A DNA stretch of 64,000 nucleotides, taken from NCBI GenBank assembly GCA_030686115.1, contig CP131612.1, positions 1,302,001 through 1,366,000 of the forward strand, written 5' to 3'. Within the stretch, counting starts at the first letter, position 1. Every line of letters begins with the position of its first letter. The translations under genes were made by a program, and so were the position numbers. The notes under the pieces are model-generated. The model was not told where the DNA came from. It did not search any database and saw only the letters and a program-made list of their open reading frames with translations. Positions 1 through 64,000 of this stretch are shown here, piece by piece. The DNA comes from Psychrobacter cibarius (lineage in GTDB: Bacteria; Pseudomonadota; Gammaproteobacteria; Pseudomonadales; Moraxellaceae).

Positions 1-1101
1 TAAATAATATAGCGTACCAATACCACGGATGCCCAAAGCAGAGATGGCATATTTTTCAGTGTGTGCCATGTTTAGTCCTGATAAAGCAATAAACCCACCA
101 ATGGGACGTATCAACAAGAGGAAGGTGAAGCTGACGATGTAAACACGCCATGTGAGCTCAACGCCCGACTGCAATCCTTGACCAAGAAACATGCCGAAAG
201 TGACCAGCACTAGAGACATGAGTAAGCCTTCTGATTGTTCTGCAAAATCATGGAGCTTGTGGTGATAGCTGTGCTCATGTTCTGAGCGGCGAAAGGCAAA
301 TGCCGCGATAAATACGGCGATAAACCCATAACTATGTACAAATTCGGCAAGTCCATAAGCCACTAACGTTAGCGCAATGACCACATAGCCTTGAGAAATA
401 GTGGTGTTTTGGCTGTATTTTGAAAATACCAGCTTGGCCATAATTTTACCAACGACAATTCCCACCACCAGCCCAGCACCAATTTTCCATAAGACATCAT
501 GAGTGAACCATGACCAGAGCATCTCGAGGGTAAAGGAATTGCCTTGGCTAAAAGCTTCCGCTATTTTTATGGCCAAATAAACAAATGGGAAAGCGAGTCC
601 GTCATTCAATCCTGCTTCTGAGGTCAAAGTAAAGCGCGGTGTGTCTTCGCGACCTGTATTGGGTGGCCCTACTTGAATACTAGAAGCCAATACGGGATCG
701 GTTGGAGCCAGTACTGCGCCCAGCAATATAGCAGCTCCCAGACTGAGACCAAATGCATAGTAGCCCAGTACCGCCATCGCAAAGATGCCAATCGGCATGG
801 TAATAAGCAACAGACGCACGGTCGGCCGCCACAATTGCCAAGAGAGCTTCGTATCAATTTTGATACCAGCACCAACCAAGGATACGAGCACCACAATTTC
901 GGTTAATTTTTCGATAATTAAGCCGTTATTCATAGGGTCTAAAAATGATAAGGTCGTCCACCAGTACCCCATCAGCAGCCCAAAGCTGACCTGCAACATA
1001 GGCAAAGAGATAGGCGTGCGCTTAAATATAATGGGGAATAACGCCCCCAGTAAAAAAGCGATACCGCAGACCAATAAAAATAAATTGTAGTTTTCAATCA
1101 T
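1..1101 (-). CDS. CPA1-family Na+/H+ antiporter (C-terminus beyond window)
   Basis: An open minus-strand frame runs from ATG at 1101 to the window edge, giving 367 codons without a stop; the C-terminal part lies outside. The translation is highly hydrophobic with repeated membrane helices from the N-terminus on. It contains the cation/proton antiporter block APTDPVLASS (about residues 130-140), followed by a TSEAGLNDGLAFP stretch, matching the conserved acidic ion-binding region of NhaP-like CPA1 exchangers. Proteins of this family exchange Na+ (or K+) for H+ across the inner membrane and serve pH and salt homeostasis. The next gene, ilvD, points the same way but is separated by a terminator, so this is probably its own transcription unit. 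Ion specificity cannot be told from sequence. Confidence 0.85.
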   Translation of the reverse strand, partial: MIENYNLFLLVCGIAFLLGALFPIIFKRTPISLPMLQVSFGLLMGYWWTTLSFLDPMNNGLIIEKLTEIVVLVSLVGAGIKIDTKLSWQLWRPTVRLLLITMPIGIFAMAVLGYYAFGLSLGAAILLGAVLAPTDPVLASSIQVGPPNTGREDTPRFTLTSEAGLNDGLAFPFVYLAIKIAEAFSQGNSFTLEMLWSWFTHDVLWKIGAGLVVGIVVGKIMAKLVFSKYSQNTTISQGYVVIALTLVAYGLAEFVHSYGFIAVFIAAFAFRRSEHEHSYHHKLHDFAEQSEGLLMSLVLVTFGMFLGQGLQSGVELTWRVYIVSFTFLLLIRPIGGFIALSGLNMAHTEKYAISALGIRGIGTLYYL

Positions 1102-1239
1102 AAGGTAGGTGCACGCTGTTATGTTTATCTTAAAAAGTTAGAGTGAGGTCATATTTACTAGTCCATTATAATGACGCTAAAAAATAATGATTACCGCAAA
1201 AAATCGTTATCAAAACGACATATGCGTTGTTTTTTGGTG

Positions 1240-1266
1240 AAAAAAAAGCCTGCATAGCGCAGGCTT
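1240..1266 (-). terminator. Rho-independent terminator of ilvD
   Basis: A perfect 7-bp stem AGCCTGC/GCAGGCT with a 5-nt loop lies about 45 bp past the ilvD stop. On the minus strand it is followed by a run of T (seven A on the plus strand at 1241-1247). Confidence 0.85.
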
Positions 1267-1310
1267 AATAGATTTTTACCAATATACTTTAACGATTAAT
1301 AATTGAAGGC

Positions 1311-3197
1311 TTAACGCTCAACTTGACTCACGTCACGTACCGCACCAGTATCGGCACTGGTAGTCATAGCAGCATAGGCACGTAGCGCAGGGGTCACATG
1401 ACGGTCACGGCTTATAGGCTTCCACGCATCGCGGCCACGAGCTTCCATCGCCTCGCGGCGAGTGGCCAAATCGGCATCACTGACTTGCATGTTGATCGTA
1501 CGATTAGGAATGTCGATATGGATGGTATCGCCTTCTTCAACCAAGCCAATGGCGCCACCTTCCGCTGCTTCTGGGCTTGCATGACCAATGGATAAACCTG
1601 ATGTTCCACCCGAGAAACGACCATCAGTGAGTAGGGCGCATTCTTTACCCAAGCCTTTAGACTTAAGGTAAGTGGTCGGATATAGCATCTCTTGCATGCC
1701 AGGGCCACCTTTAGGGCCTTCATAGCGGATAATGACCACATCACCTGCCACGATCTCATCAGCCAATACCGCAGCGACAGCATCATCTTGTGACTCAAAT
1801 AGGCGCGCGCGTCCAGTAAATACTAGAATGCTGTCATCCACACCTGCGGTTTTGACTACACAGCCACGCTCAGCGATATTGCCATACAATACGGCCAATC
1901 CACCATCTGTAGAATAGGCATGTTGGGCACTACGGATACAACCTGACTCGCGATTGACGTCGAGGTTCGACCATTCTTTTGATTGTGAAAATGCCTCAGT
2001 GGTACGTATGCCACCCGGTGCTGCAAGGAAGCGTGCGCGAGCCTCTTGATTATCAGGGTTCATGATATCCCACTTATCAATCGCGGCTTTCATCGTTGGA
2101 CTATGGATGGTCGGTACGTCAGTCTTCAGTAACCCAGCACGATCAAGCTCGGCCAATAACGCAAAGACACCGCCAGCACGATGCACATCTTCCATATGGT
2201 ATTTCTGCGAGGCAGGGGCGACTTTTGCAAGGCAAGGTACACCGCGGCTTAGACGATCGATATCTGACATTTTGAAATCGACTTCTGCTTCGTTGGCAGC
2301 CGCTAACAGATGCAAAATAGTATTGGTTGAGCCGCCCATGGCGATATCTAAGGTCATCGCGTTTTCAAAAGCTGCTTTGCTAGCAATTGAGCGTGGCAAT
2401 ACTGAATCGTCATCTTGTTCATAACGGCGTTTGGCAAGCGATACAATGGTACGACCCGCTTCTAAAAACAACTCGCGACGCAGCGAGTGAGTCGCTAGTA
2501 GTGAGCCATTACCTGGTAGTGCTAAGCCCAACGCTTCGGTCAAGCAGTTCATTGAGTTAGCAGTAAACATACCAGAGCATGAACCACAAGTTGGGCAGGC
2601 TGAGGCTTCGATAGCGGCTACATCTGCATCACTAATGCTGTCGTCAGCGGCATCCATCATCGCATCAACAAGATCAAGCTTACGAATGGCACTACTGTCA
2701 CTACCATCGGTATTATGGCTCTTACCAACTGTACTGGCTAAAATCTTGCCCGCTTCCATTGGGCCACCTGAAATAAACACTACTGGAATATTTAGGCGCA
2801 TGGCTGCCATCAACATACCCGGCGTTATTTTATCGCAGTTGGAGATACAAACTAAGGCATCTGCGCAATGGGCATTGACCATGTATTCTACAGAGTCGGC
2901 AATCAAATCGCGACTTGGCAGTGAGTACAACATACCGCTATGACCCATGGCAATACCATCATCGACCGCAATGGTATTGAACTCTTTAGCCACGCCGCCT
3001 GCTTGTTCAATCTCACGTGCGACCAGTTGCCCCAAGTCTTTTAGATGCACATGGCCGGGTACGAACTGGGTAAACGAGTTGGCAATCGCAATGATTGGTT
3101 TACCAAAGTCGCCATCGGTCATGCCAGTCGCACGCCATAATGCGCGCGCGCCTGCCATATTACGGCCGCCAGTAGAGGTTTTTGAGCGATAATCCAT
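1311..3197 (-). CDS. ilvD: Dihydroxy-acid dehydratase
   Basis: IlvD dehydrates 2,3-dihydroxy-isovalerate and 2,3-dihydroxy-3-methylvalerate to the 2-keto acids in valine and isoleucine synthesis, using an Fe-S cluster in the cytoplasm. The 628-residue product is full length (the family is about 610-620). The cluster and active-site motifs are visible: [11 protein letters not shown] (Cys121), [18 protein letters not shown] near residue 195, and [11 protein letters not shown] near 290. The ATG at 3197 is preceded by AGGAAT at suitable spacing. It is followed by its own terminator and stands alone, with no other ilv genes beside it in this window. No leader attenuator was recognised upstream. 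Confidence 0.97.
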
Positions 3198-3402
3198 GTG
3201 ATATTCCTTACAAATAGGCGAGGTTTGTGAAAATGTGCACCCTCAATTTTAATATTGATAGTGTGCTTTTTATAAAATGCGAGGACTAGTGAATAATACT
3301 AGGTCGTTACCATACCATTAGATATGAGTCACTGAAAACTACTCATTGATAATGCCAAGTCAATAGTAGTCATAACATCGTAAATAATTGGAAGATAAGG
3401 TG

Positions 3403-4197
3403 TTATTCGACGCGCTCTACTATCGCCGCCTCAAACCAAGGTAGCTCTGTTTTGTCCGCTTCCAATTTAGCGATAACCACTAACGCATGAGTCGCTGGCA
3501 AGCATTGATAATCAGCATTTGCTTCAATACGAAGTAGTTGCTCATTGCCTTCAGCTTGTTCATCTATACTGATTAAGGTTTGCTTATTATTTTTGTAGAG
3601 TACATCGATACGACCAAAAAACTGCCAATCTTTAAAAGCGGCTGTAATAGCATCTGCTTCATTCTGAGTATAAAGTTGTTGGGTGTCTTTGCCCGTATTG
3701 GTCCAATGCAAGCGTACGGCTAACTGCAACGCTTCGCTAAAAACCACCAATGACCCGATGATTTTGACATGCCAAGGGCTGATGATTAGTGCTTCGTTAA
3801 TACCAATCAGCTTGGCTGCTTCATGAGCGCTCATGGGCGTATTGAACTGTGACAGGAGGGCAGGTGTGAGCGGATTCGCTTGCTTAATAGCATCATTTAA
3901 ACTGTCGTAATGATATAAAAACGGTAATGGTAAATCCTGTGTGACCGTCTTTTTAGTGATTTTGCAATTGTGTATTTTCCAACCAATCGTCTTGTCGCTC
4001 AGTGCTTCGGCCAGAATGAGCGCGTTAGGTTCAATGCTTTGAGTAGGGGCTTGAGTCTCATTTTCAGTCTCAGTGTTGCTTGGTTGTTTTTCATTATTGA
4101 ATACAGAGCCAGCTGTGACAGACGTTTGCGCTGCTTGAGCAGGTTCTGTATAAATGTTACTCATATTTGATTGAGTTGGCAAAGTAGACGAATCCAT
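3403..4197 (-). CDS. Hypothetical protein, about 264 aa
   Basis: The open frame extends back to a TTG at 4260, but ATG codons at 4197 and 4164 are likelier starts. None has a clear ribosome binding site, so the start is uncertain. The first 60 residues are Thr/Ser/Gln/Asn rich and look disordered. From about residue 75 (IGWKIHNCKIT) the sequence looks like a folded alpha/beta domain with no membrane segment or signal peptide. No catalytic motif or known family was recognised. It is divergent from the HIT gene with about 225 bp between the chosen starts. Likely a cytoplasmic genus-level protein of unknown role. Confidence 0.65.
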   Translation of the reverse strand: MDSSTLPTQSNMSNIYTEPAQAAQTSVTAGSVFNNEKQPSNTETENETQAPTQSIEPNALILAEALSDKTIGWKIHNCKITKKTVTQDLPLPFLYHYDSLNDAIKQANPLTPALLSQFNTPMSAHEAAKLIGINEALIISPWHVKIIGSLVVFSEALQLAVRLHWTNTGKDTQQLYTQNEADAITAAFKDWQFFGRIDVLYKNNKQTLISIDEQAEGNEQLLRIEANADYQCLPATHALVVIAKLEADKTELPWFEAAIVERVE

Positions 4198-4422
4198 AAA
4201 CGTAGTGTTGTTAAAGTAGAGGGTTAATATAACATTTAAAGCGCCTGACTCGCCAACCAAATTAGTGAGCTACCGCGATTAGCTTACGTATTGCTAATTC
4301 TTAATAACGAGTGCTATCGCAACTTGTGCTTAAACGACATTTCGTCCACTATATTACAGGCTATTTCATCCCTTCTAAAAGCTGTTGAGCAACCAATAAT
4401 CAAACAAGTAAAGGAAAAAATA

Positions 4423-4863
4423 ATGACCCAAGCCAATGAGCAAGCCGCGTATGACGATAACAATATCTTTGCCAAAATGCTAAACGGTGACATTCCCTAT
4501 CACAAAGTTTATGAAGATGATAAAACCCTTGCCTTTATGGATATCATGCCACAAGCAGAGGGGCATGTGCTGGTGATTCCTAAGCAAAAAGCCGTTGATT
4601 TGGCGGATCTTGAACCAGAGTATGCTGCCGCGGTGTTAATGACCGCTAAAAAAGTCATGCAAGCACAGCGTCAAGTGTTTGCGCGTGAAGGCATTATTCA
4701 GATGCAATTAAATGGTAGCGAGGCGGGTCAAACCGTTTTTCATTATCACGTGCATCTCATTCCATCGAGTATTCATGAGCTCGGTCGACATGCAGTGACC
4801 CAAGCTGATCACACAGAACTGGCTGAAACGGCTAAGCAACTTGCTGCTGCCATTACTGTTTAA
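4423..4863 (+). CDS. HIT-family nucleotide hydrolase (HinT/Hit-like)
   Basis: This 146-residue protein belongs to the histidine-triad superfamily, whose members hydrolyse nucleotide-phosphoramidate or dinucleoside-polyphosphate bonds. The signature HYHVHLIP occupies residues 107-114, and the N-terminal FAKMLNGDIPYHKVYEDD and GHVLVIPKQ strands are typical. The frame is open further upstream to 4291, but the ATG at 4423 has AAGGAAAA about 5 bp before it and gives the usual family length. A terminator follows at 4929. Substrate is not predictable beyond adenosine nucleotide derivatives. Confidence 0.93.
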   Translation: MTQANEQAAYDDNNIFAKMLNGDIPYHKVYEDDKTLAFMDIMPQAEGHVLVIPKQKAVDLADLEPEYAAAVLMTAKKVMQAQRQVFAREGIIQMQLNGSEAGQTVFHYHVHLIPSSIHELGRHAVTQADHTELAETAKQLAAAITV

Positions 4864-4928
4864 TAATAAAAAACCGAGATATTTGTCGAATTAACAAGCA
4901 AAACATAAATTGTTCCAGAATAAAATAA

Positions 4929-4957
4929 AAAGGTCGCTAACAAGCGGCCTTTTTTAT
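4929..4957 (+). terminator. Rho-independent terminator after the HIT gene
   Basis: AAGGTCGCT pairs with AGCGGCCTT (one G-T pair), with a four-base loop and a T run on the plus strand. Confidence 0.85.
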
Positions 4958-4973
4958 TACTTGGTAATAGTCA

Positions 4974-5000
4974 TGTAACAATCGTTAAAGTCATGTTACA
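4974..5000. promoter_or_regulatory. Candidate operator: inverted repeat TGTAACA/TGTTACA
   Basis: TGTAACA at 4974-4980 is mirrored by TGTTACA at 4994-5000. The half-site centres are 20 bp apart (two helical turns), each in the context AGTCATGT. It lies about 180 bp before the betT start, in the gap between the HIT terminator and betT. A dimeric regulator site is inferred; no regulator gene is adjacent. Confidence 0.3.
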
Positions 5001-5182
5001 AGTTGGGCGCTTGTCTGGGGTTTTTGAACATAGTGTGATAAAAATTGTATTTGTTTAATAATAACTGATGCATTTTCGCCTTTGTAAGTAACTTTTTATA
5101 AAAAAGGCACTGCTCCTTCTGATTATTAATCTTGATATCGAAGATTATTTTTTATTGCTACTTTTTGGGGATATCACTTTCT

Positions 5183-7228
5183 ATGAGTAAATTACCTCGC
5201 TCCACTATTTTGTTGCCGGTTTTTGTACCGGCAGCAGCGATTATGCTGTTATTGGTGATCGGTACAGCCATCAACCCTGACGCTGCTGGCGAGCTGTTCA
5301 GCAAAGTGCTGGCATTTACCACCGACACTTTCGGCTGGTTTTATATGTTGGCAGTCGCCATATTTTTGATGTTTATCATCGCCTTGGCATTTTCGCCTTA
5401 TGGCAGTATTAAATTGGGCCCTGACCATGCGGAGGCTGAGTATAAGTTTCTGGAATGGTTCGCCATGCTTTTTTCCGCAGGCTACGGTATCGCGCTATTG
5501 TTTTATGGCGTAGCAGAGCCGGTATTACATTTTGCCAGTCCGCCACTTTCCACGCCGCAGACGATTGAAGCTGCTAAAGAAGCCATGCAAATTGCCTATT
5601 TCCATTGGGGTTTCCATATTTGGGCGATTTATGGCGTAGTAGGTTTGTCGCTGGCGTATTTCTCTTTTCGTCATGGCTTGCCATTGTCGGTACGCTCAAC
5701 GCTATATCCATTAATCGGTGACAAAATCTATGGCCCTATCGGACATACGGTTGATGTGTTTGCGATCGTGGGCACGATGTTTGGTATCGCCACCAGTTTG
5801 GGTCTATCGGTGGCGCAAATTAACGCGGGTCTAAATTATTTGCTACCAGAGATGGTGCCAGTTAATACGACCGTGCAGGTTATTATCATTGCTTTAGTAA
5901 CAGCAGCTGCCTTGGTGTCCGTGTTGGCAGGTATGGACAAAGGCGTCAAGCGCTTGTCTATCTTAAATATGGTATTGGCAACGGCACTGATGTTATTTGT
6001 TTTTATCGTTGGTCCGTCGATTTTTATTCTCAATGCTTTTATGGAAAATACGGGCAGCTATCTGGGCAATATCGTTGAGCGTACTTTTAGCTTGCAAGCG
6101 TATCAATCGAGTGATTGGATCGGTAGTTGGACACTATTTATTTTTGCATGGACGATTGCTTGGGCGCCTTTTGTGGGTCTGTTCATTGCCAAAATCAGTC
6201 GCGGTCGCACCATTCGTGAGTTTGTATTGGGCGTCATGTTAGTGCCAACGCTATTTACCTTCTTTTGGTTTTCGGTGTTTGGCGATACGGCACTGCATAT
6301 GATTATGGTTGATGGTTACGACGCGCTGATTAGCGAAGTGCAAAACAACCAAGCGATTGCGTTATTTAAATTGCTAGAGAATTTACCATTCACGCAGATT
6401 GTCTCATCATTGACAGTACTGTTAATTATTACCTTTTTTGTGACGTCATCGGATTCAGGGTCATTAGTGATTGACTCGCTCGCTGCGGGTGGACGTAGTG
6501 ATACGCCTTGGTGGCAGCGCTCGTTTTGGGTGGTAACCGAAGGGGCGGTCGCGGCGGTTCTACTTATCGCAGGCGGTCTGAGTGCACTACAAACAGCAGC
6601 TATCGTTAGTGCTTTACCGTTTGCAATCATTATATTAATTTCGACATTTGGTATGTGGCGTGCACTACGTATTGAAGGACATCGCAATCAAAGCCTAGCC
6701 AATGACAACCATCTGCCGCCACATCTACTTAAGCTTGACGCATGGCGTGATCGTATTGACTATATCACCAATCAACCAACGCGCGAAAAAGTGCTGGGTT
6801 ATATCAAAGGTACGGTTTTATCATCGATGCATGAGGTGGCAGAGAAGTTTGCCGAAACAGGCTGGTTGCCTGATGTAAACTATGATGAGGTCAATAACCG
6901 TGCTGTATTGGAATTGAGACGCGGTGATAATGTAGAGTTCTGGTATGAAGTTCGTTTGTCAGAGCATGAAATTCCTGATTATTATACCGAAGATATGGCC
7001 AATGAATTACCACAAGAGCACCATCATCGTGCTGAGGTATATTTGCGTCGTGGCGGCCAAACCTATGATTTATATGGCTATCAATCAGAGTCGGTGATTA
7101 ACGATATTATTGATCAGTTCGAAAAATATCTACACTTTTTAAATGTGTCGCCAGATAGTTTGCCGTGGCGTATGCAGGAGCATGATGAGGACATCACACT
7201 AGAGCAGGGCAGTGTGTTTGATAAGTAA
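5183..7228 (+). CDS. betT: BCCT-family choline/betaine transporter, BetT type
   Basis: This secondary transporter uses the ion gradient to import choline or betaine, supporting osmoprotection. With the ATG at 5183 (GGGG 12 bp upstream) it has 681 residues; a TTG 51 bp earlier keeps the frame open but is not needed. About 12 membrane helices fill residues 1-500. The BCCT signature around WTLFIFAWTIAWAPFVGLF and ISRGRTIREF is present. About 165 hydrophilic C-terminal residues follow the last helix; such a long cytoplasmic tail is characteristic of BetT (E. coli BetT is similarly long) and senses osmotic strength in characterised members. No betA/betB dehydrogenases are next to it, so betaine or another quaternary amine remains possible as substrate. 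Confidence 0.9.
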   Translation: MSKLPRSTILLPVFVPAAAIMLLLVIGTAINPDAAGELFSKVLAFTTDTFGWFYMLAVAIFLMFIIALAFSPYGSIKLGPDHAEAEYKFLEWFAMLFSAGYGIALLFYGVAEPVLHFASPPLSTPQTIEAAKEAMQIAYFHWGFHIWAIYGVVGLSLAYFSFRHGLPLSVRSTLYPLIGDKIYGPIGHTVDVFAIVGTMFGIATSLGLSVAQINAGLNYLLPEMVPVNTTVQVIIIALVTAAALVSVLAGMDKGVKRLSILNMVLATALMLFVFIVGPSIFILNAFMENTGSYLGNIVERTFSLQAYQSSDWIGSWTLFIFAWTIAWAPFVGLFIAKISRGRTIREFVLGVMLVPTLFTFFWFSVFGDTALHMIMVDGYDALISEVQNNQAIALFKLLENLPFTQIVSSLTVLLIITFFVTSSDSGSLVIDSLAAGGRSDTPWWQRSFWVVTEGAVAAVLLIAGGLSALQTAAIVSALPFAIIILISTFGMWRALRIEGHRNQSLANDNHLPPHLLKLDAWRDRIDYITNQPTREKVLGYIKGTVLSSMHEVAEKFAETGWLPDVNYDEVNNRAVLELRRGDNVEFWYEVRLSEHEIPDYYTEDMANELPQEHHHRAEVYLRRGGQTYDLYGYQSESVINDIIDQFEKYLHFLNVSPDSLPWRMQEHDEDITLEQGSVFDK

Positions 7229-7260
7229 GGGTGTACTGTTGAAAAAGTCGTGTTTCTTAA

Positions 7261-7288
7261 TGCAAGTTATTCACGTTAATAGCTTGCA
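7261..7288. repeat. 28-bp imperfect palindrome upstream of dusB
   Basis: TGCAAG-TTATT is mirrored by AATAG-CTTGCA around a short centre. It lies 33 bp after the betT stop and 72 bp before the dusB start. There is no T run, so it is not a standard terminator; it may be an operator or a transcript-end stabiliser. Confidence 0.35.
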
Positions 7289-7360
7289 ATATGTGTGCGA
7301 TTCCTTAGAATAACGGCTTGTTTTTATTATCTTATTTTAATTAATGGCAAGCCGCTTTTT

Positions 7361-8392
7361 ATGTCTACTGATTCTCCTGATTTACCGTCGTCTTTACCAG
7401 TATCTGATCATCCTTTATTGCAGCCATTGGTCATTGGTGGCTTGACGATTGAAAACCGCCTCATGGTTGCTCCTATGGCGGGCGTGACGGACAATCCTTT
7501 TCGGCGATTGTGTAAATCCTTTGGTGCCGGTCATGCGGTGAGTGAAATGATTATCGCTGACACGGCGCTTTACGCGCGCAAAAAGTCCTTGTATCGTGCC
7601 AATTTTGACAATGAAATTGCGCCTATATCAGCGCAAATTGCAGGGGCTGAGCCTGATAAATTGGCAGAGGCGGCACGTTATCAGATTGATAATGGCGCGC
7701 AAATTATTGATATTAATATGGGCTGCCCTGCCAAAAAAGTTTGCCGTAGGCTGGCAGGTTCGGCACTGTTGCAAGACGAAGATTTGGTTGCGCGCTTGTT
7801 AGATGCGGCGGTAAATAGCGTAAATGCCCCCGTGACCTTAAAAACGCGATTGGGTTATGAAAACGGTCGTGAGAATATCTTGCGTGTGGCGAAGCGTGCT
7901 GAGCAAGCAGGTATTGCGGCGATTGCCATTCATGGGCGCACGCGCGAGGATATGTACACTGGCGAGGCGCGTTATGAGCTGATACGCGAAGTCAAAGAAA
8001 GCATCAATATTCCCGTCATTGCCAATGGCGATATCGATAGCGCGCAAAAAGCCCAGCGTGTCTATGAGCTGACAGGTTGTGATGCTGTGATGATTGGGCG
8101 TGCTGCCCAAGGACAACCGTGGATATTCCGTGATATCGAGCACTTCTTACGCACTGGTGAGAGTCTTGATGCACCGAGCGTCAGTGAGATAAAAGAGATC
8201 GTACTGGCGCATTTGCAAGAGCTATATGACTTTTATGGTGAGTACTCTGGCTGCCGTATCGCTCGCAAGCACATTGCTTGGTATACCACAGGCATTCCTA
8301 ATTCTAATGCTTTTCGCCAAGCAATGTATGGCGAAGAAAGTACCGCTGGACAGTTTCGCGTGGTCGAAGATTTTTTGCAGGCGCACGAATAG
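7361..8392 (+). CDS. dusB: tRNA-dihydrouridine synthase B
   Basis: This FMN/NADPH-dependent enzyme reduces uridine to dihydrouridine in the D-loop of tRNAs. The product has 343 residues from ATG 7361; an in-frame extension to 7295 has no support. The TIM-barrel opening MVAPMAGVTDNPFR (residues 35-48) and the catalytic segment NMGCPAKKV (Cys122) are intact, as are the FMN phosphate motif around GDIDS and IGRAAQGQPWIF. The motif wording fits DusB rather than DusA or DusC. In many gamma-proteobacteria dusB is cotranscribed with fis, but here the next gene is a convergent DUF1622 protein and no fis is present. Confidence 0.93.
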   Translation: MSTDSPDLPSSLPVSDHPLLQPLVIGGLTIENRLMVAPMAGVTDNPFRRLCKSFGAGHAVSEMIIADTALYARKKSLYRANFDNEIAPISAQIAGAEPDKLAEAARYQIDNGAQIIDINMGCPAKKVCRRLAGSALLQDEDLVARLLDAAVNSVNAPVTLKTRLGYENGRENILRVAKRAEQAGIAAIAIHGRTREDMYTGEARYELIREVKESINIPVIANGDIDSAQKAQRVYELTGCDAVMIGRAAQGQPWIFRDIEHFLRTGESLDAPSVSEIKEIVLAHLQELYDFYGEYSGCRIARKHIAWYTTGIPNSNAFRQAMYGEESTAGQFRVVEDFLQAHE

Positions 8393-8442
8393 TAAGTGAG
8401 CAAACGGCTCATGCTAAGCGTCTGTTAAATGATAAAAAAGCT

Positions 8443-8832
8443 TTAAAGCTCGTCCACTTTAGCGGTATGAGGTTCTTTTTTGAGTGTGGTATTTTCTTTT
8501 TGCCAAGGAAATTTGCCTTCTAATTCTACTTGTAGTGACAAGCTCAAAAAAGTCCGAATGAGTACGATAAAACCTAGTACTAGGACGCTGCGTAACGTCG
8601 GTTCTGTGACGACAGTCGCCATAATATCAGCGGCGATGAGGACTTCTAATCCTAACAAAATAGATTTACCGACGGTTTGTCTGATTTCGATATAGGTCTC
8701 GTGATTAAAACCACTGGTTAGGCGAATCCCTCGATAAAAAGCAAAAAACAGTCCAAAAAACATAATAAGCACACCTATGATTTCGACTATCTTAGCAATT
8801 AAATCAATGTAATGAGCTAGAGTTGCAATCAA
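8443..8832 (-). CDS. DUF1622-family inner-membrane protein
   Basis: This 129-residue protein has three predicted helices (about residues 10-35, 58-78, 84-103) and a charged, Lys-rich C-terminal tail. The segment around RGIRLTSG..IRQTVGKSILLGLEVLIAADI is characteristic of the DUF1622 family of small membrane proteins of unknown function. It converges with dusB and is divergent from the Acr1-like gene. Nothing in the context points to a specific role. Confidence 0.8.
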   Translation of the reverse strand: MIATLAHYIDLIAKIVEIIGVLIMFFGLFFAFYRGIRLTSGFNHETYIEIRQTVGKSILLGLEVLIAADIMATVVTEPTLRSVLVLGFIVLIRTFLSLSLQVELEGKFPWQKENTTLKKEPHTAKVDEL

Positions 8833-9021
8833 AATAGATACTCCTTATCGATGCTCGGTGAAAAGCGTAAGTCTGAGCAATACTGCGATTATACGTTTAT
8901 CGATCCTTATAATCGGCAAATTATCTGGCTGAGACGGCGGTTTTGTTCACTTTAAGCCATAATTTTTTGCTATGCTGTAATCGAACATTCATAGGCATAG
9001 AAACAACAAAAAGGATTTTTT

Positions 9022-9909
9022 ATGGCCAATCCCTCAAAAAAAGCAATCAACAAAGCGGTCAAAGATAAGCATATCATTATCACAGGGGCATCAAGCGGTA
9101 TTGGTGAGCGTACCGCGTATTTACTTAGTGAATGCGGTGCGCATGTTATCTTATTAGCACGTACCGAAGACAAACTAAAAGCCGTTAAAGAAAGTATCGA
9201 GGAGCTTGGTGGCAATGCCAGTTATTACCCTTGTGATTTGACCAATATGGATGATATCGAAAAAGTTAGCACGCAAATTTTGGCAGATTTCGGACATGTT
9301 GATGTCTTGGTCAATAACGCTGGTCGTTCAATTCGGCGTTCGGTTCACGAGTCTATTGATCGTTTCCATGATTTTGAGCGTACTATGGATATCAATTACT
9401 TTGGCGCGGTTAAAATAGTTCTTGGGTTTTTGCCGACGATGATTGAACGTCAGACTGGTCAAATTGTGAATATCTCCTCTATTGGCGTATTGGCAAACAG
9501 TCCGCGTTTTGCCGCTTATGTTGCCTCAAAATCGGCATTGGATGCTTTTAGCCGCTGCTTAGCTGCTGAAGTGAAAGGCGATAATGTGACGATCACCAAT
9601 ATTTTTATGCCATTGGTGCGTACGCCTATGATTGAGCCTACTAAGTTGTACCGCTACATGCCTGCGTTAATGCCTGATGAAGCCGCGATGATGGTTGCCA
9701 AAGCGATTGTCCATAAACCAAACAGTATTGCCAGCAACATGGGTAAATTTGCGTCAGCTACTTATTCACTGGCACCAGCAATCAACGTTGGTATTCAGTC
9801 GATGGGTTATCGTATTTTTCCAAGCACCCGCGCTGGACTGACTACTGATAAGAAGCCAAACCTTGCTCAGCGTGCCTTTGCCAGAATACTTCCTGGTGAG
9901 CATCATTAG
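9022..9909 (+). CDS. Acr1-like short-chain dehydrogenase (probable fatty acyl-CoA reductase)
   Basis: This 295-residue SDR has the NAD(P)-binding motif TGASSGIG (residues 20-27), NNAG near 98 and the catalytic YVASK near 170 with the preceding Ser in NISSIGV. As recalled, both length and wording follow the Acinetobacter fatty acyl-CoA reductase Acr1 unusually closely, including SIRR.VHES.DRFHDFERTM and the C-terminal LPGEH. Acr1 makes fatty aldehydes from acyl-CoA for wax-ester storage lipids. The ATG at 9022 follows AAGGATTTTTT. It stands alone; no wax ester synthase is in the window. A generic SDR role is the alternative. The function is inferred from similarity, not from context. Confidence 0.82.
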   Translation: MANPSKKAINKAVKDKHIIITGASSGIGERTAYLLSECGAHVILLARTEDKLKAVKESIEELGGNASYYPCDLTNMDDIEKVSTQILADFGHVDVLVNNAGRSIRRSVHESIDRFHDFERTMDINYFGAVKIVLGFLPTMIERQTGQIVNISSIGVLANSPRFAAYVASKSALDAFSRCLAAEVKGDNVTITNIFMPLVRTPMIEPTKLYRYMPALMPDEAAMMVAKAIVHKPNSIASNMGKFASATYSLAPAINVGIQSMGYRIFPSTRAGLTTDKKPNLAQRAFARILPGEHH

Positions 9910-9940
9910 AATAGGCTGTGTATGAGCCTTAATTTAGAAT

Positions 9941-9969
9941 AAAAAAGGACGCTGCAGTGTTCTTTTTTA
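9941..9969 (+). terminator. Weak terminator-like hairpin after the Acr1-like gene
   Basis: AAAAAAGGAC and GTTCTTTTTT form an imperfect stem around a short loop about 30 bp after the stop, ending in T. Confidence 0.45.
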
Positions 9970-10279
9970 ATGCCTTAAAAATTATTATTGTTGATGCAAA
10001 ATAGGAGAGAGGGCAGTAGCAGCCTTTTGTTCTTAACGCTTTATTATGATCAAAATCTATTTATAACTGTCTACCATAATCATTCTTATGAGAACTAAAG
10101 TTTATTCAACTCAAATTTAGATTTAGCACTCACATTAAGTCATAAGTCGTTTCGGGTCATAAATGAGTCAATCATGGCAGCTCAAATCGTGATTGCCATG
10201 ATGTTAGATCCTGTACGAGTCAGGATAATGTTTAAGGCATATGTCAGTCGGCTTATCATTAAAGCTCCGTCTCTAACAC
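9970..10279. other. Intergenic region with an inverted repeat
   Basis: No gene is visible between the Acr1-like gene and the parvulin. An exact 9-bp inverted repeat, ATCATGGCA (10171-10179) and TGCCATGAT (10194-10202), encloses 14 bp. Neither strand shows a T run after it, so a terminator is unlikely. Confidence 0.5.
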
Positions 10280-10558
10280 TTATGTCCTGTAAAGTACTTT
10301 AACCACATGCCAGCCAAATTTGGTTTTTACCAAATGTGGGGTGAAGAGTTTGCCGCTAAAGCAGATTTTATCAAATGCTGGTACCATATCGCCTTGTTGA
10401 AACTCACCTAAGCTGCCGCCTTTTTTACCTGATGGGCAGGTTGAATGTCGTTTCGCCAGCACATCGAACTTAGCGCCTTTTTGAAGCTTGGCAATAATAT
10501 CTTCAGCCTGCTCTTTGTGTTTTACTAAAATGTGTAATGCGCTAGCTGTACGAGCCAT
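10280..10558 (-). CDS. ppiC: Parvulin-type peptidyl-prolyl cis-trans isomerase C
   Basis: This 92-residue single-domain parvulin speeds proline isomerisation during protein folding. Family motifs are clear: ASALHILVKHKEQAE (residues 6-20), AKRHSTCPSGKKGGSLGEF (39-57) and FGWHVVKV at the end. Length matches E. coli PpiC (93). There is no signal peptide, so it is cytoplasmic. The ATG at 10558 is supported by AAAGG just upstream. The downstream 300 bp is gene-free; it appears monocistronic. Confidence 0.93.
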   Translation of the reverse strand: MARTASALHILVKHKEQAEDIIAKLQKGAKFDVLAKRHSTCPSGKKGGSLGEFQQGDMVPAFDKICFSGKLFTPHLVKTKFGWHVVKVLYRT

Positions 10559-10820
10559 AATGTAAACCTTTCATAAAATATCGATTATCGGGGCATTATA
10601 TCACGGCTTATCTTGGTTGCTAACTTCACTTGTATGCGCTACTTTTTCAAAAGTCATTATCTACACAGGGGCTACTATTTGGATGAGAATCGGTGTCTTT
10701 TGAATGTTGCTGTTATTACATCGGTGCAATGCATTTGGGTAGTTTATGAGCCCAATCAAGCCTAATGGTTAGGCATTAAGCGCTTTGCTAACTTTTTAAT
10801 ATCGTTAGTCTCAGCAGGAT

Positions 10821-11888
10821 CTAGTGACTTGGCATACCATAGTGATCTGCGATTAGCTCAACAGTGCGCGATTGGGCGCGGCGCGAATAACCCTGAACAA
10901 CTATCATGATCTCATCCACCCCTGTCTGCTCCTGAAGATCCTCTAAACCTTTTGCGACCTCATCAGCAGTACCATGAAGGGTTTGATCGGTATACTGCTC
11001 AATAATCTGGCGCTCTTGCATATTGCCTTGAAAAGCGGCCACTTCATCAGGAGGCAGTAAAGCAAAAGGCTTACGCTGAAACATTCTTAACATTGCCATG
11101 GCAGAGGATGTTGACTGGCGACGTGCCTCTACAGGATCTTCATCCGCAATCGCGCCAATGCTGACTAAGCAGTATGGCTTGGCTAGAATTTTTGAAGGAC
11201 GGAAATTCTCTCGGTAAATGCGCATGGCACTTAAGACATCAGCATTGCCAAACTGTAGAGCGAACGCATATAGTCTGCCAAGCTGTGCTGCCAAATGCGC
11301 CGAGTAAGTCGAGGACCCCAAGATCCAGACATCCGCAGCAGTCTTTGATGGGGGTACTCTATTTTGCTCGGCTTGCCATGGGCCTGGCACCGCATGAACC
11401 GCATTATAAGGATGGTCTTTTGGAAAACTGTTTTCTAAAAAGCCCAACAACTCTGCGACTTGCTGAGGAAATTCATCGTTTGCTGCCTTATGCCGACGCA
11501 AAGCGGAAGCCGTTGCACCATCCGTACCCAGTGCCCGTCCCAAACCAAGATCAATTCGTCCTGGCGCCATCGCATCGAGCATACCAAATTGTTCAGCAAT
11601 GACCAAAGGCACATGATTCGGTAGCATGATGCCGCCTGCACCAAGTCTAATTCGCTCAGTTTCCCCAGTAAGCCGAGTCACCATCATCTGCGGCGAAGGC
11701 ACCGAAGCACCAGGCATGGCGTGATGTTCAGACATCCAATACCGCTGAAAGCCTCTACTATCTGCCAGTTTTGCAAGAGCAATCATCTCTTGAAAGGTGT
11801 CCTCTACCGTGTGACCAACGCTGGTGGAGGCATTGTCGAGCACCGAAAGAACAAAAGGGGCAGTGCCAGAATTATTTGGAATATTCAT
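10821..11888 (-). CDS. LLM-class flavin-dependent oxidoreductase (luciferase-like)
   Basis: This 355-residue protein belongs to the bacterial luciferase-like fold, whose members use reduced FMN or F420 to oxidise diverse substrates. The N-terminal strand PFVLSVLDNAS, the conserved RYWMSEHHAMPG (residues 49-60), ERIRLGAGGIMLPNH and GRIDLGLGRA are the usual landmarks of the MsnO8/single-domain LLM subgroup. Substrate is unknown. It is the last of three same-strand genes (89 bp after the MBL-fold gene), which suggests an operon divergent from the GlxA-type regulator. About 260 bp without genes separates it from ppiC. Confidence 0.88.
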   Translation of the reverse strand: MNIPNNSGTAPFVLSVLDNASTSVGHTVEDTFQEMIALAKLADSRGFQRYWMSEHHAMPGASVPSPQMMVTRLTGETERIRLGAGGIMLPNHVPLVIAEQFGMLDAMAPGRIDLGLGRALGTDGATASALRRHKAANDEFPQQVAELLGFLENSFPKDHPYNAVHAVPGPWQAEQNRVPPSKTAADVWILGSSTYSAHLAAQLGRLYAFALQFGNADVLSAMRIYRENFRPSKILAKPYCLVSIGAIADEDPVEARRQSTSSAMAMLRMFQRKPFALLPPDEVAAFQGNMQERQIIEQYTDQTLHGTADEVAKGLEDLQEQTGVDEIMIVVQGYSRRAQSRTVELIADHYGMPSH

Positions 11889-11977
11889 AAACGATCGCAG
11901 TTATAGCGTATTAATGAGGTATAACACCTCTTGGGTATTGCCATATAAGAAAGATTTAAAGACTCAGCCATCAAGCA

Positions 11978-12892
11978 CTAGAATTTATAGATCTGACCAT
12001 CATTAGGAACAAGCGCACGCTGCTTGTCTAAGTGCTTTTCTTCGATAAAGCGGCGCAGCTCTGCTTTTGTGAGGGTGGCATGATTCACCGTATCCATGTG
12101 CACGCTAACAATCTGCGCGTTAGGAGAGTATTTATACGCACGATATACATCGTCTTTACCCATAATGATCGAGTCATCCACAAAGGTAGTTAGCTTCGCA
12201 TAGCCTGTATTCAGGATGACGGCATCAGGATTATAGCGAGTGAGTGCATTCTCTACGTCTTTATTCCAAATGGTATCCCCTACTACATAGACGGTCTTAT
12301 AGTTTGGTTTCTGGAACACAATCCCCATCGTTTTGCACAGCAGTTCAGCCAATGGCGCTACTTTATACATCTCATCAGTGCCATGCTGCCCGATGGTTTT
12401 ATTTATTTTAGTACCTTTAAATACAACGCCTTGCTCGGTTAATACTCTAACATCGGTAAAACCATCTTTACGTACGATTGCCGCATCGGCTGCATCTTGG
12501 GTGAAAATTGGCATGTCACGAGGCACGAGGTTGCGTGCGGCATCATCCCAATGGTCAGCATGAAGATGCGTCAAGATAATGGCATCCGCCTTAAGCACTT
12601 CGGCAACAGACATTGGCAGATCGACCATTGGATAGCGTATTTGGCTATTTACTGTGCCATCAAACCCTGGATAAGCGTTTTTAGCCGCTAGCATCGGATC
12701 CACTAAAAATGTGGTCCCGTCATAATCAAGCTTGATCGTGGCATTACGGATTTGCTGAAATTCAACGGTATTGGTCGCTGTCTTTTTTACAGCGTTAGAA
12801 TGTGCTGCTGGACTGGCAAAGGTGGTACATACCGTTAACAATATCATGCCACTTAATAGTGTGGTGCCGGTCAGCGATTTTGCGATATTCAT
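11978..12892 (-). CDS. Exported MBL-fold metallo-hydrolase (UlaG-like)
   Basis: This 304-residue metallo-beta-lactamase-fold hydrolase has the dinuclear-metal motif HLHADHWDD. The ATG at 12892 has AAGG 8 bp upstream and opens a signal peptide (KSLTGTTLLSGMILLTVCTTFASPA), indicating a periplasmic enzyme. The frame is open back to 12961, which would overlap the preceding gene, so the later start is preferred. The N-terminal core (IRNATIKLDYDGTTFLVDPML) resembles the L-ascorbate-6-phosphate lactonase-like branch. Substrate is unknown. It lies 40 bp behind the isochorismatase-like gene and 89 bp before the LLM oxidoreductase. Confidence 0.86.
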   Translation of the reverse strand: MNIAKSLTGTTLLSGMILLTVCTTFASPAAHSNAVKKTATNTVEFQQIRNATIKLDYDGTTFLVDPMLAAKNAYPGFDGTVNSQIRYPMVDLPMSVAEVLKADAIILTHLHADHWDDAARNLVPRDMPIFTQDAADAAIVRKDGFTDVRVLTEQGVVFKGTKINKTIGQHGTDEMYKVAPLAELLCKTMGIVFQKPNYKTVYVVGDTIWNKDVENALTRYNPDAVILNTGYAKLTTFVDDSIIMGKDDVYRAYKYSPNAQIVSVHMDTVNHATLTKAELRRFIEEKHLDKQRALVPNDGQIYKF

Positions 12893-12932
12893 AATGATTA
12901 CCTTATCAATAAATCTGTCTGAAGACTTTGGA

Positions 12933-13478
12933 TTAACGCGCAATCCACGTTTGGGTATCAATCACTTCGCCATATAGAAACTCAATCGCTGCCATGATGG
13001 TGGCATGAGCCTGCGCTGCAGGTACTTTCGTGCCATTAAATTCAAGATCAAGCGTGGCACAGGCATCATGGACGGTAGTCGTGGTATAACCGAAGTCTAC
13101 TGCCGCACGAACGGTGGCATCGACACACATGTGGCTCATGGCGCCAATCACAGTCACTTCTTTGATACCTTTTTTATCCAATAGCTCTTTCAGATCGGTC
13201 TCACGGAACGAATTGGGATAGTGCTTAGTAATGACAGCCTCACCCTCTATCGGTTTTACCTTTTCATTGATCTCTACACCATCAGTACCAGGCGTGAAGA
13301 TCGGGGCATCAGCAGGCATTTCATGACGGATATGAATGACGGTATGACCTTTTTCTCTCGCAGCCGCAATCACCAAAGCGGCATTATCAGCGGCTTCGTT
13401 AATACCTACGAGTGATAAGTTACTTTGTGGGAAGTACTCATTTTGAATGTCGACAACGATCAGTGCTTGTGTGTTCAT
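12933..13478 (-). CDS. Isochorismatase-family cysteine hydrolase
   Basis: This 181-residue alpha/beta hydrolase of the isochorismatase-like superfamily shows the complete triad: Asp10 (VVDIQNEYF), Lys85 (VITKHYPNSF) and Cys118 (GAMSHMCVDATVR). Such enzymes cleave C-N or ether bonds in small metabolites such as nicotinamide, N-carbamoyl compounds or isochorismate. The Cys confines it to the cysteine-hydrolase branch rather than true isochorismatase. The ATG at 13478 is preceded by AAGGAATT. It is the first gene of a three-gene unit and divergent from the GlxA-type regulator 108 bp away. The substrate cannot be assigned. Confidence 0.9.
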   Translation of the reverse strand: MNTQALIVVDIQNEYFPQSNLSLVGINEAADNAALVIAAAREKGHTVIHIRHEMPADAPIFTPGTDGVEINEKVKPIEGEAVITKHYPNSFRETDLKELLDKKGIKEVTVIGAMSHMCVDATVRAAVDFGYTTTTVHDACATLDLEFNGTKVPAAQAHATIMAAIEFLYGEVIDTQTWIAR

Positions 13479-13586
13479 GATAATTCCTTTTTGTTTATGG
13501 AAGTGACTGTATAGGCGTATATTTTACAAGTACTATGCTACACTAACGAGTGGCTACATCGACACATAAGAGGTTAATAACGACAT

Positions 13587-14567
13587 ATGAATCAAAAACA
13601 TGCGATTGAAATTGGCTTGATCGTCTATGAGAAAGCACAAATGGCCGCTGTCCTTGGACTAACTGATTTATTAACAGTTGCCGGTAAAATCGCCGTCAAA
13701 CGTCAAGATATAACAGATCTGCCTCTACAAGTGAGTCACTGGGAGATTAAGGGTGCTGAGCAGCAGCCTACTTGCACTTTTTCGAGCAATCCTGATAGCG
13801 TAGGAAAATTAACAGCCGTCATCATTCCACCCACGTTAGAAGCACCGATTGCAAAGCAAGTGGCAGAACCTTGGCTAGAATGGCTAAAAGAGCAGCATTC
13901 GACAGGGATGATACTGTCGTCCGTCTGCGCCGGTGCTTTTTTATTGGGCGAAACAGGACTACTCTCCAAGCGAAAGGCAACCACGCATTGGGGTTATGCA
14001 GAGGATTTTAAGCAGCGTTTCCCTGATGTGGAGCTTGATGTGGATCGTATTATTATCGAAGACGGTGATATTGTGACCGCTGGTGGCGCGATGGCTTGGA
14101 CAGATTTGGGGCTTAGGATGATTGATCGCTTTCTTGGTTCTCAGGTGATGAATGAGACCGCTCGTATGTTATTAATTGACCCTTCAAGGCGTGAACAATG
14201 CTATTACAGCGCGTTTTCGCCAATACTCACCCATGGTGACGCAGCCATATTGAAAGTACAGCATTGGCTGCAAAAAACAGAGGCGCAAGATATTGATTTG
14301 TCCACACTAGCCAATTGTGCGCAGTTAGAGGAGCGTACTTTTCTGCGTCGTTTTCATAAGGCGACGGGTATGACATCGACAGAATACGGTCAGAGATTAC
14401 GCATCGGAGAAGCAAAAGACTTTCTACAGTTCTCGTCATCTCCTGTTGAGCAAATAGCGTGGAAGGTGGGTTATAGTGATGCCAGTGCATTTCGTAAAAT
14501 ATTTAAGCGCATTGTTGGTTTGACGCCAAGTGAGTATCGACGCAGATTTAATACGAATAAGGCGTGA
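13587..14567 (+). CDS. GlxA-family AraC-type transcriptional regulator
   Basis: This 326-residue regulator joins an N-terminal DJ-1/PfpI-like domain (residues about 7-190, with SSVCAGAFLLGETGLL as the nucleophile-elbow region) to a C-terminal AraC helix-turn-helix pair (about 215-320, RTFLRRFHKATGMTSTEYGQRLRI and QIAWKVGYSDASAFRKIFKRIVGLTPSEYRRRF). GlxA-type activators usually control adjacent catabolic or detoxification genes. Here it is divergent from the isochorismatase/MBL/LLM unit, which is its most likely target by context. The first domain keeps a Cys in CAGAF, so ligand sensing there is plausible but not shown. Confidence 0.9.
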   Translation: MNQKHAIEIGLIVYEKAQMAAVLGLTDLLTVAGKIAVKRQDITDLPLQVSHWEIKGAEQQPTCTFSSNPDSVGKLTAVIIPPTLEAPIAKQVAEPWLEWLKEQHSTGMILSSVCAGAFLLGETGLLSKRKATTHWGYAEDFKQRFPDVELDVDRIIIEDGDIVTAGGAMAWTDLGLRMIDRFLGSQVMNETARMLLIDPSRREQCYYSAFSPILTHGDAAILKVQHWLQKTEAQDIDLSTLANCAQLEERTFLRRFHKATGMTSTEYGQRLRIGEAKDFLQFSSSPVEQIAWKVGYSDASAFRKIFKRIVGLTPSEYRRRFNTNKA

Positions 14568-14631
14568 TAGGTTTAGGTAATGATTTTTTAAAGGTAGGCA
14601 CATTGACTGCTTATAGGTAAGAGTTAGATGT

Positions 14632-14669
14632 AATAAAACGGCCACTGATGTAGCCATAACCGTTTTATT
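14632..14669. terminator. Bidirectional terminator between the GlxA-type regulator and the Cd/Zn ATPase
   Basis: A perfect 10-bp stem AATAAAACGG/CCGTTTTATT lies between two convergent genes and has A/T-rich flanks on both sides. Confidence 0.7.
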
Positions 14670-14681
14670 CTTTAACTATCA

Positions 14682-16835
14682 TTAACGGGAAGACACTCCT
14701 TTAAAACGCAGTAAACGCAATGCATTAAGTGTCACCAGTACTGTAGCACCAGTATCCGCTAGCACAGCAATCCAAAGTCCTGTCACGCCGAGCACAGTGG
14801 TTATCAGAAATATGCCTTTTAACCCAAGTGCAAATATGACATTTTGATGGATATTTCTCATGGTAGCGCGGGATAAGGCAATAAGGTTAGCAACGTCTAT
14901 CACGCGGCTTTTTAATAGGGCAATATCAGCCGTTTCGATCGCCACATCCGTGCCACTGCCCATCGCAATGCCAATATCTGCCGCTGCCAAAGCGGGTGCA
15001 TCATTGATACCATCACCAATCATCGCTATTTTACTATTGCTTTGCATCTCACTGAGTAGACGTAGCTTATCTTCAGGTAATAACTCCGCTTTCCACTTTA
15101 TATCTAACTGACTAGAAAGCGCTTTTGCCGTACGGCTATTGTCACCTGTGAGCATGACAGAGCGCACGTTCATCTTATTGAGGTGGGCAATGGCTTGCTG
15201 TGCATCTTCTCGTAACTCATCACGTAGAGCGACCAATCCGAGCGCCTCCCTCGTTTGCTCATCAAACAAGATAGAAACAGTTTTACCATCATTTTGTAGC
15301 ATCTCAATTTGAATCTGCTGCTCAGTTGGCAACATCAATTTCTCAGCGACGTAGACTGGTGAGCCGATGGCCAAAGAGCGTCCAGCGACAGTGGCATGAA
15401 CGGCTTTGCCTGCCGTAGCAAAAGCATTAGAGGCATCAGGTATTACTACCTTAGCGGCTTTGGCATGATCCACAATAGCGATAGCAAGTGGGTGACTAGA
15501 AGCAGCATCGACGCTTGCAAATAGTGACAGTAGTTTATCGTGACCCTCAGCAGCGGTATGCGCTGTTTTAAAACCAATAACATCGGTTACGCGTGGTTTT
15601 CCTTCAGTCAAAGTACCCGTTTTATCAAAAGCGACAGTACTGACCTGACCCACCAACTCCATGACATTACCGCCTTTGATAAGCAGTCCATGGCGCGTGC
15701 CGACCGCCAAACCTGAGGCAATAGCAGCAGGTGTTGACAGCACAAGGGCACAAGGACAAGCTATCAATAATAGCGCCAAACCACGATATAGCCATATTCC
15801 CCATTCTGCTCCCATCAGTAGAGGTGGGATAATAATCACTAAAGCCGCAATCGCCATCACGATAGGCGTATAGTAGCGGCTGAATGTCTCAATAAATCGT
15901 GCAGTCGGTGCTTTAGACGCTTGCGCTTGCTCTACAAGTTCAATAATACGCGCAATCGTATTATCTGCCGCTGTCTTTTCTACGCGTATTTGTAGTACCC
16001 CATCAACGTTGATAGATCCAGCAAAGACCTCATCGCCTATGGTCTTGGCAACAGGAACAGATTCTCCTGTCACAGGTGACTCATCAAGGCTAGATATCCC
16101 TTGAATAATCACCCCATCAGCAGAAACTCTATCACCGGGACGCACAAGCACCTTATCGTTAATCTGTAATGCAGTCGCTGCCACCTGACATTGTTGTCCT
16201 TGCGCGTCCAATAAAATAGCCGTCTTTGGCACTAGTGATGATAACGCTCTGATGCCAGCGCGCGCACGATCAGCTGCGACGCTTTCTAATAGCTCACCAA
16301 CTGAGAATAAAAAGACCACGGCAGCAGCTTCTTCTGCCTCTCCAATGATAAGGGCGCCGATAGCCGCAACAGACATGAGCATTTCAATTGAAAAAGGTGA
16401 GCCTACTAACGCCAGTGCAAAAGCTTTACGGGCAAATGGTAGGACTCCGATAGCCACAGCGGCAATAAAAGCCCATGCGCCATATTCAGGGAAAATTAAA
16501 GACAACATATATGCGGCACTCATCAAAAGTCCAATACCAACGACCTGTTTGCCTTTTATGGTTTGCCACCAGCGCTGATCGTTTACTGTTTCTGGTCCAC
16601 CATCAATTCCTATCTCATTTTGTTGACTCGTTAACGCCAATATACCAAACCCTAAGCGCTTAATAGTCTTTTCGATATCTTTAACGTCAGTACTCGTATC
16701 AGGTTCTAGGGTTAACTCTAGCTTTTGAGTCGCAAAATTTAGCTGAACCTCAGAGACACCAGGCATACGTGTTAGTGCCCGCTCAATTTTGCCAACACAA
16801 CTGGCACAGTCCATACCTTCAATATGATATTGCAT
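14682..16835 (-). CDS. cadA: Cd2+/Zn2+/Pb2+ P1B-type ATPase
   Basis: This 717-residue heavy-metal efflux pump exports divalent soft metals across the inner membrane. It has one N-terminal HMA domain (GMDCASC, Cys10 and Cys13), the membrane metal site CPCAL (about residue 360), the phosphorylation site DKTGTLTEG (about 405), SSHPLAIAI in the nucleotide domain and [21 protein letters not shown] followed by VLSTPAAI, with no CPCAM, points to the Zn/Cd/Pb branch rather than copper. It is divergent from the MerR-type gene, and a classical CadR/PbrR promoter lies between them, so induction by Cd or Pb (possibly Zn) is expected. AAGAGG precedes the ATG at 16835. Confidence 0.93.
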   Translation of the reverse strand: MQYHIEGMDCASCVGKIERALTRMPGVSEVQLNFATQKLELTLEPDTSTDVKDIEKTIKRLGFGILALTSQQNEIGIDGGPETVNDQRWWQTIKGKQVVGIGLLMSAAYMLSLIFPEYGAWAFIAAVAIGVLPFARKAFALALVGSPFSIEMLMSVAAIGALIIGEAEEAAAVVFLFSVGELLESVAADRARAGIRALSSLVPKTAILLDAQGQQCQVAATALQINDKVLVRPGDRVSADGVIIQGISSLDESPVTGESVPVAKTIGDEVFAGSINVDGVLQIRVEKTAADNTIARIIELVEQAQASKAPTARFIETFSRYYTPIVMAIAALVIIIPPLLMGAEWGIWLYRGLALLLIACPCALVLSTPAAIASGLAVGTRHGLLIKGGNVMELVGQVSTVAFDKTGTLTEGKPRVTDVIGFKTAHTAAEGHDKLLSLFASVDAASSHPLAIAIVDHAKAAKVVIPDASNAFATAGKAVHATVAGRSLAIGSPVYVAEKLMLPTEQQIQIEMLQNDGKTVSILFDEQTREALGLVALRDELREDAQQAIAHLNKMNVRSVMLTGDNSRTAKALSSQLDIKWKAELLPEDKLRLLSEMQSNSKIAMIGDGINDAPALAAADIGIAMGSGTDVAIETADIALLKSRVIDVANLIALSRATMRNIHQNVIFALGLKGIFLITTVLGVTGLWIAVLADTGATVLVTLNALRLLRFKGVSSR

Positions 16836-16860
16836 AGTTATTTATCCTCTTATTAAAGAC

Positions 16861-16891
16861 ATTATGAACCCTATAGTAGCTTCAGGGTCAA
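16861..16891 (-). promoter_or_regulatory. MerR-type promoter and CadR operator for the Cd/Zn ATPase
   Basis: On the minus strand, TTGACC (16891-16886) and CATAAT (16866-16861) are separated by 19 bp, the overlong spacer typical of MerR-regulated promoters. A dyad ACCCT-N11-AGGGT (16868-16888) fills the spacer, matching the known CadR/PbrR operator form. Confidence 0.88.
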
Positions 16892-16987
16892 GGCTTTTAA
16901 CGACAAAGGGGTTTGATTTTTTATCAGCAAACCTTATAGTTACTTTATTGTTTTAGATAATAGAAAATACTATTTAAGGAGATACAC

Positions 16988-17398
16988 ATGCTAATCAAAA
17001 TTGGTGAGCTTGCCACGCGCACAGGGGCGACGGTCGAAACCATTCGCTATTATGAGAAAGAGAGGTTATTACCAGAGCCTGCGCGTAGCCAAGGCAATTA
17101 TCGTTTGTACAATGAGGTGCATTTTGAGCGTCTACAATTTATCCTGCACTGCCGTACGCTCGATATGACTTTGGATGAAGTACGAACCCTGCTTCAATAT
17201 AGAGACAAACCTGATGAAAACTGCGGTGAGGTCAATGTGCTATTGGATGAGCATATCGATGCGGTAGAAACACGTATGGAAGAATTGGTTCAGTTAAAGC
17301 AACATCTACTAGCGTTGCGGCAAAAATGCGCAAGTGAAGCGCTGGCTGAATCCTGCGGAATATTGCATGCGCTTGCCGATAACTCCTGTCATAAATAA
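16988..17398 (+). CDS. cadR: MerR-family Cd(II)/Pb(II)-responsive regulator
   Basis: This 136-residue regulator has the MerR winged helix at the N-terminus (IGELATRTGATVETIRYYEKERLLPEPAR, residues 4-32), a dimerisation helix (about 80-110) and a metal-binding C-terminal region with Cys at about 78, 116 and 124 (ENCGEV, KCASE, SCGIL). Those cysteines characterise the CadR/PbrR group. It is divergent from the Cd/Zn ATPase, and their shared region carries the operator described at 16868-16888. It probably represses and activates that promoter by DNA untwisting, and may regulate itself. Metal preference among Cd, Pb and Zn cannot be settled from sequence. Confidence 0.9.
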   Translation: MLIKIGELATRTGATVETIRYYEKERLLPEPARSQGNYRLYNEVHFERLQFILHCRTLDMTLDEVRTLLQYRDKPDENCGEVNVLLDEHIDAVETRMEELVQLKQHLLALRQKCASEALAESCGILHALADNSCHK

Positions 17399-17539
17399 AG
17401 TATTCATTTTGGTAACATTATCCACTTTTTATACGTAAAAGTAGACCTATCACCAAACGCGCGTGGTCAATAAATTCAAAATGATTCAGCCCATAATCCT
17501 TTCTGTTAATCGTATAGACTGCGCGTCTATCAGACTGAC

Positions 17540-17734
17540 TCATTGCACTTGTGCAGGGAAGCCAGCCTTTGCTAAAGCAGCCGTCATCTGCTCAACACTT
17601 GCGATGGTTTCGATACTGACCACTTTGGCTACTAAATCAATGTCAATCTTGGCGTTTGAGTCGATATCGTGAATGGTTGCTGTCACACCACGAGCACAGC
17701 CGCCACATTTCATATTTACAATCCATAGTTTCAT
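17540..17734 (-). CDS. CopZ-like heavy-metal-associated chaperone
   Basis: This 64-residue protein is a single HMA fold with the metal site MKCGGC (residues 8-13) and a C-terminal AGFPAQ strand. Such proteins carry Cu(I) in the cytoplasm and pass it to CopA. It is divergent from copA, and each gene has its own CueR-type promoter in the shared 150 bp, so coordinated induction by copper is expected. GGAGA lies a few bases before the ATG at 17734. The GG between the cysteines differs from the AS of the HMA domains in CopA. Confidence 0.88.
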   Translation of the reverse strand: MKLWIVNMKCGGCARGVTATIHDIDSNAKIDIDLVAKVVSIETIASVEQMTAALAKAGFPAQVQ

Positions 17735-17769
17735 AGCCTTTCTCCAAATAAGTTTTTATTTCATCACTA

Positions 17770-17800
17770 AGCTTAAGCCTTGTCATGATGGTAAGGTCAA
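17770..17800 (-). promoter_or_regulatory. CueR-type promoter for the copper chaperone gene
   Basis: On the minus strand, TTGACC (17800-17795) is followed after exactly 19 bp by TAAGCT (17775-17770). The spacer holds the dyad CCTT-N11-AAGG (17778-17796). It shares the core GACCTTACCATCATG with the copA promoter in mirror orientation. Confidence 0.82.
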
Positions 17801-17821
17801 ACACATTTTAAAAAAACAGGC

Positions 17822-17852
17822 TTGACCTTACCATCATGTCAACCTCTATGCT
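17822..17852 (+). promoter_or_regulatory. CueR-type promoter for copA
   Basis: TTGACC (17822-17827), a 19-bp spacer and TATGCT (17847-17852) form a MerR-type promoter. The spacer starts with the same TTACCATCATG core as the mirrored promoter, but its right half-site (CAACC) is degenerate. The copA ATG lies 34 bp downstream. Confidence 0.85.
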
Positions 17853-17885
17853 GTTGATAACAGATTGAACATGATAGAGGGTGTT

Positions 17886-20363
17886 ATGAACTCAGAAAAT
17901 AGTAAGTCTTATCTTTACAATGAAACATTGCCAATTGAGGGTATGACCTGTGCTTCCTGTGTGGGACGAGTGGAAAAAGTATTAAAAAAAGTTGAAGGTG
18001 TTGAAAATGCTGAGGTGAATCTAGCGACTGAAAACGCCATGATTTCCTCGTCTCAACCTTTAGATCTAATTGCAGTAACCAAAGCCGTAGAACGAGCCGG
18101 TTATAAGGTCTTGGCCTCTCAGCCGATTGAGTTGTCGATAGAAGGTATGACTTGTGCTTCCTGTGTTGGACGGGTAGAAAAAGCCTTAAAAAAAGTCGAG
18201 GGCGTACAACAAGCAAACGTCAACCTTGCTACTGAACGCGCATGGGTACAAGGCAACGCTCAAGTACAGAGCAGTGATTTGATTCAAGCCGTTAAAAAAG
18301 CGGGGTACACGGCTAAGCAGATTGAGCAGAATGCGCGTGTTCAACAGGATAAAAAAGCCACGGAACAGCAGCAGCTGAAACGAGATTTAGCGATCTCTTT
18401 AATTCTAGCCGTGCCTGTTTTTATTCTAGAAATGGGGTCACATATGATTCCAGCTTTTCATATGTGGGTTATGGACAATATCGGCACGCAACAAAGCTGG
18501 CTGATTCAATTTGTTTTGACCACGCTGGTACTTATCTTTCCAGGGCGACGTTTTTATCAAAAAGGTATTCCAGCATTATGGCGCTTGGCCCCAGATATGA
18601 ATTCATTGGTGGCGGTTGGCACACTGGCAGCTTATAGTTTTTCGCTAGTCGCAACATTTATTCCACAAGTTCTACCTGAGGGCACTGTGAATGTGTATTA
18701 CGAAGCGGCGGCTGTGATTGTGAGCTTAATTTTATTAGGGCGTTATTTTGAGGCAAAAGCCAAAGGGCGTACCTCTCAAGCCATTCAACACCTAGTGGGT
18801 ATGCAAGCAAAAACAGCACGTGTTCACCACAATGGGCAAGTGATTGAAGTGCCGATTGCAGAGGTGACCACAGAAACGATTGTTGAGATTCGTCCCGGTG
18901 AGCGTGTTCCAGTCGATGGTGAAGTCGTTGAAGGTCAAAGTTATATTGATGAATCCATGATTACAGGTGAACCCGTTCCTGTCAAAAAACAAGTCGGTGA
19001 TCAAGTGGTAGGAGGCACGGTCAATCAGAATGGAAACTTAAATTTTCGGGCAACTGCCATTGGAGAATCGTCGGTATTGGCGCAAATCATTCGCATGGTT
19101 GAACAGGCTCAAGGGTCTAAATTACCGATTCAGGCATTGGTTGATAAAGTCACTATGTGGTTTGTCCCCATAGTCATGCTCTTGGCAATGCTAACTTTTA
19201 TAGTCTGGTTTATTTTTGGTCCTGAACCTGCTTTGACGTTTGCTCTCGTCAATGCCGTTGCCGTCCTAATCATTGCTTGTCCCTGTGCAATGGGCTTGGC
19301 AACCCCTACCTCGATTATGGTGGGGACAGGTCGCGGTGCAGAAATGGGCGTCTTATTCCGCAAAGGTGAAGCATTACAAGCTTTACAAGACGTTCAAGTC
19401 ATTGCGGTCGATAAAACTGGAACATTGACTGAAGGCAAACCAACCTTAACAGATTTTTATGTCCAACCAGGGTTCGAACGTGAGCAAGTCTTGCGTATTG
19501 TGGCATCGGTTGAAGCAAAATCTGAACATCCCATTGCCCTAGCCATTGTTCAGGCCGCAGAGCAACAAAATATTAGCTTATTACCAATTACTACTTTTGA
19601 CTCTGTGACGGGATTTGGAATCAAAGCAGAAGTGGCAGGTCAAGCCGTTCATATTGGTGCTGATCGTTATATGCAGCAATTAGGACTTGATGTTACTTCC
19701 TTTAAAGACGAAGCCGCGCACTTAGGACAAGAAGCTAAAACCCCCATATATGTCGCGATTGACCAGAAGCTAGCAGCCATTATTGCCGTTGCAGATCCTA
19801 TTAAAGACACCACTTATGCCGCTATTGCAGGTTTACATCAACTGGGCTTAAAAGTAGCCATGATTACAGGCGACAATCGGCATACTGCGCAAGCGATTGC
19901 AGCAAAATTACATATTGATCAAGTGATCGCAGAAGTGTTGCCTGATGGAAAAGTAGATGCGATACATCAACTGCAACAACAATATGGACGAGTGGCTTTT
20001 GTTGGTGATGGTATTAATGATGCGCCCGCTCTTGCTCAAGCTGATGTCGGTCTGGCGATTGGGACAGGGACGGATGTGGCAATTGAAGCCGCAGATGTAG
20101 TGTTAATGTCAGGTAGTTTACAAGGGGTTCCTAATGCGATTGCTTTAAGTAAGGCCACCATCAAAAATATTCGACAAAATCTATTTTGGGCATTTTTCTA
20201 TAACATTGCTTTAATTCCAGTTGCCGCAGGGGTTTTATATCCAGCATTTGGAATTTTGTTGTCACCTATTTTTGCAGCAGGCGCAATGGCGCTATCCTCT
20301 GTTTTTGTGCTAGGTAATGCCTTACGCTTAAAGTATTTTCAGGTGCCAACGATTAAAGCATAG
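17886..20363 (+). CDS. copA: Cu+-exporting P1B-type ATPase
   Basis: This 825-residue copper pump has two N-terminal HMA domains, each with GMTCASC (Cys22/25 and Cys90/93), eight membrane helices, the copper channel motif [10 protein letters not shown] (about residue 464), the phosphorylation site DKTGTLTEG (about 508), SEHPIALAI and [19 protein letters not shown] followed by AMG and the C-terminal [16 protein letters not shown] helix are diagnostic of Cu+ transport. The ATG at 17886 has AGAGG just upstream; in-frame TTG 17865 and ATG 17871 are less likely. A CueR-type promoter precedes it, and a terminator separates it from the CueR gene. It shares little with the cadA gene nearby beyond family motifs, so it is not a recent duplicate. 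Confidence 0.95.
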
Positions 20364-20377
20364 ATTATATTAAGATA

Positions 20378-20412
20378 GGGTTAAAGTAGCCGTTTGGCTT
20401 TAACCCTTTTTA
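20378..20412 (+). terminator. Rho-independent terminator after copA
   Basis: GGGTTAAA...TTTAACCC with an inner GCC/GGC stem and a TTTTT tail lies between copA and cueR, so cueR is probably expressed by read-through or from a weak local promoter. Confidence 0.88.
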
Positions 20413-20428
20413 TATCAGGAGCAAAGTT

Positions 20429-20821
20429 ATGAATATCGGTCAAGCGTCAGAGCAATCGGGAATCTCTCCCAAAATGATCCGCTATTATGAACAGATCGGG
20501 TTGCTTGATGCCGCAAAACGCTCAAATTCAGGGTATCGAATCTATTCTACACAAGATATAAAAGACTTATGCTTTTTGAGACAGGCTCGTGATTTAGGTT
20601 TTTCGTCCAAACAGATGAAAGAGTTGCTTGATTTGCGGAAAAATACAGATCGGCAGAGTGCTGATGTTAAACAATTGACACTGAAACACATAGAAACCTT
20701 AAATCAAAAAATAGCTCAATTGCAAGATATGGTGAGCTCACTACAGATTTCAGCTGATCATTGCTCAGGTGATGCAAACGCAGATTGTGCCATATTAAAA
20801 GATCTTGAAAAGAGTAAATAA
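20429..20821 (+). CDS. cueR: Copper-responsive MerR-family regulator
   Basis: This 130-residue protein has the MerR helix-turn-helix (IGQASEQSGISPKMIRYYEQIGLL, residues 3-26) and the CueR metal loop near its C-terminus (CSGDANADCAIL, two Cys about eight residues apart), which binds a single Cu(I). It follows copA on the same strand after a terminator. It most likely controls the two mirrored CueR-type promoters upstream of copA and the chaperone gene. AGGAGC precedes its ATG at a good distance. Confidence 0.93.
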   Translation: MNIGQASEQSGISPKMIRYYEQIGLLDAAKRSNSGYRIYSTQDIKDLCFLRQARDLGFSSKQMKELLDLRKNTDRQSADVKQLTLKHIETLNQKIAQLQDMVSSLQISADHCSGDANADCAILKDLEKSK

Positions 20822-21253
20822 AATAAATTAGATATAATCTTACCTGTTTTTTATGCATATCTCAGTCTGAAAAAACATGTGTCTAAAAGAATACTTTCAG
20901 AAAAAATTAAGGCTATGGTTCCCTAGTGAGGACTTGAACACTCGGCTGTAGTTTAAAGATGACAATGGTTTGAGATATTTAGATAATTAAAGTGTACTTC
21001 GGTGTGTACATGCATTGGGATTTTCGAGGGTATTTCAAGTTACTTTTAATTTATCATAACGTCTGTTAAGCGAAGCTTATTTTCTTGTCAGATCATTGTA
21101 TCCCATCAATAGCTTATTGCGCTCAGCTGTTAGGCTTTAACACTAATGTGGTGCGATTGGACAGTAGTTAATTATCAAAAAGCATGTTAGGCGTTGATTA
21201 TAATAGGTATATTATCAGTCACAAACCTTATAATTCTAAAAAATAGAGTAAAA
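20822..21253. other. AT-rich gene-free region before the ABC-F gene
   Basis: No supported gene, tRNA or terminator is seen in about 430 bp. It holds TGGTTCCCTAG at 20916-20926, mirrored with one mismatch beyond the ABC-F gene (22850-22860), and several TTAGGC/TTAAGC-like words that do not form a convincing attC site. Confidence 0.5.
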
Positions 21254-22837
21254 ATGCAAAATTTAATCGAAGCAAAACAGTTAAGCTTAAACTTCCCTGA
21301 TTCGCCTTTGCCATTGTTTTCAGGAATTGATCTATTCTTGACTGATGAATTACAAGCACTTATTGGCAGAAATGGAGTAGGAAAATCCTATTTAGCAGCA
21401 ATATTAGCGGATAAATTAAAACCTAGTGAAGGAAGCGTACATCGCTTTTGCAATATAGGTTATGTGGCTCAAGGTGAGACAGTATTAACAGGAACAGCAG
21501 GTGATATTTTAGGTACAAGTCAGATACAGCAAATCAGCAACCGAGTCCTAGATGGTAAAGGCACACTAGAAGACTTTAGCTTTATGGATGATAAATGGAA
21601 TTGGGAGGTTGAAACAGAAGCGCTTTTAGCAGAAGGGGAGCTAACACTAGATATACTTGATCGTCCGTTTAAGACGCTAAGCGGTGGCGAACAAACACGT
21701 CTAAAGCTATTGGCACTTAAAAAACAAGGTTGTGATTTTTTAATACTTGATGAGCCAAGCAATCATTTAGATCGTGATGGGCGTACGTGGCTTGCGCAGT
21801 GGTTAAAAAATTTTAGCGGTGGCGTTTTATTAATAACGCACGATACCATCTTGCTAGAGCATGTACAGATTGTTTATGAGCTAACTCCCACAGGACTATC
21901 TGTTAGTCATGGTGGTTGGCATGATTGGCTACAAAGTCAGGAGCAATTGCTTCTAGGCGCTCAAAGAGAGGCAGCTCAAACAAAAAAAGAGTTGCAACAA
22001 GCCAAACGTGATCAGCAAATTGCTCAAGAGAAAACTGAACAGCGTCAAAGTCGCGGTAAAAATCAGCGCAAAGATAGCAATCAAAGTAAAATTTTTTTAG
22101 ACCGTGAATTAGGACGTTCTGAAGCTACACAATCACGCAAAGCTAAGCTTCATGATGATCGAACACAAAATGCAGCTGATCAAGCAGCCAGTGCTAAGGC
22201 TCAGCTAGAGATCATAGAGCCGCTAGCAATTGTCACCGCACCCCCTGAAGCTGCTAGCAATCCTCTTTTGCATTTATCTAACATCGTTCTACCGTTTGGT
22301 GCGACAGCGCCTATTAGCCTAATTATGAATAAAGGTGAACGTATTGCTATCACTGGTAAAAACGGCAGCGGAAAATCTACACTATTAAAAGTAATATCAG
22401 GTCAGCTTGAGGCAAAGCAAGGTGAAGTAGCAGTGACTGAGTCCTATCGTTTTATGGATCAGAATTTTTCTTTTCTTGATAAGGAGTTATCAGCACTAGA
22501 TAATTTTCATCAGCAATCACCTGGCTGGACAGAAGACTTATATCGGACTCGATTAGCACAGCTTAGAATCAAAGGTGACGCTGCAATAAAACCAGTTCAT
22601 ACCCTAAGCGGTGGTGAGCAACTCAAAGTCGCTTTGGCGTGCTTATTTTGTGGTGCTACTGCGCCTGCATTATTACTATTAGATGAGCCAGACAATCACT
22701 TGGACATAGAATCAAAAAATTTGCTTCAGCAAGCATTACATGATTACACAGGCGCGCTCATTTTAGTTTCTCATGACGAAAAATTTATAGAAGCTATTGG
22801 TAATATGGATTACATAAAATTAGAGAATACAGTTTAG
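21254..22837 (+). CDS. ABC-F family ATPase
   Basis: This 527-residue soluble protein has two ABC cassettes and no membrane segments. The first has Walker A GRNGVGKS (about residues 37-44), signature TLSGGEQTRLKL and Walker B FLILDEPSNHLD. The second has GKNGSGKST (about 370), TLSGGEQLKVAL and LLLLDEPDNHLD. A long, charged, Gln/Lys-rich linker (about 230-320) joins them. ABC-F proteins act on ribosomes, either in translation or in protection against antibiotics; which applies here is not visible. The frame is open upstream to 21194, but the ATG at 21254 gives a normal ABC-F N-terminus. Base composition is more AT-rich than the neighbours, and it sits directly behind the metal-resistance block, so acquisition by transfer is possible. 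Confidence 0.88.
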   Translation: MQNLIEAKQLSLNFPDSPLPLFSGIDLFLTDELQALIGRNGVGKSYLAAILADKLKPSEGSVHRFCNIGYVAQGETVLTGTAGDILGTSQIQQISNRVLDGKGTLEDFSFMDDKWNWEVETEALLAEGELTLDILDRPFKTLSGGEQTRLKLLALKKQGCDFLILDEPSNHLDRDGRTWLAQWLKNFSGGVLLITHDTILLEHVQIVYELTPTGLSVSHGGWHDWLQSQEQLLLGAQREAAQTKKELQQAKRDQQIAQEKTEQRQSRGKNQRKDSNQSKIFLDRELGRSEATQSRKAKLHDDRTQNAADQAASAKAQLEIIEPLAIVTAPPEAASNPLLHLSNIVLPFGATAPISLIMNKGERIAITGKNGSGKSTLLKVISGQLEAKQGEVAVTESYRFMDQNFSFLDKELSALDNFHQQSPGWTEDLYRTRLAQLRIKGDAAIKPVHTLSGGEQLKVALACLFCGATAPALLLLDEPDNHLDIESKNLLQQALHDYTGALILVSHDEKFIEAIGNMDYIKLENTV

Positions 22838-22968
22838 AATGGCATACCCCAAGGGAACCAGCTATTTCAGCCCTCATGCGTATTAGTAGACTACTTAAAA
22901 TAGACTGCTATAATGGAACCACTTATAACAGACTATAAAAAATTTAACACGACAACCTCCTGTCCTAT

Positions 22969-23436
22969 TTAACCAAATACCCGCCATAATATCCAAAATA
23001 ATCCAGCCATAATGATGGCAATAACCAATAGCCGTTTCAGCCAATAGGGCATCAGCGGTTTTTTATAGCCTAAATCATTAAGCTGGCTGTCCACACCATT
23101 TTGCAGGCTCTTGAATCCTCGACTTTGCTTAGTCGTTTTGACGCGATTTTTGATCAGCTGTCCAGTTTCATCCTCAGCACCTTGCTCTCTATCAAAGCTA
23201 ATAGCATGGTTAGGAATGCCTTGCTTGCTGGCGATAGTGTTGAGTTTTTGCTGCTGCTTTACCTTTAATTGTGTCTCATAGGCATCAATCCTATTCTTGG
23301 CGTCATCCATACTAATGCCTTCATCTGCCGCCAAAGCCTTGATCGCCATCACTAAATTGTTTTTTTCGATCATCATGATGACGTCTCTTGGCAGCTTTGG
23401 GTTGACTGGTTTTGAGCTAGGGTCGGGGTTAAACAT
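22969..23436 (-). CDS. Small protein with C-terminal membrane anchor and L7/L12-like N-terminal motif
   Basis: This 155-residue product has no recognised family assignment. Residues 15-55 (LPRDVIMMIEKNNLVMAIKALAADEGISMDDAKNRID) resemble the C-terminal domain of ribosomal protein L7/L12 as reused in small bacterial proteins. The middle is hydrophilic with many Lys and Gln. The end (residues 130-153) is one hydrophobic helix, so it is probably tail-anchored with the bulk in the cytoplasm. It lies downstream of ppa on the same strand, but a terminator separates them. Function unknown. Confidence 0.7.
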   Translation of the reverse strand: MFNPDPSSKPVNPKLPRDVIMMIEKNNLVMAIKALAADEGISMDDAKNRIDAYETQLKVKQQQKLNTIASKQGIPNHAISFDREQGAEDETGQLIKNRVKTTKQSRGFKSLQNGVDSQLNDLGYKKPLMPYWLKRLLVIAIIMAGLFWILWRVFG

Positions 23437-23513
23437 GACTGTCCTTATGGCGATATGAAAAATAGGTATCGATAGTGTTGATTATTATAACCATTTTACA
23501 GCAGTAATATTCA

Positions 23514-23553
23514 ATCAAAAAAATACCGCAATCACGATAATGACTGCGGTATT
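23514..23553 (-). terminator. Terminator of ppa
   Basis: A 9-bp perfect stem AATACCGCA/TGCGGTATT about 45 bp after the ppa stop is followed on the minus strand by a T run. Confidence 0.85.
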
Positions 23554-23597
23554 TTGATAGCTATCCTTTATTAGTATTTCTGCCAATTTTTGATAGC

Positions 23598-24128
23598 CTA
23601 TAGGTCTTTCCAGCGTTGGATAGACTCTTTGATGACTTCTTTTGCTTCTGCAACATCGCCCCAAGATTCAACGACCGTAGTGCCTGGTTTTTTCAGATCT
23701 TTATAGTGGCTGAAATGGAACTCTAACTGGTTGATTAGCTGCTTTGGTAGATCCGCTAGGCTGTTATAAGCATTGCCTGTATCACGGTCGTCAGCAGGTA
23801 CGACGACGATCTTGTCATCGACTTCGCCATCATCAACGAACTTCATCACACCAATGACTTTGGCTTTTAAGAAAATACCAGTTGGTAGCGGCTGCTCAGT
23901 CAGTAATAACACATCAAGCTCATCACCATCTTCGTCAAGCGTTTGCGGGATAAAACCATAGTTACAAGGCTTGGCAAAAATCTGTGGATCAATACGATCA
24001 AGCTCAAATACCGCCAGTTCACGATTCCACTCAATTTTATGGCTGCTACCAGCTGGGATTTCTACTACTACGTTGATAATGCCGCCGTCTACATCGCCTG
24101 CGTCCAAAATTTTGTTAAAATCTGCCAT
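23598..24128 (-). CDS. ppa: Inorganic pyrophosphatase (family I)
   Basis: This cytoplasmic Mg2+-dependent enzyme splits pyrophosphate and so drives biosynthetic reactions. The product has 176 residues, the usual bacterial length. Conserved elements include EIPAGSSHKIEW, the CNYGFIPQT strand, the DEDGDELDVLLL acidic metal site and KVIGVMKFVDDGEVDDKIV. The ATG at 24128 has GGAG seven bases upstream; the TTG four codons earlier is discounted. It has its own terminator. The upstream gene lipB is on the same strand about 200 bp away. Confidence 0.96.
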   Translation of the reverse strand: MADFNKILDAGDVDGGIINVVVEIPAGSSHKIEWNRELAVFELDRIDPQIFAKPCNYGFIPQTLDEDGDELDVLLLTEQPLPTGIFLKAKVIGVMKFVDDGEVDDKIVVVPADDRDTGNAYNSLADLPKQLINQLEFHFSHYKDLKKPGTTVVESWGDVAEAKEVIKESIQRWKDL

Positions 24129-24327
24129 AAAGTACTCCAATTTGCTTTTGTTTTAAGTGCTTGAATAATAAGTGATGATAAAAGAATAACGTCGCGGCAC
24201 TGCGATATTATCACTGTGCCCAATATGTGCCGCCTGCGATTATAACAAGTTTGACTCAAATTTTCTCACAATGCTTAAGTCTAAGCGTGCACGATATTAT
24301 GCAAAAAAAGATTATGCAAAAATGGAC

Positions 24328-25164
24328 TCAAAGAACCCACTTGGGTACGAGTGCACGTAGCTCAATGAGTCCGGCATGACGCTTAGCAATGTTATCAATA
24401 AGTTTTTGGGTCACTTGCTCATAGCTTAAGGCTTCACCAGTTTGTTCATCTGACTCTTTTTGCATAGCCACAAAGTCGGATAACCGTAACATTTGCATCC
24501 CCGCATAGCCGCACGGATTAATCGCATTAAATGCGGACAAGTCACAATTTAAATTAAGCGCAATACCGTGATAGCTAAATCCATGTTTAATTTTGAAGCC
24601 TAACGATGCCATTTTTCCAAGCATAATTTTATCATCGACGGAGGTACTGTTGGCTGGTGCATCGGTATCGGTATTGTCATCCGCTACAGATGTATCAGCA
24701 TATAGATAAACACCGGGTGCGTCACGGCGCGCATGGGCGCTGATGGCTGTTGTGTCTGATGAAGCAGGATTTTGCAAACAGTCATTAATGACATCTTCGA
24801 TTGCTTGCTCGGCATGCGAGACCAAGTTGCGCACACTCCAGCCCAAGCTATTCAAATCGAACAACCAATAAATAACCAGCTGGCCGTGACCATGCCATGT
24901 CACTTGACCGCCGCGATCCGTTTTTATAATAGGCGTATTGGTACGTTGCAAGATATGCTCTTCTTTACCTGCTTGCCCTAAAGTATAGACATCATTGTGA
25001 TCGACAATCCATAATTCGTCAGGTGTGCGCAGTCCTTGCTGTTTTTTTAAGTCAATACGCGCAAGTGTACGTGCTAGCATCGCATCGAGAGTGGGAACGT
25101 AATCGGCTGTTGTTAGAGATTTGCTGATCAGTGTGTCATTAAGCTGTTGCGTGGTGTTTTGCAT
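24328..25164 (-). CDS. lipB: Octanoyltransferase
   Basis: LipB moves octanoate from acyl-carrier protein to lipoyl domains, the first step of lipoate synthesis. The catalytic pattern is complete: RGGQVTWHGHGQLVIY, the Lys in KMASLGFKIKHGFSYHGIALN, and the acyl-accepting Cys in INPCGYAGM. At 278 residues it is longer than the usual 210-240, because a low-complexity stretch of about 40 residues (SSDTTAISAHARR and a Asp/Thr/Ala-rich part with TDTDAP) sits between the two halves of the active site. The open frame extends to a GTG at 25209, so the start is not certain. No lipA is adjacent. Confidence 0.92.
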   Translation of the reverse strand: MQNTTQQLNDTLISKSLTTADYVPTLDAMLARTLARIDLKKQQGLRTPDELWIVDHNDVYTLGQAGKEEHILQRTNTPIIKTDRGGQVTWHGHGQLVIYWLFDLNSLGWSVRNLVSHAEQAIEDVINDCLQNPASSDTTAISAHARRDAPGVYLYADTSVADDNTDTDAPANSTSVDDKIMLGKMASLGFKIKHGFSYHGIALNLNCDLSAFNAINPCGYAGMQMLRLSDFVAMQKESDEQTGEALSYEQVTQKLIDNIAKRHAGLIELRALVPKWVL

Positions 25165-25528
25165 GAGAGTCGCAGTCTTATTGTGGTCTGGTTCGAAGAG
25201 GTGTATCACTGATATTCAGTCGTGATATCGATAGTGAGTGTAGCAGTTTTTGCGATTGGTACCCAAGATTATCTCTGGTCACGCTGTAAAACTCAACAAT
25301 CAAAACACTGATAAATGCCCTAACGGAGTAGCCATAATAAGCAAAATTTCTCAGTGCTTAATATGAAATTTCTAGCATTGTGATGCGTGTTTATAGACAG
25401 TTATTTCATACAGACGCAGGAGTCAACTTAATGTGCTGTTCATTGATTCGTTGATGCGCTACATTAAAGTGCAATGAATGGAATCGCATTACTTATGTTC
25501 AGGGGTTGCCATCAATGTAACCCGCTGA

Positions 25529-25704
25529 CTAGGGCGTGTCCTCAATTCAATCGATTATCCTCTAAATGGGCTAAAAATGGCTAAATTTTGCCAAACATCG
25601 TCAAATAGCTTCTTAATATCTCGATATTATTTGCGCTACTTTCCTTGTTTGACGGCAATTTATCTCATGTTTATCACCATCTTTAAAATGAGGACAAGCC
25701 CTAG
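25529..25704. mobile_element. MITE-like element, copy A (176 bp)
   Basis: The element is bounded by CTAG on both sides, with inverted ends GGGCGTGTCCTCA and (reverse complement) GGGCTTGTCCTCA. Its interior is almost identical to copy D at 55119 (shared core around GGCTAAATTTTGCCAAAC). It has no coding capacity. It lies 62 bp before the ALDH start, so it may supply or displace that promoter. CTAG fits the YTAR target duplication known for IS5-type elements; that link is inferred. Confidence 0.82.
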
Positions 25705-25766
25705 AAATACAGAGTCTCTAACCCAATATAGTATATTGACTCCAACGCAGATGACAAGGAAGATAA

Positions 25767-27251
25767 ATGACAGATAATAATCAAAACATGAATGAGCAGA
25801 CCTCAATCGACACGGATATGTTGCAGCAACCAGTGCCAAAATCGCCTAGTATTGCTCATACGGTTGATGAGATGCGAGCGCAATTTTTACGCTTACAAAC
25901 ACTCAGTCGCACGCAGCCAATCAATGACTGGGCCACTCGTGAAACCCAACTAGACAGTCTAGAGGTTATGCTTAGCGATAACCAAGCCAGTTTCGCCAAA
26001 GCGATCAGTGCCGACTTTGGTTATCGTAGCGAATCAGAGACCCAGTTTGCCGAGTTGTTTCCTAGCTTTACTGGTATCAGTCATGCCAAAAAGCACGGTA
26101 AAAAATGGATGAAAGTTCAGCGGGCTTCTATTTCAGCGCTGTATATGCCAGCTCATAATGAAATCCAGCCTCAGCCATTGGGCGTGGTTGGTATCATGGT
26201 GCCTTGGAACTATCCGCTATTTTTAGCAGTAGGACCGATGATTGATGCACTCACTGCTGGCAACAGAGTTATGATCAAGATGAGTGAAGCGGCACCGCAG
26301 TTCGCCCAAGCATTTGCCAGTGCGATTGCTCGTTATTTTTCACCAGACATGATTTGTGTCGTACTGGGTGAGGTAGACATTGCAGTTGCTTTTAGTGAGC
26401 TGCCTTTTGATCATCTGCTTTATACGGGCTCTACGGCTGTGGGCAAAAAAGTCATGGCGGCGGCGGCTCCTAACTTAACACCCGTCACGCTCGAGCTGGG
26501 CGGTAAATCACCGGTCGTCGTGTTAGAGGGCGCAAACTTAGAAAACGCCGTCAATCGTGTGATGATGGGCAAAACACTAAATGCGGGTCAGACTTGTATT
26601 GCCCCTGATTATGTACTGATTCAGCGCCAATATCATGAAGAGTTTATTCGTTTAGCAAAAGAGTGGATGGAAAAGCACTATCCAAATATTGAGAGCAATC
26701 CAGATTACTCACGTATTATCAATGGCGAGCAATTTAAGCGTGTCAAAGGCTATCTAGATGCATTATCGAGCGATGGGATTCATAAGCTTACTGATGCTGA
26801 GTCTAATATCGAAACGCGTCTAATGCCGCCTGTCATCGTGAGTGAGCCTGCCCCTGATAGTGATGTGATGCAGGACGAGATTTTTGCGCCGATTTTGCCA
26901 TTGATGCATTACGATACGCTTGATGATGCCATTCATTTTGTCAACGAGCGACCACGCCCACTGGCGCTATATGTTTTTGGTGATAACTATAACGCCTTAG
27001 AGAAAGTACGTAACAATACGGTCTCTGGTGGCCTATGTATTAATGAAGTGCTGATACATGTTGCCCAGCATGACTTACCGTTTGGCGGGGTTGGCGATTC
27101 AGGAACGGGGGCTTACCATGGTAAAGCGGGATTCGAGCGTCTTAGCCATATGAAACCAGTATTTGTACAATCCAAGCTGAATGGGTTGAATTTGTTGTTG
27201 CCACCTTATGGCGGGTTGTTTAAAAAAGCCATGGCAATGTTTTTAAAATAA
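25767..27251 (+). CDS. Coniferyl-aldehyde-dehydrogenase-like NAD(P)+-dependent ALDH
   Basis: This 494-residue aldehyde dehydrogenase oxidises aldehydes to acids. Landmarks are VPWNYPLFLAVGP (cofactor and Asn), FDHLLYTGSTAVGKKV, ELGGKSPVVV with the general-base Glu, and AGQTCIAPDYVL with the catalytic Cys. The CIAPDYVL wording and the GVGDSGTGAYHG ending, together with the hydrophobic C-terminal tail (LLLPPYGGLFKKAMAMFLK), follow the coniferyl aldehyde dehydrogenase/fatty aldehyde dehydrogenase group. The actual substrate may be a long-chain fatty aldehyde; the Acr1-like reductase in the same window makes that attractive but unproven. AAGGAAG precedes the ATG. Confidence 0.9.
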   Translation: MTDNNQNMNEQTSIDTDMLQQPVPKSPSIAHTVDEMRAQFLRLQTLSRTQPINDWATRETQLDSLEVMLSDNQASFAKAISADFGYRSESETQFAELFPSFTGISHAKKHGKKWMKVQRASISALYMPAHNEIQPQPLGVVGIMVPWNYPLFLAVGPMIDALTAGNRVMIKMSEAAPQFAQAFASAIARYFSPDMICVVLGEVDIAVAFSELPFDHLLYTGSTAVGKKVMAAAAPNLTPVTLELGGKSPVVVLEGANLENAVNRVMMGKTLNAGQTCIAPDYVLIQRQYHEEFIRLAKEWMEKHYPNIESNPDYSRIINGEQFKRVKGYLDALSSDGIHKLTDAESNIETRLMPPVIVSEPAPDSDVMQDEIFAPILPLMHYDTLDDAIHFVNERPRPLALYVFGDNYNALEKVRNNTVSGGLCINEVLIHVAQHDLPFGGVGDSGTGAYHGKAGFERLSHMKPVFVQSKLNGLNLLLPPYGGLFKKAMAMFLK

Positions 27252-27340
27252 CAAATGCTAAAGCGAGAAAAGTTGACATAGCTTTCTTTCAAGCAAACAA
27301 AAATACTTAATCATTGTGAGCAATCATATAAGCAACGTCA

Positions 27341-27378
27341 AAAAATAGCATCTATCTCAATAGGTGCTATTTTTTTGT
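27341..27378 (+). terminator. Terminator after the ALDH gene
   Basis: AATAGCATCTAT pairs with ATAGGTGCTATT (one G-T pair) around a 4-nt loop, followed by seven T. Confidence 0.85.
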
Positions 27379-27500
27379 ATAAAAGTAAACGATAAAAAAT
27401 TAATGAGCATTTGTCATCTTGTCTATAAATCGCTACACTTTGTAGTGAGTCTAAACGATTGCAATATTAGTTTTAGATGAAGACGTTGCCTAGTCTTCAA

Positions 27501-27576
27501 CGACTGAATGAGCCATCAGCGACTGAATGAGCCATCAGCGACTGAATGAGCCATCAGCGACTGAATGAGTCATAAG
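27501..27576. repeat. Four tandem 19-bp repeats upstream of the betaine ABC transporter
   Basis: The unit CGACTGAATGAGCCATCAG occurs three times exactly (27501, 27520, 27539), and a fourth time with two substitutions (27558). There are no spacers. It lies 82 bp before the transporter start. No open frame crosses it meaningfully, and copy number could vary by slippage. Confidence 0.9.
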
Positions 27577-27657
27577 CAGTACACGCTTGGCGTAAAGCAA
27601 TAATATTATTGACTTGGGCGTTAATTTCCATAATAAAAATTATAAATAGGACATCTT

Positions 27658-29589
27658 ATGCGCCAATGGATTGCGTTAAGTTTACTATGCATGAGCGTAT
27701 TGTTACTGCCAGTATCGGCATCAGCAGCTTGTGATGCACCAATCAAATTTGGCGCTCTGACATGGGAGAGCGGTCAGTTTATCTCTGGGGTGCTCAAGTA
27801 CATCGCTGAAGATGGCTATGATTGTACAATTGAAGAAGTGCCGGGTGCTGGTCCTGCACTCGAAACGGCATTGTCACAAAACGACATTCAAGTGATTGGG
27901 GAGCAGTGGGTTGGACGCTCGCCAATCATGGAACAAGCCATCGAACAGAATAAAGTAGCAGTCATCGGTGATACGCTCAAAGGCGGTGCAACTCAAGGTT
28001 GGTATGTACCCAAATATGTATTAGAAGAAAACCCAGGTCTACGCCGCTATCAAGATTTGCCTAAATATGCTGAGCTGTTTAAAGATCCTGAAGACCCTAG
28101 CAAATCACGCTTTATGAATTGTCCGTCTGGTTGGACGTGTGAGATTTTCAATACTCGCTTGCTGAAAAATACTGGTTTAGATAGTATATTTAACAATGCC
28201 CATCCCGGTACTGGGGCGGCGCTCGACGCTGAGATTGCTTCTGCTTTTGAGCAACATAAACCACTACTATTTTATTACTGGCAGCCTACGGGCTTGATAG
28301 CAAAATATGACTTTGCGCCATTAGAGTTCCCTGCTCATAAAGATGCCTGTTGGCAAGACTTATTACGAGCGGATGGCACCGCCGATTGTGTGTCTGGTTT
28401 CCCTGTCTCACCTTTAGGTATCGCAGTATCTACCCCCTTTATTAAATCCAATCCAGAGCTTGCTGATGTCTTTAAAAAAGTTCAGTTTAGCTCCGATGAG
28501 CTCAATGGCGCTATCTTGGAGATGAGTGAAAATAAACGTAGTGGCGATGAGCAAGCACTAGCATTTTTGCGTAAATATCCGAGCGTCTGGCAAGCATGGT
28601 TGTCTGATGAAGCAGCCAGTAACCTTGCGGCTAAGCTAGGCATCAGCTTAACGGGCGAGGCTATTACTGCGGATGCAACCGCCTCTAGCACTAATCGATC
28701 GACCTCATTATCGAGCTTTCCTGCTTGGTCACTTGAAAACCCGCTTAATAATACATTGGCAAGCGTTGTCCAAAATTATGGCGATGTGTTTCGTACCGTC
28801 AGTACCATGGCGTTAACCTATCTATTGCTGCCGATTGAGCGTCTATTAACCACTATGCCGCCTTGGCTCATCATTGCGCTTGTGAGCGTATTGGCATGGT
28901 TTGGCGTCCGTAAAATCTGGTTTGCACTGGCATGCGCCGCCGGACTGTTTCTCATTGGCGCATTTGGATTATGGGGCGCATTAATTGATACCTTGGCACT
29001 GCTCATCGTATCAGTGTTGGTGACCATTGTGATTGGTATTCCTATTGGCATTGCTATGTCGGGCAGTAAAATTCTTCGCAAGGTTGTGACGCCGATACTG
29101 GATGTGATGCAGACCATGCCAAGTTTTGTCTATTTGATACCCGTATTGATGCTATTTGGGATTGGCAAAGTGCCTGCGCTATTTGCCACTATTATTTATG
29201 CCTTGCCGCCACTGATTCGGCTGACGACATTGGGGATTACCCAAGTCAATCACGAGATGGTCGAAGCAGGGCGCTCGTTCGGTAGCACACACTTGCAGCT
29301 GCTCATTTGGATTAAATTGCCGCAAGCATTACCCAGTATCATGGCGGGCGTGAATCAAGCAGTGATGATGTCGCTCTCTATGGTGGTGCTCGCTTCTATG
29401 ATTGGCGCACCGGGTCTTGGCGAAGATGTGTTGCAATCGATTCAAACGCTTAATATCGGTCAAGGCTTACAAGCAGGCACGGCGATTGTCATCGTTGCCA
29501 TTATCATTGACCGTATCACCCAAGCATTTGGTCAAGGCAAGCGTGCTCGGCAAAAAACCATCGATGCGGGTAGGCATCCCACTGGTTAA
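27658..29589 (+). CDS. Glycine betaine/proline-type ABC transporter: fused binding protein and permease
   Basis: This 643-residue polypeptide joins a periplasmic substrate-binding domain to a permease. Residues 1-23 are a signal peptide (ending SASA), and about 24-330 form an OpuAC/ProX-like binding domain (ALTWESGQFISGVLKYI, GEQWVGRSPI, FYYWQPTGLIAKY). A Ser/Thr linker follows, then about 395-630 is an OpuAB/ProW-type permease (IGIPIGIAMSG, MQTMPSFVYLIPVLMLFGIG, EAGRSFGSTHLQLLIWIKLPQALPSIMAGVNQ). The binding domain is N-terminal, the reverse of the well-known OpuABC fusion, where it follows the permease. Four Cys in the binding domain (NCPSGWTC, DACW, ADC) may form disulfides. The ATPase gene follows 75 bp later. 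Confidence 0.92.
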   Translation: MRQWIALSLLCMSVLLLPVSASAACDAPIKFGALTWESGQFISGVLKYIAEDGYDCTIEEVPGAGPALETALSQNDIQVIGEQWVGRSPIMEQAIEQNKVAVIGDTLKGGATQGWYVPKYVLEENPGLRRYQDLPKYAELFKDPEDPSKSRFMNCPSGWTCEIFNTRLLKNTGLDSIFNNAHPGTGAALDAEIASAFEQHKPLLFYYWQPTGLIAKYDFAPLEFPAHKDACWQDLLRADGTADCVSGFPVSPLGIAVSTPFIKSNPELADVFKKVQFSSDELNGAILEMSENKRSGDEQALAFLRKYPSVWQAWLSDEAASNLAAKLGISLTGEAITADATASSTNRSTSLSSFPAWSLENPLNNTLASVVQNYGDVFRTVSTMALTYLLLPIERLLTTMPPWLIIALVSVLAWFGVRKIWFALACAAGLFLIGAFGLWGALIDTLALLIVSVLVTIVIGIPIGIAMSGSKILRKVVTPILDVMQTMPSFVYLIPVLMLFGIGKVPALFATIIYALPPLIRLTTLGITQVNHEMVEAGRSFGSTHLQLLIWIKLPQALPSIMAGVNQAVMMSLSMVVLASMIGAPGLGEDVLQSIQTLNIGQGLQAGTAIVIVAIIIDRITQAFGQGKRARQKTIDAGRHPTG

Positions 29590-29664
29590 TTATCAGTGCC
29601 ATGGTCGAATGTTCAACATGCCCTAATCATAATGATAACTAGAAAAATAAAAATGAGAGCCATC

Positions 29665-30576
29665 ATGAATCATATTCAATTGGAAAATATCAGCAAGATT
29701 TATAATGCCAATAGCTCGCAAGCAAAGTCTGCATTGGGATTATTAGCAGAAGGTATGGATAGCATTCAGGTAAAGGAACAAACAGGCTATTCGGTCGGGC
29801 TTTATGACATCAATTTGAGCGTTAAAGCAGGTGAGCTGCATTGTATTATGGGCTTGTCAGGTTCGGGAAAATCAACCTTGATACGCCATATCAATCGTTT
29901 GATTGACCCAACCAGCGGTAAAATATGGGTTGATACTTCTATTAATGCCAAGCCGTCTACTAGTAGTACTAAGCCCTCCACTAATGCCAAACTCTCTCCT
30001 GATTTATTAGAAAATGGAAAATCATCGCCTGCTATTAATATTTTAGAGCTAAATGATAAAGCGCTACAGCATTATCGCCAGCAGACAATCAGTATGGTTT
30101 TTCAGCATTTTGGTTTGGTGCCACATATGACGGTGCTGCAAAACGTCGCTTACGGCTTGCGAGTGCGAAAAATGAGTATCAAAGAACGCCACGAGGTTGC
30201 TCGGCATTGGCTTAATGAAGTTGGGCTAGCAAATTTGGAGAAAAGTTACCCTGATGAGCTGTCAGGAGGGATGCAGCAGCGTGTCGGGCTGGCGCGTGCC
30301 TTAGCAACCGATAATCCGATATTGCTGATGGACGAGGCTTTCTCTGCCCTTGATCCCCTCATTCGTGCCCAATTACAAGACCAACTACTTGAGCTACAAG
30401 CACGGCTAAACAAAACCATCGTCTTTATCACTCATGATATCGATGAAGCGATTAAGGTCGGTCAGCGGATTAGTATTTTAAATGGCGGGCGTTTGGTACA
30501 AACGGATACACCCAGTGAATTGCGCCACAACCCAGCTGATGAGTATGTGGCTCAATTTATGGGTGCTAAAATTTAA
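29665..30576 (+). CDS. Glycine betaine/proline-type ABC transporter ATPase
   Basis: This 303-residue ATPase powers the fused transporter upstream. It shows Walker A GLSGSGKST, Q-loop region VFQHFGLVPHMTVLQNVAYG, signature LSGGMQQRVGLARAL, Walker B ILLMDEAFSALD and the switch His in FITHDIDEAI, all typical of ProV/OpuAA. Two oddities: an unusual stretch of about 40 Ser/Thr/Lys/Pro-rich residues between Walker A and the Q-loop (KPSTSSTKPSTNAK), and no C-terminal CBS pair, which in OpuA senses ionic strength. ATG 29665 is preferred because GAGAG precedes it; earlier in-frame starts at 29596, 29632 and 29653 exist. Confidence 0.9.
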   Translation: MNHIQLENISKIYNANSSQAKSALGLLAEGMDSIQVKEQTGYSVGLYDINLSVKAGELHCIMGLSGSGKSTLIRHINRLIDPTSGKIWVDTSINAKPSTSSTKPSTNAKLSPDLLENGKSSPAINILELNDKALQHYRQQTISMVFQHFGLVPHMTVLQNVAYGLRVRKMSIKERHEVARHWLNEVGLANLEKSYPDELSGGMQQRVGLARALATDNPILLMDEAFSALDPLIRAQLQDQLLELQARLNKTIVFITHDIDEAIKVGQRISILNGGRLVQTDTPSELRHNPADEYVAQFMGAKI

Positions 30577-30865
30577 TTTAAAAATGACACGACGTTTTTT
30601 TAAATGTTGTTTTATAAATTACACCTGCAAAATGATAGATTTCTGTCTATATCATTATTCTTACACTGTTGTTAAAAAAGTGTAGCAACCCATTAGTTAC
30701 TATTAAAGTAAACTCCATCATCGATGTATACTATTAAGATACTCTAATAGTGTATTAGCTTTGCTAAAATCTCGATTTATCTACTTTCATTGACCACGTA
30801 AGAAGACCATGAGCGAGCATAAAAACTCAGTTTATGATCGTAAGACTTCGTAAAAAGGACCTCGC

Positions 30866-32680
30866 ATGCCGCATAAGAAAATTCGCCATAATGATCGTAG
30901 TCATACTAATAAGTTAGCGACAGACTCACCATGTGATTCATCACGTTGGCTAAAGAGCATCAGTGCCGTTGGTGTCACGACAGTGCTGAGTGCTGGCATA
31001 TTGGTCGCTTGTGGACAGATGAGTAGTGCGGAGAGCAATGCAAGTAGCACGACTAAATCAGCCAAGCAAAACAGTGGAGTGACTAGCTCACGTGACATGT
31101 TGCCTTCCGATATGCTTGGACAAATGCGAGCGCTGCCGCAATTGACAAAAGGCTTAGGTGACACGGGCACAGCAGTCATTGATCCTAATAAACCAACCTT
31201 GATTAAATTTTGGGCAAGCTGGTGCCCATTATGCTTGGGCACGTTGGCAGAAACCGAAGAATGGCGCACCGATCCCAAGTTCGCTGATTTAAATGTCGTG
31301 ACTGTTGTCAGTCCCGGCCATCTAAATGAAAAAGCCGATGGCGACTTTAGCACTTGGTATGCAGGCGTCCAAGCAGACTATCCAAAGCTACCAGTATTGT
31401 CTGACGCTTCAGGCGAGCTGATTAATAAACTTGGTGTGCAAGTTTATCCAAGCTGGGCGATACTTGATAAAAGCGGCAACTTGGTGCATTTGGTAAAAGG
31501 TAATATATCGGCAGAGCAAGCCTATGCCCTTGCTGAAAATGCCAATAATGATTTTGCTGAGCTTAAAGCAGGGAGTGCTAAACCAGCAAATGCGCAAACC
31601 TTAGACAACAACAGCAAGATTGAAACCATCAAACAAAAAGATGGCGTTTATTATAACGATAAAGGCAAAGCGATTAATACGCGCTCAATCTACTTGGCAG
31701 GTGGCTGTTTTTGGGGCGTAGAAGCTTATATGGAGCGCGTCGAAGGCGTCGTCGATGCTGTATCAGGTTATGCCAATGGCGAGACGGCTAATCCAAGCTA
31801 CGAGCAAGTGATTCGTGGCTCAGGTCATGCCGAAGCCGTCAAAGTCACTTACGATGCGGATAAAACAGACCTTGATACTATCTTAAAATACTACTTTCGC
31901 GTGATTGATCCAACCAGCCTCAACAAACAAGGCAATGATCGCGGTGTGCAGTACCGATCAGGCGTTTATTACACCGATAAAGAAGATAAAGCAGTGATTG
32001 ATGCTGCCCTCAAACGTGTGCAAAGCCAGTATAAACAAAAAATTGTGGTAGAAAATGAGCCGCTAGACAATTTCTACTTAGCTGAAATGTACCATCAGGA
32101 TTATCTGGCAAAAAATCCAAACGGTTATTGTCATGTTGATTTAAGCCTTGCCGATGATAAACTAGAAGGTACTGCGCGTACCAAGCTTGCACCTGTAAGT
32201 ACCGTTGCTGAGACTTTAAATCCTAAGCGTTACGCAGGATTTGATAAAGGCGCGCTCAAAAACACCTTGACCAAAGCGCAGTACAATATCACGCAAGATG
32301 CCGGTACTGAGCGCGCCTTTAGCCATGAATATGATAATTTATTTGCGCCGGGTATCTATGTCGATGTGGTGAGCGGTGAGCCATTATTTTTATCAACCGA
32401 TAAGTACCAGTCTGGCTGTGGTTGGCCAAGCTTTACTAAGCCGATTGATATGCAAGTCATTACTCAGCATGAAGACACCGCTTTTAATATGGTACGCACT
32501 GAAGTTCGCTCGCGAGTAGCAGACTCACATCTGGGTCATGTATTCCCTGATGGGCCAAAAGATCGTGGCGGGCTGCGCTATTGTATCAATGGCGGGGCGC
32601 TACAGTTTATTCCAGTCGATGTGATGCCGCAGTCAGGCTATGCGCCATTAGTGAAGTTGGTTAAGCCTGCAAAACCTTAA
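30866..32680 (+). CDS. msrAB: Thioredoxin-MsrA-MsrB fusion methionine sulfoxide reductase (PilB-like lipoprotein)
   Basis: This 604-residue trifunctional protein repairs oxidised methionine in the cell envelope. After a hydrophobic segment ending LVAC (Cys49, probable lipobox) come a thioredoxin/TlpA-like domain with WASWCPLC (Cys120, Cys123), an MsrA domain with GGCFWG (Cys281) for S-sulfoxides, and an MsrB domain with SGCGWPSF (Cys518) and catalytic RYCING (Cys573) for R-sulfoxides. The three-domain order matches Neisseria PilB/MsrAB. The first domain accepts electrons, presumably from DsbD. The N-terminal 30 residues before the hydrophobic stretch are unusually long and polar for a lipoprotein signal. 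AAAAAGGAC precedes the ATG; a terminator follows. Confidence 0.95.
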
Positions 32681-32704
32681 TTATTAATACTGATAATCGA
32701 CTTT

Positions 32705-32743
32705 ATAAAAAAGACGTTAAGATAATTCTTAGCGTCTTTTTTA
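32705..32743 (+). terminator. Terminator after msrAB
   Basis: AAAAAAGACGTTAAG pairs with CTTAGCGTCTTTTTT around a short loop, with a U-rich end. Confidence 0.88.
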
Positions 32744-32963
32744 TGATTGATGCCTTGAGCATAATTACTATCACAGCATGATGGTTCGTTTTATTATCGT
32801 TGTATTTTTGCTGTTATAGCCGTTGAATTATGAAAAACCAACCAAACTTCGTTATACTCAAAAGCTGAGCGTTTTCTATTATTAATACTTTTATAGTTAT
32901 GTATACCTATTTCGTCGCTGGATTTGTTTGGCGGCTTTTCATTTTTGTATTTAAGGCTGTAAC

Positions 32964-34205
32964 ATGACCGTTACTCATACCTCTAAACCTTTTGAACCTA
33001 TTATTACCTCTTTACTCGATAATGATTTATATAAATTTACGATGCTGCAAGCCATGCTGCATCAGTTTCCACAGACACATGGTGTTTATCGCTTTCGCTG
33101 CCGTAATAATAAAGACACGCTGTATCCATTGGCTGATATTAAGGATGATCTAGAGCAGCAGTTAGACAATTTATGTGAATTACGATTTTTAGAGGATGAA
33201 CTAGAGTACTTACGTGGTTTGCGCTTTATGCGCTCAGACTTCGTTGACTATCTAGAATTGTTTAAGTTGAAACGTCGTTTTATTACCGTCAGTACGGATG
33301 ATAAAGGTCGCTTATTTATCGACATCGAAGGTCCGATGATTCAAGCGATGTTCTTTGAAGTGTTTGTACTCGCCATCGTTAATGAGCTGTATTTTGATGC
33401 GCTATCGAATGCCAGTGTGATTGAAGAAGGTCAGCGCAGATTGGATGAAAAAGTCACATTGTTGCATCAATATGCGACAGAGCAGGAAAAATGTGATGCT
33501 AATACGCCGCCATTAATCATCGCTGATTTTGGTACTCGTAGACGTTTTAGCAAAGCTTGGCAAGCCCATGTGGTTGAGACTTTGCATAAAGCTGAACCAA
33601 AAATAGTAAGCGGTACTTCCAACGTGTATTTAGCGAAAAAGCTCGGAATGACGCCAATCGGTACGATGGCACATGAGTTTATGCAGGCATTTCAGGCTTT
33701 GGATGTGCGTTTACGTGATTCACAAAAAGCGGCGCTTGAAGCATGGGTACATGAGTATCGCGGCGATTTGGGTATTGCGCTGACCGATGTCGTTGGCATG
33801 GATGCGTTTTTACGCGATTTTGATTTGTATTTCGCTAAGCTGTTTGATGGTTTACGTCACGATAGCGGCGACCCGTATATCTGGGGTGATAAGGCGATTG
33901 CTCATTATAAAAACCTTAAAATAGACCCAAGAACGAAGATTTTAACCTTTAGTGATGGCTTAGATTTGGATAAAGCTTGGAATTTACATCAGTATTTTAA
34001 AGGTCAAATAAAGACCAGCTTTGGTATTGGTACCAACCTCACCAATGATATGGGTATCACCCCGATAAATATCGTCTTAAAGTTGGTGGAATGCAATGGG
34101 CAGCCAGTCGCTAAACTGTCAGACAGTCCAGGCAAGACCATGATTAATAACGACACGTATCTTGCCTATTTGCGCCAAGTATTTGAAGTCGACGAGCCTG
34201 AATAG
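32964..34205 (+). CDS. pncB: Nicotinate phosphoribosyltransferase
   Basis: PncB converts nicotinate and PRPP to nicotinate mononucleotide in the NAD salvage pathway, with ATP hydrolysis. The 413-residue product is full length. It shows the N-terminal [17 protein letters not shown] block, the DFGTRRRFS motif, the phosphorylated-His region GTMAHEFMQ, and the [19 protein letters not shown] and [10 protein letters not shown] motifs. The ATG at 32964 has AAGG 8 bp upstream. The gene stands alone and converges with xseB 7 bp away. Confidence 0.97.
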
Positions 34206-34212
34206 AATTGAC

Positions 34213-34461
34213 TTAACTGTCGCTATTCTCTGTTTTATCTTCTTCTTCAGCAAAAGCGGCATCTAGTGCTTGCTGTACCGCATTGATACGGGTTTCGCAA
34301 ACGCGATAAGCAGCAATTGACTCTTCCACTGTGGTCATCAGATTATCAATATCTGGCTCATCTTGTTGCTGTAATTCAGCGGCATTGGTTTTTAGAATAT
34401 CATAAGCCGCCTTAAAGGTTTTTGGGGCGGCTTTTTTGCGTTTGCGAGTAGGGGTTGTCAT
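34213..34461 (-). CDS. xseB: Exodeoxyribonuclease VII small subunit
   Basis: This 82-residue protein is the XseB subunit that joins XseA to form the single-strand-specific exonuclease VII. The central block FKAAYDILKTNAAELQQ..IDNLMTTVEESIAAYRVCETRINAVQQALDAAF is the typical two-helix family pattern. It follows xseA on the same strand with a 62-bp gap. Lys/Arg-rich residues at the N-terminus (PTRKRKKAAPK) precede the helices. AGGAAAC precedes the ATG. Confidence 0.93.
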   Translation of the reverse strand: MTTPTRKRKKAAPKTFKAAYDILKTNAAELQQQDEPDIDNLMTTVEESIAAYRVCETRINAVQQALDAAFAEEEDKTENSDS

Positions 34462-34523
34462 AAGGTTTCCTAATTTTAAAATAAAGTCTTTGATTAAGTT
34501 GAATCGACGGTAGGTTGTACTTC

Positions 34524-36038
34524 TTATTTATTAATGTTTACGTCAATAATCTGTGCTTTTGCTTTACCGTCCTTTAAGAGGATGTGCACCGTTTGTTCTG
34601 GATGGAGCTGCATACCGCTGGTCAGTATTTGCTTATCTTTTGCATCAGTAAGCATGGTATAGCCTTGCTTGAGCACCCGAGAAGGGCGATGCAGGAGCAC
34701 AATATCACGCAGATGTTCGCTATCACGCTGTGCTTGTATTAACTGCTGCTGTGCCGAATGCATAATCGTTTTTTGGTTATTTTGACTGGCACTAGCAGCC
34801 ACTGTTAACTGCTGATAGGCCGCTGCTTGAGTCTGTGTGCGTAGCTCGCTGGTGAGTCTGGCGGCTTGCTTGACCTGTCGCTGAGCGCTTTGCTGAATAC
34901 TACGCCACGCATAATCACTGTCTTTTTGCAGAGCGGTTAATTGACCAATTGTTTGCGATTGTATTTGGCTCAACTGGCGTGTCGTTTGCTGCTCAGCGGT
35001 GTTTAATTGACGTTGGGCTGCTTGCTTGATTTGCGCTTGGTATTGCAGCGTTTGAGTGACGAGCTGGGCTAAATGCGTCATGATAGCGGCAATCACCTTT
35101 GATGGGGTATCAAAGCTAGTATGCGCGACTTCATCTAAGATCACTTTATCACGCTCGTGACCAATGCCAACCCAGACAGGGATAGGCTGCTCTGCAACCA
35201 ATGCTGCCAATTCATAATCATTTAGATAGGCTAAATCACCGACCGCACCGCCGCCACGAATAATGACTAATAAGTCTGGCAGGCGCTCATAAGTATCAAA
35301 AAACTGCTGCTGGGCGTTAACGATTGCTTGGCGGATTTCGCTTGGCGCATGATTACCCTGAAAGGTCGCGTTATGATAATGGAAATGACAGGCACCTGTG
35401 CGCGCTAAGCGATCAGCGTCGGCTTGAAAATCACCTAATCCAGCGGCTTTTTCAGGGGCAATGACCAGCACATGCTCAATATCAAACGGAACAGGCAGCT
35501 GTTGATTCAGGTTTAATAAGCCTTCTCCCGTCAAGCGATCGACCATCTCTGCATATTGTCGCGCCAAGTCGCCTAACGTGTAGCTAGGGTCAATATCTTC
35601 AATAGTGAGAGAGAAGCCATATTGCGCATGGAAGCCTGCGGATACTTTGAGCAATACTGTCAAATCACGATCAAGGGGCATGCCAGTTGCGCGCTCAAAT
35701 TTTGCTAATACCCGCGCGGCTTTAAAGCGCCAAAGATTGCCGCGGCAGCTAGCAATGACCTTACCGTCATCATCTTTTTCTGCCAATTCAAAGTAATAAT
35801 GCCCGCCTTTACTAGATAGATTGCGAATCTCTGCTTTTACCCATACACGGTGGTTAAAGGTCTGTTTGATAACCATATCAACGGCTGATAAATAGTCACT
35901 CAATCGCAGAACGGTATCTTCTAAATTGACTTCAATATTATTTTCTTGCTCAGCTAACTCGGCTTCCAAGGTCGCTAAATCTTTAGCAGGCGCTAATACC
36001 TTAGCTGGTTTCATATTTGACAGGTTGGGTTTGCGCAT
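34524..36038 (-). CDS. xseA: Exodeoxyribonuclease VII large subunit
   Basis: This 504-residue catalytic subunit degrades single-stranded DNA from both ends in repair. It has an N-terminal OB fold (RVWVKAEIRNLSSKGGHYYFELAEKD), the catalytic core with ARTGACHFHYHNATFQG, the RGGGAVGDLAYLNDYELA and GIGHERDKVILDEVAH motifs, and a long Gln/Ala-rich coiled coil (about 320-440) that scaffolds XseB. About 40 extra N-terminal residues, predicted charged, precede the OB fold compared with E. coli. It heads the xseA-xseB unit. Confidence 0.95.
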   Translation of the reverse strand: MRKPNLSNMKPAKVLAPAKDLATLEAELAEQENNIEVNLEDTVLRLSDYLSAVDMVIKQTFNHRVWVKAEIRNLSSKGGHYYFELAEKDDDGKVIASCRGNLWRFKAARVLAKFERATGMPLDRDLTVLLKVSAGFHAQYGFSLTIEDIDPSYTLGDLARQYAEMVDRLTGEGLLNLNQQLPVPFDIEHVLVIAPEKAAGLGDFQADADRLARTGACHFHYHNATFQGNHAPSEIRQAIVNAQQQFFDTYERLPDLLVIIRGGGAVGDLAYLNDYELAALVAEQPIPVWVGIGHERDKVILDEVAHTSFDTPSKVIAAIMTHLAQLVTQTLQYQAQIKQAAQRQLNTAEQQTTRQLSQIQSQTIGQLTALQKDSDYAWRSIQQSAQRQVKQAARLTSELRTQTQAAAYQQLTVAASASQNNQKTIMHSAQQQLIQAQRDSEHLRDIVLLHRPSRVLKQGYTMLTDAKDKQILTSGMQLHPEQTVHILLKDGKAKAQIIDVNINK

Positions 36039-36134
36039 AATAATAGACCAAAAGTGAGGGAGCTTAAAAACGGGCTGTTTATAGAGTAAGAGTCATAAAA
36101 AATCAGAAAGGGTAGTTTACCCCAAAAGCGAGCA

Positions 36135-36194
36135 CACAAAAAGAGAAGCCAACCCGTCAGCGACTAATATATTCTTATCGCTGATTGGTTGGCT
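36135..36194 (-). terminator. Terminator of the small lipoprotein gene
   Basis: A two-part stem, AGCCAACC/GGTTGGCT (36147-36154 with 36187-36194) and CAGCGA/TCGCTG, is followed on the minus strand by TTCTCTTTTT. Confidence 0.75.
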
Positions 36195-36251
36195 AAATAC
36201 TTTATTAAATAACAAGCCGCCAAATAAGTGCTTTATGAAATAATAATTATT

Positions 36252-36620
36252 TTATTGGCAGCGAAAGTTGATTTTATACTCGTAATCGTCGTCACGTGAT
36301 AAGTTCGGCGAGCCCGTACCAAGGATCGTACCGAGGACGGCACTGGCTTGCCCAATCATCCGACCGGTATTTTCATCTAAAATACCGTTATAAGTGACTT
36401 TGTCATCGACGATAATAACTTGCTTACCTCTGCAAGTTTTTTGTGCGCTGTCTATCGCATTTTGCTGTGCTTTTACTTTGCTATCGGCGATGCCAGTCGT
36501 CTCATAAATAGAGTTGGCACGCTGGATAACTGGTGATGAAGGCGTAGTTTGGCAAGCACTTAGGGCGAGTGCTGCCGCCAAAGTAGCAGTCAGTGCAGCG
36601 GTTTTATTAATAGTATTCAT
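36252..36620 (-). CDS. Small outer-membrane-type lipoprotein, unknown function
   Basis: This 122-residue product has a lipoprotein signal ending LSAC (lipidated Cys23). The mature part has a helical SKVKAQQNAIDSAQKTC stretch, a strand-rich VIIVDDKVTYNGI region, a glycine-rich RMIGQASAVLGTILGTG segment and a second Cys pair candidate (Cys in KTCRG and the C-terminal FRCQ), which may form a disulfide. No named family was recognised. It has its own terminator, and a 190-bp gap precedes xseA on the same strand. Confidence 0.8.
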   Translation of the reverse strand: MNTINKTAALTATLAAALALSACQTTPSSPVIQRANSIYETTGIADSKVKAQQNAIDSAQKTCRGKQVIIVDDKVTYNGILDENTGRMIGQASAVLGTILGTGSPNLSRDDDYEYKINFRCQ

Positions 36621-36934
36621 AAACGATTCCTAATGTCTGTCAGTCATACATAAAGTTGAATATCACAGCAAAATTGAGGATACGCTATGCACGTATCCGT
36701 CCATAGGTGGCTCAACAACTATGATGAATCTACCCTATTCGGCTCTGGGGTGTCTAGTCGGTTATTGTGTACGGTATTGCAGAGACCGCACATATTCATC
36801 ATATATTCATGGGCGACGTTTACTTATGATGAGCGAAAATGAAAATAAGCGGTACTATGACACAGCAAATCACTTGAAATATAAACCATATCTAGGATAA
36901 TTGACCTATTCATTTTTAATCAATAAGTAATTTT
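36621..36934. other. Gene-free region between divergent genes
   Basis: About 310 bp between the lipoprotein gene (minus) and the hydrolase gene (plus). It must hold both promoters, but no clear boxes, operator or RNA structure were made out. Confidence 0.4.
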
Positions 36935-37594
36935 ATGCCATTAATTCCTGCTCCTGCTGGCGTGCTCGAAGTCGACGCGCTTTGGCAACAAGATAATCCT
37001 AACAATCCAAATACCGATACAGTGGCGTTACTGTGTCATCCCAATCCGTTATTCGACGGCACGATGAATAATAAAGTGGTGACGACGATGTATCGCTTTG
37101 CTCGTGATAATGGTATGCACGTGGTACGCTTTAACTTTCGCGGTGTCGGGCAGTCGACTGGCGAGCACGATTATGCGTATGGTGAAGTCGTAGATGCAAT
37201 GACCGTGCTACAATGGATTGCAGAGCAAACCAATGCGCGCAAGTTATGGTTGGGTGGTTTCTCTTTTGGCGGTTATGTGACAGCACGGGTGGCTGAGCAG
37301 GTGCTTGAAGCCCCTCATATTTGGGGGCTAGGCGATTTTGAGATTACTAAAATCGCCCTTATTGCTCCATCCGTTGAAAAAAATGACAGCAGTGACATAA
37401 GCTTACCAGCCGATAAAACGTTTGAGATTTATGGCAATGCTGATGAAGTGATTGACCCTGATAATATGCAAGTATTTGCGGAGCGATTAGGGATTGCTGT
37501 CAGCGTTGTAGATGGCGCAGGGCACTTTTTTCATGGACGTCTGTCAGAGTTGAAAGGCCTATTAGAAAAGCATACCTTTGGTAGCGACTCTTAG
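36935..37594 (+). CDS. Alpha/beta-hydrolase superfamily protein
   Basis: This 219-residue cytoplasmic hydrolase starts with HPNPLFDGTMNNKVV, which is typical of a small family of unassigned alpha/beta hydrolases. The nucleophile elbow GFSFGG (Ser about 111), an Asp in GNADEVIDPDNM and the His in GAGHFFHG complete a canonical triad. FNFRGVGQSTGEHDYAYGEVVDA is also conserved. Substrate is unknown; thioester or carboxylester cleavage is the usual guess. MITE copy B begins 8 bp past its stop codon. Confidence 0.88.
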   Translation: MPLIPAPAGVLEVDALWQQDNPNNPNTDTVALLCHPNPLFDGTMNNKVVTTMYRFARDNGMHVVRFNFRGVGQSTGEHDYAYGEVVDAMTVLQWIAEQTNARKLWLGGFSFGGYVTARVAEQVLEAPHIWGLGDFEITKIALIAPSVEKNDSSDISLPADKTFEIYGNADEVIDPDNMQVFAERLGIAVSVVDGAGHFFHGRLSELKGLLEKHTFGSDS

Positions 37595-37601
37595 TTATTA
37601 C

Positions 37602-37777
37602 CTAGGGCGTGTCATCAATTAGCACATTAGTACGTTTAGTGGTCTTAAAATGGCTAAATTTTGCTAAACATCGTCAGCAATTTTGTCAATATGTTCATAT
37701 TAACGGCAATTGCTTCCTTGTTTATCTACAATTTTTCTCATTTTAAGCCTCACAATCTAATTGATGACACACCCTAG
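37602..37777. mobile_element. MITE-like element, copy B (176 bp)
   Basis: CTAG flanks both sides. The inverted ends are GGGCGTGTCATCAATTAG and GGGTGTGTCATCAATTAG (17 of 18 match), the best-preserved terminal repeats of the family. The interior is divergent from copies A and D but retains GGCTAAATTTTGC and CTTCCTTGTTT. There is no coding capacity. It sits between the hydrolase gene and zapE. Confidence 0.85.
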
Positions 37778-37894
37778 TAATATTAGGATAGAGAACCGCT
37801 ATCAAGTAATGAGCTCTGATCGCTTCATTTTGACGAGTTCATGCAGAATCAACCATTACCTTACTATTTATTTTGTCTAATGATGAGTCGTATT

Positions 37895-38995
37895 ATGAGT
37901 TTATCTCCATTGCAACGTTACGAGCAAGCCGTCAGTACAGATGAGTTTACTCGAGATGAGCAGCAATTTAAGGCCATGAGCTATCTTGATGAGATACATC
38001 ATCAGCTCATCAATAGTGCGCCACAGAAGAAAGGCTTTTTTAGCTTTCTAAAGTCCAAGCCGACAGCACCAACGGGTTTGTATATGTGGGGCGGGGTAGG
38101 TCGTGGTAAAACATGGATGATGGACATGTTTTATGATTCATTGACCATTGATCGCAAGATGCGTCTGCATTTTCATCATTTCATGCAGCGCGTTCATCAA
38201 GAGCTAAACAAGCTGCAAGGTGAGAGTGACCCATTAGAAAAAGTCGCCGACATCATTTATGCAGAAGCGGTTATTATCTGTTTCGATGAGTTTTTTGTTT
38301 CTAATGTTTCTGATGCCATGATTTTAGGTGATTTGTTCACCATGCTATTCAATCGTGGTATTACATTGGTCGCCACCTCAAATATTGAGCCATCAGGATT
38401 GTATAAAGACGGCTTACATCGTGACCGTTTTATGCCCGCTATCGCTGAAGTGGAGCGTCATACTAAGGTGATGAATATCGATTCTGGTATCGACTATCGT
38501 TTGCGCGTATTGCAGCAGGCAGAGCTATATGAGTCGCCTATGACGAAAGCGAATCATCATTGGTTAGCCAACCGTTTTGCCAGTTTATCCAATAACCAAA
38601 AAATCAGTAATGAGCCAATTACGATTAATGGTCGCGAAATTAGAATTAATGCTCGCACTGAGGATATTTTATTCTGTGATTTCCGTCATTTATGTATGGA
38701 GCCACGATCAGCATCTGATTTCATCGAAATCGCTAAGCAGTTCAGCACAGTATTGGTCAATGCCGTGCCTGCTTTAGACGATGACTTACGGGATCCGACC
38801 CGTCGGTTTATTTATCTGGTTGATGAGTTTTATGATCGCCGTGTTAAGTTGCTGGTTAGAGCGCAGCAGTCGATTTTGGATCTATATCAAGGAGAGAAAT
38901 TGGCGTTTGAGATTGAACGGACACGCTCGCGCTTGCTTGAGATGCAGTCAGAGGATTATCTGCGCATGGAGCATCGGGTCGATGATGCGGCATAA
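37895..38995 (+). CDS. zapE: Cell-division ATPase ZapE (AFG1 family)
   Basis: This 366-residue AAA-type ATPase of the Lace1/AFG1 family, ZapE in E. coli, associates with the Z-ring under stress. It shows Walker A GGVGRGKT (about residues 67-74), Walker B VIICFDEFFVSN, sensor SNIEPSGLYKDGLHRDRFMPAI and the C-terminal DEFYDRRVKL. The frame is open to ATG 37841, with further ATG at 37880 and 37883. The start at 37895 aligns best with the family N-terminus, but it lacks a strong ribosome site, so an earlier start is possible. Confidence 0.9.
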   Translation: MSLSPLQRYEQAVSTDEFTRDEQQFKAMSYLDEIHHQLINSAPQKKGFFSFLKSKPTAPTGLYMWGGVGRGKTWMMDMFYDSLTIDRKMRLHFHHFMQRVHQELNKLQGESDPLEKVADIIYAEAVIICFDEFFVSNVSDAMILGDLFTMLFNRGITLVATSNIEPSGLYKDGLHRDRFMPAIAEVERHTKVMNIDSGIDYRLRVLQQAELYESPMTKANHHWLANRFASLSNNQKISNEPITINGREIRINARTEDILFCDFRHLCMEPRSASDFIEIAKQFSTVLVNAVPALDDDLRDPTRRFIYLVDEFYDRRVKLLVRAQQSILDLYQGEKLAFEIERTRSRLLEMQSEDYLRMEHRVDDAA

Positions 38996-39183
38996 TTAAA
39001 GCCTCTTCATAGCCGATGATAATCTACAAGTTGTCGATTAAAACACTCATGGTCTTCCATTCAAGTCACTCACACTCAATATTGATATATATTCGTTTGA
39101 CATAACGTGTTTTTTGACAGTATTGAGAGTAAACCAAAGCATTGGTTTTTTGCATAAAAGATAATAATAAATAAGGAGCGGTA

Positions 39184-39828
39184 ATGACTACATCCGAAGA
39201 AAATAATAAAAAACTGTCGACCCAAGATATCACCACAGACAGTATGCAGATTAGCAGTGAAGAAATGATTGGCTGGATCAATTCAAGGCGCAGTATGGGT
39301 AATTTGGATTTGCCCGCACCCACACAGACCCAAATCGAAACAGCGATTGAGTGTGCGGCGACAGCGCCAGATCATAAAAAACTGCGTCCATGGCGTTTTA
39401 TAGTGACACAGGGGGACGCCCGTCATGAATTAGGCAATGCCTTGGTCGCAGCGGCTCAAGCCAAAGCGGTGCAAGAGGACGAAACGCTGTCCGAAAAGGA
39501 CATCGCAAAAACTCAAGCCATGCCACTAAGAGCGCCCGTCATCATCACGGTTGTCACAAAAATACAAGCGCACAAAAAAGTTCCTCCTTTTGAACAAATG
39601 CTAAGTGCGGGAGCGGCTGTACAAAACCTGATTTTGGCGCTAAAAGCCCAAGGTTTTAGTACAGTGTGGCGTACGGGACTGCTATGTAATGAACCTGCTG
39701 TTAAATCATATTTTGACGTTGGTCCAGATGATTATGTGACGGCTTTTGTTTATACTGGCACCAGCCCCAAAAATGAACCCGCCCGTAAACCGATTGATAT
39801 CGAGTCTTTAGTGCGATTTGAGTCATAA
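39184..39828 (+). CDS. Nitroreductase-family flavoprotein (YdjA-like)
   Basis: This 214-residue FMN-dependent protein of the nitroreductase fold has the N-terminal RRSMGNLDLPAPTQTQIETAIECAATAPDHKKLRPWRFIV that marks the YdjA group (FMN contacts RRS and the PWRF strand), and the LSAGAAVQNLILALKAQGFSTVWRTG block. Twenty-odd extra N-terminal polar residues are present. The AAGGAG sequence before ATG 39184 is a strong ribosome site. The physiological electron acceptor is unknown. Confidence 0.9.
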   Translation: MTTSEENNKKLSTQDITTDSMQISSEEMIGWINSRRSMGNLDLPAPTQTQIETAIECAATAPDHKKLRPWRFIVTQGDARHELGNALVAAAQAKAVQEDETLSEKDIAKTQAMPLRAPVIITVVTKIQAHKKVPPFEQMLSAGAAVQNLILALKAQGFSTVWRTGLLCNEPAVKSYFDVGPDDYVTAFVYTGTSPKNEPARKPIDIESLVRFES

Positions 39829-39835
39829 TATATCT

Positions 39836-39862
39836 AAGCGCTGTTTAGTGGCGCTTTTCTCT
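39836..39862 (+). terminator. Terminator after the nitroreductase gene
   Basis: AAGCGC/GCGCTT stem around a 9-nt loop, followed by TTCTCTT, lies just after the stop. Confidence 0.6.
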
Positions 39863-40012
39863 TGACGAATACCACTCTCTAAAAAGACAGTCGGTCGTGT
39901 AGCAAAAAGATAGATAGCCTCAATACTCTAAGCTCTAAAGCGTCATAAGTCATGATAAATAAACCATGATAAATTCTATTAATAATAAATCAGCCAATAC
40001 GGATAACAGCAA

Positions 40013-41308
40013 ATGACCAGCCCTAATGATAGCAATAAAGACATCAGTAGCGATAATACTGAGGTGAATACGAATGCCCCTGAAAAGCAAAACAGTCTGC
40101 TGGCAGGTATCATCGAACGTGCTACCAAATCGGGTATTGGTCGTAAAAAACTCAATCCTAGCGCGGTAGAATCAGCAGTGGCAAAAAACATGGCGGATAT
40201 TCACAGTAATCCTACCAAGCTACGTTTGGCATTTTTAGGCGGTGGTAGTTTTGGTACAGCAATGGCAAACTTGGCTGCACGCAATGGCTGTGATACCACG
40301 CTGTGGGTACGTAACAAGCGTACGGTAAAGGCGATGGTAAAAACACAGACCAATAAAAAATATTTACCAGGTTATAAGCTTGATGACAGCCTTAAATACA
40401 GCCATGACTTGGCAGCAGCCGTCAAAGATAAAGATATCGTTTTTATTGCGGTGCCTGGTTTGGCTTTTCGTGAGACCCTAAAAAATATTGCACCATTTAT
40501 CAGTGGTCAGTCTATTGTGTCATTGACCAAAGGTATGGAGAAAGATACTTTTGCCATGATGAGCGATATTATTAAAGATGAGCTACCTGAAGTGAATTTT
40601 GGTGTCATGTCGGGGCCAAACCTTGCGATAGAGATCATGAAAAACATGCCATCGGCGACCGTTATCGCCAGTGAGTCTGAGCCATTGCGCCATGCCGTAC
40701 AAGCCGCATTACATAGTGCGTTTTTTCGAGTGTTTGCCAGTGATGATGTCAAAGGTGTGGAGCTTGGCGGCGCGCTAAAGAATATCTATGCGATTGCCAT
40801 GGGAATGGCAGCGGCTTATGATGTTGGCGAAAATACCAAAGCGATGATATTGACTCGTGCTTTGGCAGAGATGAGCCGCTTTGGGGTTGAGGCGGGTGCG
40901 AATCCGCTTACCTTCTTAGGATTGTCTGGTGTGGGTGATTTATACGCCACTTGTAGCTCAGAGCTCAGTCGCAACTATCGTATCGGTAACATGCTCGGTC
41001 GCGGTATGAGTATTGAGGCTGCGGTGAAAAAACTCGGTCAAACGGCTGAAGGGGTCAATACCATTCAGCAAGTGCATGAGAAAGCCACCAAGCAAGGCAT
41101 TTACATGCCTATTACCCATGCATTGTATGCGGTCATTTATGAAGATAAAGCAGCATTAGGTGTGGCGTTACATCTCATGGAAGCGGGCTTTCGTAGTGAC
41201 GTTGAATTTGTAATGGCACATGATCATAGTAATGCGGCGCTAACTGCGCAGATGAAGTCGTCAAGCGATAGCATTGATGATGAAAGTGGCGATACTGACA
41301 GTCAGTAA
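40013..41308 (+). CDS. gpsA: Glycerol-3-phosphate dehydrogenase [NAD(P)+]
   Basis: GpsA makes sn-glycerol-3-phosphate from dihydroxyacetone phosphate for phospholipid synthesis. The Rossmann motif LGGGSFGTAMA (residues 75-85), VAVPGLAFRETL, SLTKGMEKDTF, the MSGPNLAIEIM site and the catalytic-Lys region VELGGALKNIYAIAMGMAAAYDVGENTKA are all present. The 431-residue length exceeds the usual 330-340 because of about 70 polar residues before the Rossmann fold and about 20 Ser/Asp-rich residues at the end. No internal start is clearly better, so the extension is probably real. It precedes sixA by 84 bp. Confidence 0.95.
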   Translation: MTSPNDSNKDISSDNTEVNTNAPEKQNSLLAGIIERATKSGIGRKKLNPSAVESAVAKNMADIHSNPTKLRLAFLGGGSFGTAMANLAARNGCDTTLWVRNKRTVKAMVKTQTNKKYLPGYKLDDSLKYSHDLAAAVKDKDIVFIAVPGLAFRETLKNIAPFISGQSIVSLTKGMEKDTFAMMSDIIKDELPEVNFGVMSGPNLAIEIMKNMPSATVIASESEPLRHAVQAALHSAFFRVFASDDVKGVELGGALKNIYAIAMGMAAAYDVGENTKAMILTRALAEMSRFGVEAGANPLTFLGLSGVGDLYATCSSELSRNYRIGNMLGRGMSIEAAVKKLGQTAEGVNTIQQVHEKATKQGIYMPITHALYAVIYEDKAALGVALHLMEAGFRSDVEFVMAHDHSNAALTAQMKSSSDSIDDESGDTDSQ

Positions 41309-41392
41309 AAACCCCAATGTTAAATGATGACTTTGTTCTAAGAATGATTATTCTGCAAACAACGTCATCATGACAATGCATAAAGGAAGGTT

Positions 41393-41851
41393 ATGAAAAT
41401 TATACTAGTACGTCATGGTCAAGCAGAAGATGAATCACGTCCAGACAGCGCGCGCCAGTTAACTGACTTTGGTCAACAGCAAGCAATGCAGACGGCAGAG
41501 TATGTGATGACTCACTATTATCCTGACTATTTTGTCGTCAGTCCCTATGATAGAGCGCAGCAGACGCTAGCAGCATTTCAAACGCGCGCGCCCAAGGTTC
41601 CAGTAATCGTACAGGAAAATATCACGCCTTCTGATGATGCGCGTCAGGCTTTAATAGATATTGCGGATATTGACGCTGAGTGTCTGGTAGTGGTGTGTCA
41701 TATGTCTATCGTCGCTTATCTCGCTGGTCTATTAAATGGCGATTATCCTGAATCATTTTCTCTTGCAGAAGCAAGGGTGTTTGAGATGGACTTTGTAATG
41801 GCAGGTATGGCAAAAGAGATTGATCGTTTTGTGCCTGAGCAGCCGTATTGA
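41393..41851 (+). CDS. sixA: Phosphohistidine phosphatase SixA
   Basis: This 152-residue histidine-phosphatase-superfamily enzyme has the LVRHGQAED motif (catalytic His about residue 8), SPYDRAQQT and the second His in VVVCHMSIVAYL. SixA in E. coli dephosphorylates the phosphotransfer protein ArcB and the nitrogen PTS protein NPr; the target here is unknown. It follows gpsA on the same strand and precedes gspL. AAGGAAGG precedes the ATG. Confidence 0.92.
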   Translation: MKIILVRHGQAEDESRPDSARQLTDFGQQQAMQTAEYVMTHYYPDYFVVSPYDRAQQTLAAFQTRAPKVPVIVQENITPSDDARQALIDIADIDAECLVVVCHMSIVAYLAGLLNGDYPESFSLAEARVFEMDFVMAGMAKEIDRFVPEQPY

Positions 41852-41875
41852 GATTAGGTCGAATCGTCAGTGATA

Positions 41876-41905
41876 CTATTGACACTTAGTCTATTGACGC
41901 TTAGT
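41876..41905. repeat. Tandem pair of a 15-bp repeat
   Basis: CTATTGACACTTAGT is followed directly by CTATTGACGCTTAGT, 77 bp before the gspL start. It may place two copies of a short binding word or be a simple duplication. Confidence 0.6.
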
Positions 41906-41981
41906 GGTGTTAAACTGGTTAAAGAATGAAATTGTATGAATCCTACCTTTAAAACAGCTTTAATAATTAAGGACACGCTTA

Positions 41982-43238
41982 GTGTTACATGTTTGGTTAC
42001 GAGCGCAGCATAGCCCGCTAGCTGTCTGGCATGAAGATATTCAGCAATGGCAAACGGTTGATGGTTGGCAACAGCTGCAAACAATCTATGGTAATTATAA
42101 AACCAATGCACAGAAGACTTTGTGTCTATATTTTCCATCAAGCCATATATTGCAGGTAGATACTGAGCTGAATGCGACTCAGCTTAAACAGCTGGGCAAT
42201 AGCGGCAAGCAATACTTGTTTGAAGAGACATCCTTGACCCCTGTTGAGCAATTGGCGATTCGGCAAATCAGTGAAGCCGATAATCACCAACTGTATGCAC
42301 TGGCGCAAAGCGATATCGAGTCATGGCAGCAGAGTGCTAAGCTCGCTGGCATGAGCATAACGGCGTTACTGCCTGATTTTTTATTGCTACCAACGCCAGA
42401 TGAAGGGGCAGGTCAGCAAGTAACACTGTATCAAGATGAGCAAACCATGCTACTGCGTCAGTCATTGCGACAGGGTATGGCTGTCAGTTATTTGCCCTTG
42501 ATTTTTGAACGTTTCCCGCATTTAAGTGAAGTGAATATATTGCCGCCCATAACGGCTTTAGATGATTCTTCAAAGCCAAAAAATTCGTCAATGCCCACGA
42601 GCTTTATGGCACAAACGGCCGCGCTTGTTGCAGATCATCAGTTATTATTAACCACATTAACCACGCCGCCCAAGCCTGTTGACAGCCCTGAGCGTCACGC
42701 GCTTAATTTCTTTATTAAATCAACGGACTCAAAGCTCTCACCGTATTTGCGTGTGGCAGCGATGGTCGCGTTATCGGCACTGGTATTACAGATGGCGACC
42801 GATGGCCTGCAGTGGTATCAGTATAATAAGGCGGCGGTAGCGACCAAAGCTGAGATTGCGGCGCAGTATCAAGCTTGGTTTCCAAATGAGCCATTAAGCT
42901 CGCGCACCAAACTGCAAGTGCAATTGCAACCAAAGCTACGCAGTGACAGCCAAGCACCAGCCTCTCATATGGCAGCATTGACTCGCATATCCCCGTTAAT
43001 CAAGCAGTCTTCACTGCGGGCGCAAGCGTTAGTGATGCAGCCATCAGCACTCAGCTTTACCTTAATTGCCCCTGATCGTAATAGTCTTGATAAGTTTACG
43101 AGCACACTTGTTGCGCAGGGTTTAAATGCCAAGCTTGCACAGGTAAACAGTAATCAGCAAGGGCAGTTTAGTGGTCAGGTTACGGTGAATGTCGTAGAAA
43201 ATAATGACACGACGCAAACCAATGTAGCGGCATCATAA
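41982..43238 (+). CDS. gspL: Type II secretion system protein GspL
   Basis: GspL is an inner-membrane protein that links the secretion ATPase GspE to the pseudopilus platform. The 418-residue product has an actin-like cytoplasmic domain (about 1-245, with LYFPSSHILQVDTELNATQLKQL), one membrane helix (about 255-275, VAAMVALSALVLQMA) and a periplasmic ferredoxin-like domain (about 300-418). GTG is the start, with AAGGAC 7 bp upstream. It forms a pair with gspM. The rest of the type II system is not in this window, which agrees with the dispersed layout known in Moraxellaceae. Confidence 0.92.
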   Translation: MLHVWLRAQHSPLAVWHEDIQQWQTVDGWQQLQTIYGNYKTNAQKTLCLYFPSSHILQVDTELNATQLKQLGNSGKQYLFEETSLTPVEQLAIRQISEADNHQLYALAQSDIESWQQSAKLAGMSITALLPDFLLLPTPDEGAGQQVTLYQDEQTMLLRQSLRQGMAVSYLPLIFERFPHLSEVNILPPITALDDSSKPKNSSMPTSFMAQTAALVADHQLLLTTLTTPPKPVDSPERHALNFFIKSTDSKLSPYLRVAAMVALSALVLQMATDGLQWYQYNKAAVATKAEIAAQYQAWFPNEPLSSRTKLQVQLQPKLRSDSQAPASHMAALTRISPLIKQSSLRAQALVMQPSALSFTLIAPDRNSLDKFTSTLVAQGLNAKLAQVNSNQQGQFSGQVTVNVVENNDTTQTNVAAS

Positions 43239-43303
43239 TTTATTTGCCAACTAGGCAACGGTAATAAATAGGCAGTGGTAATAAAAGTCAAAAAGGTTGG
43301 AAA

Positions 43304-43879
43304 ATGAAACGATTACAGCGCCGCACCAAACGTAATAACATCACGCCAGAGACCAGTAATAGTATTGGAACCAATGTGCTGTCAACGCGTGTAAATAATT
43401 TTCAACAGATGCTATCGTTACGCTGGCAGGCACTTTCGCCGCGTGATCAGTTGGCATTGGCCGTATTGTCTATGTTCTTATTATTGTTCATTGGTGGCTA
43501 TGGTGGTTATAGTATTCATCAAGCGGCAAACGACAGTAAGCGCGACTATCAAGAGCAAGTGGCTGATTACTTTTGGTTGCGTGCCCAAGCGGGCAATATC
43601 GATAGTAATGCGATCAATGCGGCAAACACGGCGGATGGTGAAGCCGCCATGCCACCTGCCAATGCTATCAGTGCATTGTTAAACAACTCAGGTATTGCCA
43701 ACGCCCAAGTCGTTGCGACGGGTGATGCCGTGCAACTGAGCTTCAATCATGCCAGTCAAGCGGTGGTCAGCACCGCACTTGGCAAACTCGAACAACAAGG
43801 TTGGCAGTTCAGTCAGCTATCGATACAGCAAGACTTGGTTACCAAAGCCATTCAAGTACAAGCGACTGTCACCTCATAA
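43304..43879 (+). CDS. gspM: Type II secretion system protein GspM
   Basis: This 191-residue GspM has a polar cytoplasmic N-terminus with about 45 residues, a membrane helix (about 48-68, LALAVLSMFLLLFIGGYGGY), and a periplasmic domain ending with a ferredoxin-like strand pattern (VQLSFNHASQAVVSTALGKLEQQGWQFSQLSIQ). GspM binds GspL and helps place it at the secretion site. The order and the 65-bp gap after gspL support the identification. The N-terminal tail is longer than is common. Confidence 0.9.
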   Translation: MKRLQRRTKRNNITPETSNSIGTNVLSTRVNNFQQMLSLRWQALSPRDQLALAVLSMFLLLFIGGYGGYSIHQAANDSKRDYQEQVADYFWLRAQAGNIDSNAINAANTADGEAAMPPANAISALLNNSGIANAQVVATGDAVQLSFNHASQAVVSTALGKLEQQGWQFSQLSIQQDLVTKAIQVQATVTS

Positions 43880-44044
43880 ATCGATATGCTGTGGAAACTT
43901 GAAGTATTTTAATCCTTATCTACTATTGCCCCAAATTAACTGATCATCAGTTTCTAAAATAGCCATTTATCATTAGCATCATTGAAAAATTGCACGTTTG
44001 ACACAATTAATTAACTATCACACAGCCAGAGATGGATATTTAAG

Positions 44045-44590
44045 ATGAATCAATCTTCTGATCGCAAACCTGACACGCATAGCCATCAGCAGACCAGAAC
44101 TGCTGAACACCAGAGTAATGCGTCAGTTGAAGCTGCATTTGATCATGAAATGACTCAGCAAAGGCAGAGCTATGGGGCGAGTGACAATATGAGCACTGGT
44201 AAGCGCCGTTCTTTAATCACTTATAATCACATTACTTATTTTTTATACGTAATCAGCTATTTTACCGCTGGATTACTGTGGGTTGTACCAATTGTGATGA
44301 ACTATGCGAAGCGCCATGACGCAGAGGGTTCGTGGTTGTCCACGCATTTCGATTGGCAGATTAAGACCTTTTGGTATAGCATCGTGTTTTTCTTCTTAGG
44401 TATTATTATCATTACCTTTGCATTAGGGGGTGTTGGCATCAGTATGCTGGCTGATAGCAATAATATTGCCATTGGTTCGGTATTGTTAGCGGTATTTGGC
44501 CTGCTAATCATGATTTTTACCTTCATATGGCATCTTTATCGTATCGTCCGTGGTTGGATCGCCCTGACGGATGGTCGTCCTGTACCTTAG
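44045..44590 (+). CDS. DUF4870-type multi-span membrane protein
   Basis: This 181-residue protein has about 55 polar, His/Gln-rich N-terminal residues and then three helices (about 60-80, 112-136, 145-165). The second half with YFLYVISYFTAGLLWVVPIVMNYAKRHDAEGSWLSTHFDWQIKTFWYS is characteristic of the Tic20/DUF4870 family of unknown function. It sits between the gspLM pair and pyrD, and shares no obvious function with either. Confidence 0.75.
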   Translation: MNQSSDRKPDTHSHQQTRTAEHQSNASVEAAFDHEMTQQRQSYGASDNMSTGKRRSLITYNHITYFLYVISYFTAGLLWVVPIVMNYAKRHDAEGSWLSTHFDWQIKTFWYSIVFFFLGIIIITFALGGVGISMLADSNNIAIGSVLLAVFGLLIMIFTFIWHLYRIVRGWIALTDGRPVP

Positions 44591-44775
44591 GGGCAGTAGA
44601 ATACATCTGTCCGCTCCTTAGCCAATATGTAGGTATAGCTATTAGTAGTACTCTAATACAGAAATTTAGCGCATGAAACTTTGCTCTTATTTCTGTTAAG
44701 CTGATATAATCGCAGCGCTTGATTTTATTCGCACTATTCACTCACTATTTCTTTCGAGCAGGGTCTGCCATTACT

Positions 44776-45810
44776 ATGTCTTATGCCTTACTTCGCCCTT
44801 TTTTGTTTAAGATGGATCCAGAGCACGCCCACGAGATGACCTTATCTTTATTAGATAAAGCTCATAAAGCACGTGTTTTAGGTTTGGTATACGGTCAATC
44901 AATGCAGCCCACAGACTGCATGGGCTTGCAATTCGCCAATCCGGTCGGCCTAGCGGCAGGACTAGATAAAAATGGTGATTATATAGATGCGTTGGCTGAG
45001 CTTGGCTTTGGTTTTATAGAAGTGGGCACGGTCACGCCAAGACTGCAAATAGGCAATGATAAGCCAAGGTTGTTTAGAATCAAGCAAGCAGACGCTATCA
45101 TCAATCGAATGGGTTTCAATAACCAAGGTATCGATTATCTGATTGAAAACGTCAAGCGCTGCCAATACAAAGGCAATATTGGGATTAATATTGGTAAAAA
45201 TGCCGATACGCCAGTAGAGCAAGCTGCCGATGATTATGTCTATTGTTTAGAGCGTGCTTATCCGCATGCCTCCTATATCACCGTTAATATCTCCTCACCA
45301 AATACTAAGAATCTGCGTGATTTACAAAGTGGCGAGGCATTGACTCAGCTTTTGGATACGATTAAAAATCGTCACAGCCAATTAGCCACTGAATATGGTT
45401 TTTATGTGCCACTGGTATTGAAAGTTGCGCCTGATCTAGAGCCGCTACAAGTGGATTATATCTCGCAGCAATTGCTCGACTTTGAGATAGATGGGTTGAT
45501 TGCGACCAATACAACGTTGAGCCGTGTTGGTGTTGAAGATTTACCTGATGGTGAGCAAGCAGGTGGTCTATCCGGTCGCCCAGTCAGCCACATTAGTACC
45601 CAAATTTTACAACAGTTCTCCGATCAGCTAGATGGTAAAGTCGCTTTAATAGGCGTCGGCGGTATTGACAGTGGTGCAAAAGCCGTCAAAAAAATCGAAG
45701 CGGGTGCAGATATGGTGCAGCTCTATACGGGGCTCATTTATCGTGGTCCTGGGCTGGTACAGTCTTGTATTCAAGCAATCGGTGGCTATTACGACGCGAT
45801 GGAGCTATAG
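44776..45810 (+). CDS. pyrD: Dihydroorotate dehydrogenase (quinone), class 2
   Basis: PyrD oxidises dihydroorotate to orotate at the membrane, passing electrons to quinone, in pyrimidine synthesis. The 344-residue product begins with the amphipathic quinone-binding helix ([24 protein letters not shown]). [40 protein letters not shown] and the FMN-binding [33 protein letters not shown] motifs are complete, and the SPNT serine is the class 2 base. ATG 44776 is chosen over the frame opening at 44719. Confidence 0.97.
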
Positions 45811-45946
45811 CGGATCAGTATTCCTAGCTCATTACCTATCAGATGCACAAGACGACTGTATTTTGAGCTGAGTCATCAAAAATTAATATGTCACGAAAAC
45901 GAAAGTAAACATCCGATAAAAATCAATAAGGTATGAGGCGTAGAAC

Positions 45947-46444
45947 ATGAGTGGTCTGGATATCGTGATTGCTATTGTTGTTTTGATCGGCTTATGGCGC
46001 GGCTTTCAAGTCGGATTGATTAAAACAGCCGTTGGTCTAGTCGGTTGGTTTATTGCCTTGATTGCTGCCACGCGTTTGGCAGGAGTGGTTTCGCCGCAAC
46101 TATCAGGCATGGTACAAAACCCTGTTTTACAAATGGCAATGGCATTTTTATTGGTGGTGATAATCATATTGGCCATCATGCACTTAGTGGCATTTGTATT
46201 CTCAGGCGTACTTAAAACCTTACGCTTGGGTGTCGTTGACAAAATGGCAGGTGGTGTACTGGGTGCTGCTAAAAATGTACTGATGGTCTTAGTTGTGCTT
46301 AGCGTCAGCGCGCCGTTACTGGTGCAAATGCCACAATGGCAAACGTCAGTGCTCGCGCCTGAGCTATTGCCTTATGCCCCGATGGGTAAAGCGTTGGTCT
46401 CAGATGTGTTAGGTATGGCTTGGGATCAAGTCAATCAATCGTAA
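45947..46444 (+). CDS. cvpA: CvpA-family membrane protein
   Basis: This 165-residue protein has four predicted helices (about 3-20, 26-44, 60-82, 100-120). It matches the CvpA family (GLDIVIAIVVLIGLWRGFQVGLIKTAVGLVGWFIALIAATRLA). CvpA is needed for colicin V production and, in other bacteria, for bile and envelope stress tolerance. It lies upstream of purF, a very common gene pair in gamma-proteobacteria. The 317-bp gap suggests purF may also have its own promoter. Confidence 0.92.
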   Translation: MSGLDIVIAIVVLIGLWRGFQVGLIKTAVGLVGWFIALIAATRLAGVVSPQLSGMVQNPVLQMAMAFLLVVIIILAIMHLVAFVFSGVLKTLRLGVVDKMAGGVLGAAKNVLMVLVVLSVSAPLLVQMPQWQTSVLAPELLPYAPMGKALVSDVLGMAWDQVNQS

Positions 46445-46761
46445 GTATTTTTACGGTTAACCTTTAATGTCTCAATGCTTCGATGCTGATAGCTTGGGTT
46501 TATGGTGCTAGAGGTTATCGCTTCTATCATATCCTCTTTGTGAGTTATCCTTGATAAAAAATTATTTAATCGCATTTAGAGACCACAAATGCCAATAAAT
46601 AGTGCATTTTTCTAATAGTCAAAAGATAAATATTCGTTAAATTCTGAACAACAATCATCAGGTCGTCGGTGAGTGACAGTACGCATTTTTGATAATCTAC
46701 TGTTAGCAGTCTTGCCACTATTGTAGTACTAATTAATGAGTCAAAATAGGATATAGCTATT
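46445..46761. other. cvpA-purF intergenic region
   Basis: A 317-bp AT-rich spacer separates cvpA and purF. No terminator, riboswitch or recognisable PurR-like palindrome was seen. Confidence 0.4.
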
Positions 46762-48297
46762 ATGTGTGGAGTCATTGGAGTTGCAGCTCACGAACCAGTC
46801 AATCAGATTCTTTATGACGGTTTGACGATGCTACAGCATCGTGGGCAAGATGCAGCGGGTATTGTCACTTTGCAAGATGGACGACTCTATCTACGTAAAG
46901 AAAATGGCATGGTACGTGACGTATTTATGAATCGTCATATGATGAAATTGGTTGGTAAGTTTGGTATTGGTCATGTGCGTTATCCAACAGCAGGCACGTC
47001 AAGCAGTGCCGAAGCTCAACCATTTTATGTCAACTCACCTTATGGTATTACCCTTGCACACAATGGTAACTTGACCAATGCTGAGAGTTTAGCCAAGTCT
47101 TTATACATCGAAGATCGCCGACATCTTAATACCGATTCAGATTCAGAAGTATTGCTAAACGTACTTGCCCATGAAATGCAAAACTTGGGTAAAACCAAAG
47201 CAACGCCTGCTGATATCTTTGAAGCAGTCACGGCTGTATATGGTCGCGTCGAAGGCGCTTATGGCGTGGTCGCTTTGATTACGGGTCATGGTTTGCTCGC
47301 ATTTCGTGATCCAAACGGTATTCGTCCGCTTATTTTCGGTAAGCGCATGGCACCGAATGGCGGCACCGAGTACATGGTTGCCTCAGAGTCAGTTGCGCTG
47401 ACAGGATCAGGATTTAGTATTATCCGTGATGTAAAACCTGGCGAAGCCATATTCATTGATTTAGATCATAAATTACATACCCATCAGTGTGTTGAGCAGC
47501 AAGAATACACACCTTGTATCTTTGAATATGTGTATTTTGCCCGTCCAGATTCTATCATGGACAACATCTCAGTTTACAAAGCACGCTTACGTATGGGTGA
47601 AAAGCTGGCTGATAAAATCCTTGCTGAATGGGGTGAAGATCACGATATCGATGTGGTGATTCCTATTCCAGATACCTCGCGTACGTCAGCGATGGAGCTG
47701 GCACTAAAAATGAATATTAAGTACCGTGAAGGGTTTATGAAAAACCGCTATATCGGTCGTACCTTTATCATGCCAGGTCAACAACAACGTAAAAAATCAG
47801 TTCGTCAAAAACTCAGCGCCGTACCACTTGAGTTCAAAGGTAAAAACGTACTGTTGGTTGATGATTCTATCGTTCGTGGTACCACTTGCCATGAAATCAT
47901 CCAAATGGCACGTGATGCTGGTGCGAATAAAGTATTTTTTGCTAGCGCCGCGCCACCAGTTAAATATCCAAACGTCTATGGTATCGATATGCCAGTACGC
48001 AGTGAGCTTATTGCCTCAGGTCATACGGTAGAAGAAGTACGCGATATCATCGGTGCTGATAGATTGATTTTCCAAGATTTGGACGACTTGATTGATGCGG
48101 TAAAAGATACCAAGTACAGCAAAGTTGAAGGTTTTGATTGTGCCGTATTTAATGGTTGCTACATCACTGGGCAGATCAATGAAGCGTATCTTGAGCACTT
48201 ACAAGAGCAGCGCAATGACACTGCCAAAACAGGTAAAAAAGGCGTACAGATAGTGGCTGATACCCCAGTTGATATGATGGGCGTCGAAGAGCTTTAA
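46762..48297 (+). CDS. purF: Amidophosphoribosyltransferase
   Basis: PurF catalyses the committed step of purine synthesis, using glutamine amide to turn PRPP into phosphoribosylamine. The 511-residue product begins MCGVIGV, giving the processed catalytic Cys at the N-terminus with no propeptide. It keeps the glutaminase landmarks ([30 protein letters not shown]) and the PRPP loop [13 protein letters not shown]. The sequence [19 protein letters not shown] is conserved. It is followed by a strong terminator. Confidence 0.97.
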
Positions 48298-48345
48298 GTT
48301 ATCAATTTCTTAAAAGTATCAGTTTTTTGCAGCACTGTTAGAAAG

Positions 48346-48387
48346 TAAAAGGCTGGATTCTCATAAGAATCCAGCCTTTTTTTATTT
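48346..48387 (+). terminator. Terminator after purF
   Basis: A 15-bp perfect stem (AAAAGGCTGGATTCT with its complement) with loop CATA and a T run. Confidence 0.9.
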
Positions 48388-48462
48388 TAAATATAGCTCA
48401 ATTACAGGGTTTAAAATTATTCATATGAACTATATGCTGTCATCCATTCATGTGTTCATCAA

Positions 48463-48482
48463 TTTTCTAGGACACGCCCTAG
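48463..48482. mobile_element. Collapsed MITE remnant at the azlD stop codon
   Basis: CTAGGACACGCCCTAG (48467-48482) matches one end of the 176-bp MITE family, and TTCATCAATT directly before it resembles the opposite end. The interior is missing. The terminal CTAG provides the azlD stop (TAG on the minus strand). Confidence 0.55.
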
Positions 48483-48844
48483 TATCCACTTAAAAAATTG
48501 GTAAATACCCATAGCAAGCCATTAATGGCAGCGATGCCAACGACCATACTGACCAATAATTGACGGCTGATATGATAAACGAACAACACCAAAATAAGGG
48601 CACCAATTTGTGCCATCAATAAATGGAGTTCAGCGTTATTTAGCCTAGTCGTTGCCGATAAATTTTGATAAGAAAGGCTGGTTAAAATAAGCAATACCAT
48701 GACTGATAGTGGCAAGCTCTCATTGAGCCGATGCAGCCAAGGTGTGTCTAACAGCTTTCTGGGTATTAAGGCGGGTAGCGCACGGGTAATAAAGGTCACG
48801 GCGGCCATCGCAAAGGTTGCGAAAATAAGGTAACTACTGGTCAT
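48479..48844 (-). CDS. azlD: AzlD-family branched-chain amino acid exporter subunit
   Basis: This 121-residue membrane protein has four hydrophobic segments and matches the AzlD family (FITRALPALIPRKLLDTPWLHRLNESLPLSVMVLLILTSL). With AzlC it forms a branched-chain amino acid or azaleucine export pair. Its start overlaps the azlC end by 11 bp, so translation is probably coupled. The stop codon TAG is the CTAG at the end of the MITE remnant, so the C-terminus (TNFLSGY) sits at an insertion boundary, although the family length is normal. Confidence 0.88.
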   Translation of the reverse strand: MTSSYLIFATFAMAAVTFITRALPALIPRKLLDTPWLHRLNESLPLSVMVLLILTSLSYQNLSATTRLNNAELHLLMAQIGALILVLFVYHISRQLLVSMVVGIAAINGLLWVFTNFLSGY

Positions 48845-49565
48845 TGTTGGCTCCTGTCATATTACGCTGCGTCCAAAACCCACGAGCTAAAATCAATAGC
48901 ATACAGATGGTGATTGCCACCAATAACAACCAATTACTAGTAAATAAAGATGCCACCGCTAAAGAAATGACAGCAATAGCAATGGGGAAATAACGTTTGA
49001 TACTTTGGAACTGCTCATAAGCTAAGATCGCAAACAGACAGACTAAGGCAAAATCCAAATGTGGTACCAAATCGCTCAGAGTACTGCCGATTATGACACC
49101 AACCGTGCTCGCTAGTACCCACCAGCTTTGATTAAATAAGCTCAATGGTAGTATCAACGCTTGTCTTGACTCATTGGGTAAACTAGTCATAACAGAGAAA
49201 GTTTCATCAGTCAAGGCAAATAGGCAATAGGTTTTGGCAAGCTTATGTTCTGGTAGGTATTGCAATAATGGCATACCATAAAATACATGACGTAGATTAA
49301 TAGCGGCAATATTGGTTGCGATGCTACCAATCGGTAAACCAGCGCTCAGCATCGGCAAACAAGCATATTGAGCGGCGCCCGCATACAGTACAACACTCAG
49401 CATAATCGTTGCCCACACAGGGATACCGGCAACTTGTGCCAGCACACCAAAGGCGATACCCGCAGGTAAATAGCCCATCGCCACAGGTAGGCTTTTTTTG
49501 AGCCCCGCCGCCCAGTCGTAGCTGGTCTCATGCTGTTGATGTAATTCTTTTGAATGAGTAGTCAC
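48834..49565 (-). CDS. azlC: AzlC-family branched-chain amino acid permease
   Basis: This 243-residue protein has about seven helices and family landmarks SLPVAMGYLPAGIAFGVLAQVAGIPVWATIMLSVVLYAGAAQYA and AINLRHVFYGMPLL. AzlC and AzlD together export branched-chain amino acids. The genes overlap. No regulator is adjacent, and a MATE transporter on the same strand lies upstream. Confidence 0.92.
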   Translation of the reverse strand: MTTHSKELHQQHETSYDWAAGLKKSLPVAMGYLPAGIAFGVLAQVAGIPVWATIMLSVVLYAGAAQYACLPMLSAGLPIGSIATNIAAINLRHVFYGMPLLQYLPEHKLAKTYCLFALTDETFSVMTSLPNESRQALILPLSLFNQSWWVLASTVGVIIGSTLSDLVPHLDFALVCLFAILAYEQFQSIKRYFPIAIAVISLAVASLFTSNWLLLVAITICMLLILARGFWTQRNMTGANNDQ

Positions 49566-49707
49566 ATGACATCCTAATTTTTGCTGTTTTTTGATTATTA
49601 TTAATATTTTGCTGAAAGATTAATGTTAGAAAACTGGTTTTAAAATGAAGCATAGCCCGAGCAATGGCAAAAACACCCTAGAAAAAATGCACTTCATCTA
49701 AAGAACA

Positions 49708-51123
49708 TTACACAGTCGGCTGGAGCTTTTCATAGCTGGCTGTTTGATGAGCTCGGTACAAGAAGCCACCCAAAATAACCAGCCGAAGTAATAACAAACA
49801 CCACACGCTTAGCCAAATACCAGTCATATCCCACTGTTGGTAGAGCAACCAGCTGAGTGGAAAAAAGATAGCGGCGAGTATCAAAGCTGCGTTACGAATC
49901 ACATTGCCGGCAGTTAAGCCAAAAAATATACCATCTAGCCAATAGGCACCAACGCCAACGAGAGGTAGTAACACCGCATAAAGGTGGTACTCATATGCCA
50001 ACGTAAAAACGGACTCGATATTGGTCATAAATTGCAAATATGTTGGCATCGCAAGCCACCATATCACACTTAACGTAATCGCTAGACCATAACTGACGAT
50101 ACCAGTGCGCTTGATGATAATACGAAAACGTGGCCAATCCCGTCGTCCTGCTGCTTGACCGCTTAACGTCTCAGCTGATACTGCCACGCCATCAAGAGCA
50201 AAGGCTGAGATACTTAATACTTGAAGCAAAATAGCATTGGCGGCTAGGATGACGTCACCACTTTGAGCCGACAAGCGGGTAATCCAAGCGAAACTCAACG
50301 TCAAGATTAGAGTGCGGATAAAAATATCTTTATTTAATGAAAATAGCCTAAGCATTTTTTCTTTAGAAAAATATTGCTTATCGGCAGTGAATAAGGCTTG
50401 CCAAGATATTTGCAAATGCTGACGGCTGAGCCACAAGGCTAGTATCACGCCTAGCCAAAAGGCAATAGTGGTTCCTAACGCCACCCCAACCAATCCCATC
50501 TGCATCCCGTAGACAAAGAACAAGGTTAGAATGATATTCAGAATGGCGATAAAGCCTTGCTGGTAAAGCATGTAACGAGTCTTACCTTGACCAGCAAACC
50601 AACCAATAAAGGCAAAGTTCATTAGCTCAGCGATGACACCCCAAAAGCGTACATCCAAATAAGTCTTTGCCGCTTGCCCACTTTCGGGGTTGGCTGATAG
50701 AGCTTGCAAGCCAAAATCTATCAACCAAGGCTTTGCCAATAACAGAATGCTACCGATAGCAAACGCTAATAACAAGGCACGTTGCAAGATTGATAGTAGG
50801 GGTGATGGGGTTAACGATTTGGTGGTATGAGTAGGATTATCAGCATGATTGACCGATTGTCCTAGCGCTTGAGCCGATAGCCCAGACGAGGCATATTGCA
50901 AAAAGTTAAAACTCACGAGTAATAAAGACAATAACTGTATCGCCAAGCCCATACCAGCAAGTTTAGCCGTGTCATTCATGTTACCCACGATCGCGGTATC
51001 GATGACGCTTTGTAGTGGCATAGCTAGGTTGGCCAATAACACGGGCAACGCAATAGCAATGATACGTGTATAGCGAGTATCAATCGGTGGCATAGCACTA
51101 GGTGGCGAGGTGGTCATTGGCAT
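49708..51123 (-). CDS. MATE-family efflux transporter (DinF-like)
   Basis: This 471-residue transporter has about 12 helices in two similar halves. The N-terminal ALPVLLANLAMPLQSVIDTAIVGNM and the matching second-half segments place it in the DinF/bacterial MATE branch. Such pumps exchange Na+ or H+ for organic cations. The substrate cannot be predicted. It precedes azlC by 142 bp on the same strand. A polar loop of about 30 residues (HADNPTHTTKSLTPSP) lies between helices two and three. Confidence 0.88.
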   Translation of the reverse strand: MPMTTSPPSAMPPIDTRYTRIIAIALPVLLANLAMPLQSVIDTAIVGNMNDTAKLAGMGLAIQLLSLLLVSFNFLQYASSGLSAQALGQSVNHADNPTHTTKSLTPSPLLSILQRALLLAFAIGSILLLAKPWLIDFGLQALSANPESGQAAKTYLDVRFWGVIAELMNFAFIGWFAGQGKTRYMLYQQGFIAILNIILTLFFVYGMQMGLVGVALGTTIAFWLGVILALWLSRQHLQISWQALFTADKQYFSKEKMLRLFSLNKDIFIRTLILTLSFAWITRLSAQSGDVILAANAILLQVLSISAFALDGVAVSAETLSGQAAGRRDWPRFRIIIKRTGIVSYGLAITLSVIWWLAMPTYLQFMTNIESVFTLAYEYHLYAVLLPLVGVGAYWLDGIFFGLTAGNVIRNAALILAAIFFPLSWLLYQQWDMTGIWLSVWCLLLLRLVILGGFLYRAHQTASYEKLQPTV

Positions 51124-51336
51124 TTTTGGCTCGTTTATCGCTGAAAAACAAGAAGGGCAGAATTAATGTGATTAACGCTATGACATTACCGTATAGTCAA
51201 TTCACTATAAAGGCGTTACGGCGTTAACCTTACTTGAAGTATGAATTATATATTTGTACTTTGTTGCCTTGACTCTGTTTTAAATGGAGTTAGCTCTAGT
51301 AGGTGTGATATTCAAGGCAAAAATAGCTACAAAGAC

Positions 51337-51378
51337 AAAAGCACCTAGACTCATTATTCACGAGTCAGGTGCTTTTTT
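51337..51378 (-). terminator. Terminator-like hairpin downstream of secF
   Basis: AAAAGCACCTAGACTC and GAGTCAGGTGCTTTT form a long stem with one bulge. On the minus strand it is followed by TTTTGTCTTTG. It lies 230 bp past the secF stop, with MITE copy C in between. The T run on the plus side is stronger, so it may be bidirectional. Confidence 0.7.
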
Positions 51379-51404
51379 TGATGCTTGCTTAAATACTATC
51401 TTAG

Positions 51405-51580
51405 CTAAGGTATGTCCTCAATCTGAGCATAAAACTTTAAATGGGCTAAAAATGGTTAAATCTTTGCCAAGCTGCGTCAAATAGCTGGTTCATATCTCGA
51501 TATTAACTGTACTATTTTCCTTGTTTAGCTGCGATTTATCTCATTTTTATCACCATTTTCAAAATGAGGACACACCCTAG
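51405..51580. mobile_element. MITE-like element, copy C (176 bp)
   Basis: The copy has the same 176-bp length as A and B. Ends are CTAAGGTATGTCCTCA (degenerate) and TGAGGACACACCCTAG. The interior shares GGGCTAAAAATGG, ATATCTCGATATTA and TTTCCTTGTTT with copies A and D. It sits between the secF stop and the hairpin at 51337-51378. No coding capacity. Confidence 0.8.
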
Positions 51581-51608
51581 TTATTAGCTTGAGAAAGTAT
51601 AAAATTTA

Positions 51609-52862
51609 TTAAGCATTGTCTTGTTCAAACATTTTTGGATCATTGAAAGTGACAATTTCTTCTTCAAACTCAGGTTTTACTTTCACAATAAAGTCATCGC
51701 GTGATAGACCCATACGTAATGGAATCGAGCTTGCAATATACGTTGATGAGTAAGTACCGGCAAGCAGACCAATGAAGAGCGCTACTGAGAACCAGAACAG
51801 TCCATCGCCGCCTAAGAATAGCATGGCAAGTACAACCAGTAAAACAGTGGAAATGGTCATAATGGTACGGCGCAACGTTTCGGTCAAAGACAGGTCAACG
51901 GTCTGGCGAGGTGTGATACCACGGACACGACGAAAATTCTCACGAATACGGTCATACACAACAATTGTATCATTGATAGAATAACCAACCAGTGCCAAGA
52001 CGGCCGCCAAGACGGTTAAGTCGAAAGGAAAGCCAAACAAGGCAAAAACACCAATGGTCACGATAGCATCATGAAACAGCGATAATACCGCACCAAGAGC
52101 GAGTTTAAATTGGAAACGTAAGGCAACATAGCCCAACATACAGACCAATGCTAATACCAGTGACATGACTGAGTTTAGATAAATTTCATTACCAACTTGG
52201 CTGCCAATAATATTAACGTTACTGATTTCAACATTATTATTAGGCAGGGTTAATGCTTTAGTCAGGCTACTATTTAGGCCGTCTACGTTATCAGACTGTG
52301 GTGGCAAGCGTACGAGGAGTTCTTCTCGCGTACCAAGATACTGTACCACGGCATCATCAAAGCCATTATCGGCCAATGCTTGTACGACTTCAACTTGCTC
52401 AACAGGCTGCTCGTAACGCACATCTGCGGACACACCACCCGTAAAATCAAGTCCTAAGTTTAGACCGTTTACTGCAATTGCAATGATACTACCAATAACC
52501 ATCAATAGAGATAAAAGTGCCATTGGCTTTTCTATCTTCATAAACGGAATAATACGCTGGTTGCCAACGGCTTTGATACCGCCTTCAGCGATTGCAGCAG
52601 CATCATCAGCGGCATCACCCGATTCTATCTCAGGATTGGCTGACAGTGCTTGACTGCCTTTACCCGCATCCTTACCACTGCTCAGAGCTTTGTCTTTTTT
52701 TGATTTAGCGGTAGTTGGGTTATTGGCTTTGGTATTACTACCTTTCCCATCACGGCGTGGTTTTTTACGGCGGTGTGTGCTTGCCTCAACATTTGAGCCA
52801 CTTGAACCATCTCGATCTGGATTATTCTGCTGTTCTAAAGGATTGTTCTTATCAATCGTCAT
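51609..52862 (-). CDS. secF: Protein translocase subunit SecF
   Basis: SecF works with SecD and YajC to pull secreted proteins across the membrane with the proton gradient. The 417-residue product has the family block (NGLNLGLDFTGG, LRFQFKLALGAVLSLFHDAIVTIGVFAL, VGYSINDTIVVYDRIRENFRR) and six helices. It is longer than usual because about 100 residues precede the first helix (at about residue 110): these are hydrophilic and rich in Ser, Lys, Asn and Ala (RRKKPRRDGKGSNTK). It begins 9 bp after secD. The tail was not recognised. Confidence 0.95.
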   Translation of the reverse strand: MTIDKNNPLEQQNNPDRDGSSGSNVEASTHRRKKPRRDGKGSNTKANNPTTAKSKKDKALSSGKDAGKGSQALSANPEIESGDAADDAAAIAEGGIKAVGNQRIIPFMKIEKPMALLSLLMVIGSIIAIAVNGLNLGLDFTGGVSADVRYEQPVEQVEVVQALADNGFDDAVVQYLGTREELLVRLPPQSDNVDGLNSSLTKALTLPNNNVEISNVNIIGSQVGNEIYLNSVMSLVLALVCMLGYVALRFQFKLALGAVLSLFHDAIVTIGVFALFGFPFDLTVLAAVLALVGYSINDTIVVYDRIRENFRRVRGITPRQTVDLSLTETLRRTIMTISTVLLVVLAMLFLGGDGLFWFSVALFIGLLAGTYSSTYIASSIPLRMGLSRDDFIVKVKPEFEEEIVTFNDPKMFEQDNA

Positions 52863-52871
52863 AATGTTCTC

Positions 52872-54749
52872 CTAACCGATGCTCAAACGTTTGATAGATT
52901 TACGCTTACCATAAGCAATCTGTACCAGCGCACGTGTCACCATAATAGCGGTAAACAGTGAACTGACAATACCAATAGCCAATGTAACCGCAAAGCCTTT
53001 AATCGGACCCGTGCCAATTGCAAATAGAATAAAAGCAATCAATAGGGTGGTGATGTTGGCATCGAAAATACTACTAAAGGCTCGATCAAAACCTGCCACG
53101 ATGGCGGATTTGGGCCGTACCCCGTTTGCTAGCTCTTCACGTATTCGCTCAAAGATCAGTACATTGGCATCGACGGCCATACCGATGGTCAAAACGATAC
53201 CAGCAATACCAGGCAAGGTAAGTGAAGAGCCTAAGATTGACATAATAGCAATGATGATAATAACGTTCACGGCCAGCGCCACGTTGGCAATCACGCCAAA
53301 TAGACGATAGAAGATAATCATAAACGCAAACACTAATAGATACCCGACTTGCGTAGAGAATAGACCTTTATCAATATTGTCTTGACCTAATGATGGGCCA
53401 ATAGTGCGTTCTTCTACAAAGTACATCGGTGCGGCAAGTGCGCCTGAGCGTAGCAGTAGTGCAAGCTCGGCAGCTTCCGCGCTACTATCTAGCCCAGTAA
53501 TACGGAAAGAGGAGCCAAGGACCGCTTGAATATTGGCACGGTTAATGACTTTAGTCTCAGCATAAGGTGTTCTAACTTCGACAGTTTCGCCAGTCTTCGG
53601 ATCTTCTTCGTAAGTGATTCTTTGCTTGTTTTCGATGAACAACACGGCCATCTGTTTGCCAACGGCGGTACGAGTGGCATTTTGCATGAGCTTACCACCA
53701 GCACTATCTAAAGTAATGCTGACTTCAGGAGAGCCGCTTTCATCCACACCAGTTTGAGCATTGGTGACTTTATCACCAGTGACAATCGCTTGACGTTCAA
53801 GCAGTACCGGCGGACCATCAAGTGTCTCAAACGGGAAAGCTTCGGTACCCGCTGGAGGGATGCCGCCCGTATAGTTTTCGCTGTCTTCAGCAACCATACG
53901 GAACTCAAGGTTTGCGGTGCGCCCTAAGACACGTTTTGCCTCAGCAGTATCTTGTACGCCAGGAAGCTCAACGACAATACGGCTAGCACCTTGAGACTGT
54001 ACTAAAGCTTCAGTCACACCAAGCTCAGCAATACGATTGCGAAGGGTGGTCAAGTTTTGATTAACCGCATAGCTATTGATTTCATCAAGCGTTGCATCGT
54101 TGTACGCTAAAATCAGTGCAGGACCTTGCTCATCAATAGAGGATTGCAAGCTAAACGTATTGCCCATTGAGCCTTGCAAAACATTCTGTGCACGGTTACG
54201 AGTATCTGTATCAGCGAAATGTAATACCACACTTCGATCTTCGGTCTTAATGCCTTTGATCGCAATTCGCTCAGCACGTAGCTCGCGACGCATGTCACGA
54301 CTGGCACTGGTCAAACGCTGTTCAAGCGCCTTATCCATATCGACTTCTAGTACAAAACGCACACCGCCACGTAAATCAAGGCCGAGCTTCATCGGTTTTG
54401 CACCGATATCACGTAGCCACTGCGGCGTCGTTTGCGCCAAGTTAAGCGCGACGACATAGTCTTCGCCCAAGTTTTGACGCAGTACTTCCTGAGCTTTGAG
54501 CTGATCGACTGGATTGTCAAGACGTACCAGCGCACTGTTGCCCTCAAAGGTTCCATCGTGGTTATTGATGCCAGCCTCTTCAAGCAAGCTTTGAGACTCA
54601 GTCAAGATACCTTCAGACAGCTGTGTACCTGCAGCGGCGCTTGTAATCTGCACGGCAGGTTCATCAGGATAGAGGTTAGGAGCAGCATATAGACCGGCAA
54701 TGATTAGCACGACGGCAATAAGTAAGTATTTCCAAGCGGGATATTGCAT
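52872..54749 (-). CDS. secD: Protein translocase subunit SecD
   Basis: This 625-residue SecD has a first helix near the N-terminus (YLLIAVVLIIAGLYAAP), the P1 periplasmic domain with GLDLRGGVRFVLEVD, and C-terminal helices with the VLTIGMAVDANVLIFERIREEL motif of the RND superfamily. ATG 54749 with AGAAG 6 bp upstream is chosen; the frame is open to 54794. secF follows. yajC, usually directly upstream, is 585 bp away, because that spacer includes MITE copy D. Confidence 0.96.
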   Translation of the reverse strand: MQYPAWKYLLIAVVLIIAGLYAAPNLYPDEPAVQITSAAAGTQLSEGILTESQSLLEEAGINNHDGTFEGNSALVRLDNPVDQLKAQEVLRQNLGEDYVVALNLAQTTPQWLRDIGAKPMKLGLDLRGGVRFVLEVDMDKALEQRLTSASRDMRRELRAERIAIKGIKTEDRSVVLHFADTDTRNRAQNVLQGSMGNTFSLQSSIDEQGPALILAYNDATLDEINSYAVNQNLTTLRNRIAELGVTEALVQSQGASRIVVELPGVQDTAEAKRVLGRTANLEFRMVAEDSENYTGGIPPAGTEAFPFETLDGPPVLLERQAIVTGDKVTNAQTGVDESGSPEVSITLDSAGGKLMQNATRTAVGKQMAVLFIENKQRITYEEDPKTGETVEVRTPYAETKVINRANIQAVLGSSFRITGLDSSAEAAELALLLRSGALAAPMYFVEERTIGPSLGQDNIDKGLFSTQVGYLLVFAFMIIFYRLFGVIANVALAVNVIIIIAIMSILGSSLTLPGIAGIVLTIGMAVDANVLIFERIREELANGVRPKSAIVAGFDRAFSSIFDANITTLLIAFILFAIGTGPIKGFAVTLAIGIVSSLFTAIMVTRALVQIAYGKRKSIKRLSIG

Positions 54750-55118
54750 AATCACTTCTTTAGGTTGATAAACGACTGGCGACGTAGGCCACAAGTTAGC
54801 AGATGGGAAGTTAGCGATAGCAATGGTTGAGTGCTGTATCTAGCAGTCGTCATCATGCACCATTGCGATCATCCGCGATGATAGTAAAACAGTAGAGCAA
54901 ATAATACAGACGTATCTTTATATAGTCATCAAAAATATATAGTCAGCAAAATATCACTGATAAAATCAATAAAGACAGCATCGTCAAAAGCATAAACATA
55001 AATTGTCTATACTCTATGAGACTGTTTTTACATCATTGCTCTATAGCGAAAAATGACCGTAAATAAGGTACGGTCATTCTTAGGCACTGTATTAATCACT
55101 ATATTTATTAATGACAGA

Positions 55119-55294
55119 TGAGGGCGTGTCCTCAATTCAATTGATTATCCTCTAAATGGGCTAAAAATGGCTAAATTTTGCCAAACATCGTCAAATAGCT
55201 TATTAATATCTCGATATTATTTGCGCTACTTTCCTTGTTTGACGGCAATTTATCTCATTTTTACCACCATTTTTAAAATGAGGACATGCCCTAG
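55119..55294. mobile_element. MITE-like element, copy D (176 bp)
   Basis: The copy is almost identical to copy A at 25529 along its whole length. Ends are AGGGCGTGTCCTCA and TGAGGACATGCCCTAG. The left flank is TGAG rather than CTAG, so the target duplication is damaged on that side. It is 39 bp downstream of the yajC stop, inside the yajC-secD-secF gene order. Confidence 0.85.
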
Positions 55295-55333
55295 TAATCA
55301 TCAATAAAACGCGACTAATATTTCAATCAATCA

Positions 55334-55663
55334 TTAAACGCTTTCAATTGTGCCAGCAGGTAACACTGAAATAACAGAAGCACGTTGTACTTTGACATCA
55401 GTATTATTGTTTAGGCTGACCACAGCATAGTCACCTTCAATGGCTTTGATACGACCCATCAAACCACCAGCAAAAATGATTTCGCTACCGACAGTCAATG
55501 CATTGACCATGGCACGATGTTCTTTGGTACGCTTAGATTGCGGACGAATGACTAAGAAGTAAAAAATCGCAAAAAAAGCAACAGGCAATAGTATTTGACT
55601 AAATAGTGACATCGCACCAGCAGCTTCTGGTGCAGCATGGGCAGCTTGGATAAATAACAACAT
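55334..55663 (-). CDS. yajC: Sec translocase accessory protein YajC
   Basis: This 109-residue single-span protein has one helix (about 20-42, FSQILLPVAFFAIFYFLVI) followed by RPQSKRTKEHRAMVNALTVGSEIIFAGGLMGRI, the YajC signature. YajC associates with SecDF. It is separated from secD by a 585-bp spacer containing MITE copy D. No tgt or queA is upstream in this window. Confidence 0.95.
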   Translation of the reverse strand: MLLFIQAAHAAPEAAGAMSLFSQILLPVAFFAIFYFLVIRPQSKRTKEHRAMVNALTVGSEIIFAGGLMGRIKAIEGDYAVVSLNNNTDVKVQRASVISVLPAGTIESV

Positions 55664-56202
55664 AATTTCTCTCAGTAAGTCATAGATAATAATAAAATTA
55701 AACGCATAGTAACAAAAAATCCCAGACTTGGTAACTGTTAATCATAGGCTGAGTATGTTTTTCTTAAGGTAATGGCATGCTAGCGGTCATTACTTTTCGC
55801 AGCAATATTTTTACCACATCATATAAGTGACGCCAAAGCGCTGAGAGTATAACAAAATTCAAGCAGCGAATGGATGCTAGGTAGTAGTAGCGTAGCAAAA
55901 GGTATGGTCAAGGATACCAAAAAACAAAGACTTAACAATAGCGTCTTATTGTGAAATGGCATCATCAATGCTACTATCAAATGGCAATAATCCCCTGCAT
56001 TTAGCGCACAGTTTATTAGTATATAATAGATCCTATTATCTGCTGCTAAATCAGTTTTGAGCAGCGAGTTACCATCGTTTTAGCAGATAACTAATAGCTA
56101 GTTAATCATGTTTGTTTTTAGTGATTTAGTATCGTTTGCTCATTATATTATTATCCCTTTTACTTTTTTCTGTTTAGGTTACCTAACTTGTTTACCACTT
56201 TT
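55664..56202. other. Gene-free region between yajC and the CNNM-type gene
   Basis: About 540 bp between divergent genes. It must hold both promoters. A small hairpin GTAATG...CATTAC is near 55770. No gene or known RNA was recognised. Confidence 0.4.
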
Positions 56203-57486
56203 ATGTTTGTACCTCGTTTATGTCGTCCGCGCGCTTGTAAAGAAGCGTCTGCTAAACCTCCTCCGACATCACGCTATTCAAAGCGTCTTCGTCGTACCAA
56301 TTCAATTGCTGGGTTATCAGCGCTGACGGCGATGCTGCTATTGCCATATCCAGCTTTTGCCGCTGATGCTTTAGCAGAGCCGACCGCGATCAGTGTGTTA
56401 TTACTCATACTTTTTGTGGTTGTCGCCATCGGTATCTCGTTTGTCTGTTCATTGGCTGAGTCTGCATTACTGAGCATGACGCCGTCTTATATCGCTGATG
56501 TTCAAGAAAGCAATCCGAAAAAAGCAAATATGCTAAGACGCTTAAAGGTTGATAACATCGATCAGTCATTGGCGGCTATTTTGACTTTGAATACAGTGGC
56601 TCATACATTAGGTTCTATCGGTGCTGGTGCCCAAGCCACGATTGTGTTTGGTAGTGCATGGTTTGGACTGTTTTCTGCCATTATGACCTTGGCGATTTTA
56701 TTTTTATCTGAAATTATTCCAAAAACGCTTGGGACACTATACTGGCGTCAACTAAGCGGTATGGTCGCTTATTTCGTGCGAGGCATTATCCTGCTGTTGT
56801 ATCCACTTATTTGGATCTCAGAAAAGTTAACCAAATTGCTAGTACGTGGCAAAGAACCCCAAGCATTCAGTCGTCGTGAATTTGCGGCACTTGCCAGTAT
56901 CGGTGAAGAGTCAGGACAGATTGACCCATTAGAATCGCGCATTATTCGCAATTTACTGGCATTTGGTGCGATTAAAGTCGAAGATATCATGACCCCGCGT
57001 TCGGTGATGTTGGCGTTTGAAGAAAACAAAACAGTCGCTGAATTATTGGTTGATCGCCCAAAATTGACATTTTCACGACTGCCAATTTATGATGGTGACT
57101 TAGATAACATCACAGGTTTTGTATTAAAAACAGACATGTTATTAGCAAAAGTAAATCATGCGATGCACAAGCCATTGACTCAGTTCAAACGTGACATTAC
57201 TTTTGTTTTTTCAAAAATGAAACTGTTTGATTTGTTAGAGCTGATGCTAAAAAACCGTATTCATATCGCTATTACAGTCGGTGAGTATGGCGAAGTCAAA
57301 GGTTTGGTTACTTTAGAAGATGTGTTTGAGACTTTATTGGGACTTGAGATTGTGGATGAAATAGACCGCGTCGAAGACATGCAAGCACTGGCTCGACAAA
57401 TGATGGACAGACGAGTAGAGCGATTGGGTATGAAGCTTAGTGATGATGAACAACAATACGAAGATAATAGTACGGACGCTAAGTAA
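56203..57486 (+). CDS. CNNM/CorC-type membrane protein with CBS domains (hemolysin family)
   Basis: This 427-residue protein has a basic N-terminal stretch, a signal-like segment (SALTAMLLLPYPAFA), a DUF21 membrane domain with SLAESALLSMTPSYIADV and LFLSEIIPKTLGT, and a tandem CBS-pair region (EDIMTPRSVMLAF; GEYGEVKGLVTLEDVFETLLGLEIVDE). The family is implicated in Mg2+/Co2+ handling. It lacks a clear C-terminal CorC_HlyC domain. The ATG at 56203 is used; a TTG at 56188 follows AGGTTA and is also possible. Confidence 0.87.
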   Translation: MFVPRLCRPRACKEASAKPPPTSRYSKRLRRTNSIAGLSALTAMLLLPYPAFAADALAEPTAISVLLLILFVVVAIGISFVCSLAESALLSMTPSYIADVQESNPKKANMLRRLKVDNIDQSLAAILTLNTVAHTLGSIGAGAQATIVFGSAWFGLFSAIMTLAILFLSEIIPKTLGTLYWRQLSGMVAYFVRGIILLLYPLIWISEKLTKLLVRGKEPQAFSRREFAALASIGEESGQIDPLESRIIRNLLAFGAIKVEDIMTPRSVMLAFEENKTVAELLVDRPKLTFSRLPIYDGDLDNITGFVLKTDMLLAKVNHAMHKPLTQFKRDITFVFSKMKLFDLLELMLKNRIHIAITVGEYGEVKGLVTLEDVFETLLGLEIVDEIDRVEDMQALARQMMDRRVERLGMKLSDDEQQYEDNSTDAK

Positions 57487-57931
57487 GATTCCGTTTGGCT
57501 TATTAAATTGAGATTAGATTGACAGAAAGTTAATCAAAACTGGAGCAAAAACTGAGCTGTGTACTGCGTAAGAGGCTCAGTTAGTATATTTTGTATTTAT
57601 GATAACGATGGGCAGTGACTCATATTTTCAGAAATAATTGTGCCATATGGTTGGTATTTTAGTATTCGCAATAATTACACAGGGTGTCACATAGCTGTGA
57701 GAATTGAATGATAGTCTCACTCTATGGTAAAAGTACGCTGTCATCATTAATAAGTAGGTGATGATTAAACAGATATTTTTTACTATTAAAATGAAGAGGG
57801 CACACGCTAGCAAGTGCTCGCTTCATTTATCATGATGTTAATGAGTAATAAACGACTACTATATTTAATCAATAAAAAACGTTAGTCATCAAAAGATGGC
57901 AACAACGATAACAGCATTGCTAAGGATTATG
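57487..57931. other. Gene-free region after the CNNM-type gene
   Basis: About 445 bp of AT-rich sequence. No terminator with a strong stem, tRNA or coding frame was supported. Confidence 0.35.
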
Positions 57932-58426
57932 ATGAAACGATTATGGGGAAAAGGGCTTTTGGCATTATTGCTAAAAAGTGCCAGCGTGGCGGCGGTAGTG
58001 GCCGTTGTAAGTACTGTGAGTATCAGTGCACAAGCGGCAGCCATGACCGAAGCTTTGGTGCAGAACTATATAGCAGCAATGAAGTCATCAGCGAATAGCC
58101 AAAATGTCAATCAGGTCGCGCGTCTTGTCTCTGACGATGCACTGATTTCATTATCTAGAAAAGGTAAGTCTACCAGTTTAGATAAAGATGCTTATTTGAA
58201 GTTGTTGCAAAATAGTTGGAATAACACCTCTAATTACCGTTATGATATTTCTGTGGATAACATCGTCATTACGGGCGATCAGGCCAAAGCCAATGTAACG
58301 ACCAATGAGAGCTGGGTAAAAGATGGTAAAAATGTCTCATTTGTCACCACTTCAAGAGTGACGCTGACGTTATCGACTGGTAATGCGGTGCTGCTACGTG
58401 CCGTATCACAAGTAACGATTAATTAA
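57932..58426 (+). CDS. Exported small protein with NTF2/SnoaL-like fold (tentative)
   Basis: This 164-residue protein starts with a signal peptide (KRLWGKGLLALLLKSASVAAVVAVVSTVSISAQA). The mature part begins AAMTEALVQNYIAAMKSSANSQNVNQVARLVSDDALISLS and continues with strand-rich repeats (VDNIVITGDQAKANVTTNESW). This is an NTF2-like pattern, a pocket-shaped fold of unknown ligand. AAGG lies 7 bp before ATG 57932; an in-frame ATG at 57896 has no such site. It is probably periplasmic. The family is tentative. Confidence 0.72.
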   Translation: MKRLWGKGLLALLLKSASVAAVVAVVSTVSISAQAAAMTEALVQNYIAAMKSSANSQNVNQVARLVSDDALISLSRKGKSTSLDKDAYLKLLQNSWNNTSNYRYDISVDNIVITGDQAKANVTTNESWVKDGKNVSFVTTSRVTLTLSTGNAVLLRAVSQVTIN

Positions 58427-58776
58427 TCGTTACTCGACCAATAACCCAGTACTAGCTAGTCAGCAATTAGTCATTATCAACAATTAGGTATTAATGGATA
58501 AGCATTGATTAAGAAACGTCTTTATCAGTGGATGATCAAAAAAGATAGTGCATTAATCAGGCTCTTCGAAGGCAAAGCATTCCATCATTAATAACTATGC
58601 AGATTCACAATGTTGAATAATTAAATGATTGATTGCATTTCGTGAATGGTCTGAAAATCGACTCAACTTATGATGATTATCTTTTTATATTAGACTGGTC
58701 TTTGCTTCACATTGCATACTATACTAGCAAGCAACTTTATCTTATCACTTTCTGTCGTTAGGAAACTTCCAATATC
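58427..58776. other. Gene-free region before mltD
   Basis: About 350 bp, AT-rich, with no recognised motif. The promoter of mltD should lie here. Confidence 0.35.
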
Positions 58777-61776
58777 ATGTCTACTGTGCTATCAAAATCT
58801 CGCTCATTTATTGCGTTGCCATTGACGCTTGCGGTATCAACTCTACTTATCAGTGCTTGTAGCAATACGTCAGCGGTAAAAAAGGGTGCGACCAATAGCT
58901 CATCTGTTATTACTAAACGCCCAGCTACTAAAGCGCCTGCAGCAAGCAGCAGTACGGACTATTCAACGGCATATTTAGATGCAGATAGCTTGGATGAGTT
59001 AGCCGATTTACTCGAAGCCACTGACATGACTATGGTGGAAGGCAACAAACTTGCTATTCAGCAGTATGGTGATTTATGGAGTCGCTTACGTGCTGGCTAT
59101 CGTATGAATGGCGGTCAGCCGACTTATAATCAGCGTATTGAAGGGCAAAAAAGCTGGTTTACCAGTCGACAAGACTATTTAAACCGTTTGACTGCACGTG
59201 CCAGTCGCTATATCTATCACACCGTACGAGAAGCTGAGCGTCGTAATATCCCGACAGAGCTGGCTTTATTACCTGTTATTGAGAGCTCTTACGATCCAAG
59301 CGGTACCAGTAGTGCGGCAGCAGCAGGCTTATGGCAGTTCATTCCAAGTACGGGTCGTATTTATGGTTTGAATCAAAGCAGTACCTATGATGGTCGCCGT
59401 GATGTCATCGAATCAACTCGCGCCGCTTATGACTTCTTGACCGCACTACATAATCAGTTTGGCAGTTGGGAGTTAGCATTGGCCGCTTATAATGCGGGTC
59501 CTGGTCGCGTGCAAAAGGCCATTGATGCTAATAGAGCTCAGGGTTTACCGACAGATTATTGGTCTCTGAGATTGCCTACTGAAACGATGAACTACGTGCC
59601 GCGCTTCTTGGCGGTAGCAGAAATTGTTGCTAAGCCTGAGCAATATGGTGTCTACTTGCCTGCTATTGCCAACCGTCAGCATTTCCGTAGTGTGCCAGTG
59701 AATTATGGCGTGAGCTTAGCTGAAGTCGCACAAATGACAGGCGTTAGTTACGACGAATTAGAAAGGTTAAATACGGCCTTAACGTCAGGGCGTGTAGATT
59801 CTTCTGGTCCCCAGCGTATTATTATTCCTAATGATGTGAGTCTTAATACCGATGCTAAATTGAGCTCATTGAGAGGCAATGGTACGGGCAATATACTGGC
59901 ATCGAGTAATACAAGCACACCAAGTAGCACGACCACGACGCCAAGCTATAACAACAAACCCTATACTGGCTCCTCATTACCATCGACAGGTAGCGCCTTG
60001 GCTGATTATGCTGCAAGTGCTAGTGTGCCGCAGCAAACGACCAGTTATATATCACCGTCAGCCACGCCTACTAGCAGCTCTGTCTACAGTAATAACGCCT
60101 CGGTGCGTACTGAGCCACCATTGAGCACGGCAGAAACCAACAAGATCAATGCTGAGCTAAAAAGCAGCAACAGTCTACCGACCACCTCTGCTCAGATTAC
60201 ACAGAATAATACGATTGTCCAAGAACCACCACTGAGCAAAGAAGAGCGTGATTTTATTGCCAATCAAATTCGCAGTAACACGCCTGAAACCAATGTAATC
60301 AATGCTGATGGTAATATTAATTTATCCGCAGTACAGACACAGCAGTCTATTCTAGAAGCCAGTGGCGAAGAGAAAAAGCTTAGCTTTGCAAAAACATCAG
60401 TAAGCAAGCCAAAACCGCAAGGTACACGTACCACTTATACCGTCAAGCGTGGTGATACCTTGTCTAATATCGCCAGCCGTGCGGGTGTCAGTTGGCGCGA
60501 TATCGCTGAATGGAATCAAATAGATGCCAGCTCTAAGCTGCTATCAGGCAGTACCTTATACTTATATAATGCAAAAACCATCGAACCGTTGAGCACAGCT
60601 AACAATACCGCGGCAAGCCAACCAGAGAGCTATGTAGTACAAAGTGGCGATACGCTGATTGGTACTGCTAACCGCTTTGGTCTATCGGTGACTCAGTTGG
60701 CAACATACAATAATTTGAGTAGTAGAGCGGATTTACTACGCGGTCAAAAGCTATGGCTGATACCAGGTAAGGTGACTGCGCCAGTGACCACACCTGCCGC
60801 TCCCTCGACCAAGCCAAGTAAATCAAGCACCGCTACTAAGAACTATAAAGTAAAAGCGGGCGATGGATTGATTGCTCTCGCACGTCAGTTTAGTGTTTCA
60901 ACTGATACACTTGCCAGCCTCAATAATATGAGCACTACAAGCTCACTATATGTTGGTCAAACGCTAAAAGTACCTGCAAGTGTCGATTTCGATGCAGCAA
61001 ACACCTCAAGCTCTAGTAGCCGTAACAGTAGCTCAAGTTCGGTGGCAACCACCAATTACAAAGTAAAATCTGGCGATACTTTGATCGGCATTGCCAATAG
61101 CGTGGGTATCAGTCCAGCTGAGCTTGCGGCGGTGAATAGCAACTTTGATGCAAAAGCACGCTTACAACGTGGTCAAACCATCAAAGTACCCGTGTCTAAA
61201 GGATTGGTTGATCGTCAGCTAAATGATAAAACTGTCAGTTATAAAGTAAAATCAGGCGATACGTTAACAGGCGTGGCTCAACGTTATAATATCGGTCTTA
61301 GTGACTTGGCAACAGCGAACAACCTGAAAACCAACTCTAATTTGATACTCGGTCGTACGATTACGATTCCTGCCAGTGGCAGCGTTGTAACGACCTCTAG
61401 TAGCAATAATCAAAGCAGTAGTTCGGCTAGTAGCACTGCCGCGACTAGCACAGCGAGCAGTGGCAAAAAATTGGGCAACACCGAGAGCTATAAAGTTAAA
61501 TCTGGTGATGGTTTGATTGCTTTGGCACGTCAATTTGGTGTTTCGATAGACGACTTGGCTGCGACCAACGATCTCGCGACCAATGCCCAATTACAGCGTG
61601 GGCAAACGCTTAAAGTACCAAAGCTCACAGTGAGTTACACCGTTGGGTCAGGAGACAGTTTGATTGGCTTAGCACGTAAATATGGCGTCTCTACGCAAGA
61701 GTTGGCTGAGATGAATAATATCGCGGCGGATACGATGCTACAGCGCGGTCAGCGCCTGACCGTACCTAATCGTTAA
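58777..61776 (+). CDS. mltD: LysM-rich membrane-bound lytic transglycosylase D
   Basis: This 999-residue lipoprotein cleaves peptidoglycan to form anhydromuropeptides. The lipobox ends LISAC (Cys28). The SLT domain covers about 150-300, with LPVIESSYDPSG (catalytic Glu169) and AAYNAGPGRVQKAI. A first, less typical LysM-like block lies near 310-355. Seven clear LysM domains follow (about 550-998), each with YxVKxGDxL and a terminal RGQ.L.VP, joined by Ser/Thr/Gln-rich linkers. E. coli MltD has two LysM repeats and about 450 residues, so this one is greatly extended. The LysM copies are most alike in the last four. GGAAAC precedes the ATG, and a terminator follows. Confidence 0.94.
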   Translation: MSTVLSKSRSFIALPLTLAVSTLLISACSNTSAVKKGATNSSSVITKRPATKAPAASSSTDYSTAYLDADSLDELADLLEATDMTMVEGNKLAIQQYGDLWSRLRAGYRMNGGQPTYNQRIEGQKSWFTSRQDYLNRLTARASRYIYHTVREAERRNIPTELALLPVIESSYDPSGTSSAAAAGLWQFIPSTGRIYGLNQSSTYDGRRDVIESTRAAYDFLTALHNQFGSWELALAAYNAGPGRVQKAIDANRAQGLPTDYWSLRLPTETMNYVPRFLAVAEIVAKPEQYGVYLPAIANRQHFRSVPVNYGVSLAEVAQMTGVSYDELERLNTALTSGRVDSSGPQRIIIPNDVSLNTDAKLSSLRGNGTGNILASSNTSTPSSTTTTPSYNNKPYTGSSLPSTGSALADYAASASVPQQTTSYISPSATPTSSSVYSNNASVRTEPPLSTAETNKINAELKSSNSLPTTSAQITQNNTIVQEPPLSKEERDFIANQIRSNTPETNVINADGNINLSAVQTQQSILEASGEEKKLSFAKTSVSKPKPQGTRTTYTVKRGDTLSNIASRAGVSWRDIAEWNQIDASSKLLSGSTLYLYNAKTIEPLSTANNTAASQPESYVVQSGDTLIGTANRFGLSVTQLATYNNLSSRADLLRGQKLWLIPGKVTAPVTTPAAPSTKPSKSSTATKNYKVKAGDGLIALARQFSVSTDTLASLNNMSTTSSLYVGQTLKVPASVDFDAANTSSSSSRNSSSSSVATTNYKVKSGDTLIGIANSVGISPAELAAVNSNFDAKARLQRGQTIKVPVSKGLVDRQLNDKTVSYKVKSGDTLTGVAQRYNIGLSDLATANNLKTNSNLILGRTITIPASGSVVTTSSSNNQSSSSASSTAATSTASSGKKLGNTESYKVKSGDGLIALARQFGVSIDDLAATNDLATNAQLQRGQTLKVPKLTVSYTVGSGDSLIGLARKYGVSTQELAEMNNIAADTMLQRGQRLTVPNR

Positions 61777-61837
61777 GAGTAAGTGGCTTAGTGAAATAAT
61801 AGCCAAGTAAATACGATTAAGACAGATCATTCTGCAC

Positions 61838-61872
61838 AAAAAAGCTGCTCTTTATAAGAGCAGCTTTTTTTA
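61838..61872. terminator. Bidirectional terminator between mltD and mltF
   Basis: A 15-bp perfect stem AAAAAAGCTGCTCTT/AAGAGCAGCTTTTTT with a 3-nt loop and T runs on both strands, between convergent genes. Confidence 0.92.
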
Positions 61873-61915
61873 TCTGTGACATTCAATTCTCAAAAGATCT
61901 AATAATATTTATCAA

Positions 61916-63124
61916 CTAGACGGTTTGAGTTTTTATAGTCTCAAGATAACTTCTAATATTGCTAACATAATGCATCGCTTGACCATAACGACTATTGGCA
62001 GCTTTATTATCAGCTAAGTACGCATAAACGTTCGCCCAGCTTTTATCATCAATACCTTGATCTCGCAGTTTACGCTGAATACTCTTTACTGCATTTGGTC
62101 CCATGTTGTAGCCGGCAAGCGCAAACCAAATACGATCTGTCTTTGGCACATCAGCAAAGTCATCTTTCATTTGCTCTAAATAACGCGCGCCGCCGCCGAT
62201 ACTTTGGTAGGGATCGACGCGATCTGAGACGCCCATTGCTTTGGCTGTATTATTGGTCAACATCATAAGCCCACGCACGCCCGTTGGCGATACGGCATTG
62301 GCATCAAGGTGTGATTCTTGATAACCCATGGCCACCAATAATTCCCAATCATGATTATAATTGCGTGCTTGCTCTTCAAAAGACGATTGATAATCAGGCA
62401 GTTTTTCGGTCAACGTTTTTTGGAAATGATCTTGGCTATAGGCATCTTTTAGCAAGTTTTGATTGTAAAAGGCAGCAAGTTTTTGTGTGTTTTTCAGCTT
62501 AATACTGTCACATAAAAAGTAACTGGCTTTTTGTGATAATGGGTCATTGGATGAATTGAACGTCCAACTGACTTTTGGATGTAAACCATTCTTTGTTAAG
62601 CTGGCGTCATAGCCGCAACTGATGTTGATAGACGATAAGTTAAACTTGCTCTTTAACTGCGTACTGGCCGTTGTTAATGCCATGTCTACCTCGCCCGATC
62701 TCAGCGCCTTTAGGGCAGTTTCTTCATTGGCATACGCTTTTAGATCGATATCAACGCCAAGCTCGTCAGCATAAGTACGTACCAAATCAAAACCAAAGCC
62801 ATGTTGAAAACCGTCAGTCGCAAAATAAGTGCTGTCACCGGGGACGGCAGCGATGGTTAACGTGCTTTCTAGCATGACGTTATCATAGGCTGGCACTGGC
62901 GCACGCATCGTCGTCAGACTCTCAGCAGGTAAAGAGAGAAGGGCAATACTAGAAATTTGCGCAAGCTTTTTGGTTCTAGAAAAACGACTCGATGTCGTCG
63001 GGGTAACGGATGAAACGATGTTACTTTCAGTGTTCGGTAGGCGTTTAGATGGACGCAGTAAATAAGAAATACGGCGTCTAGCCCCTTGCGCAGATACTTT
63101 CACACGATAAGTAATACGCTGCAT
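61916..63124 (-). CDS. mltF: Lytic transglycosylase MltF-like
   Basis: This 402-residue protein pairs an amino-acid-binding type N-terminal domain (SBP_bac_3, about 88-225, STLTIAAVPGDSTYFATDGFQHGFGFDLVRTYADELGVDI) with a C-terminal SLT domain (about 245-385, MGYQESHLDANAVSPTGVRGLMMLT with the catalytic Glu, and ALAGYNMGPNAVKS). This two-part layout defines MltF. The N-terminal 80 residues are basic and lack a clean signal peptide, so export is assumed from the family; an internal start is possible. It converges with mltD, so two wall-cleaving enzymes are neighbours. Confidence 0.9.
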   Translation of the reverse strand: MQRITYRVKVSAQGARRRISYLLRPSKRLPNTESNIVSSVTPTTSSRFSRTKKLAQISSIALLSLPAESLTTMRAPVPAYDNVMLESTLTIAAVPGDSTYFATDGFQHGFGFDLVRTYADELGVDIDLKAYANEETALKALRSGEVDMALTTASTQLKSKFNLSSINISCGYDASLTKNGLHPKVSWTFNSSNDPLSQKASYFLCDSIKLKNTQKLAAFYNQNLLKDAYSQDHFQKTLTEKLPDYQSSFEEQARNYNHDWELLVAMGYQESHLDANAVSPTGVRGLMMLTNNTAKAMGVSDRVDPYQSIGGGARYLEQMKDDFADVPKTDRIWFALAGYNMGPNAVKSIQRKLRDQGIDDKSWANVYAYLADNKAANSRYGQAMHYVSNIRSYLETIKTQTV

Positions 63125-64000
63125 GGATGTCTCCTGATTTTAGCCATCCTGCTTACCGTAAAACGCTTATGAATGTATGCTTATAAAGTAGTCATACATC
63201 GATGTCGCATTTTAGACAACCACGCACTTCTTAATAGGATAAGTGCGTCGTCATCTTGCTTAATAATAGTGCCGCTAATGAATTTTTATCAGATGTAGCG
63301 GTGCAGTTTTTAATTAGCTGGTTATCTACTGGCGTATTCGGCGTATCAGGTAAGAGGGCTAAAAAATCTCTCAAAATATCAATATAAAACATCGATATAA
63401 AGTATCAATACAAAATGATGAACGCACAACACCGCGAAGGATATAAATCGGATGATTCCTTCATCGATGCATAGATAGGGCTAAGAATTAAACAACTATA
63501 TATTAAACATAGGTAAGGTCATGAACTAAGTTATTGAGACAAAACGTAGAATGAGCGGGGTGCTTATGCACTCAGCTTTTCTGTGCTGATATTAATGACC
63601 ATGTCCTCTTTAAATCATTTGTAATAGAGTCAACAGTGATTAATTTTTTGTCCAGCAATAAGGGTAAGCAAGTCGCTATTTTCATTATTAATAAAAAAAT
63701 GAGAGAAAATTTACTCAAACATTCTATCAATCAGCGGTTGCTAACCCAGTATCGCGACACTTAAATCAAGATAGACCATGCTGCTGAAAATATATCACGC
63801 ACAGTGTATCTATTAGTGAACCGTCCAAAACCTCGCTATCTACATGACGTCAATAGCTATACGACATAGTGAAATTTTAGGCGGTTATACTCATTTAAGT
63901 ACCATAACCGGAAGCTGTAATAAATGGGAAGCCTCATGACAAGACATTCTTTCTTCGGATATTAATATGCGGATATTCCTTGGATTATTCAAGTGTGGTT
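63125..64000. other. Gene-free 0.9-kb region at the window end
   Basis: No coding frame, tRNA, rRNA or repeat element was supported in about 875 bp after the mltF start. A hairpin CGCACTT/AAGTGCG lies at about 63222-63248 without a T run. Three degenerate tandem copies of an ATCAATATAAA-like word lie near 63375-63415. A decayed gene or an unannotated RNA is possible. Confidence 0.45.

Follow-up and report, generated by a model that had tools for sequence, protein, structure and literature searches.

A new family of 170-bp MITEs in Psychrobacter with ends resembling those of IS427-group insertion sequences

Four short repeats in Psychrobacter cibarius

The window considered here, the whole 64,000-nucleotide stretch of Psychrobacter cibarius DNA that was analysed, carries four short repeats (copies A to D) beside the genes listed in Table 1; copies evidently get into places like the yajC–secD gap. 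Each copy is 170 bp long and runs from GGG to CCC, except that copy C starts with AGG. A sequence-only reading had recognized the repeats but had given them 176 bp, the extra bases being flank, and had placed CTAG around most copies; this motif stands on both sides of copies A and B only. The left flank of copy C reads CTAA because the first G of the element is A, and copy D has TGAG on its left, with GA now at the position of the left TA (55120-55121).

Table 1. MITE copies, TA target duplications and neighbouring genes in the window
Feature	Position	Strand	Description
Lipoyl-ligase-domain gene	24328-25209	-	Neighbour of copy A
Left TA, copy A	25530-25531		Partner TA 25702-25703; empty allele CTGACTAGAAATA in relatives
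MITE copy A	25532-25701	+	170 bp, C-type ends GGGCGTGTCCTCAATTCAAT
Aldehyde dehydrogenase gene	25767-27251	+	Neighbour of copy A
Alpha/beta-hydrolase gene			Stop 10 bp before copy B
Left TA, copy B	37603-37604		Partner TA 37775-37776; empty allele TTACCTAGTAATA
MITE copy B	37605-37774	+	170 bp, A-type ends GGGCGTGTCATCAATTAGCA
AFG1-like ATPase gene			66 bp after copy B
Left TA, copy C	51406-51407		Partner TA 51578-51579; empty allele TTAGCTAGCGATT or TTAGCTAGTGATT
MITE copy C	51408-51577	+	170 bp, diverged C-type; downstream of secF-like gene
secF-like gene	51609-52862	-	Neighbour of copy C
secD-like gene	52872-54794	-	Neighbour of copy D
MITE copy D	55122-55291	+	170 bp, C-type; between secD-like and yajC-like genes
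Right TA, copy D	55292-55293		Empty allele ACAGATTAGTAATC
yajC-like gene	55334-55663	-	Neighbour of copy D

Copies A and D are nearly identical (96.6% over 174 bp; E 8e-80), while C and B are diverged, with 81.7% identity to A over 169 columns (E 9e-41) and 71.3% over 178 columns (E 2e-17), respectively, the BLAST database behind all three E-values being a small one made up of the window and 59 loci. These relationships are as first described, and the accompanying idea of two waves of mobility holds insofar as B represents a subfamily of its own, set apart by its ends.

The terminal inverted repeats are imperfect and read GGGCGTGTCCTCA and GGGCWTGTCCTCA, with variants. With up to two mismatches, GGGYRTGTCCTCA is found ten times in the window compared with 2.62 expected, a number reached by none of 100 shuffles, so the ends exceed chance; the termini of copies A to D account for eight of the ten matches. 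The four repeats are confirmed as one family. A transposase gene would not fit into 170 bp, and genome searches with Pfam models PF13586 and PF01609 found no transposase in the window either, as had been noted, their matches all lying outside it. The repeats are thus short, bounded by inverted repeats and devoid of a transposase gene, in the manner of MITEs. The family is new, and of a known kind (IS5-type MITE).

Insertion polymorphism and target site

All four sites are polymorphic among 13 close relatives. The site of copy A is empty in two and split, i.e., occupied, in 11, and that of copy B is empty in seven and occupied in six. For copy C, the site is empty in eight relatives, occupied in two and unclear in three; for copy D, it is empty in five, altered but MITE-free in one and occupied in seven. 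Among the fetched alleles, 19 of 20 empty ones have one clean TA where occupied alleles have two, and 18 of 20 occupied ones align with the element. Orthologous sites are therefore empty in some relatives and show a target-site duplication, as the sequence-only reading had proposed to look for. These exact empty alleles make the four sites usable as strain markers.

At the copy D site, the five clean empty alleles read GATTAG, and TTAGGG is retained on the left side in two of five fetched occupied alleles. One of the two TAs is changed in some occupied alleles there.

Among the 177 copies with unique flanks, the left and right flanking triplets are CTA/TAG in 67, TTA/TAG in 50, CTA/TAA in 30, TTA/TAA in 4 and others in 26. 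TA is thus duplicated, and the outer Y and R vary independently. A 4-bp duplication of CTAG is rejected because 80 of the 177 copies have TTA…TAG or CTA…TAA flanks, which fit a TA duplication only. The target is YTAR, the IS5-type sequence suggested at the outset, but the duplication within it is TA, a length of 2 bp that is also listed for ISPssp5.

Copy number and distribution

The genome holds at least 43 matches to the MITE, some of them partial, made up of 40 scored to copy A and three B-type copies absent from those 40; the count is a lower bound, the 40 having been scored among 105 first-look candidates. None of 30 own copies examined lies inside an open reading frame of at least 90 aa, and all 30 are intergenic. 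End-like sites in the genome number 80+83, compared with 4+7 for the reversed pattern.

Beyond this genome, matches occur in 87 of 105 Psychrobacter genomes, and in a core-pattern scan of named genomes all 120 stretches among the matches listed belong to Psychrobacter. Copy A has no match in plasmids or phages, and the exact core pattern has none in viral contigs. The MITE family is widespread within one genus, with further copies plentiful.

A large MITE family is hereby added to a genus for which none was found in the open-licence literature. The main text of a paper with a Moraxellaceae survey, which describes MITEAba12 of Acinetobacter, does not contain the word Psychrobacter (PMC6382973). 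MITEAba12 resembles the present family in its narrow size range and in the view, based on shared ends, that an IS mobilizes it in trans, but it is 113 bp long, with ends GGCTTTGTTGCACAAA, 9-bp duplications and ISAba12 as the partner (PMC6382973).

Relation to insertion sequences of the genus

Most copies carry one letter (A, C or T) at position 10 of both ends, the arms being unequal in 22 of 172 unique copies; the commonest pair is C/C (106 of 172). The same three letters are seen at this position in IS lineages of the genus, with C at one IS end only. ISPssp5, carried on the Psychrobacter plasmid pP32BP2, is listed as an IS5/IS427 element of 837 bp with repeats GGGTGTGTCATCAATTA and GGGCGTGTCATCAATTA and the direct repeat TA (PMC6514802). 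It has in common with the MITEs the terminal repeats GGGYGTGTCATCAATTA, the TA direct repeat and the host genus, and differs from them in its 837 bp and its two overlapping transposase frames. Two overlapping frames are likewise present in 837-bp ISs bounded by GGGCGTGTCATCAATT; the one copy tested matches NF033580, DUF4096 and DDE models and is 86.9% identical to the published ISPssp5 record.

The A-type ends of copy B match one end of ISPssp5-like ISs, the end GGGCGTGTCATCAATTAGCA being shared with close relatives of ISPssp5, and T-type ends match an 841-bp IS; TA flanks are found in both cases. The C-type end, CCTCAATT, has a match in a single IS type, and there on one side only. Ends and duplication length are thus common to the MITEs and autonomous IS427-group ISs, by one end only for the C-type. 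The ISs with matching ends that had been predicted do exist in the genus, published ISPssp5 among them, but none was found whose two ends both match the majority C-type.

As far as compared, this resemblance is terminal. BLAST of the 837-bp and 858-bp ISs against 20 own loci with ends or copies gave terminal matches of up to 30 bp and nothing in the interior, and two other own B-type copies match an ISPssp5-like IS over 19–23 bp, again terminally. For this reason, a type I origin by internal deletion of an IS is unsupported as regards the 837-bp and 858-bp ISs in those loci. Type II prokaryotic MITEs likewise show IS conservation confined to the terminal repeats, and their transcripts are said to form stem-loops, but the main text of the review that describes them does not name Psychrobacter (PMC10969869). 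Three end-types on related cores would be a further difference.

The four repeats are very probably members of a non-autonomous MITE family moved in trans by transposases of the IS5 family, IS427 group. The geneless element of about 170 bp, with imperfect terminal inverted repeats GGGCGTGTC[A/C/T]TCAATT and variants, would be acted on at its ends by IS427-group transposases supplied in trans and inserted at YTAR with duplication of TA. A-type ends (e.g., those of copy B) would be served by ISPssp5-like ISs, and T-type ends by the 841-bp IS. Sequence comparison brings out the copy number, the exact insertion alleles, the TA duplication and the ISs with like ends and flanks; the transposase role, a cut-and-paste route and the assignment of lineages to subfamilies are what we infer. 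Three outcomes named beforehand as contrary to such a family, namely no further copies, no IS with matching ends, and sites always occupied with no target duplication, did not occur.

A possible partner for the C-type

The C-type subfamily may have been moved by an IS lineage, lost or unsampled, that carried CCTCAATT at its two ends, a serious candidate that falls somewhat short of an even chance. C/C is the predominant arm pair, and no such two-ended IS turned up in a scan of the 105 genomes with one narrow right-end pattern, among 20 fetched transposase relatives (four of which, L129, L131, L137 and L138, are without an end pair) or in 271 loci. The scan matched 4 of the 105 genomes, all with the one-ended IS type. 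Pairs with C at position 10 of both ends do exist in the 271 loci, e.g., L027/L109, 895 bp apart, but none at a spacing of 400–2000 bp resembles an IS, and the reading frames tested between MITE-type ends, one per interval in nine intervals, match host-gene families or no family, and in no case a transposase. What speaks against a lost lineage is that the sample of 271 loci is small and biased and that a transposase tolerant of mismatched ends could do without an exact match.

Pairing of end-types with IS lineages was also compared genome by genome, in 105 related genomes taken without a tree, many of them drafts, which may lack ISs that fell at contig ends. ISPssp5-like sequence is present in 10 of 44 genomes with B-type copies and 9 of 61 without (p 0.32) in a set that left out DNA fragments and a 57%-identical relative; with these added, the counts rise to 15 and 13, respectively (p 0.18). 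As for the 841-bp IS, its association with B-type copies (p 0.002) is no weaker than that with T-type copies (p 0.005), and co-occurrence therefore shows no specific pairing.

A tree of 94 core columns calls for five or more end-type changes among 150 labelled copies (least possible, two), the 22 unequal-arm copies of the 172 being unlabelled. Since only four of 150 inner branches are starred, repeated end-switching is no more than possible. We put forward tentatively, as rather unlikely, a reading in which one miniature element changed transposase partners several times, its ends changing together at position 10, the one place where co-existing IS427-group ISs of the genus are told apart, its folded core kept by compensation between the arms, its foldback maintained via hairpin selection or template switching, and its lineage independent of any parent IS. 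Three end-types on related cores form a testable system for the adaptation of ends to different transposases, and could also help to tell a selected foldback symmetry from a mechanical one.

Foldback structure

The MITE is an imperfect foldback with co-varying arms. In an alternative reading, it would be above all a hairpin under selection, working as RNA or as folded DNA in untranslated regions like REPs or BIMEs, with the transposon ends secondary. The foldback of the whole element has z-scores of -5.25 (A) and -8.99 (B). In the majority hairpin of 27 copies, 88.6% of cells pair, a value favoured by construction because the structure was itself derived, by majority, from single-sequence folds of these rows (alignment A2, in which the 155-bp L139 copy was dropped from 26 cluster representatives and two own B-type copies were added). 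Changes on both sides affect 67 cells; shuffles give 22.4, and slid versions reach no more than 28. A tree of the 172 unique copies yields 23 double Watson-Crick changes compared with 2.6 in random re-pairings (maximum 8 in 200), and 14 compared with 1.4 (maximum 6) in the inner helices, although the re-pairing control flatters the hairpin since it begins with fewer Watson-Crick states. The intergenic position of the examined copies would also suit a selected hairpin.

Nevertheless, this alternative is unlikely. The TA-flanked insertions are exact and differ in presence between close relatives, which points to transposition; RNAalifold gives no consensus structure beyond 4 pairs, and Rfam has no match in the window. 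In tandem contexts, neither orientation of the element towards the genes is favoured (12 vs 10), which weakens a strand-specific RNA reading. Inferred changes to A-C (161) outnumber those to G-U (95; p 4e-5, with 4 of the 56 pairs, whose consensus is non-Watson-Crick, left out), so the listed strand has no wobble preference and the opposite strand would show one.

The RNAalifold null stands against the pair counts from the 27 copies and the 172-copy tree, and the A-C excess would be compatible with opposite-strand pairing. REPINs and REP elements, too, are described as extragenic repeats that are short, palindromic and tied to a transposase, but REPs go with REP-associated tyrosine transposases, whereas TA duplications and DDE-type IS ends are found here.

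Candidate mobilizers within this genome

Searches of this genome for an intact IS with fully matching ends found none, only an ISPssp5-like relic with a CATCAATT end and four identical copies of an intact 858-bp IS with ends GGGCGTGTTGAACATT. The family is probably dormant here or reliant on the latter. That the 858-bp IS presently moves the MITEs is nonetheless quite improbable: no other intact IS of its kind was found in the genome, its transposase falls in the same NCBIfam model, it is flanked by TA (TTA/TAG at L060, CTA/TAA at L064) and its first eight bases are those of the MITE ends, but from position 9 it departs from them (TGAACATT vs CCTCAATT), and the two MITE arms vary together at position 10, which suggests that this position matters for recognition.

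Copies in the Window, the Genome and the Genus

Four copies of one MITE family, designated A to D, lie in the window. The sequence-only reading had given them a common length of 176 bp; the lengths are indeed equal, while the element itself measures 170 bp, as flanking bases had been counted in the larger figure. The near-identity of A and D (96.6% over 174 bp) and the divergence of B and C (71.3% and 81.7% identity to A, over 178 and 169 columns, respectively) are as first described. Ten end-like sites occur in the window vs. 2.62 expected by chance. Copy D lies between a YajC-family and a SecD-family gene, and a SecF-like gene is directly followed by copy C.

MITE copies located in the window
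Copy	Position	Length and ends
A	25532-25701	170 bp, GGG to CCC
B	37605-37774	170 bp, GGG to CCC
C	51408-51577	170 bp, AGG (not GGG) to CCC
D	55122-55291	170 bp, GGG to CCC

Further copies, the search for which had been proposed, were found throughout the P. cibarius genome and the genus. Scoring of 40 of 105 candidates in the genome yielded at least 40 matches to copy A, part of them partial. Since two additional copies with ends like those of B (near 3058925 and 3405940) and copy B itself are absent from the scored 40, the genome holds at least 43 matches. The end pattern GGGYDTGTCMTCA, with at most one mismatch, occurs at 80 + 83 sites in this genome vs. 4 + 7 for the reversed control, solitary ends and short elements included. 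Across the genus, matches occur in 87 of 105 genomes, a figure that denotes presence and not copy number, with about seven candidates scored per genome. In named genomes, a 30-base core pattern recovered at least 120 stretches, all of them, among the matches listed, in Psychrobacter records.

Size variants are also seen in P. cibarius. A solitary 55-bp left end (L007:1081-1135, about C1:2554270) is close to a full copy, from which it is separated by a tRNA-Asn gene. Five very short elements, scarcely more than both ends and running from outer G to C, are 29 bp (L106, 1281-1309; near C1:2316680), 33 bp (L103; near C1:2066056), 58 bp (L104; near C1:2115235), 60 bp (L117; near C1:840983) and 86 bp (L107; near C1:2363615) long, and resemble foldbacks that have lost internal sequence. 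Near-identical bursts in two other genomes, one with 18 left ends like that of B (G025) and one with 14 left ends bearing T at position 10, 13 of which have the same listed 47-base sequence (G011), suggest recent amplification.

Among the titles listed from the open-licence Psychrobacter literature on MITEs, insertion sequences of the IS5 family and non-autonomous inverted repeats, none describes this family; the survey covered these titles and passages of PMC6514802 and PMC9330008. The words MITE and miniature are absent from the main text of the Acinetobacter lwoffii paper that names ISPssp5, as is the word Psychrobacter from the main texts of the MITEAba12 paper (PMC6382973) and a 2024 MITE review (PMC10969869). 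The Psychrobacter family is filed as new, and the kind of element as already known.

Target Site and Empty Alleles

Flanks were tabulated for 177 copies with unique flanks, a non-random sample from fetched loci. The left flank is YTA, with Y in 171 copies, and the right flank TAR, with R in 176; the pairs are CTA/TAG (67), TTA/TAG (50), CTA/TAA (30) and TTA/TAA (4), with 26 scattered. Y and R vary independently, but the element's own outermost G and C are near-constant (164/177 and 165/177), so it is TA, inside a YTAR target, that is duplicated.

The joined flanks of the four window sites were searched in 25 genomes, and calls were made in the 13 whose flanks matched at ≥90%, the remaining 12 being more distant. 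All four sites are empty, whether never filled or perhaps in some cases vacated by precise excision, in some relatives: site A in 2 (11 occupied), site B in 7 (6 occupied), site C in 8 (2 occupied, 3 ambiguous) and site D in 5 (7 occupied, 1 altered but element-free). A single clean TA site is present in 19 of the 20 fetched empty alleles, the other being the altered site D. Among 20 other fetched stretches, 18 contain the element, which in one of them lacks 10 of its 170 positions; the other two, at site C, are ambiguous. The unusual TGA to the left of D probably arose later: among five fetched occupied relatives, TTA stands there in two and TGA in three, and five clean empty alleles have GATTAG.

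Candidate Sources of Transposase

The P. cibarius genome was searched with two transposase families; none of the matches falls in the window, so that the reported lack of a transposase there holds for both. Elsewhere in the genome are four copies of an intact 858-bp IS (ends GGGCGTGTTGAACATT), identical over their length and measuring 862 bp when both TAs are counted, as well as one IS relic with the end CTAGTGCGTGTCATCAATT. In one insertion nest (L064:2030-2970, C1 about 167.5-168.4 kb), the 858-bp IS abuts this relic, which is ISPssp5-like, and ~60 bp downstream lies another inverted end of the same IS type.

ISs with matching ends, as had been anticipated, are present in the genus. Relatives of the relic include intact 837-bp ISs (ends GGGCGTGTCATCAATT) that share their first 20 bases with MITE B and contain two open frames, of 130 and 149 codons, that overlap. 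In one copy, both frames match the NCBIfam IS5 model NF033580, and Pfam places DUF4096 in the first and DDE domains in the second; this copy is 86.9% identical to the ISPssp5 plasmid record. ISPssp5 is described as an IS5/IS427 element of 837 bp with repeats GGGTGTGTCATCAATTA and GGGCGTGTCATCAATTA and the direct repeat TA (PMC6514802, consulted in part). Ends of a second IS type, ~841 bp long, are GGGCGTGTCTTCAATT, while a third has CCTCAATT at one end and CCCTAATT at the other. Against 20 MITE loci of P. cibarius, the 837-bp IS gave terminal matches only and the 858-bp IS no match. The 837-bp IS also occurs, at 98.7% identity, on the Acinetobacter pittii plasmids NZ_CP027659.1 and NZ_CP029006.1; copy A, unlike this IS, was not found on plasmids.

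Three End-Types

MITE ends can be classed as C-, A- or T-type by the letter at position 10, A and D being C-type and B A-type. Among 172 unique elements, the two arms read C/C in 106, A/A in 35, T/T in 9 and unequal letters in 22. The same non-consensus letter stands on both arms in 44 cases vs. 9.6 expected by re-dealing, although such statistics are not probabilities of separate events, because related copies are not independent. Each remaining position among the first 16 has at most three matched cases (position 9: 3 vs. 0.3 expected, p 0.0025), and position 17, just inside, is likewise in step (45 vs. 17.8). All three letters also occur at position 10 of genus ISs, C at one IS end only. 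On a core tree of low resolution, the three labels require at least five changes.

By exact patterns, the A-type left end is joined to the core in 44 of 105 genomes, a few listed hits being C-type-like copies with one letter changed, and the T-type in 48. ISPssp5-like sequence was found in 10 of the 44 genomes with A-type ends and 9 of the 61 without (p 0.32), or 15 and 13 with fragments included (p 0.18). The 841-bp IS was found in 15 of 48 genomes with T-type ends compared with 5 of 57 lacking them (p 0.005), and equally in 15 of 44 with A-type ends compared with 5 of 61 lacking them (p 0.002). Specific pairing of A- or T-type ends with their presumed ISs was thus not found in the 105 genomes, where IS absence is weak evidence because ISs at contig ends may be missing from draft assemblies.

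Foldback Structure and Arm Compensation

Folding of copies A and B is far stronger than that of shuffled sequences. A sample of 48 copies taken by end-type gave group mean z values vs. shuffles of -4.0 to -8.0, and of -1.8 to -4.0 after removal of the outer 20 bases. Across 27 representatives, the 56 pairs of the majority hairpin have 67 cells altered on both sides; shuffles gave 22.4, and slid versions no more than 28. A tree of 172 unique copies shows 23 double Watson-Crick changes, compared with an average of 2.6 and no more than 8 when these columns were re-paired at random 200 times, a control that is lenient because it has fewer paired states at the start; the inner helices alone gave 14 vs. 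1.4 (maximum 6). RNAalifold returned only 4 pairs, changes to A-C (161) outnumber those to G-U (95), and copies show no preferred orientation relative to genes (12 vs. 10 in tandem contexts). Arm-to-arm compensation is supported; its cause may be hairpin selection or template switching between arms.

Genomic Setting

Of at least 43 copies in P. cibarius, 30 were examined, and all of these lie outside ORFs of ≥90 aa. With genes delimited by a simple ORF rule, the median distance to the gene 3′ end is 55 bp and that to the 5′ end 135 bp. Host genes also occur between inverted MITE-type ends 1.3-1.6 kb apart (e.g., L247:467-2002, L147:5718-7311 and L139:6377-7693); those enclosed include an L,D-transpeptidase-domain gene, a mechanosensitive-channel gene and a short-chain dehydrogenase. 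Other repeats in the window are a tandem 19-bp unit between two ORFs (27492-27586), an inverted repeat of 30 nt with a 3-nt loop (17780-17842) and, early in the 17865-20363 ORF, a direct repeat of 110 nt with 76% identity (17928-18241).
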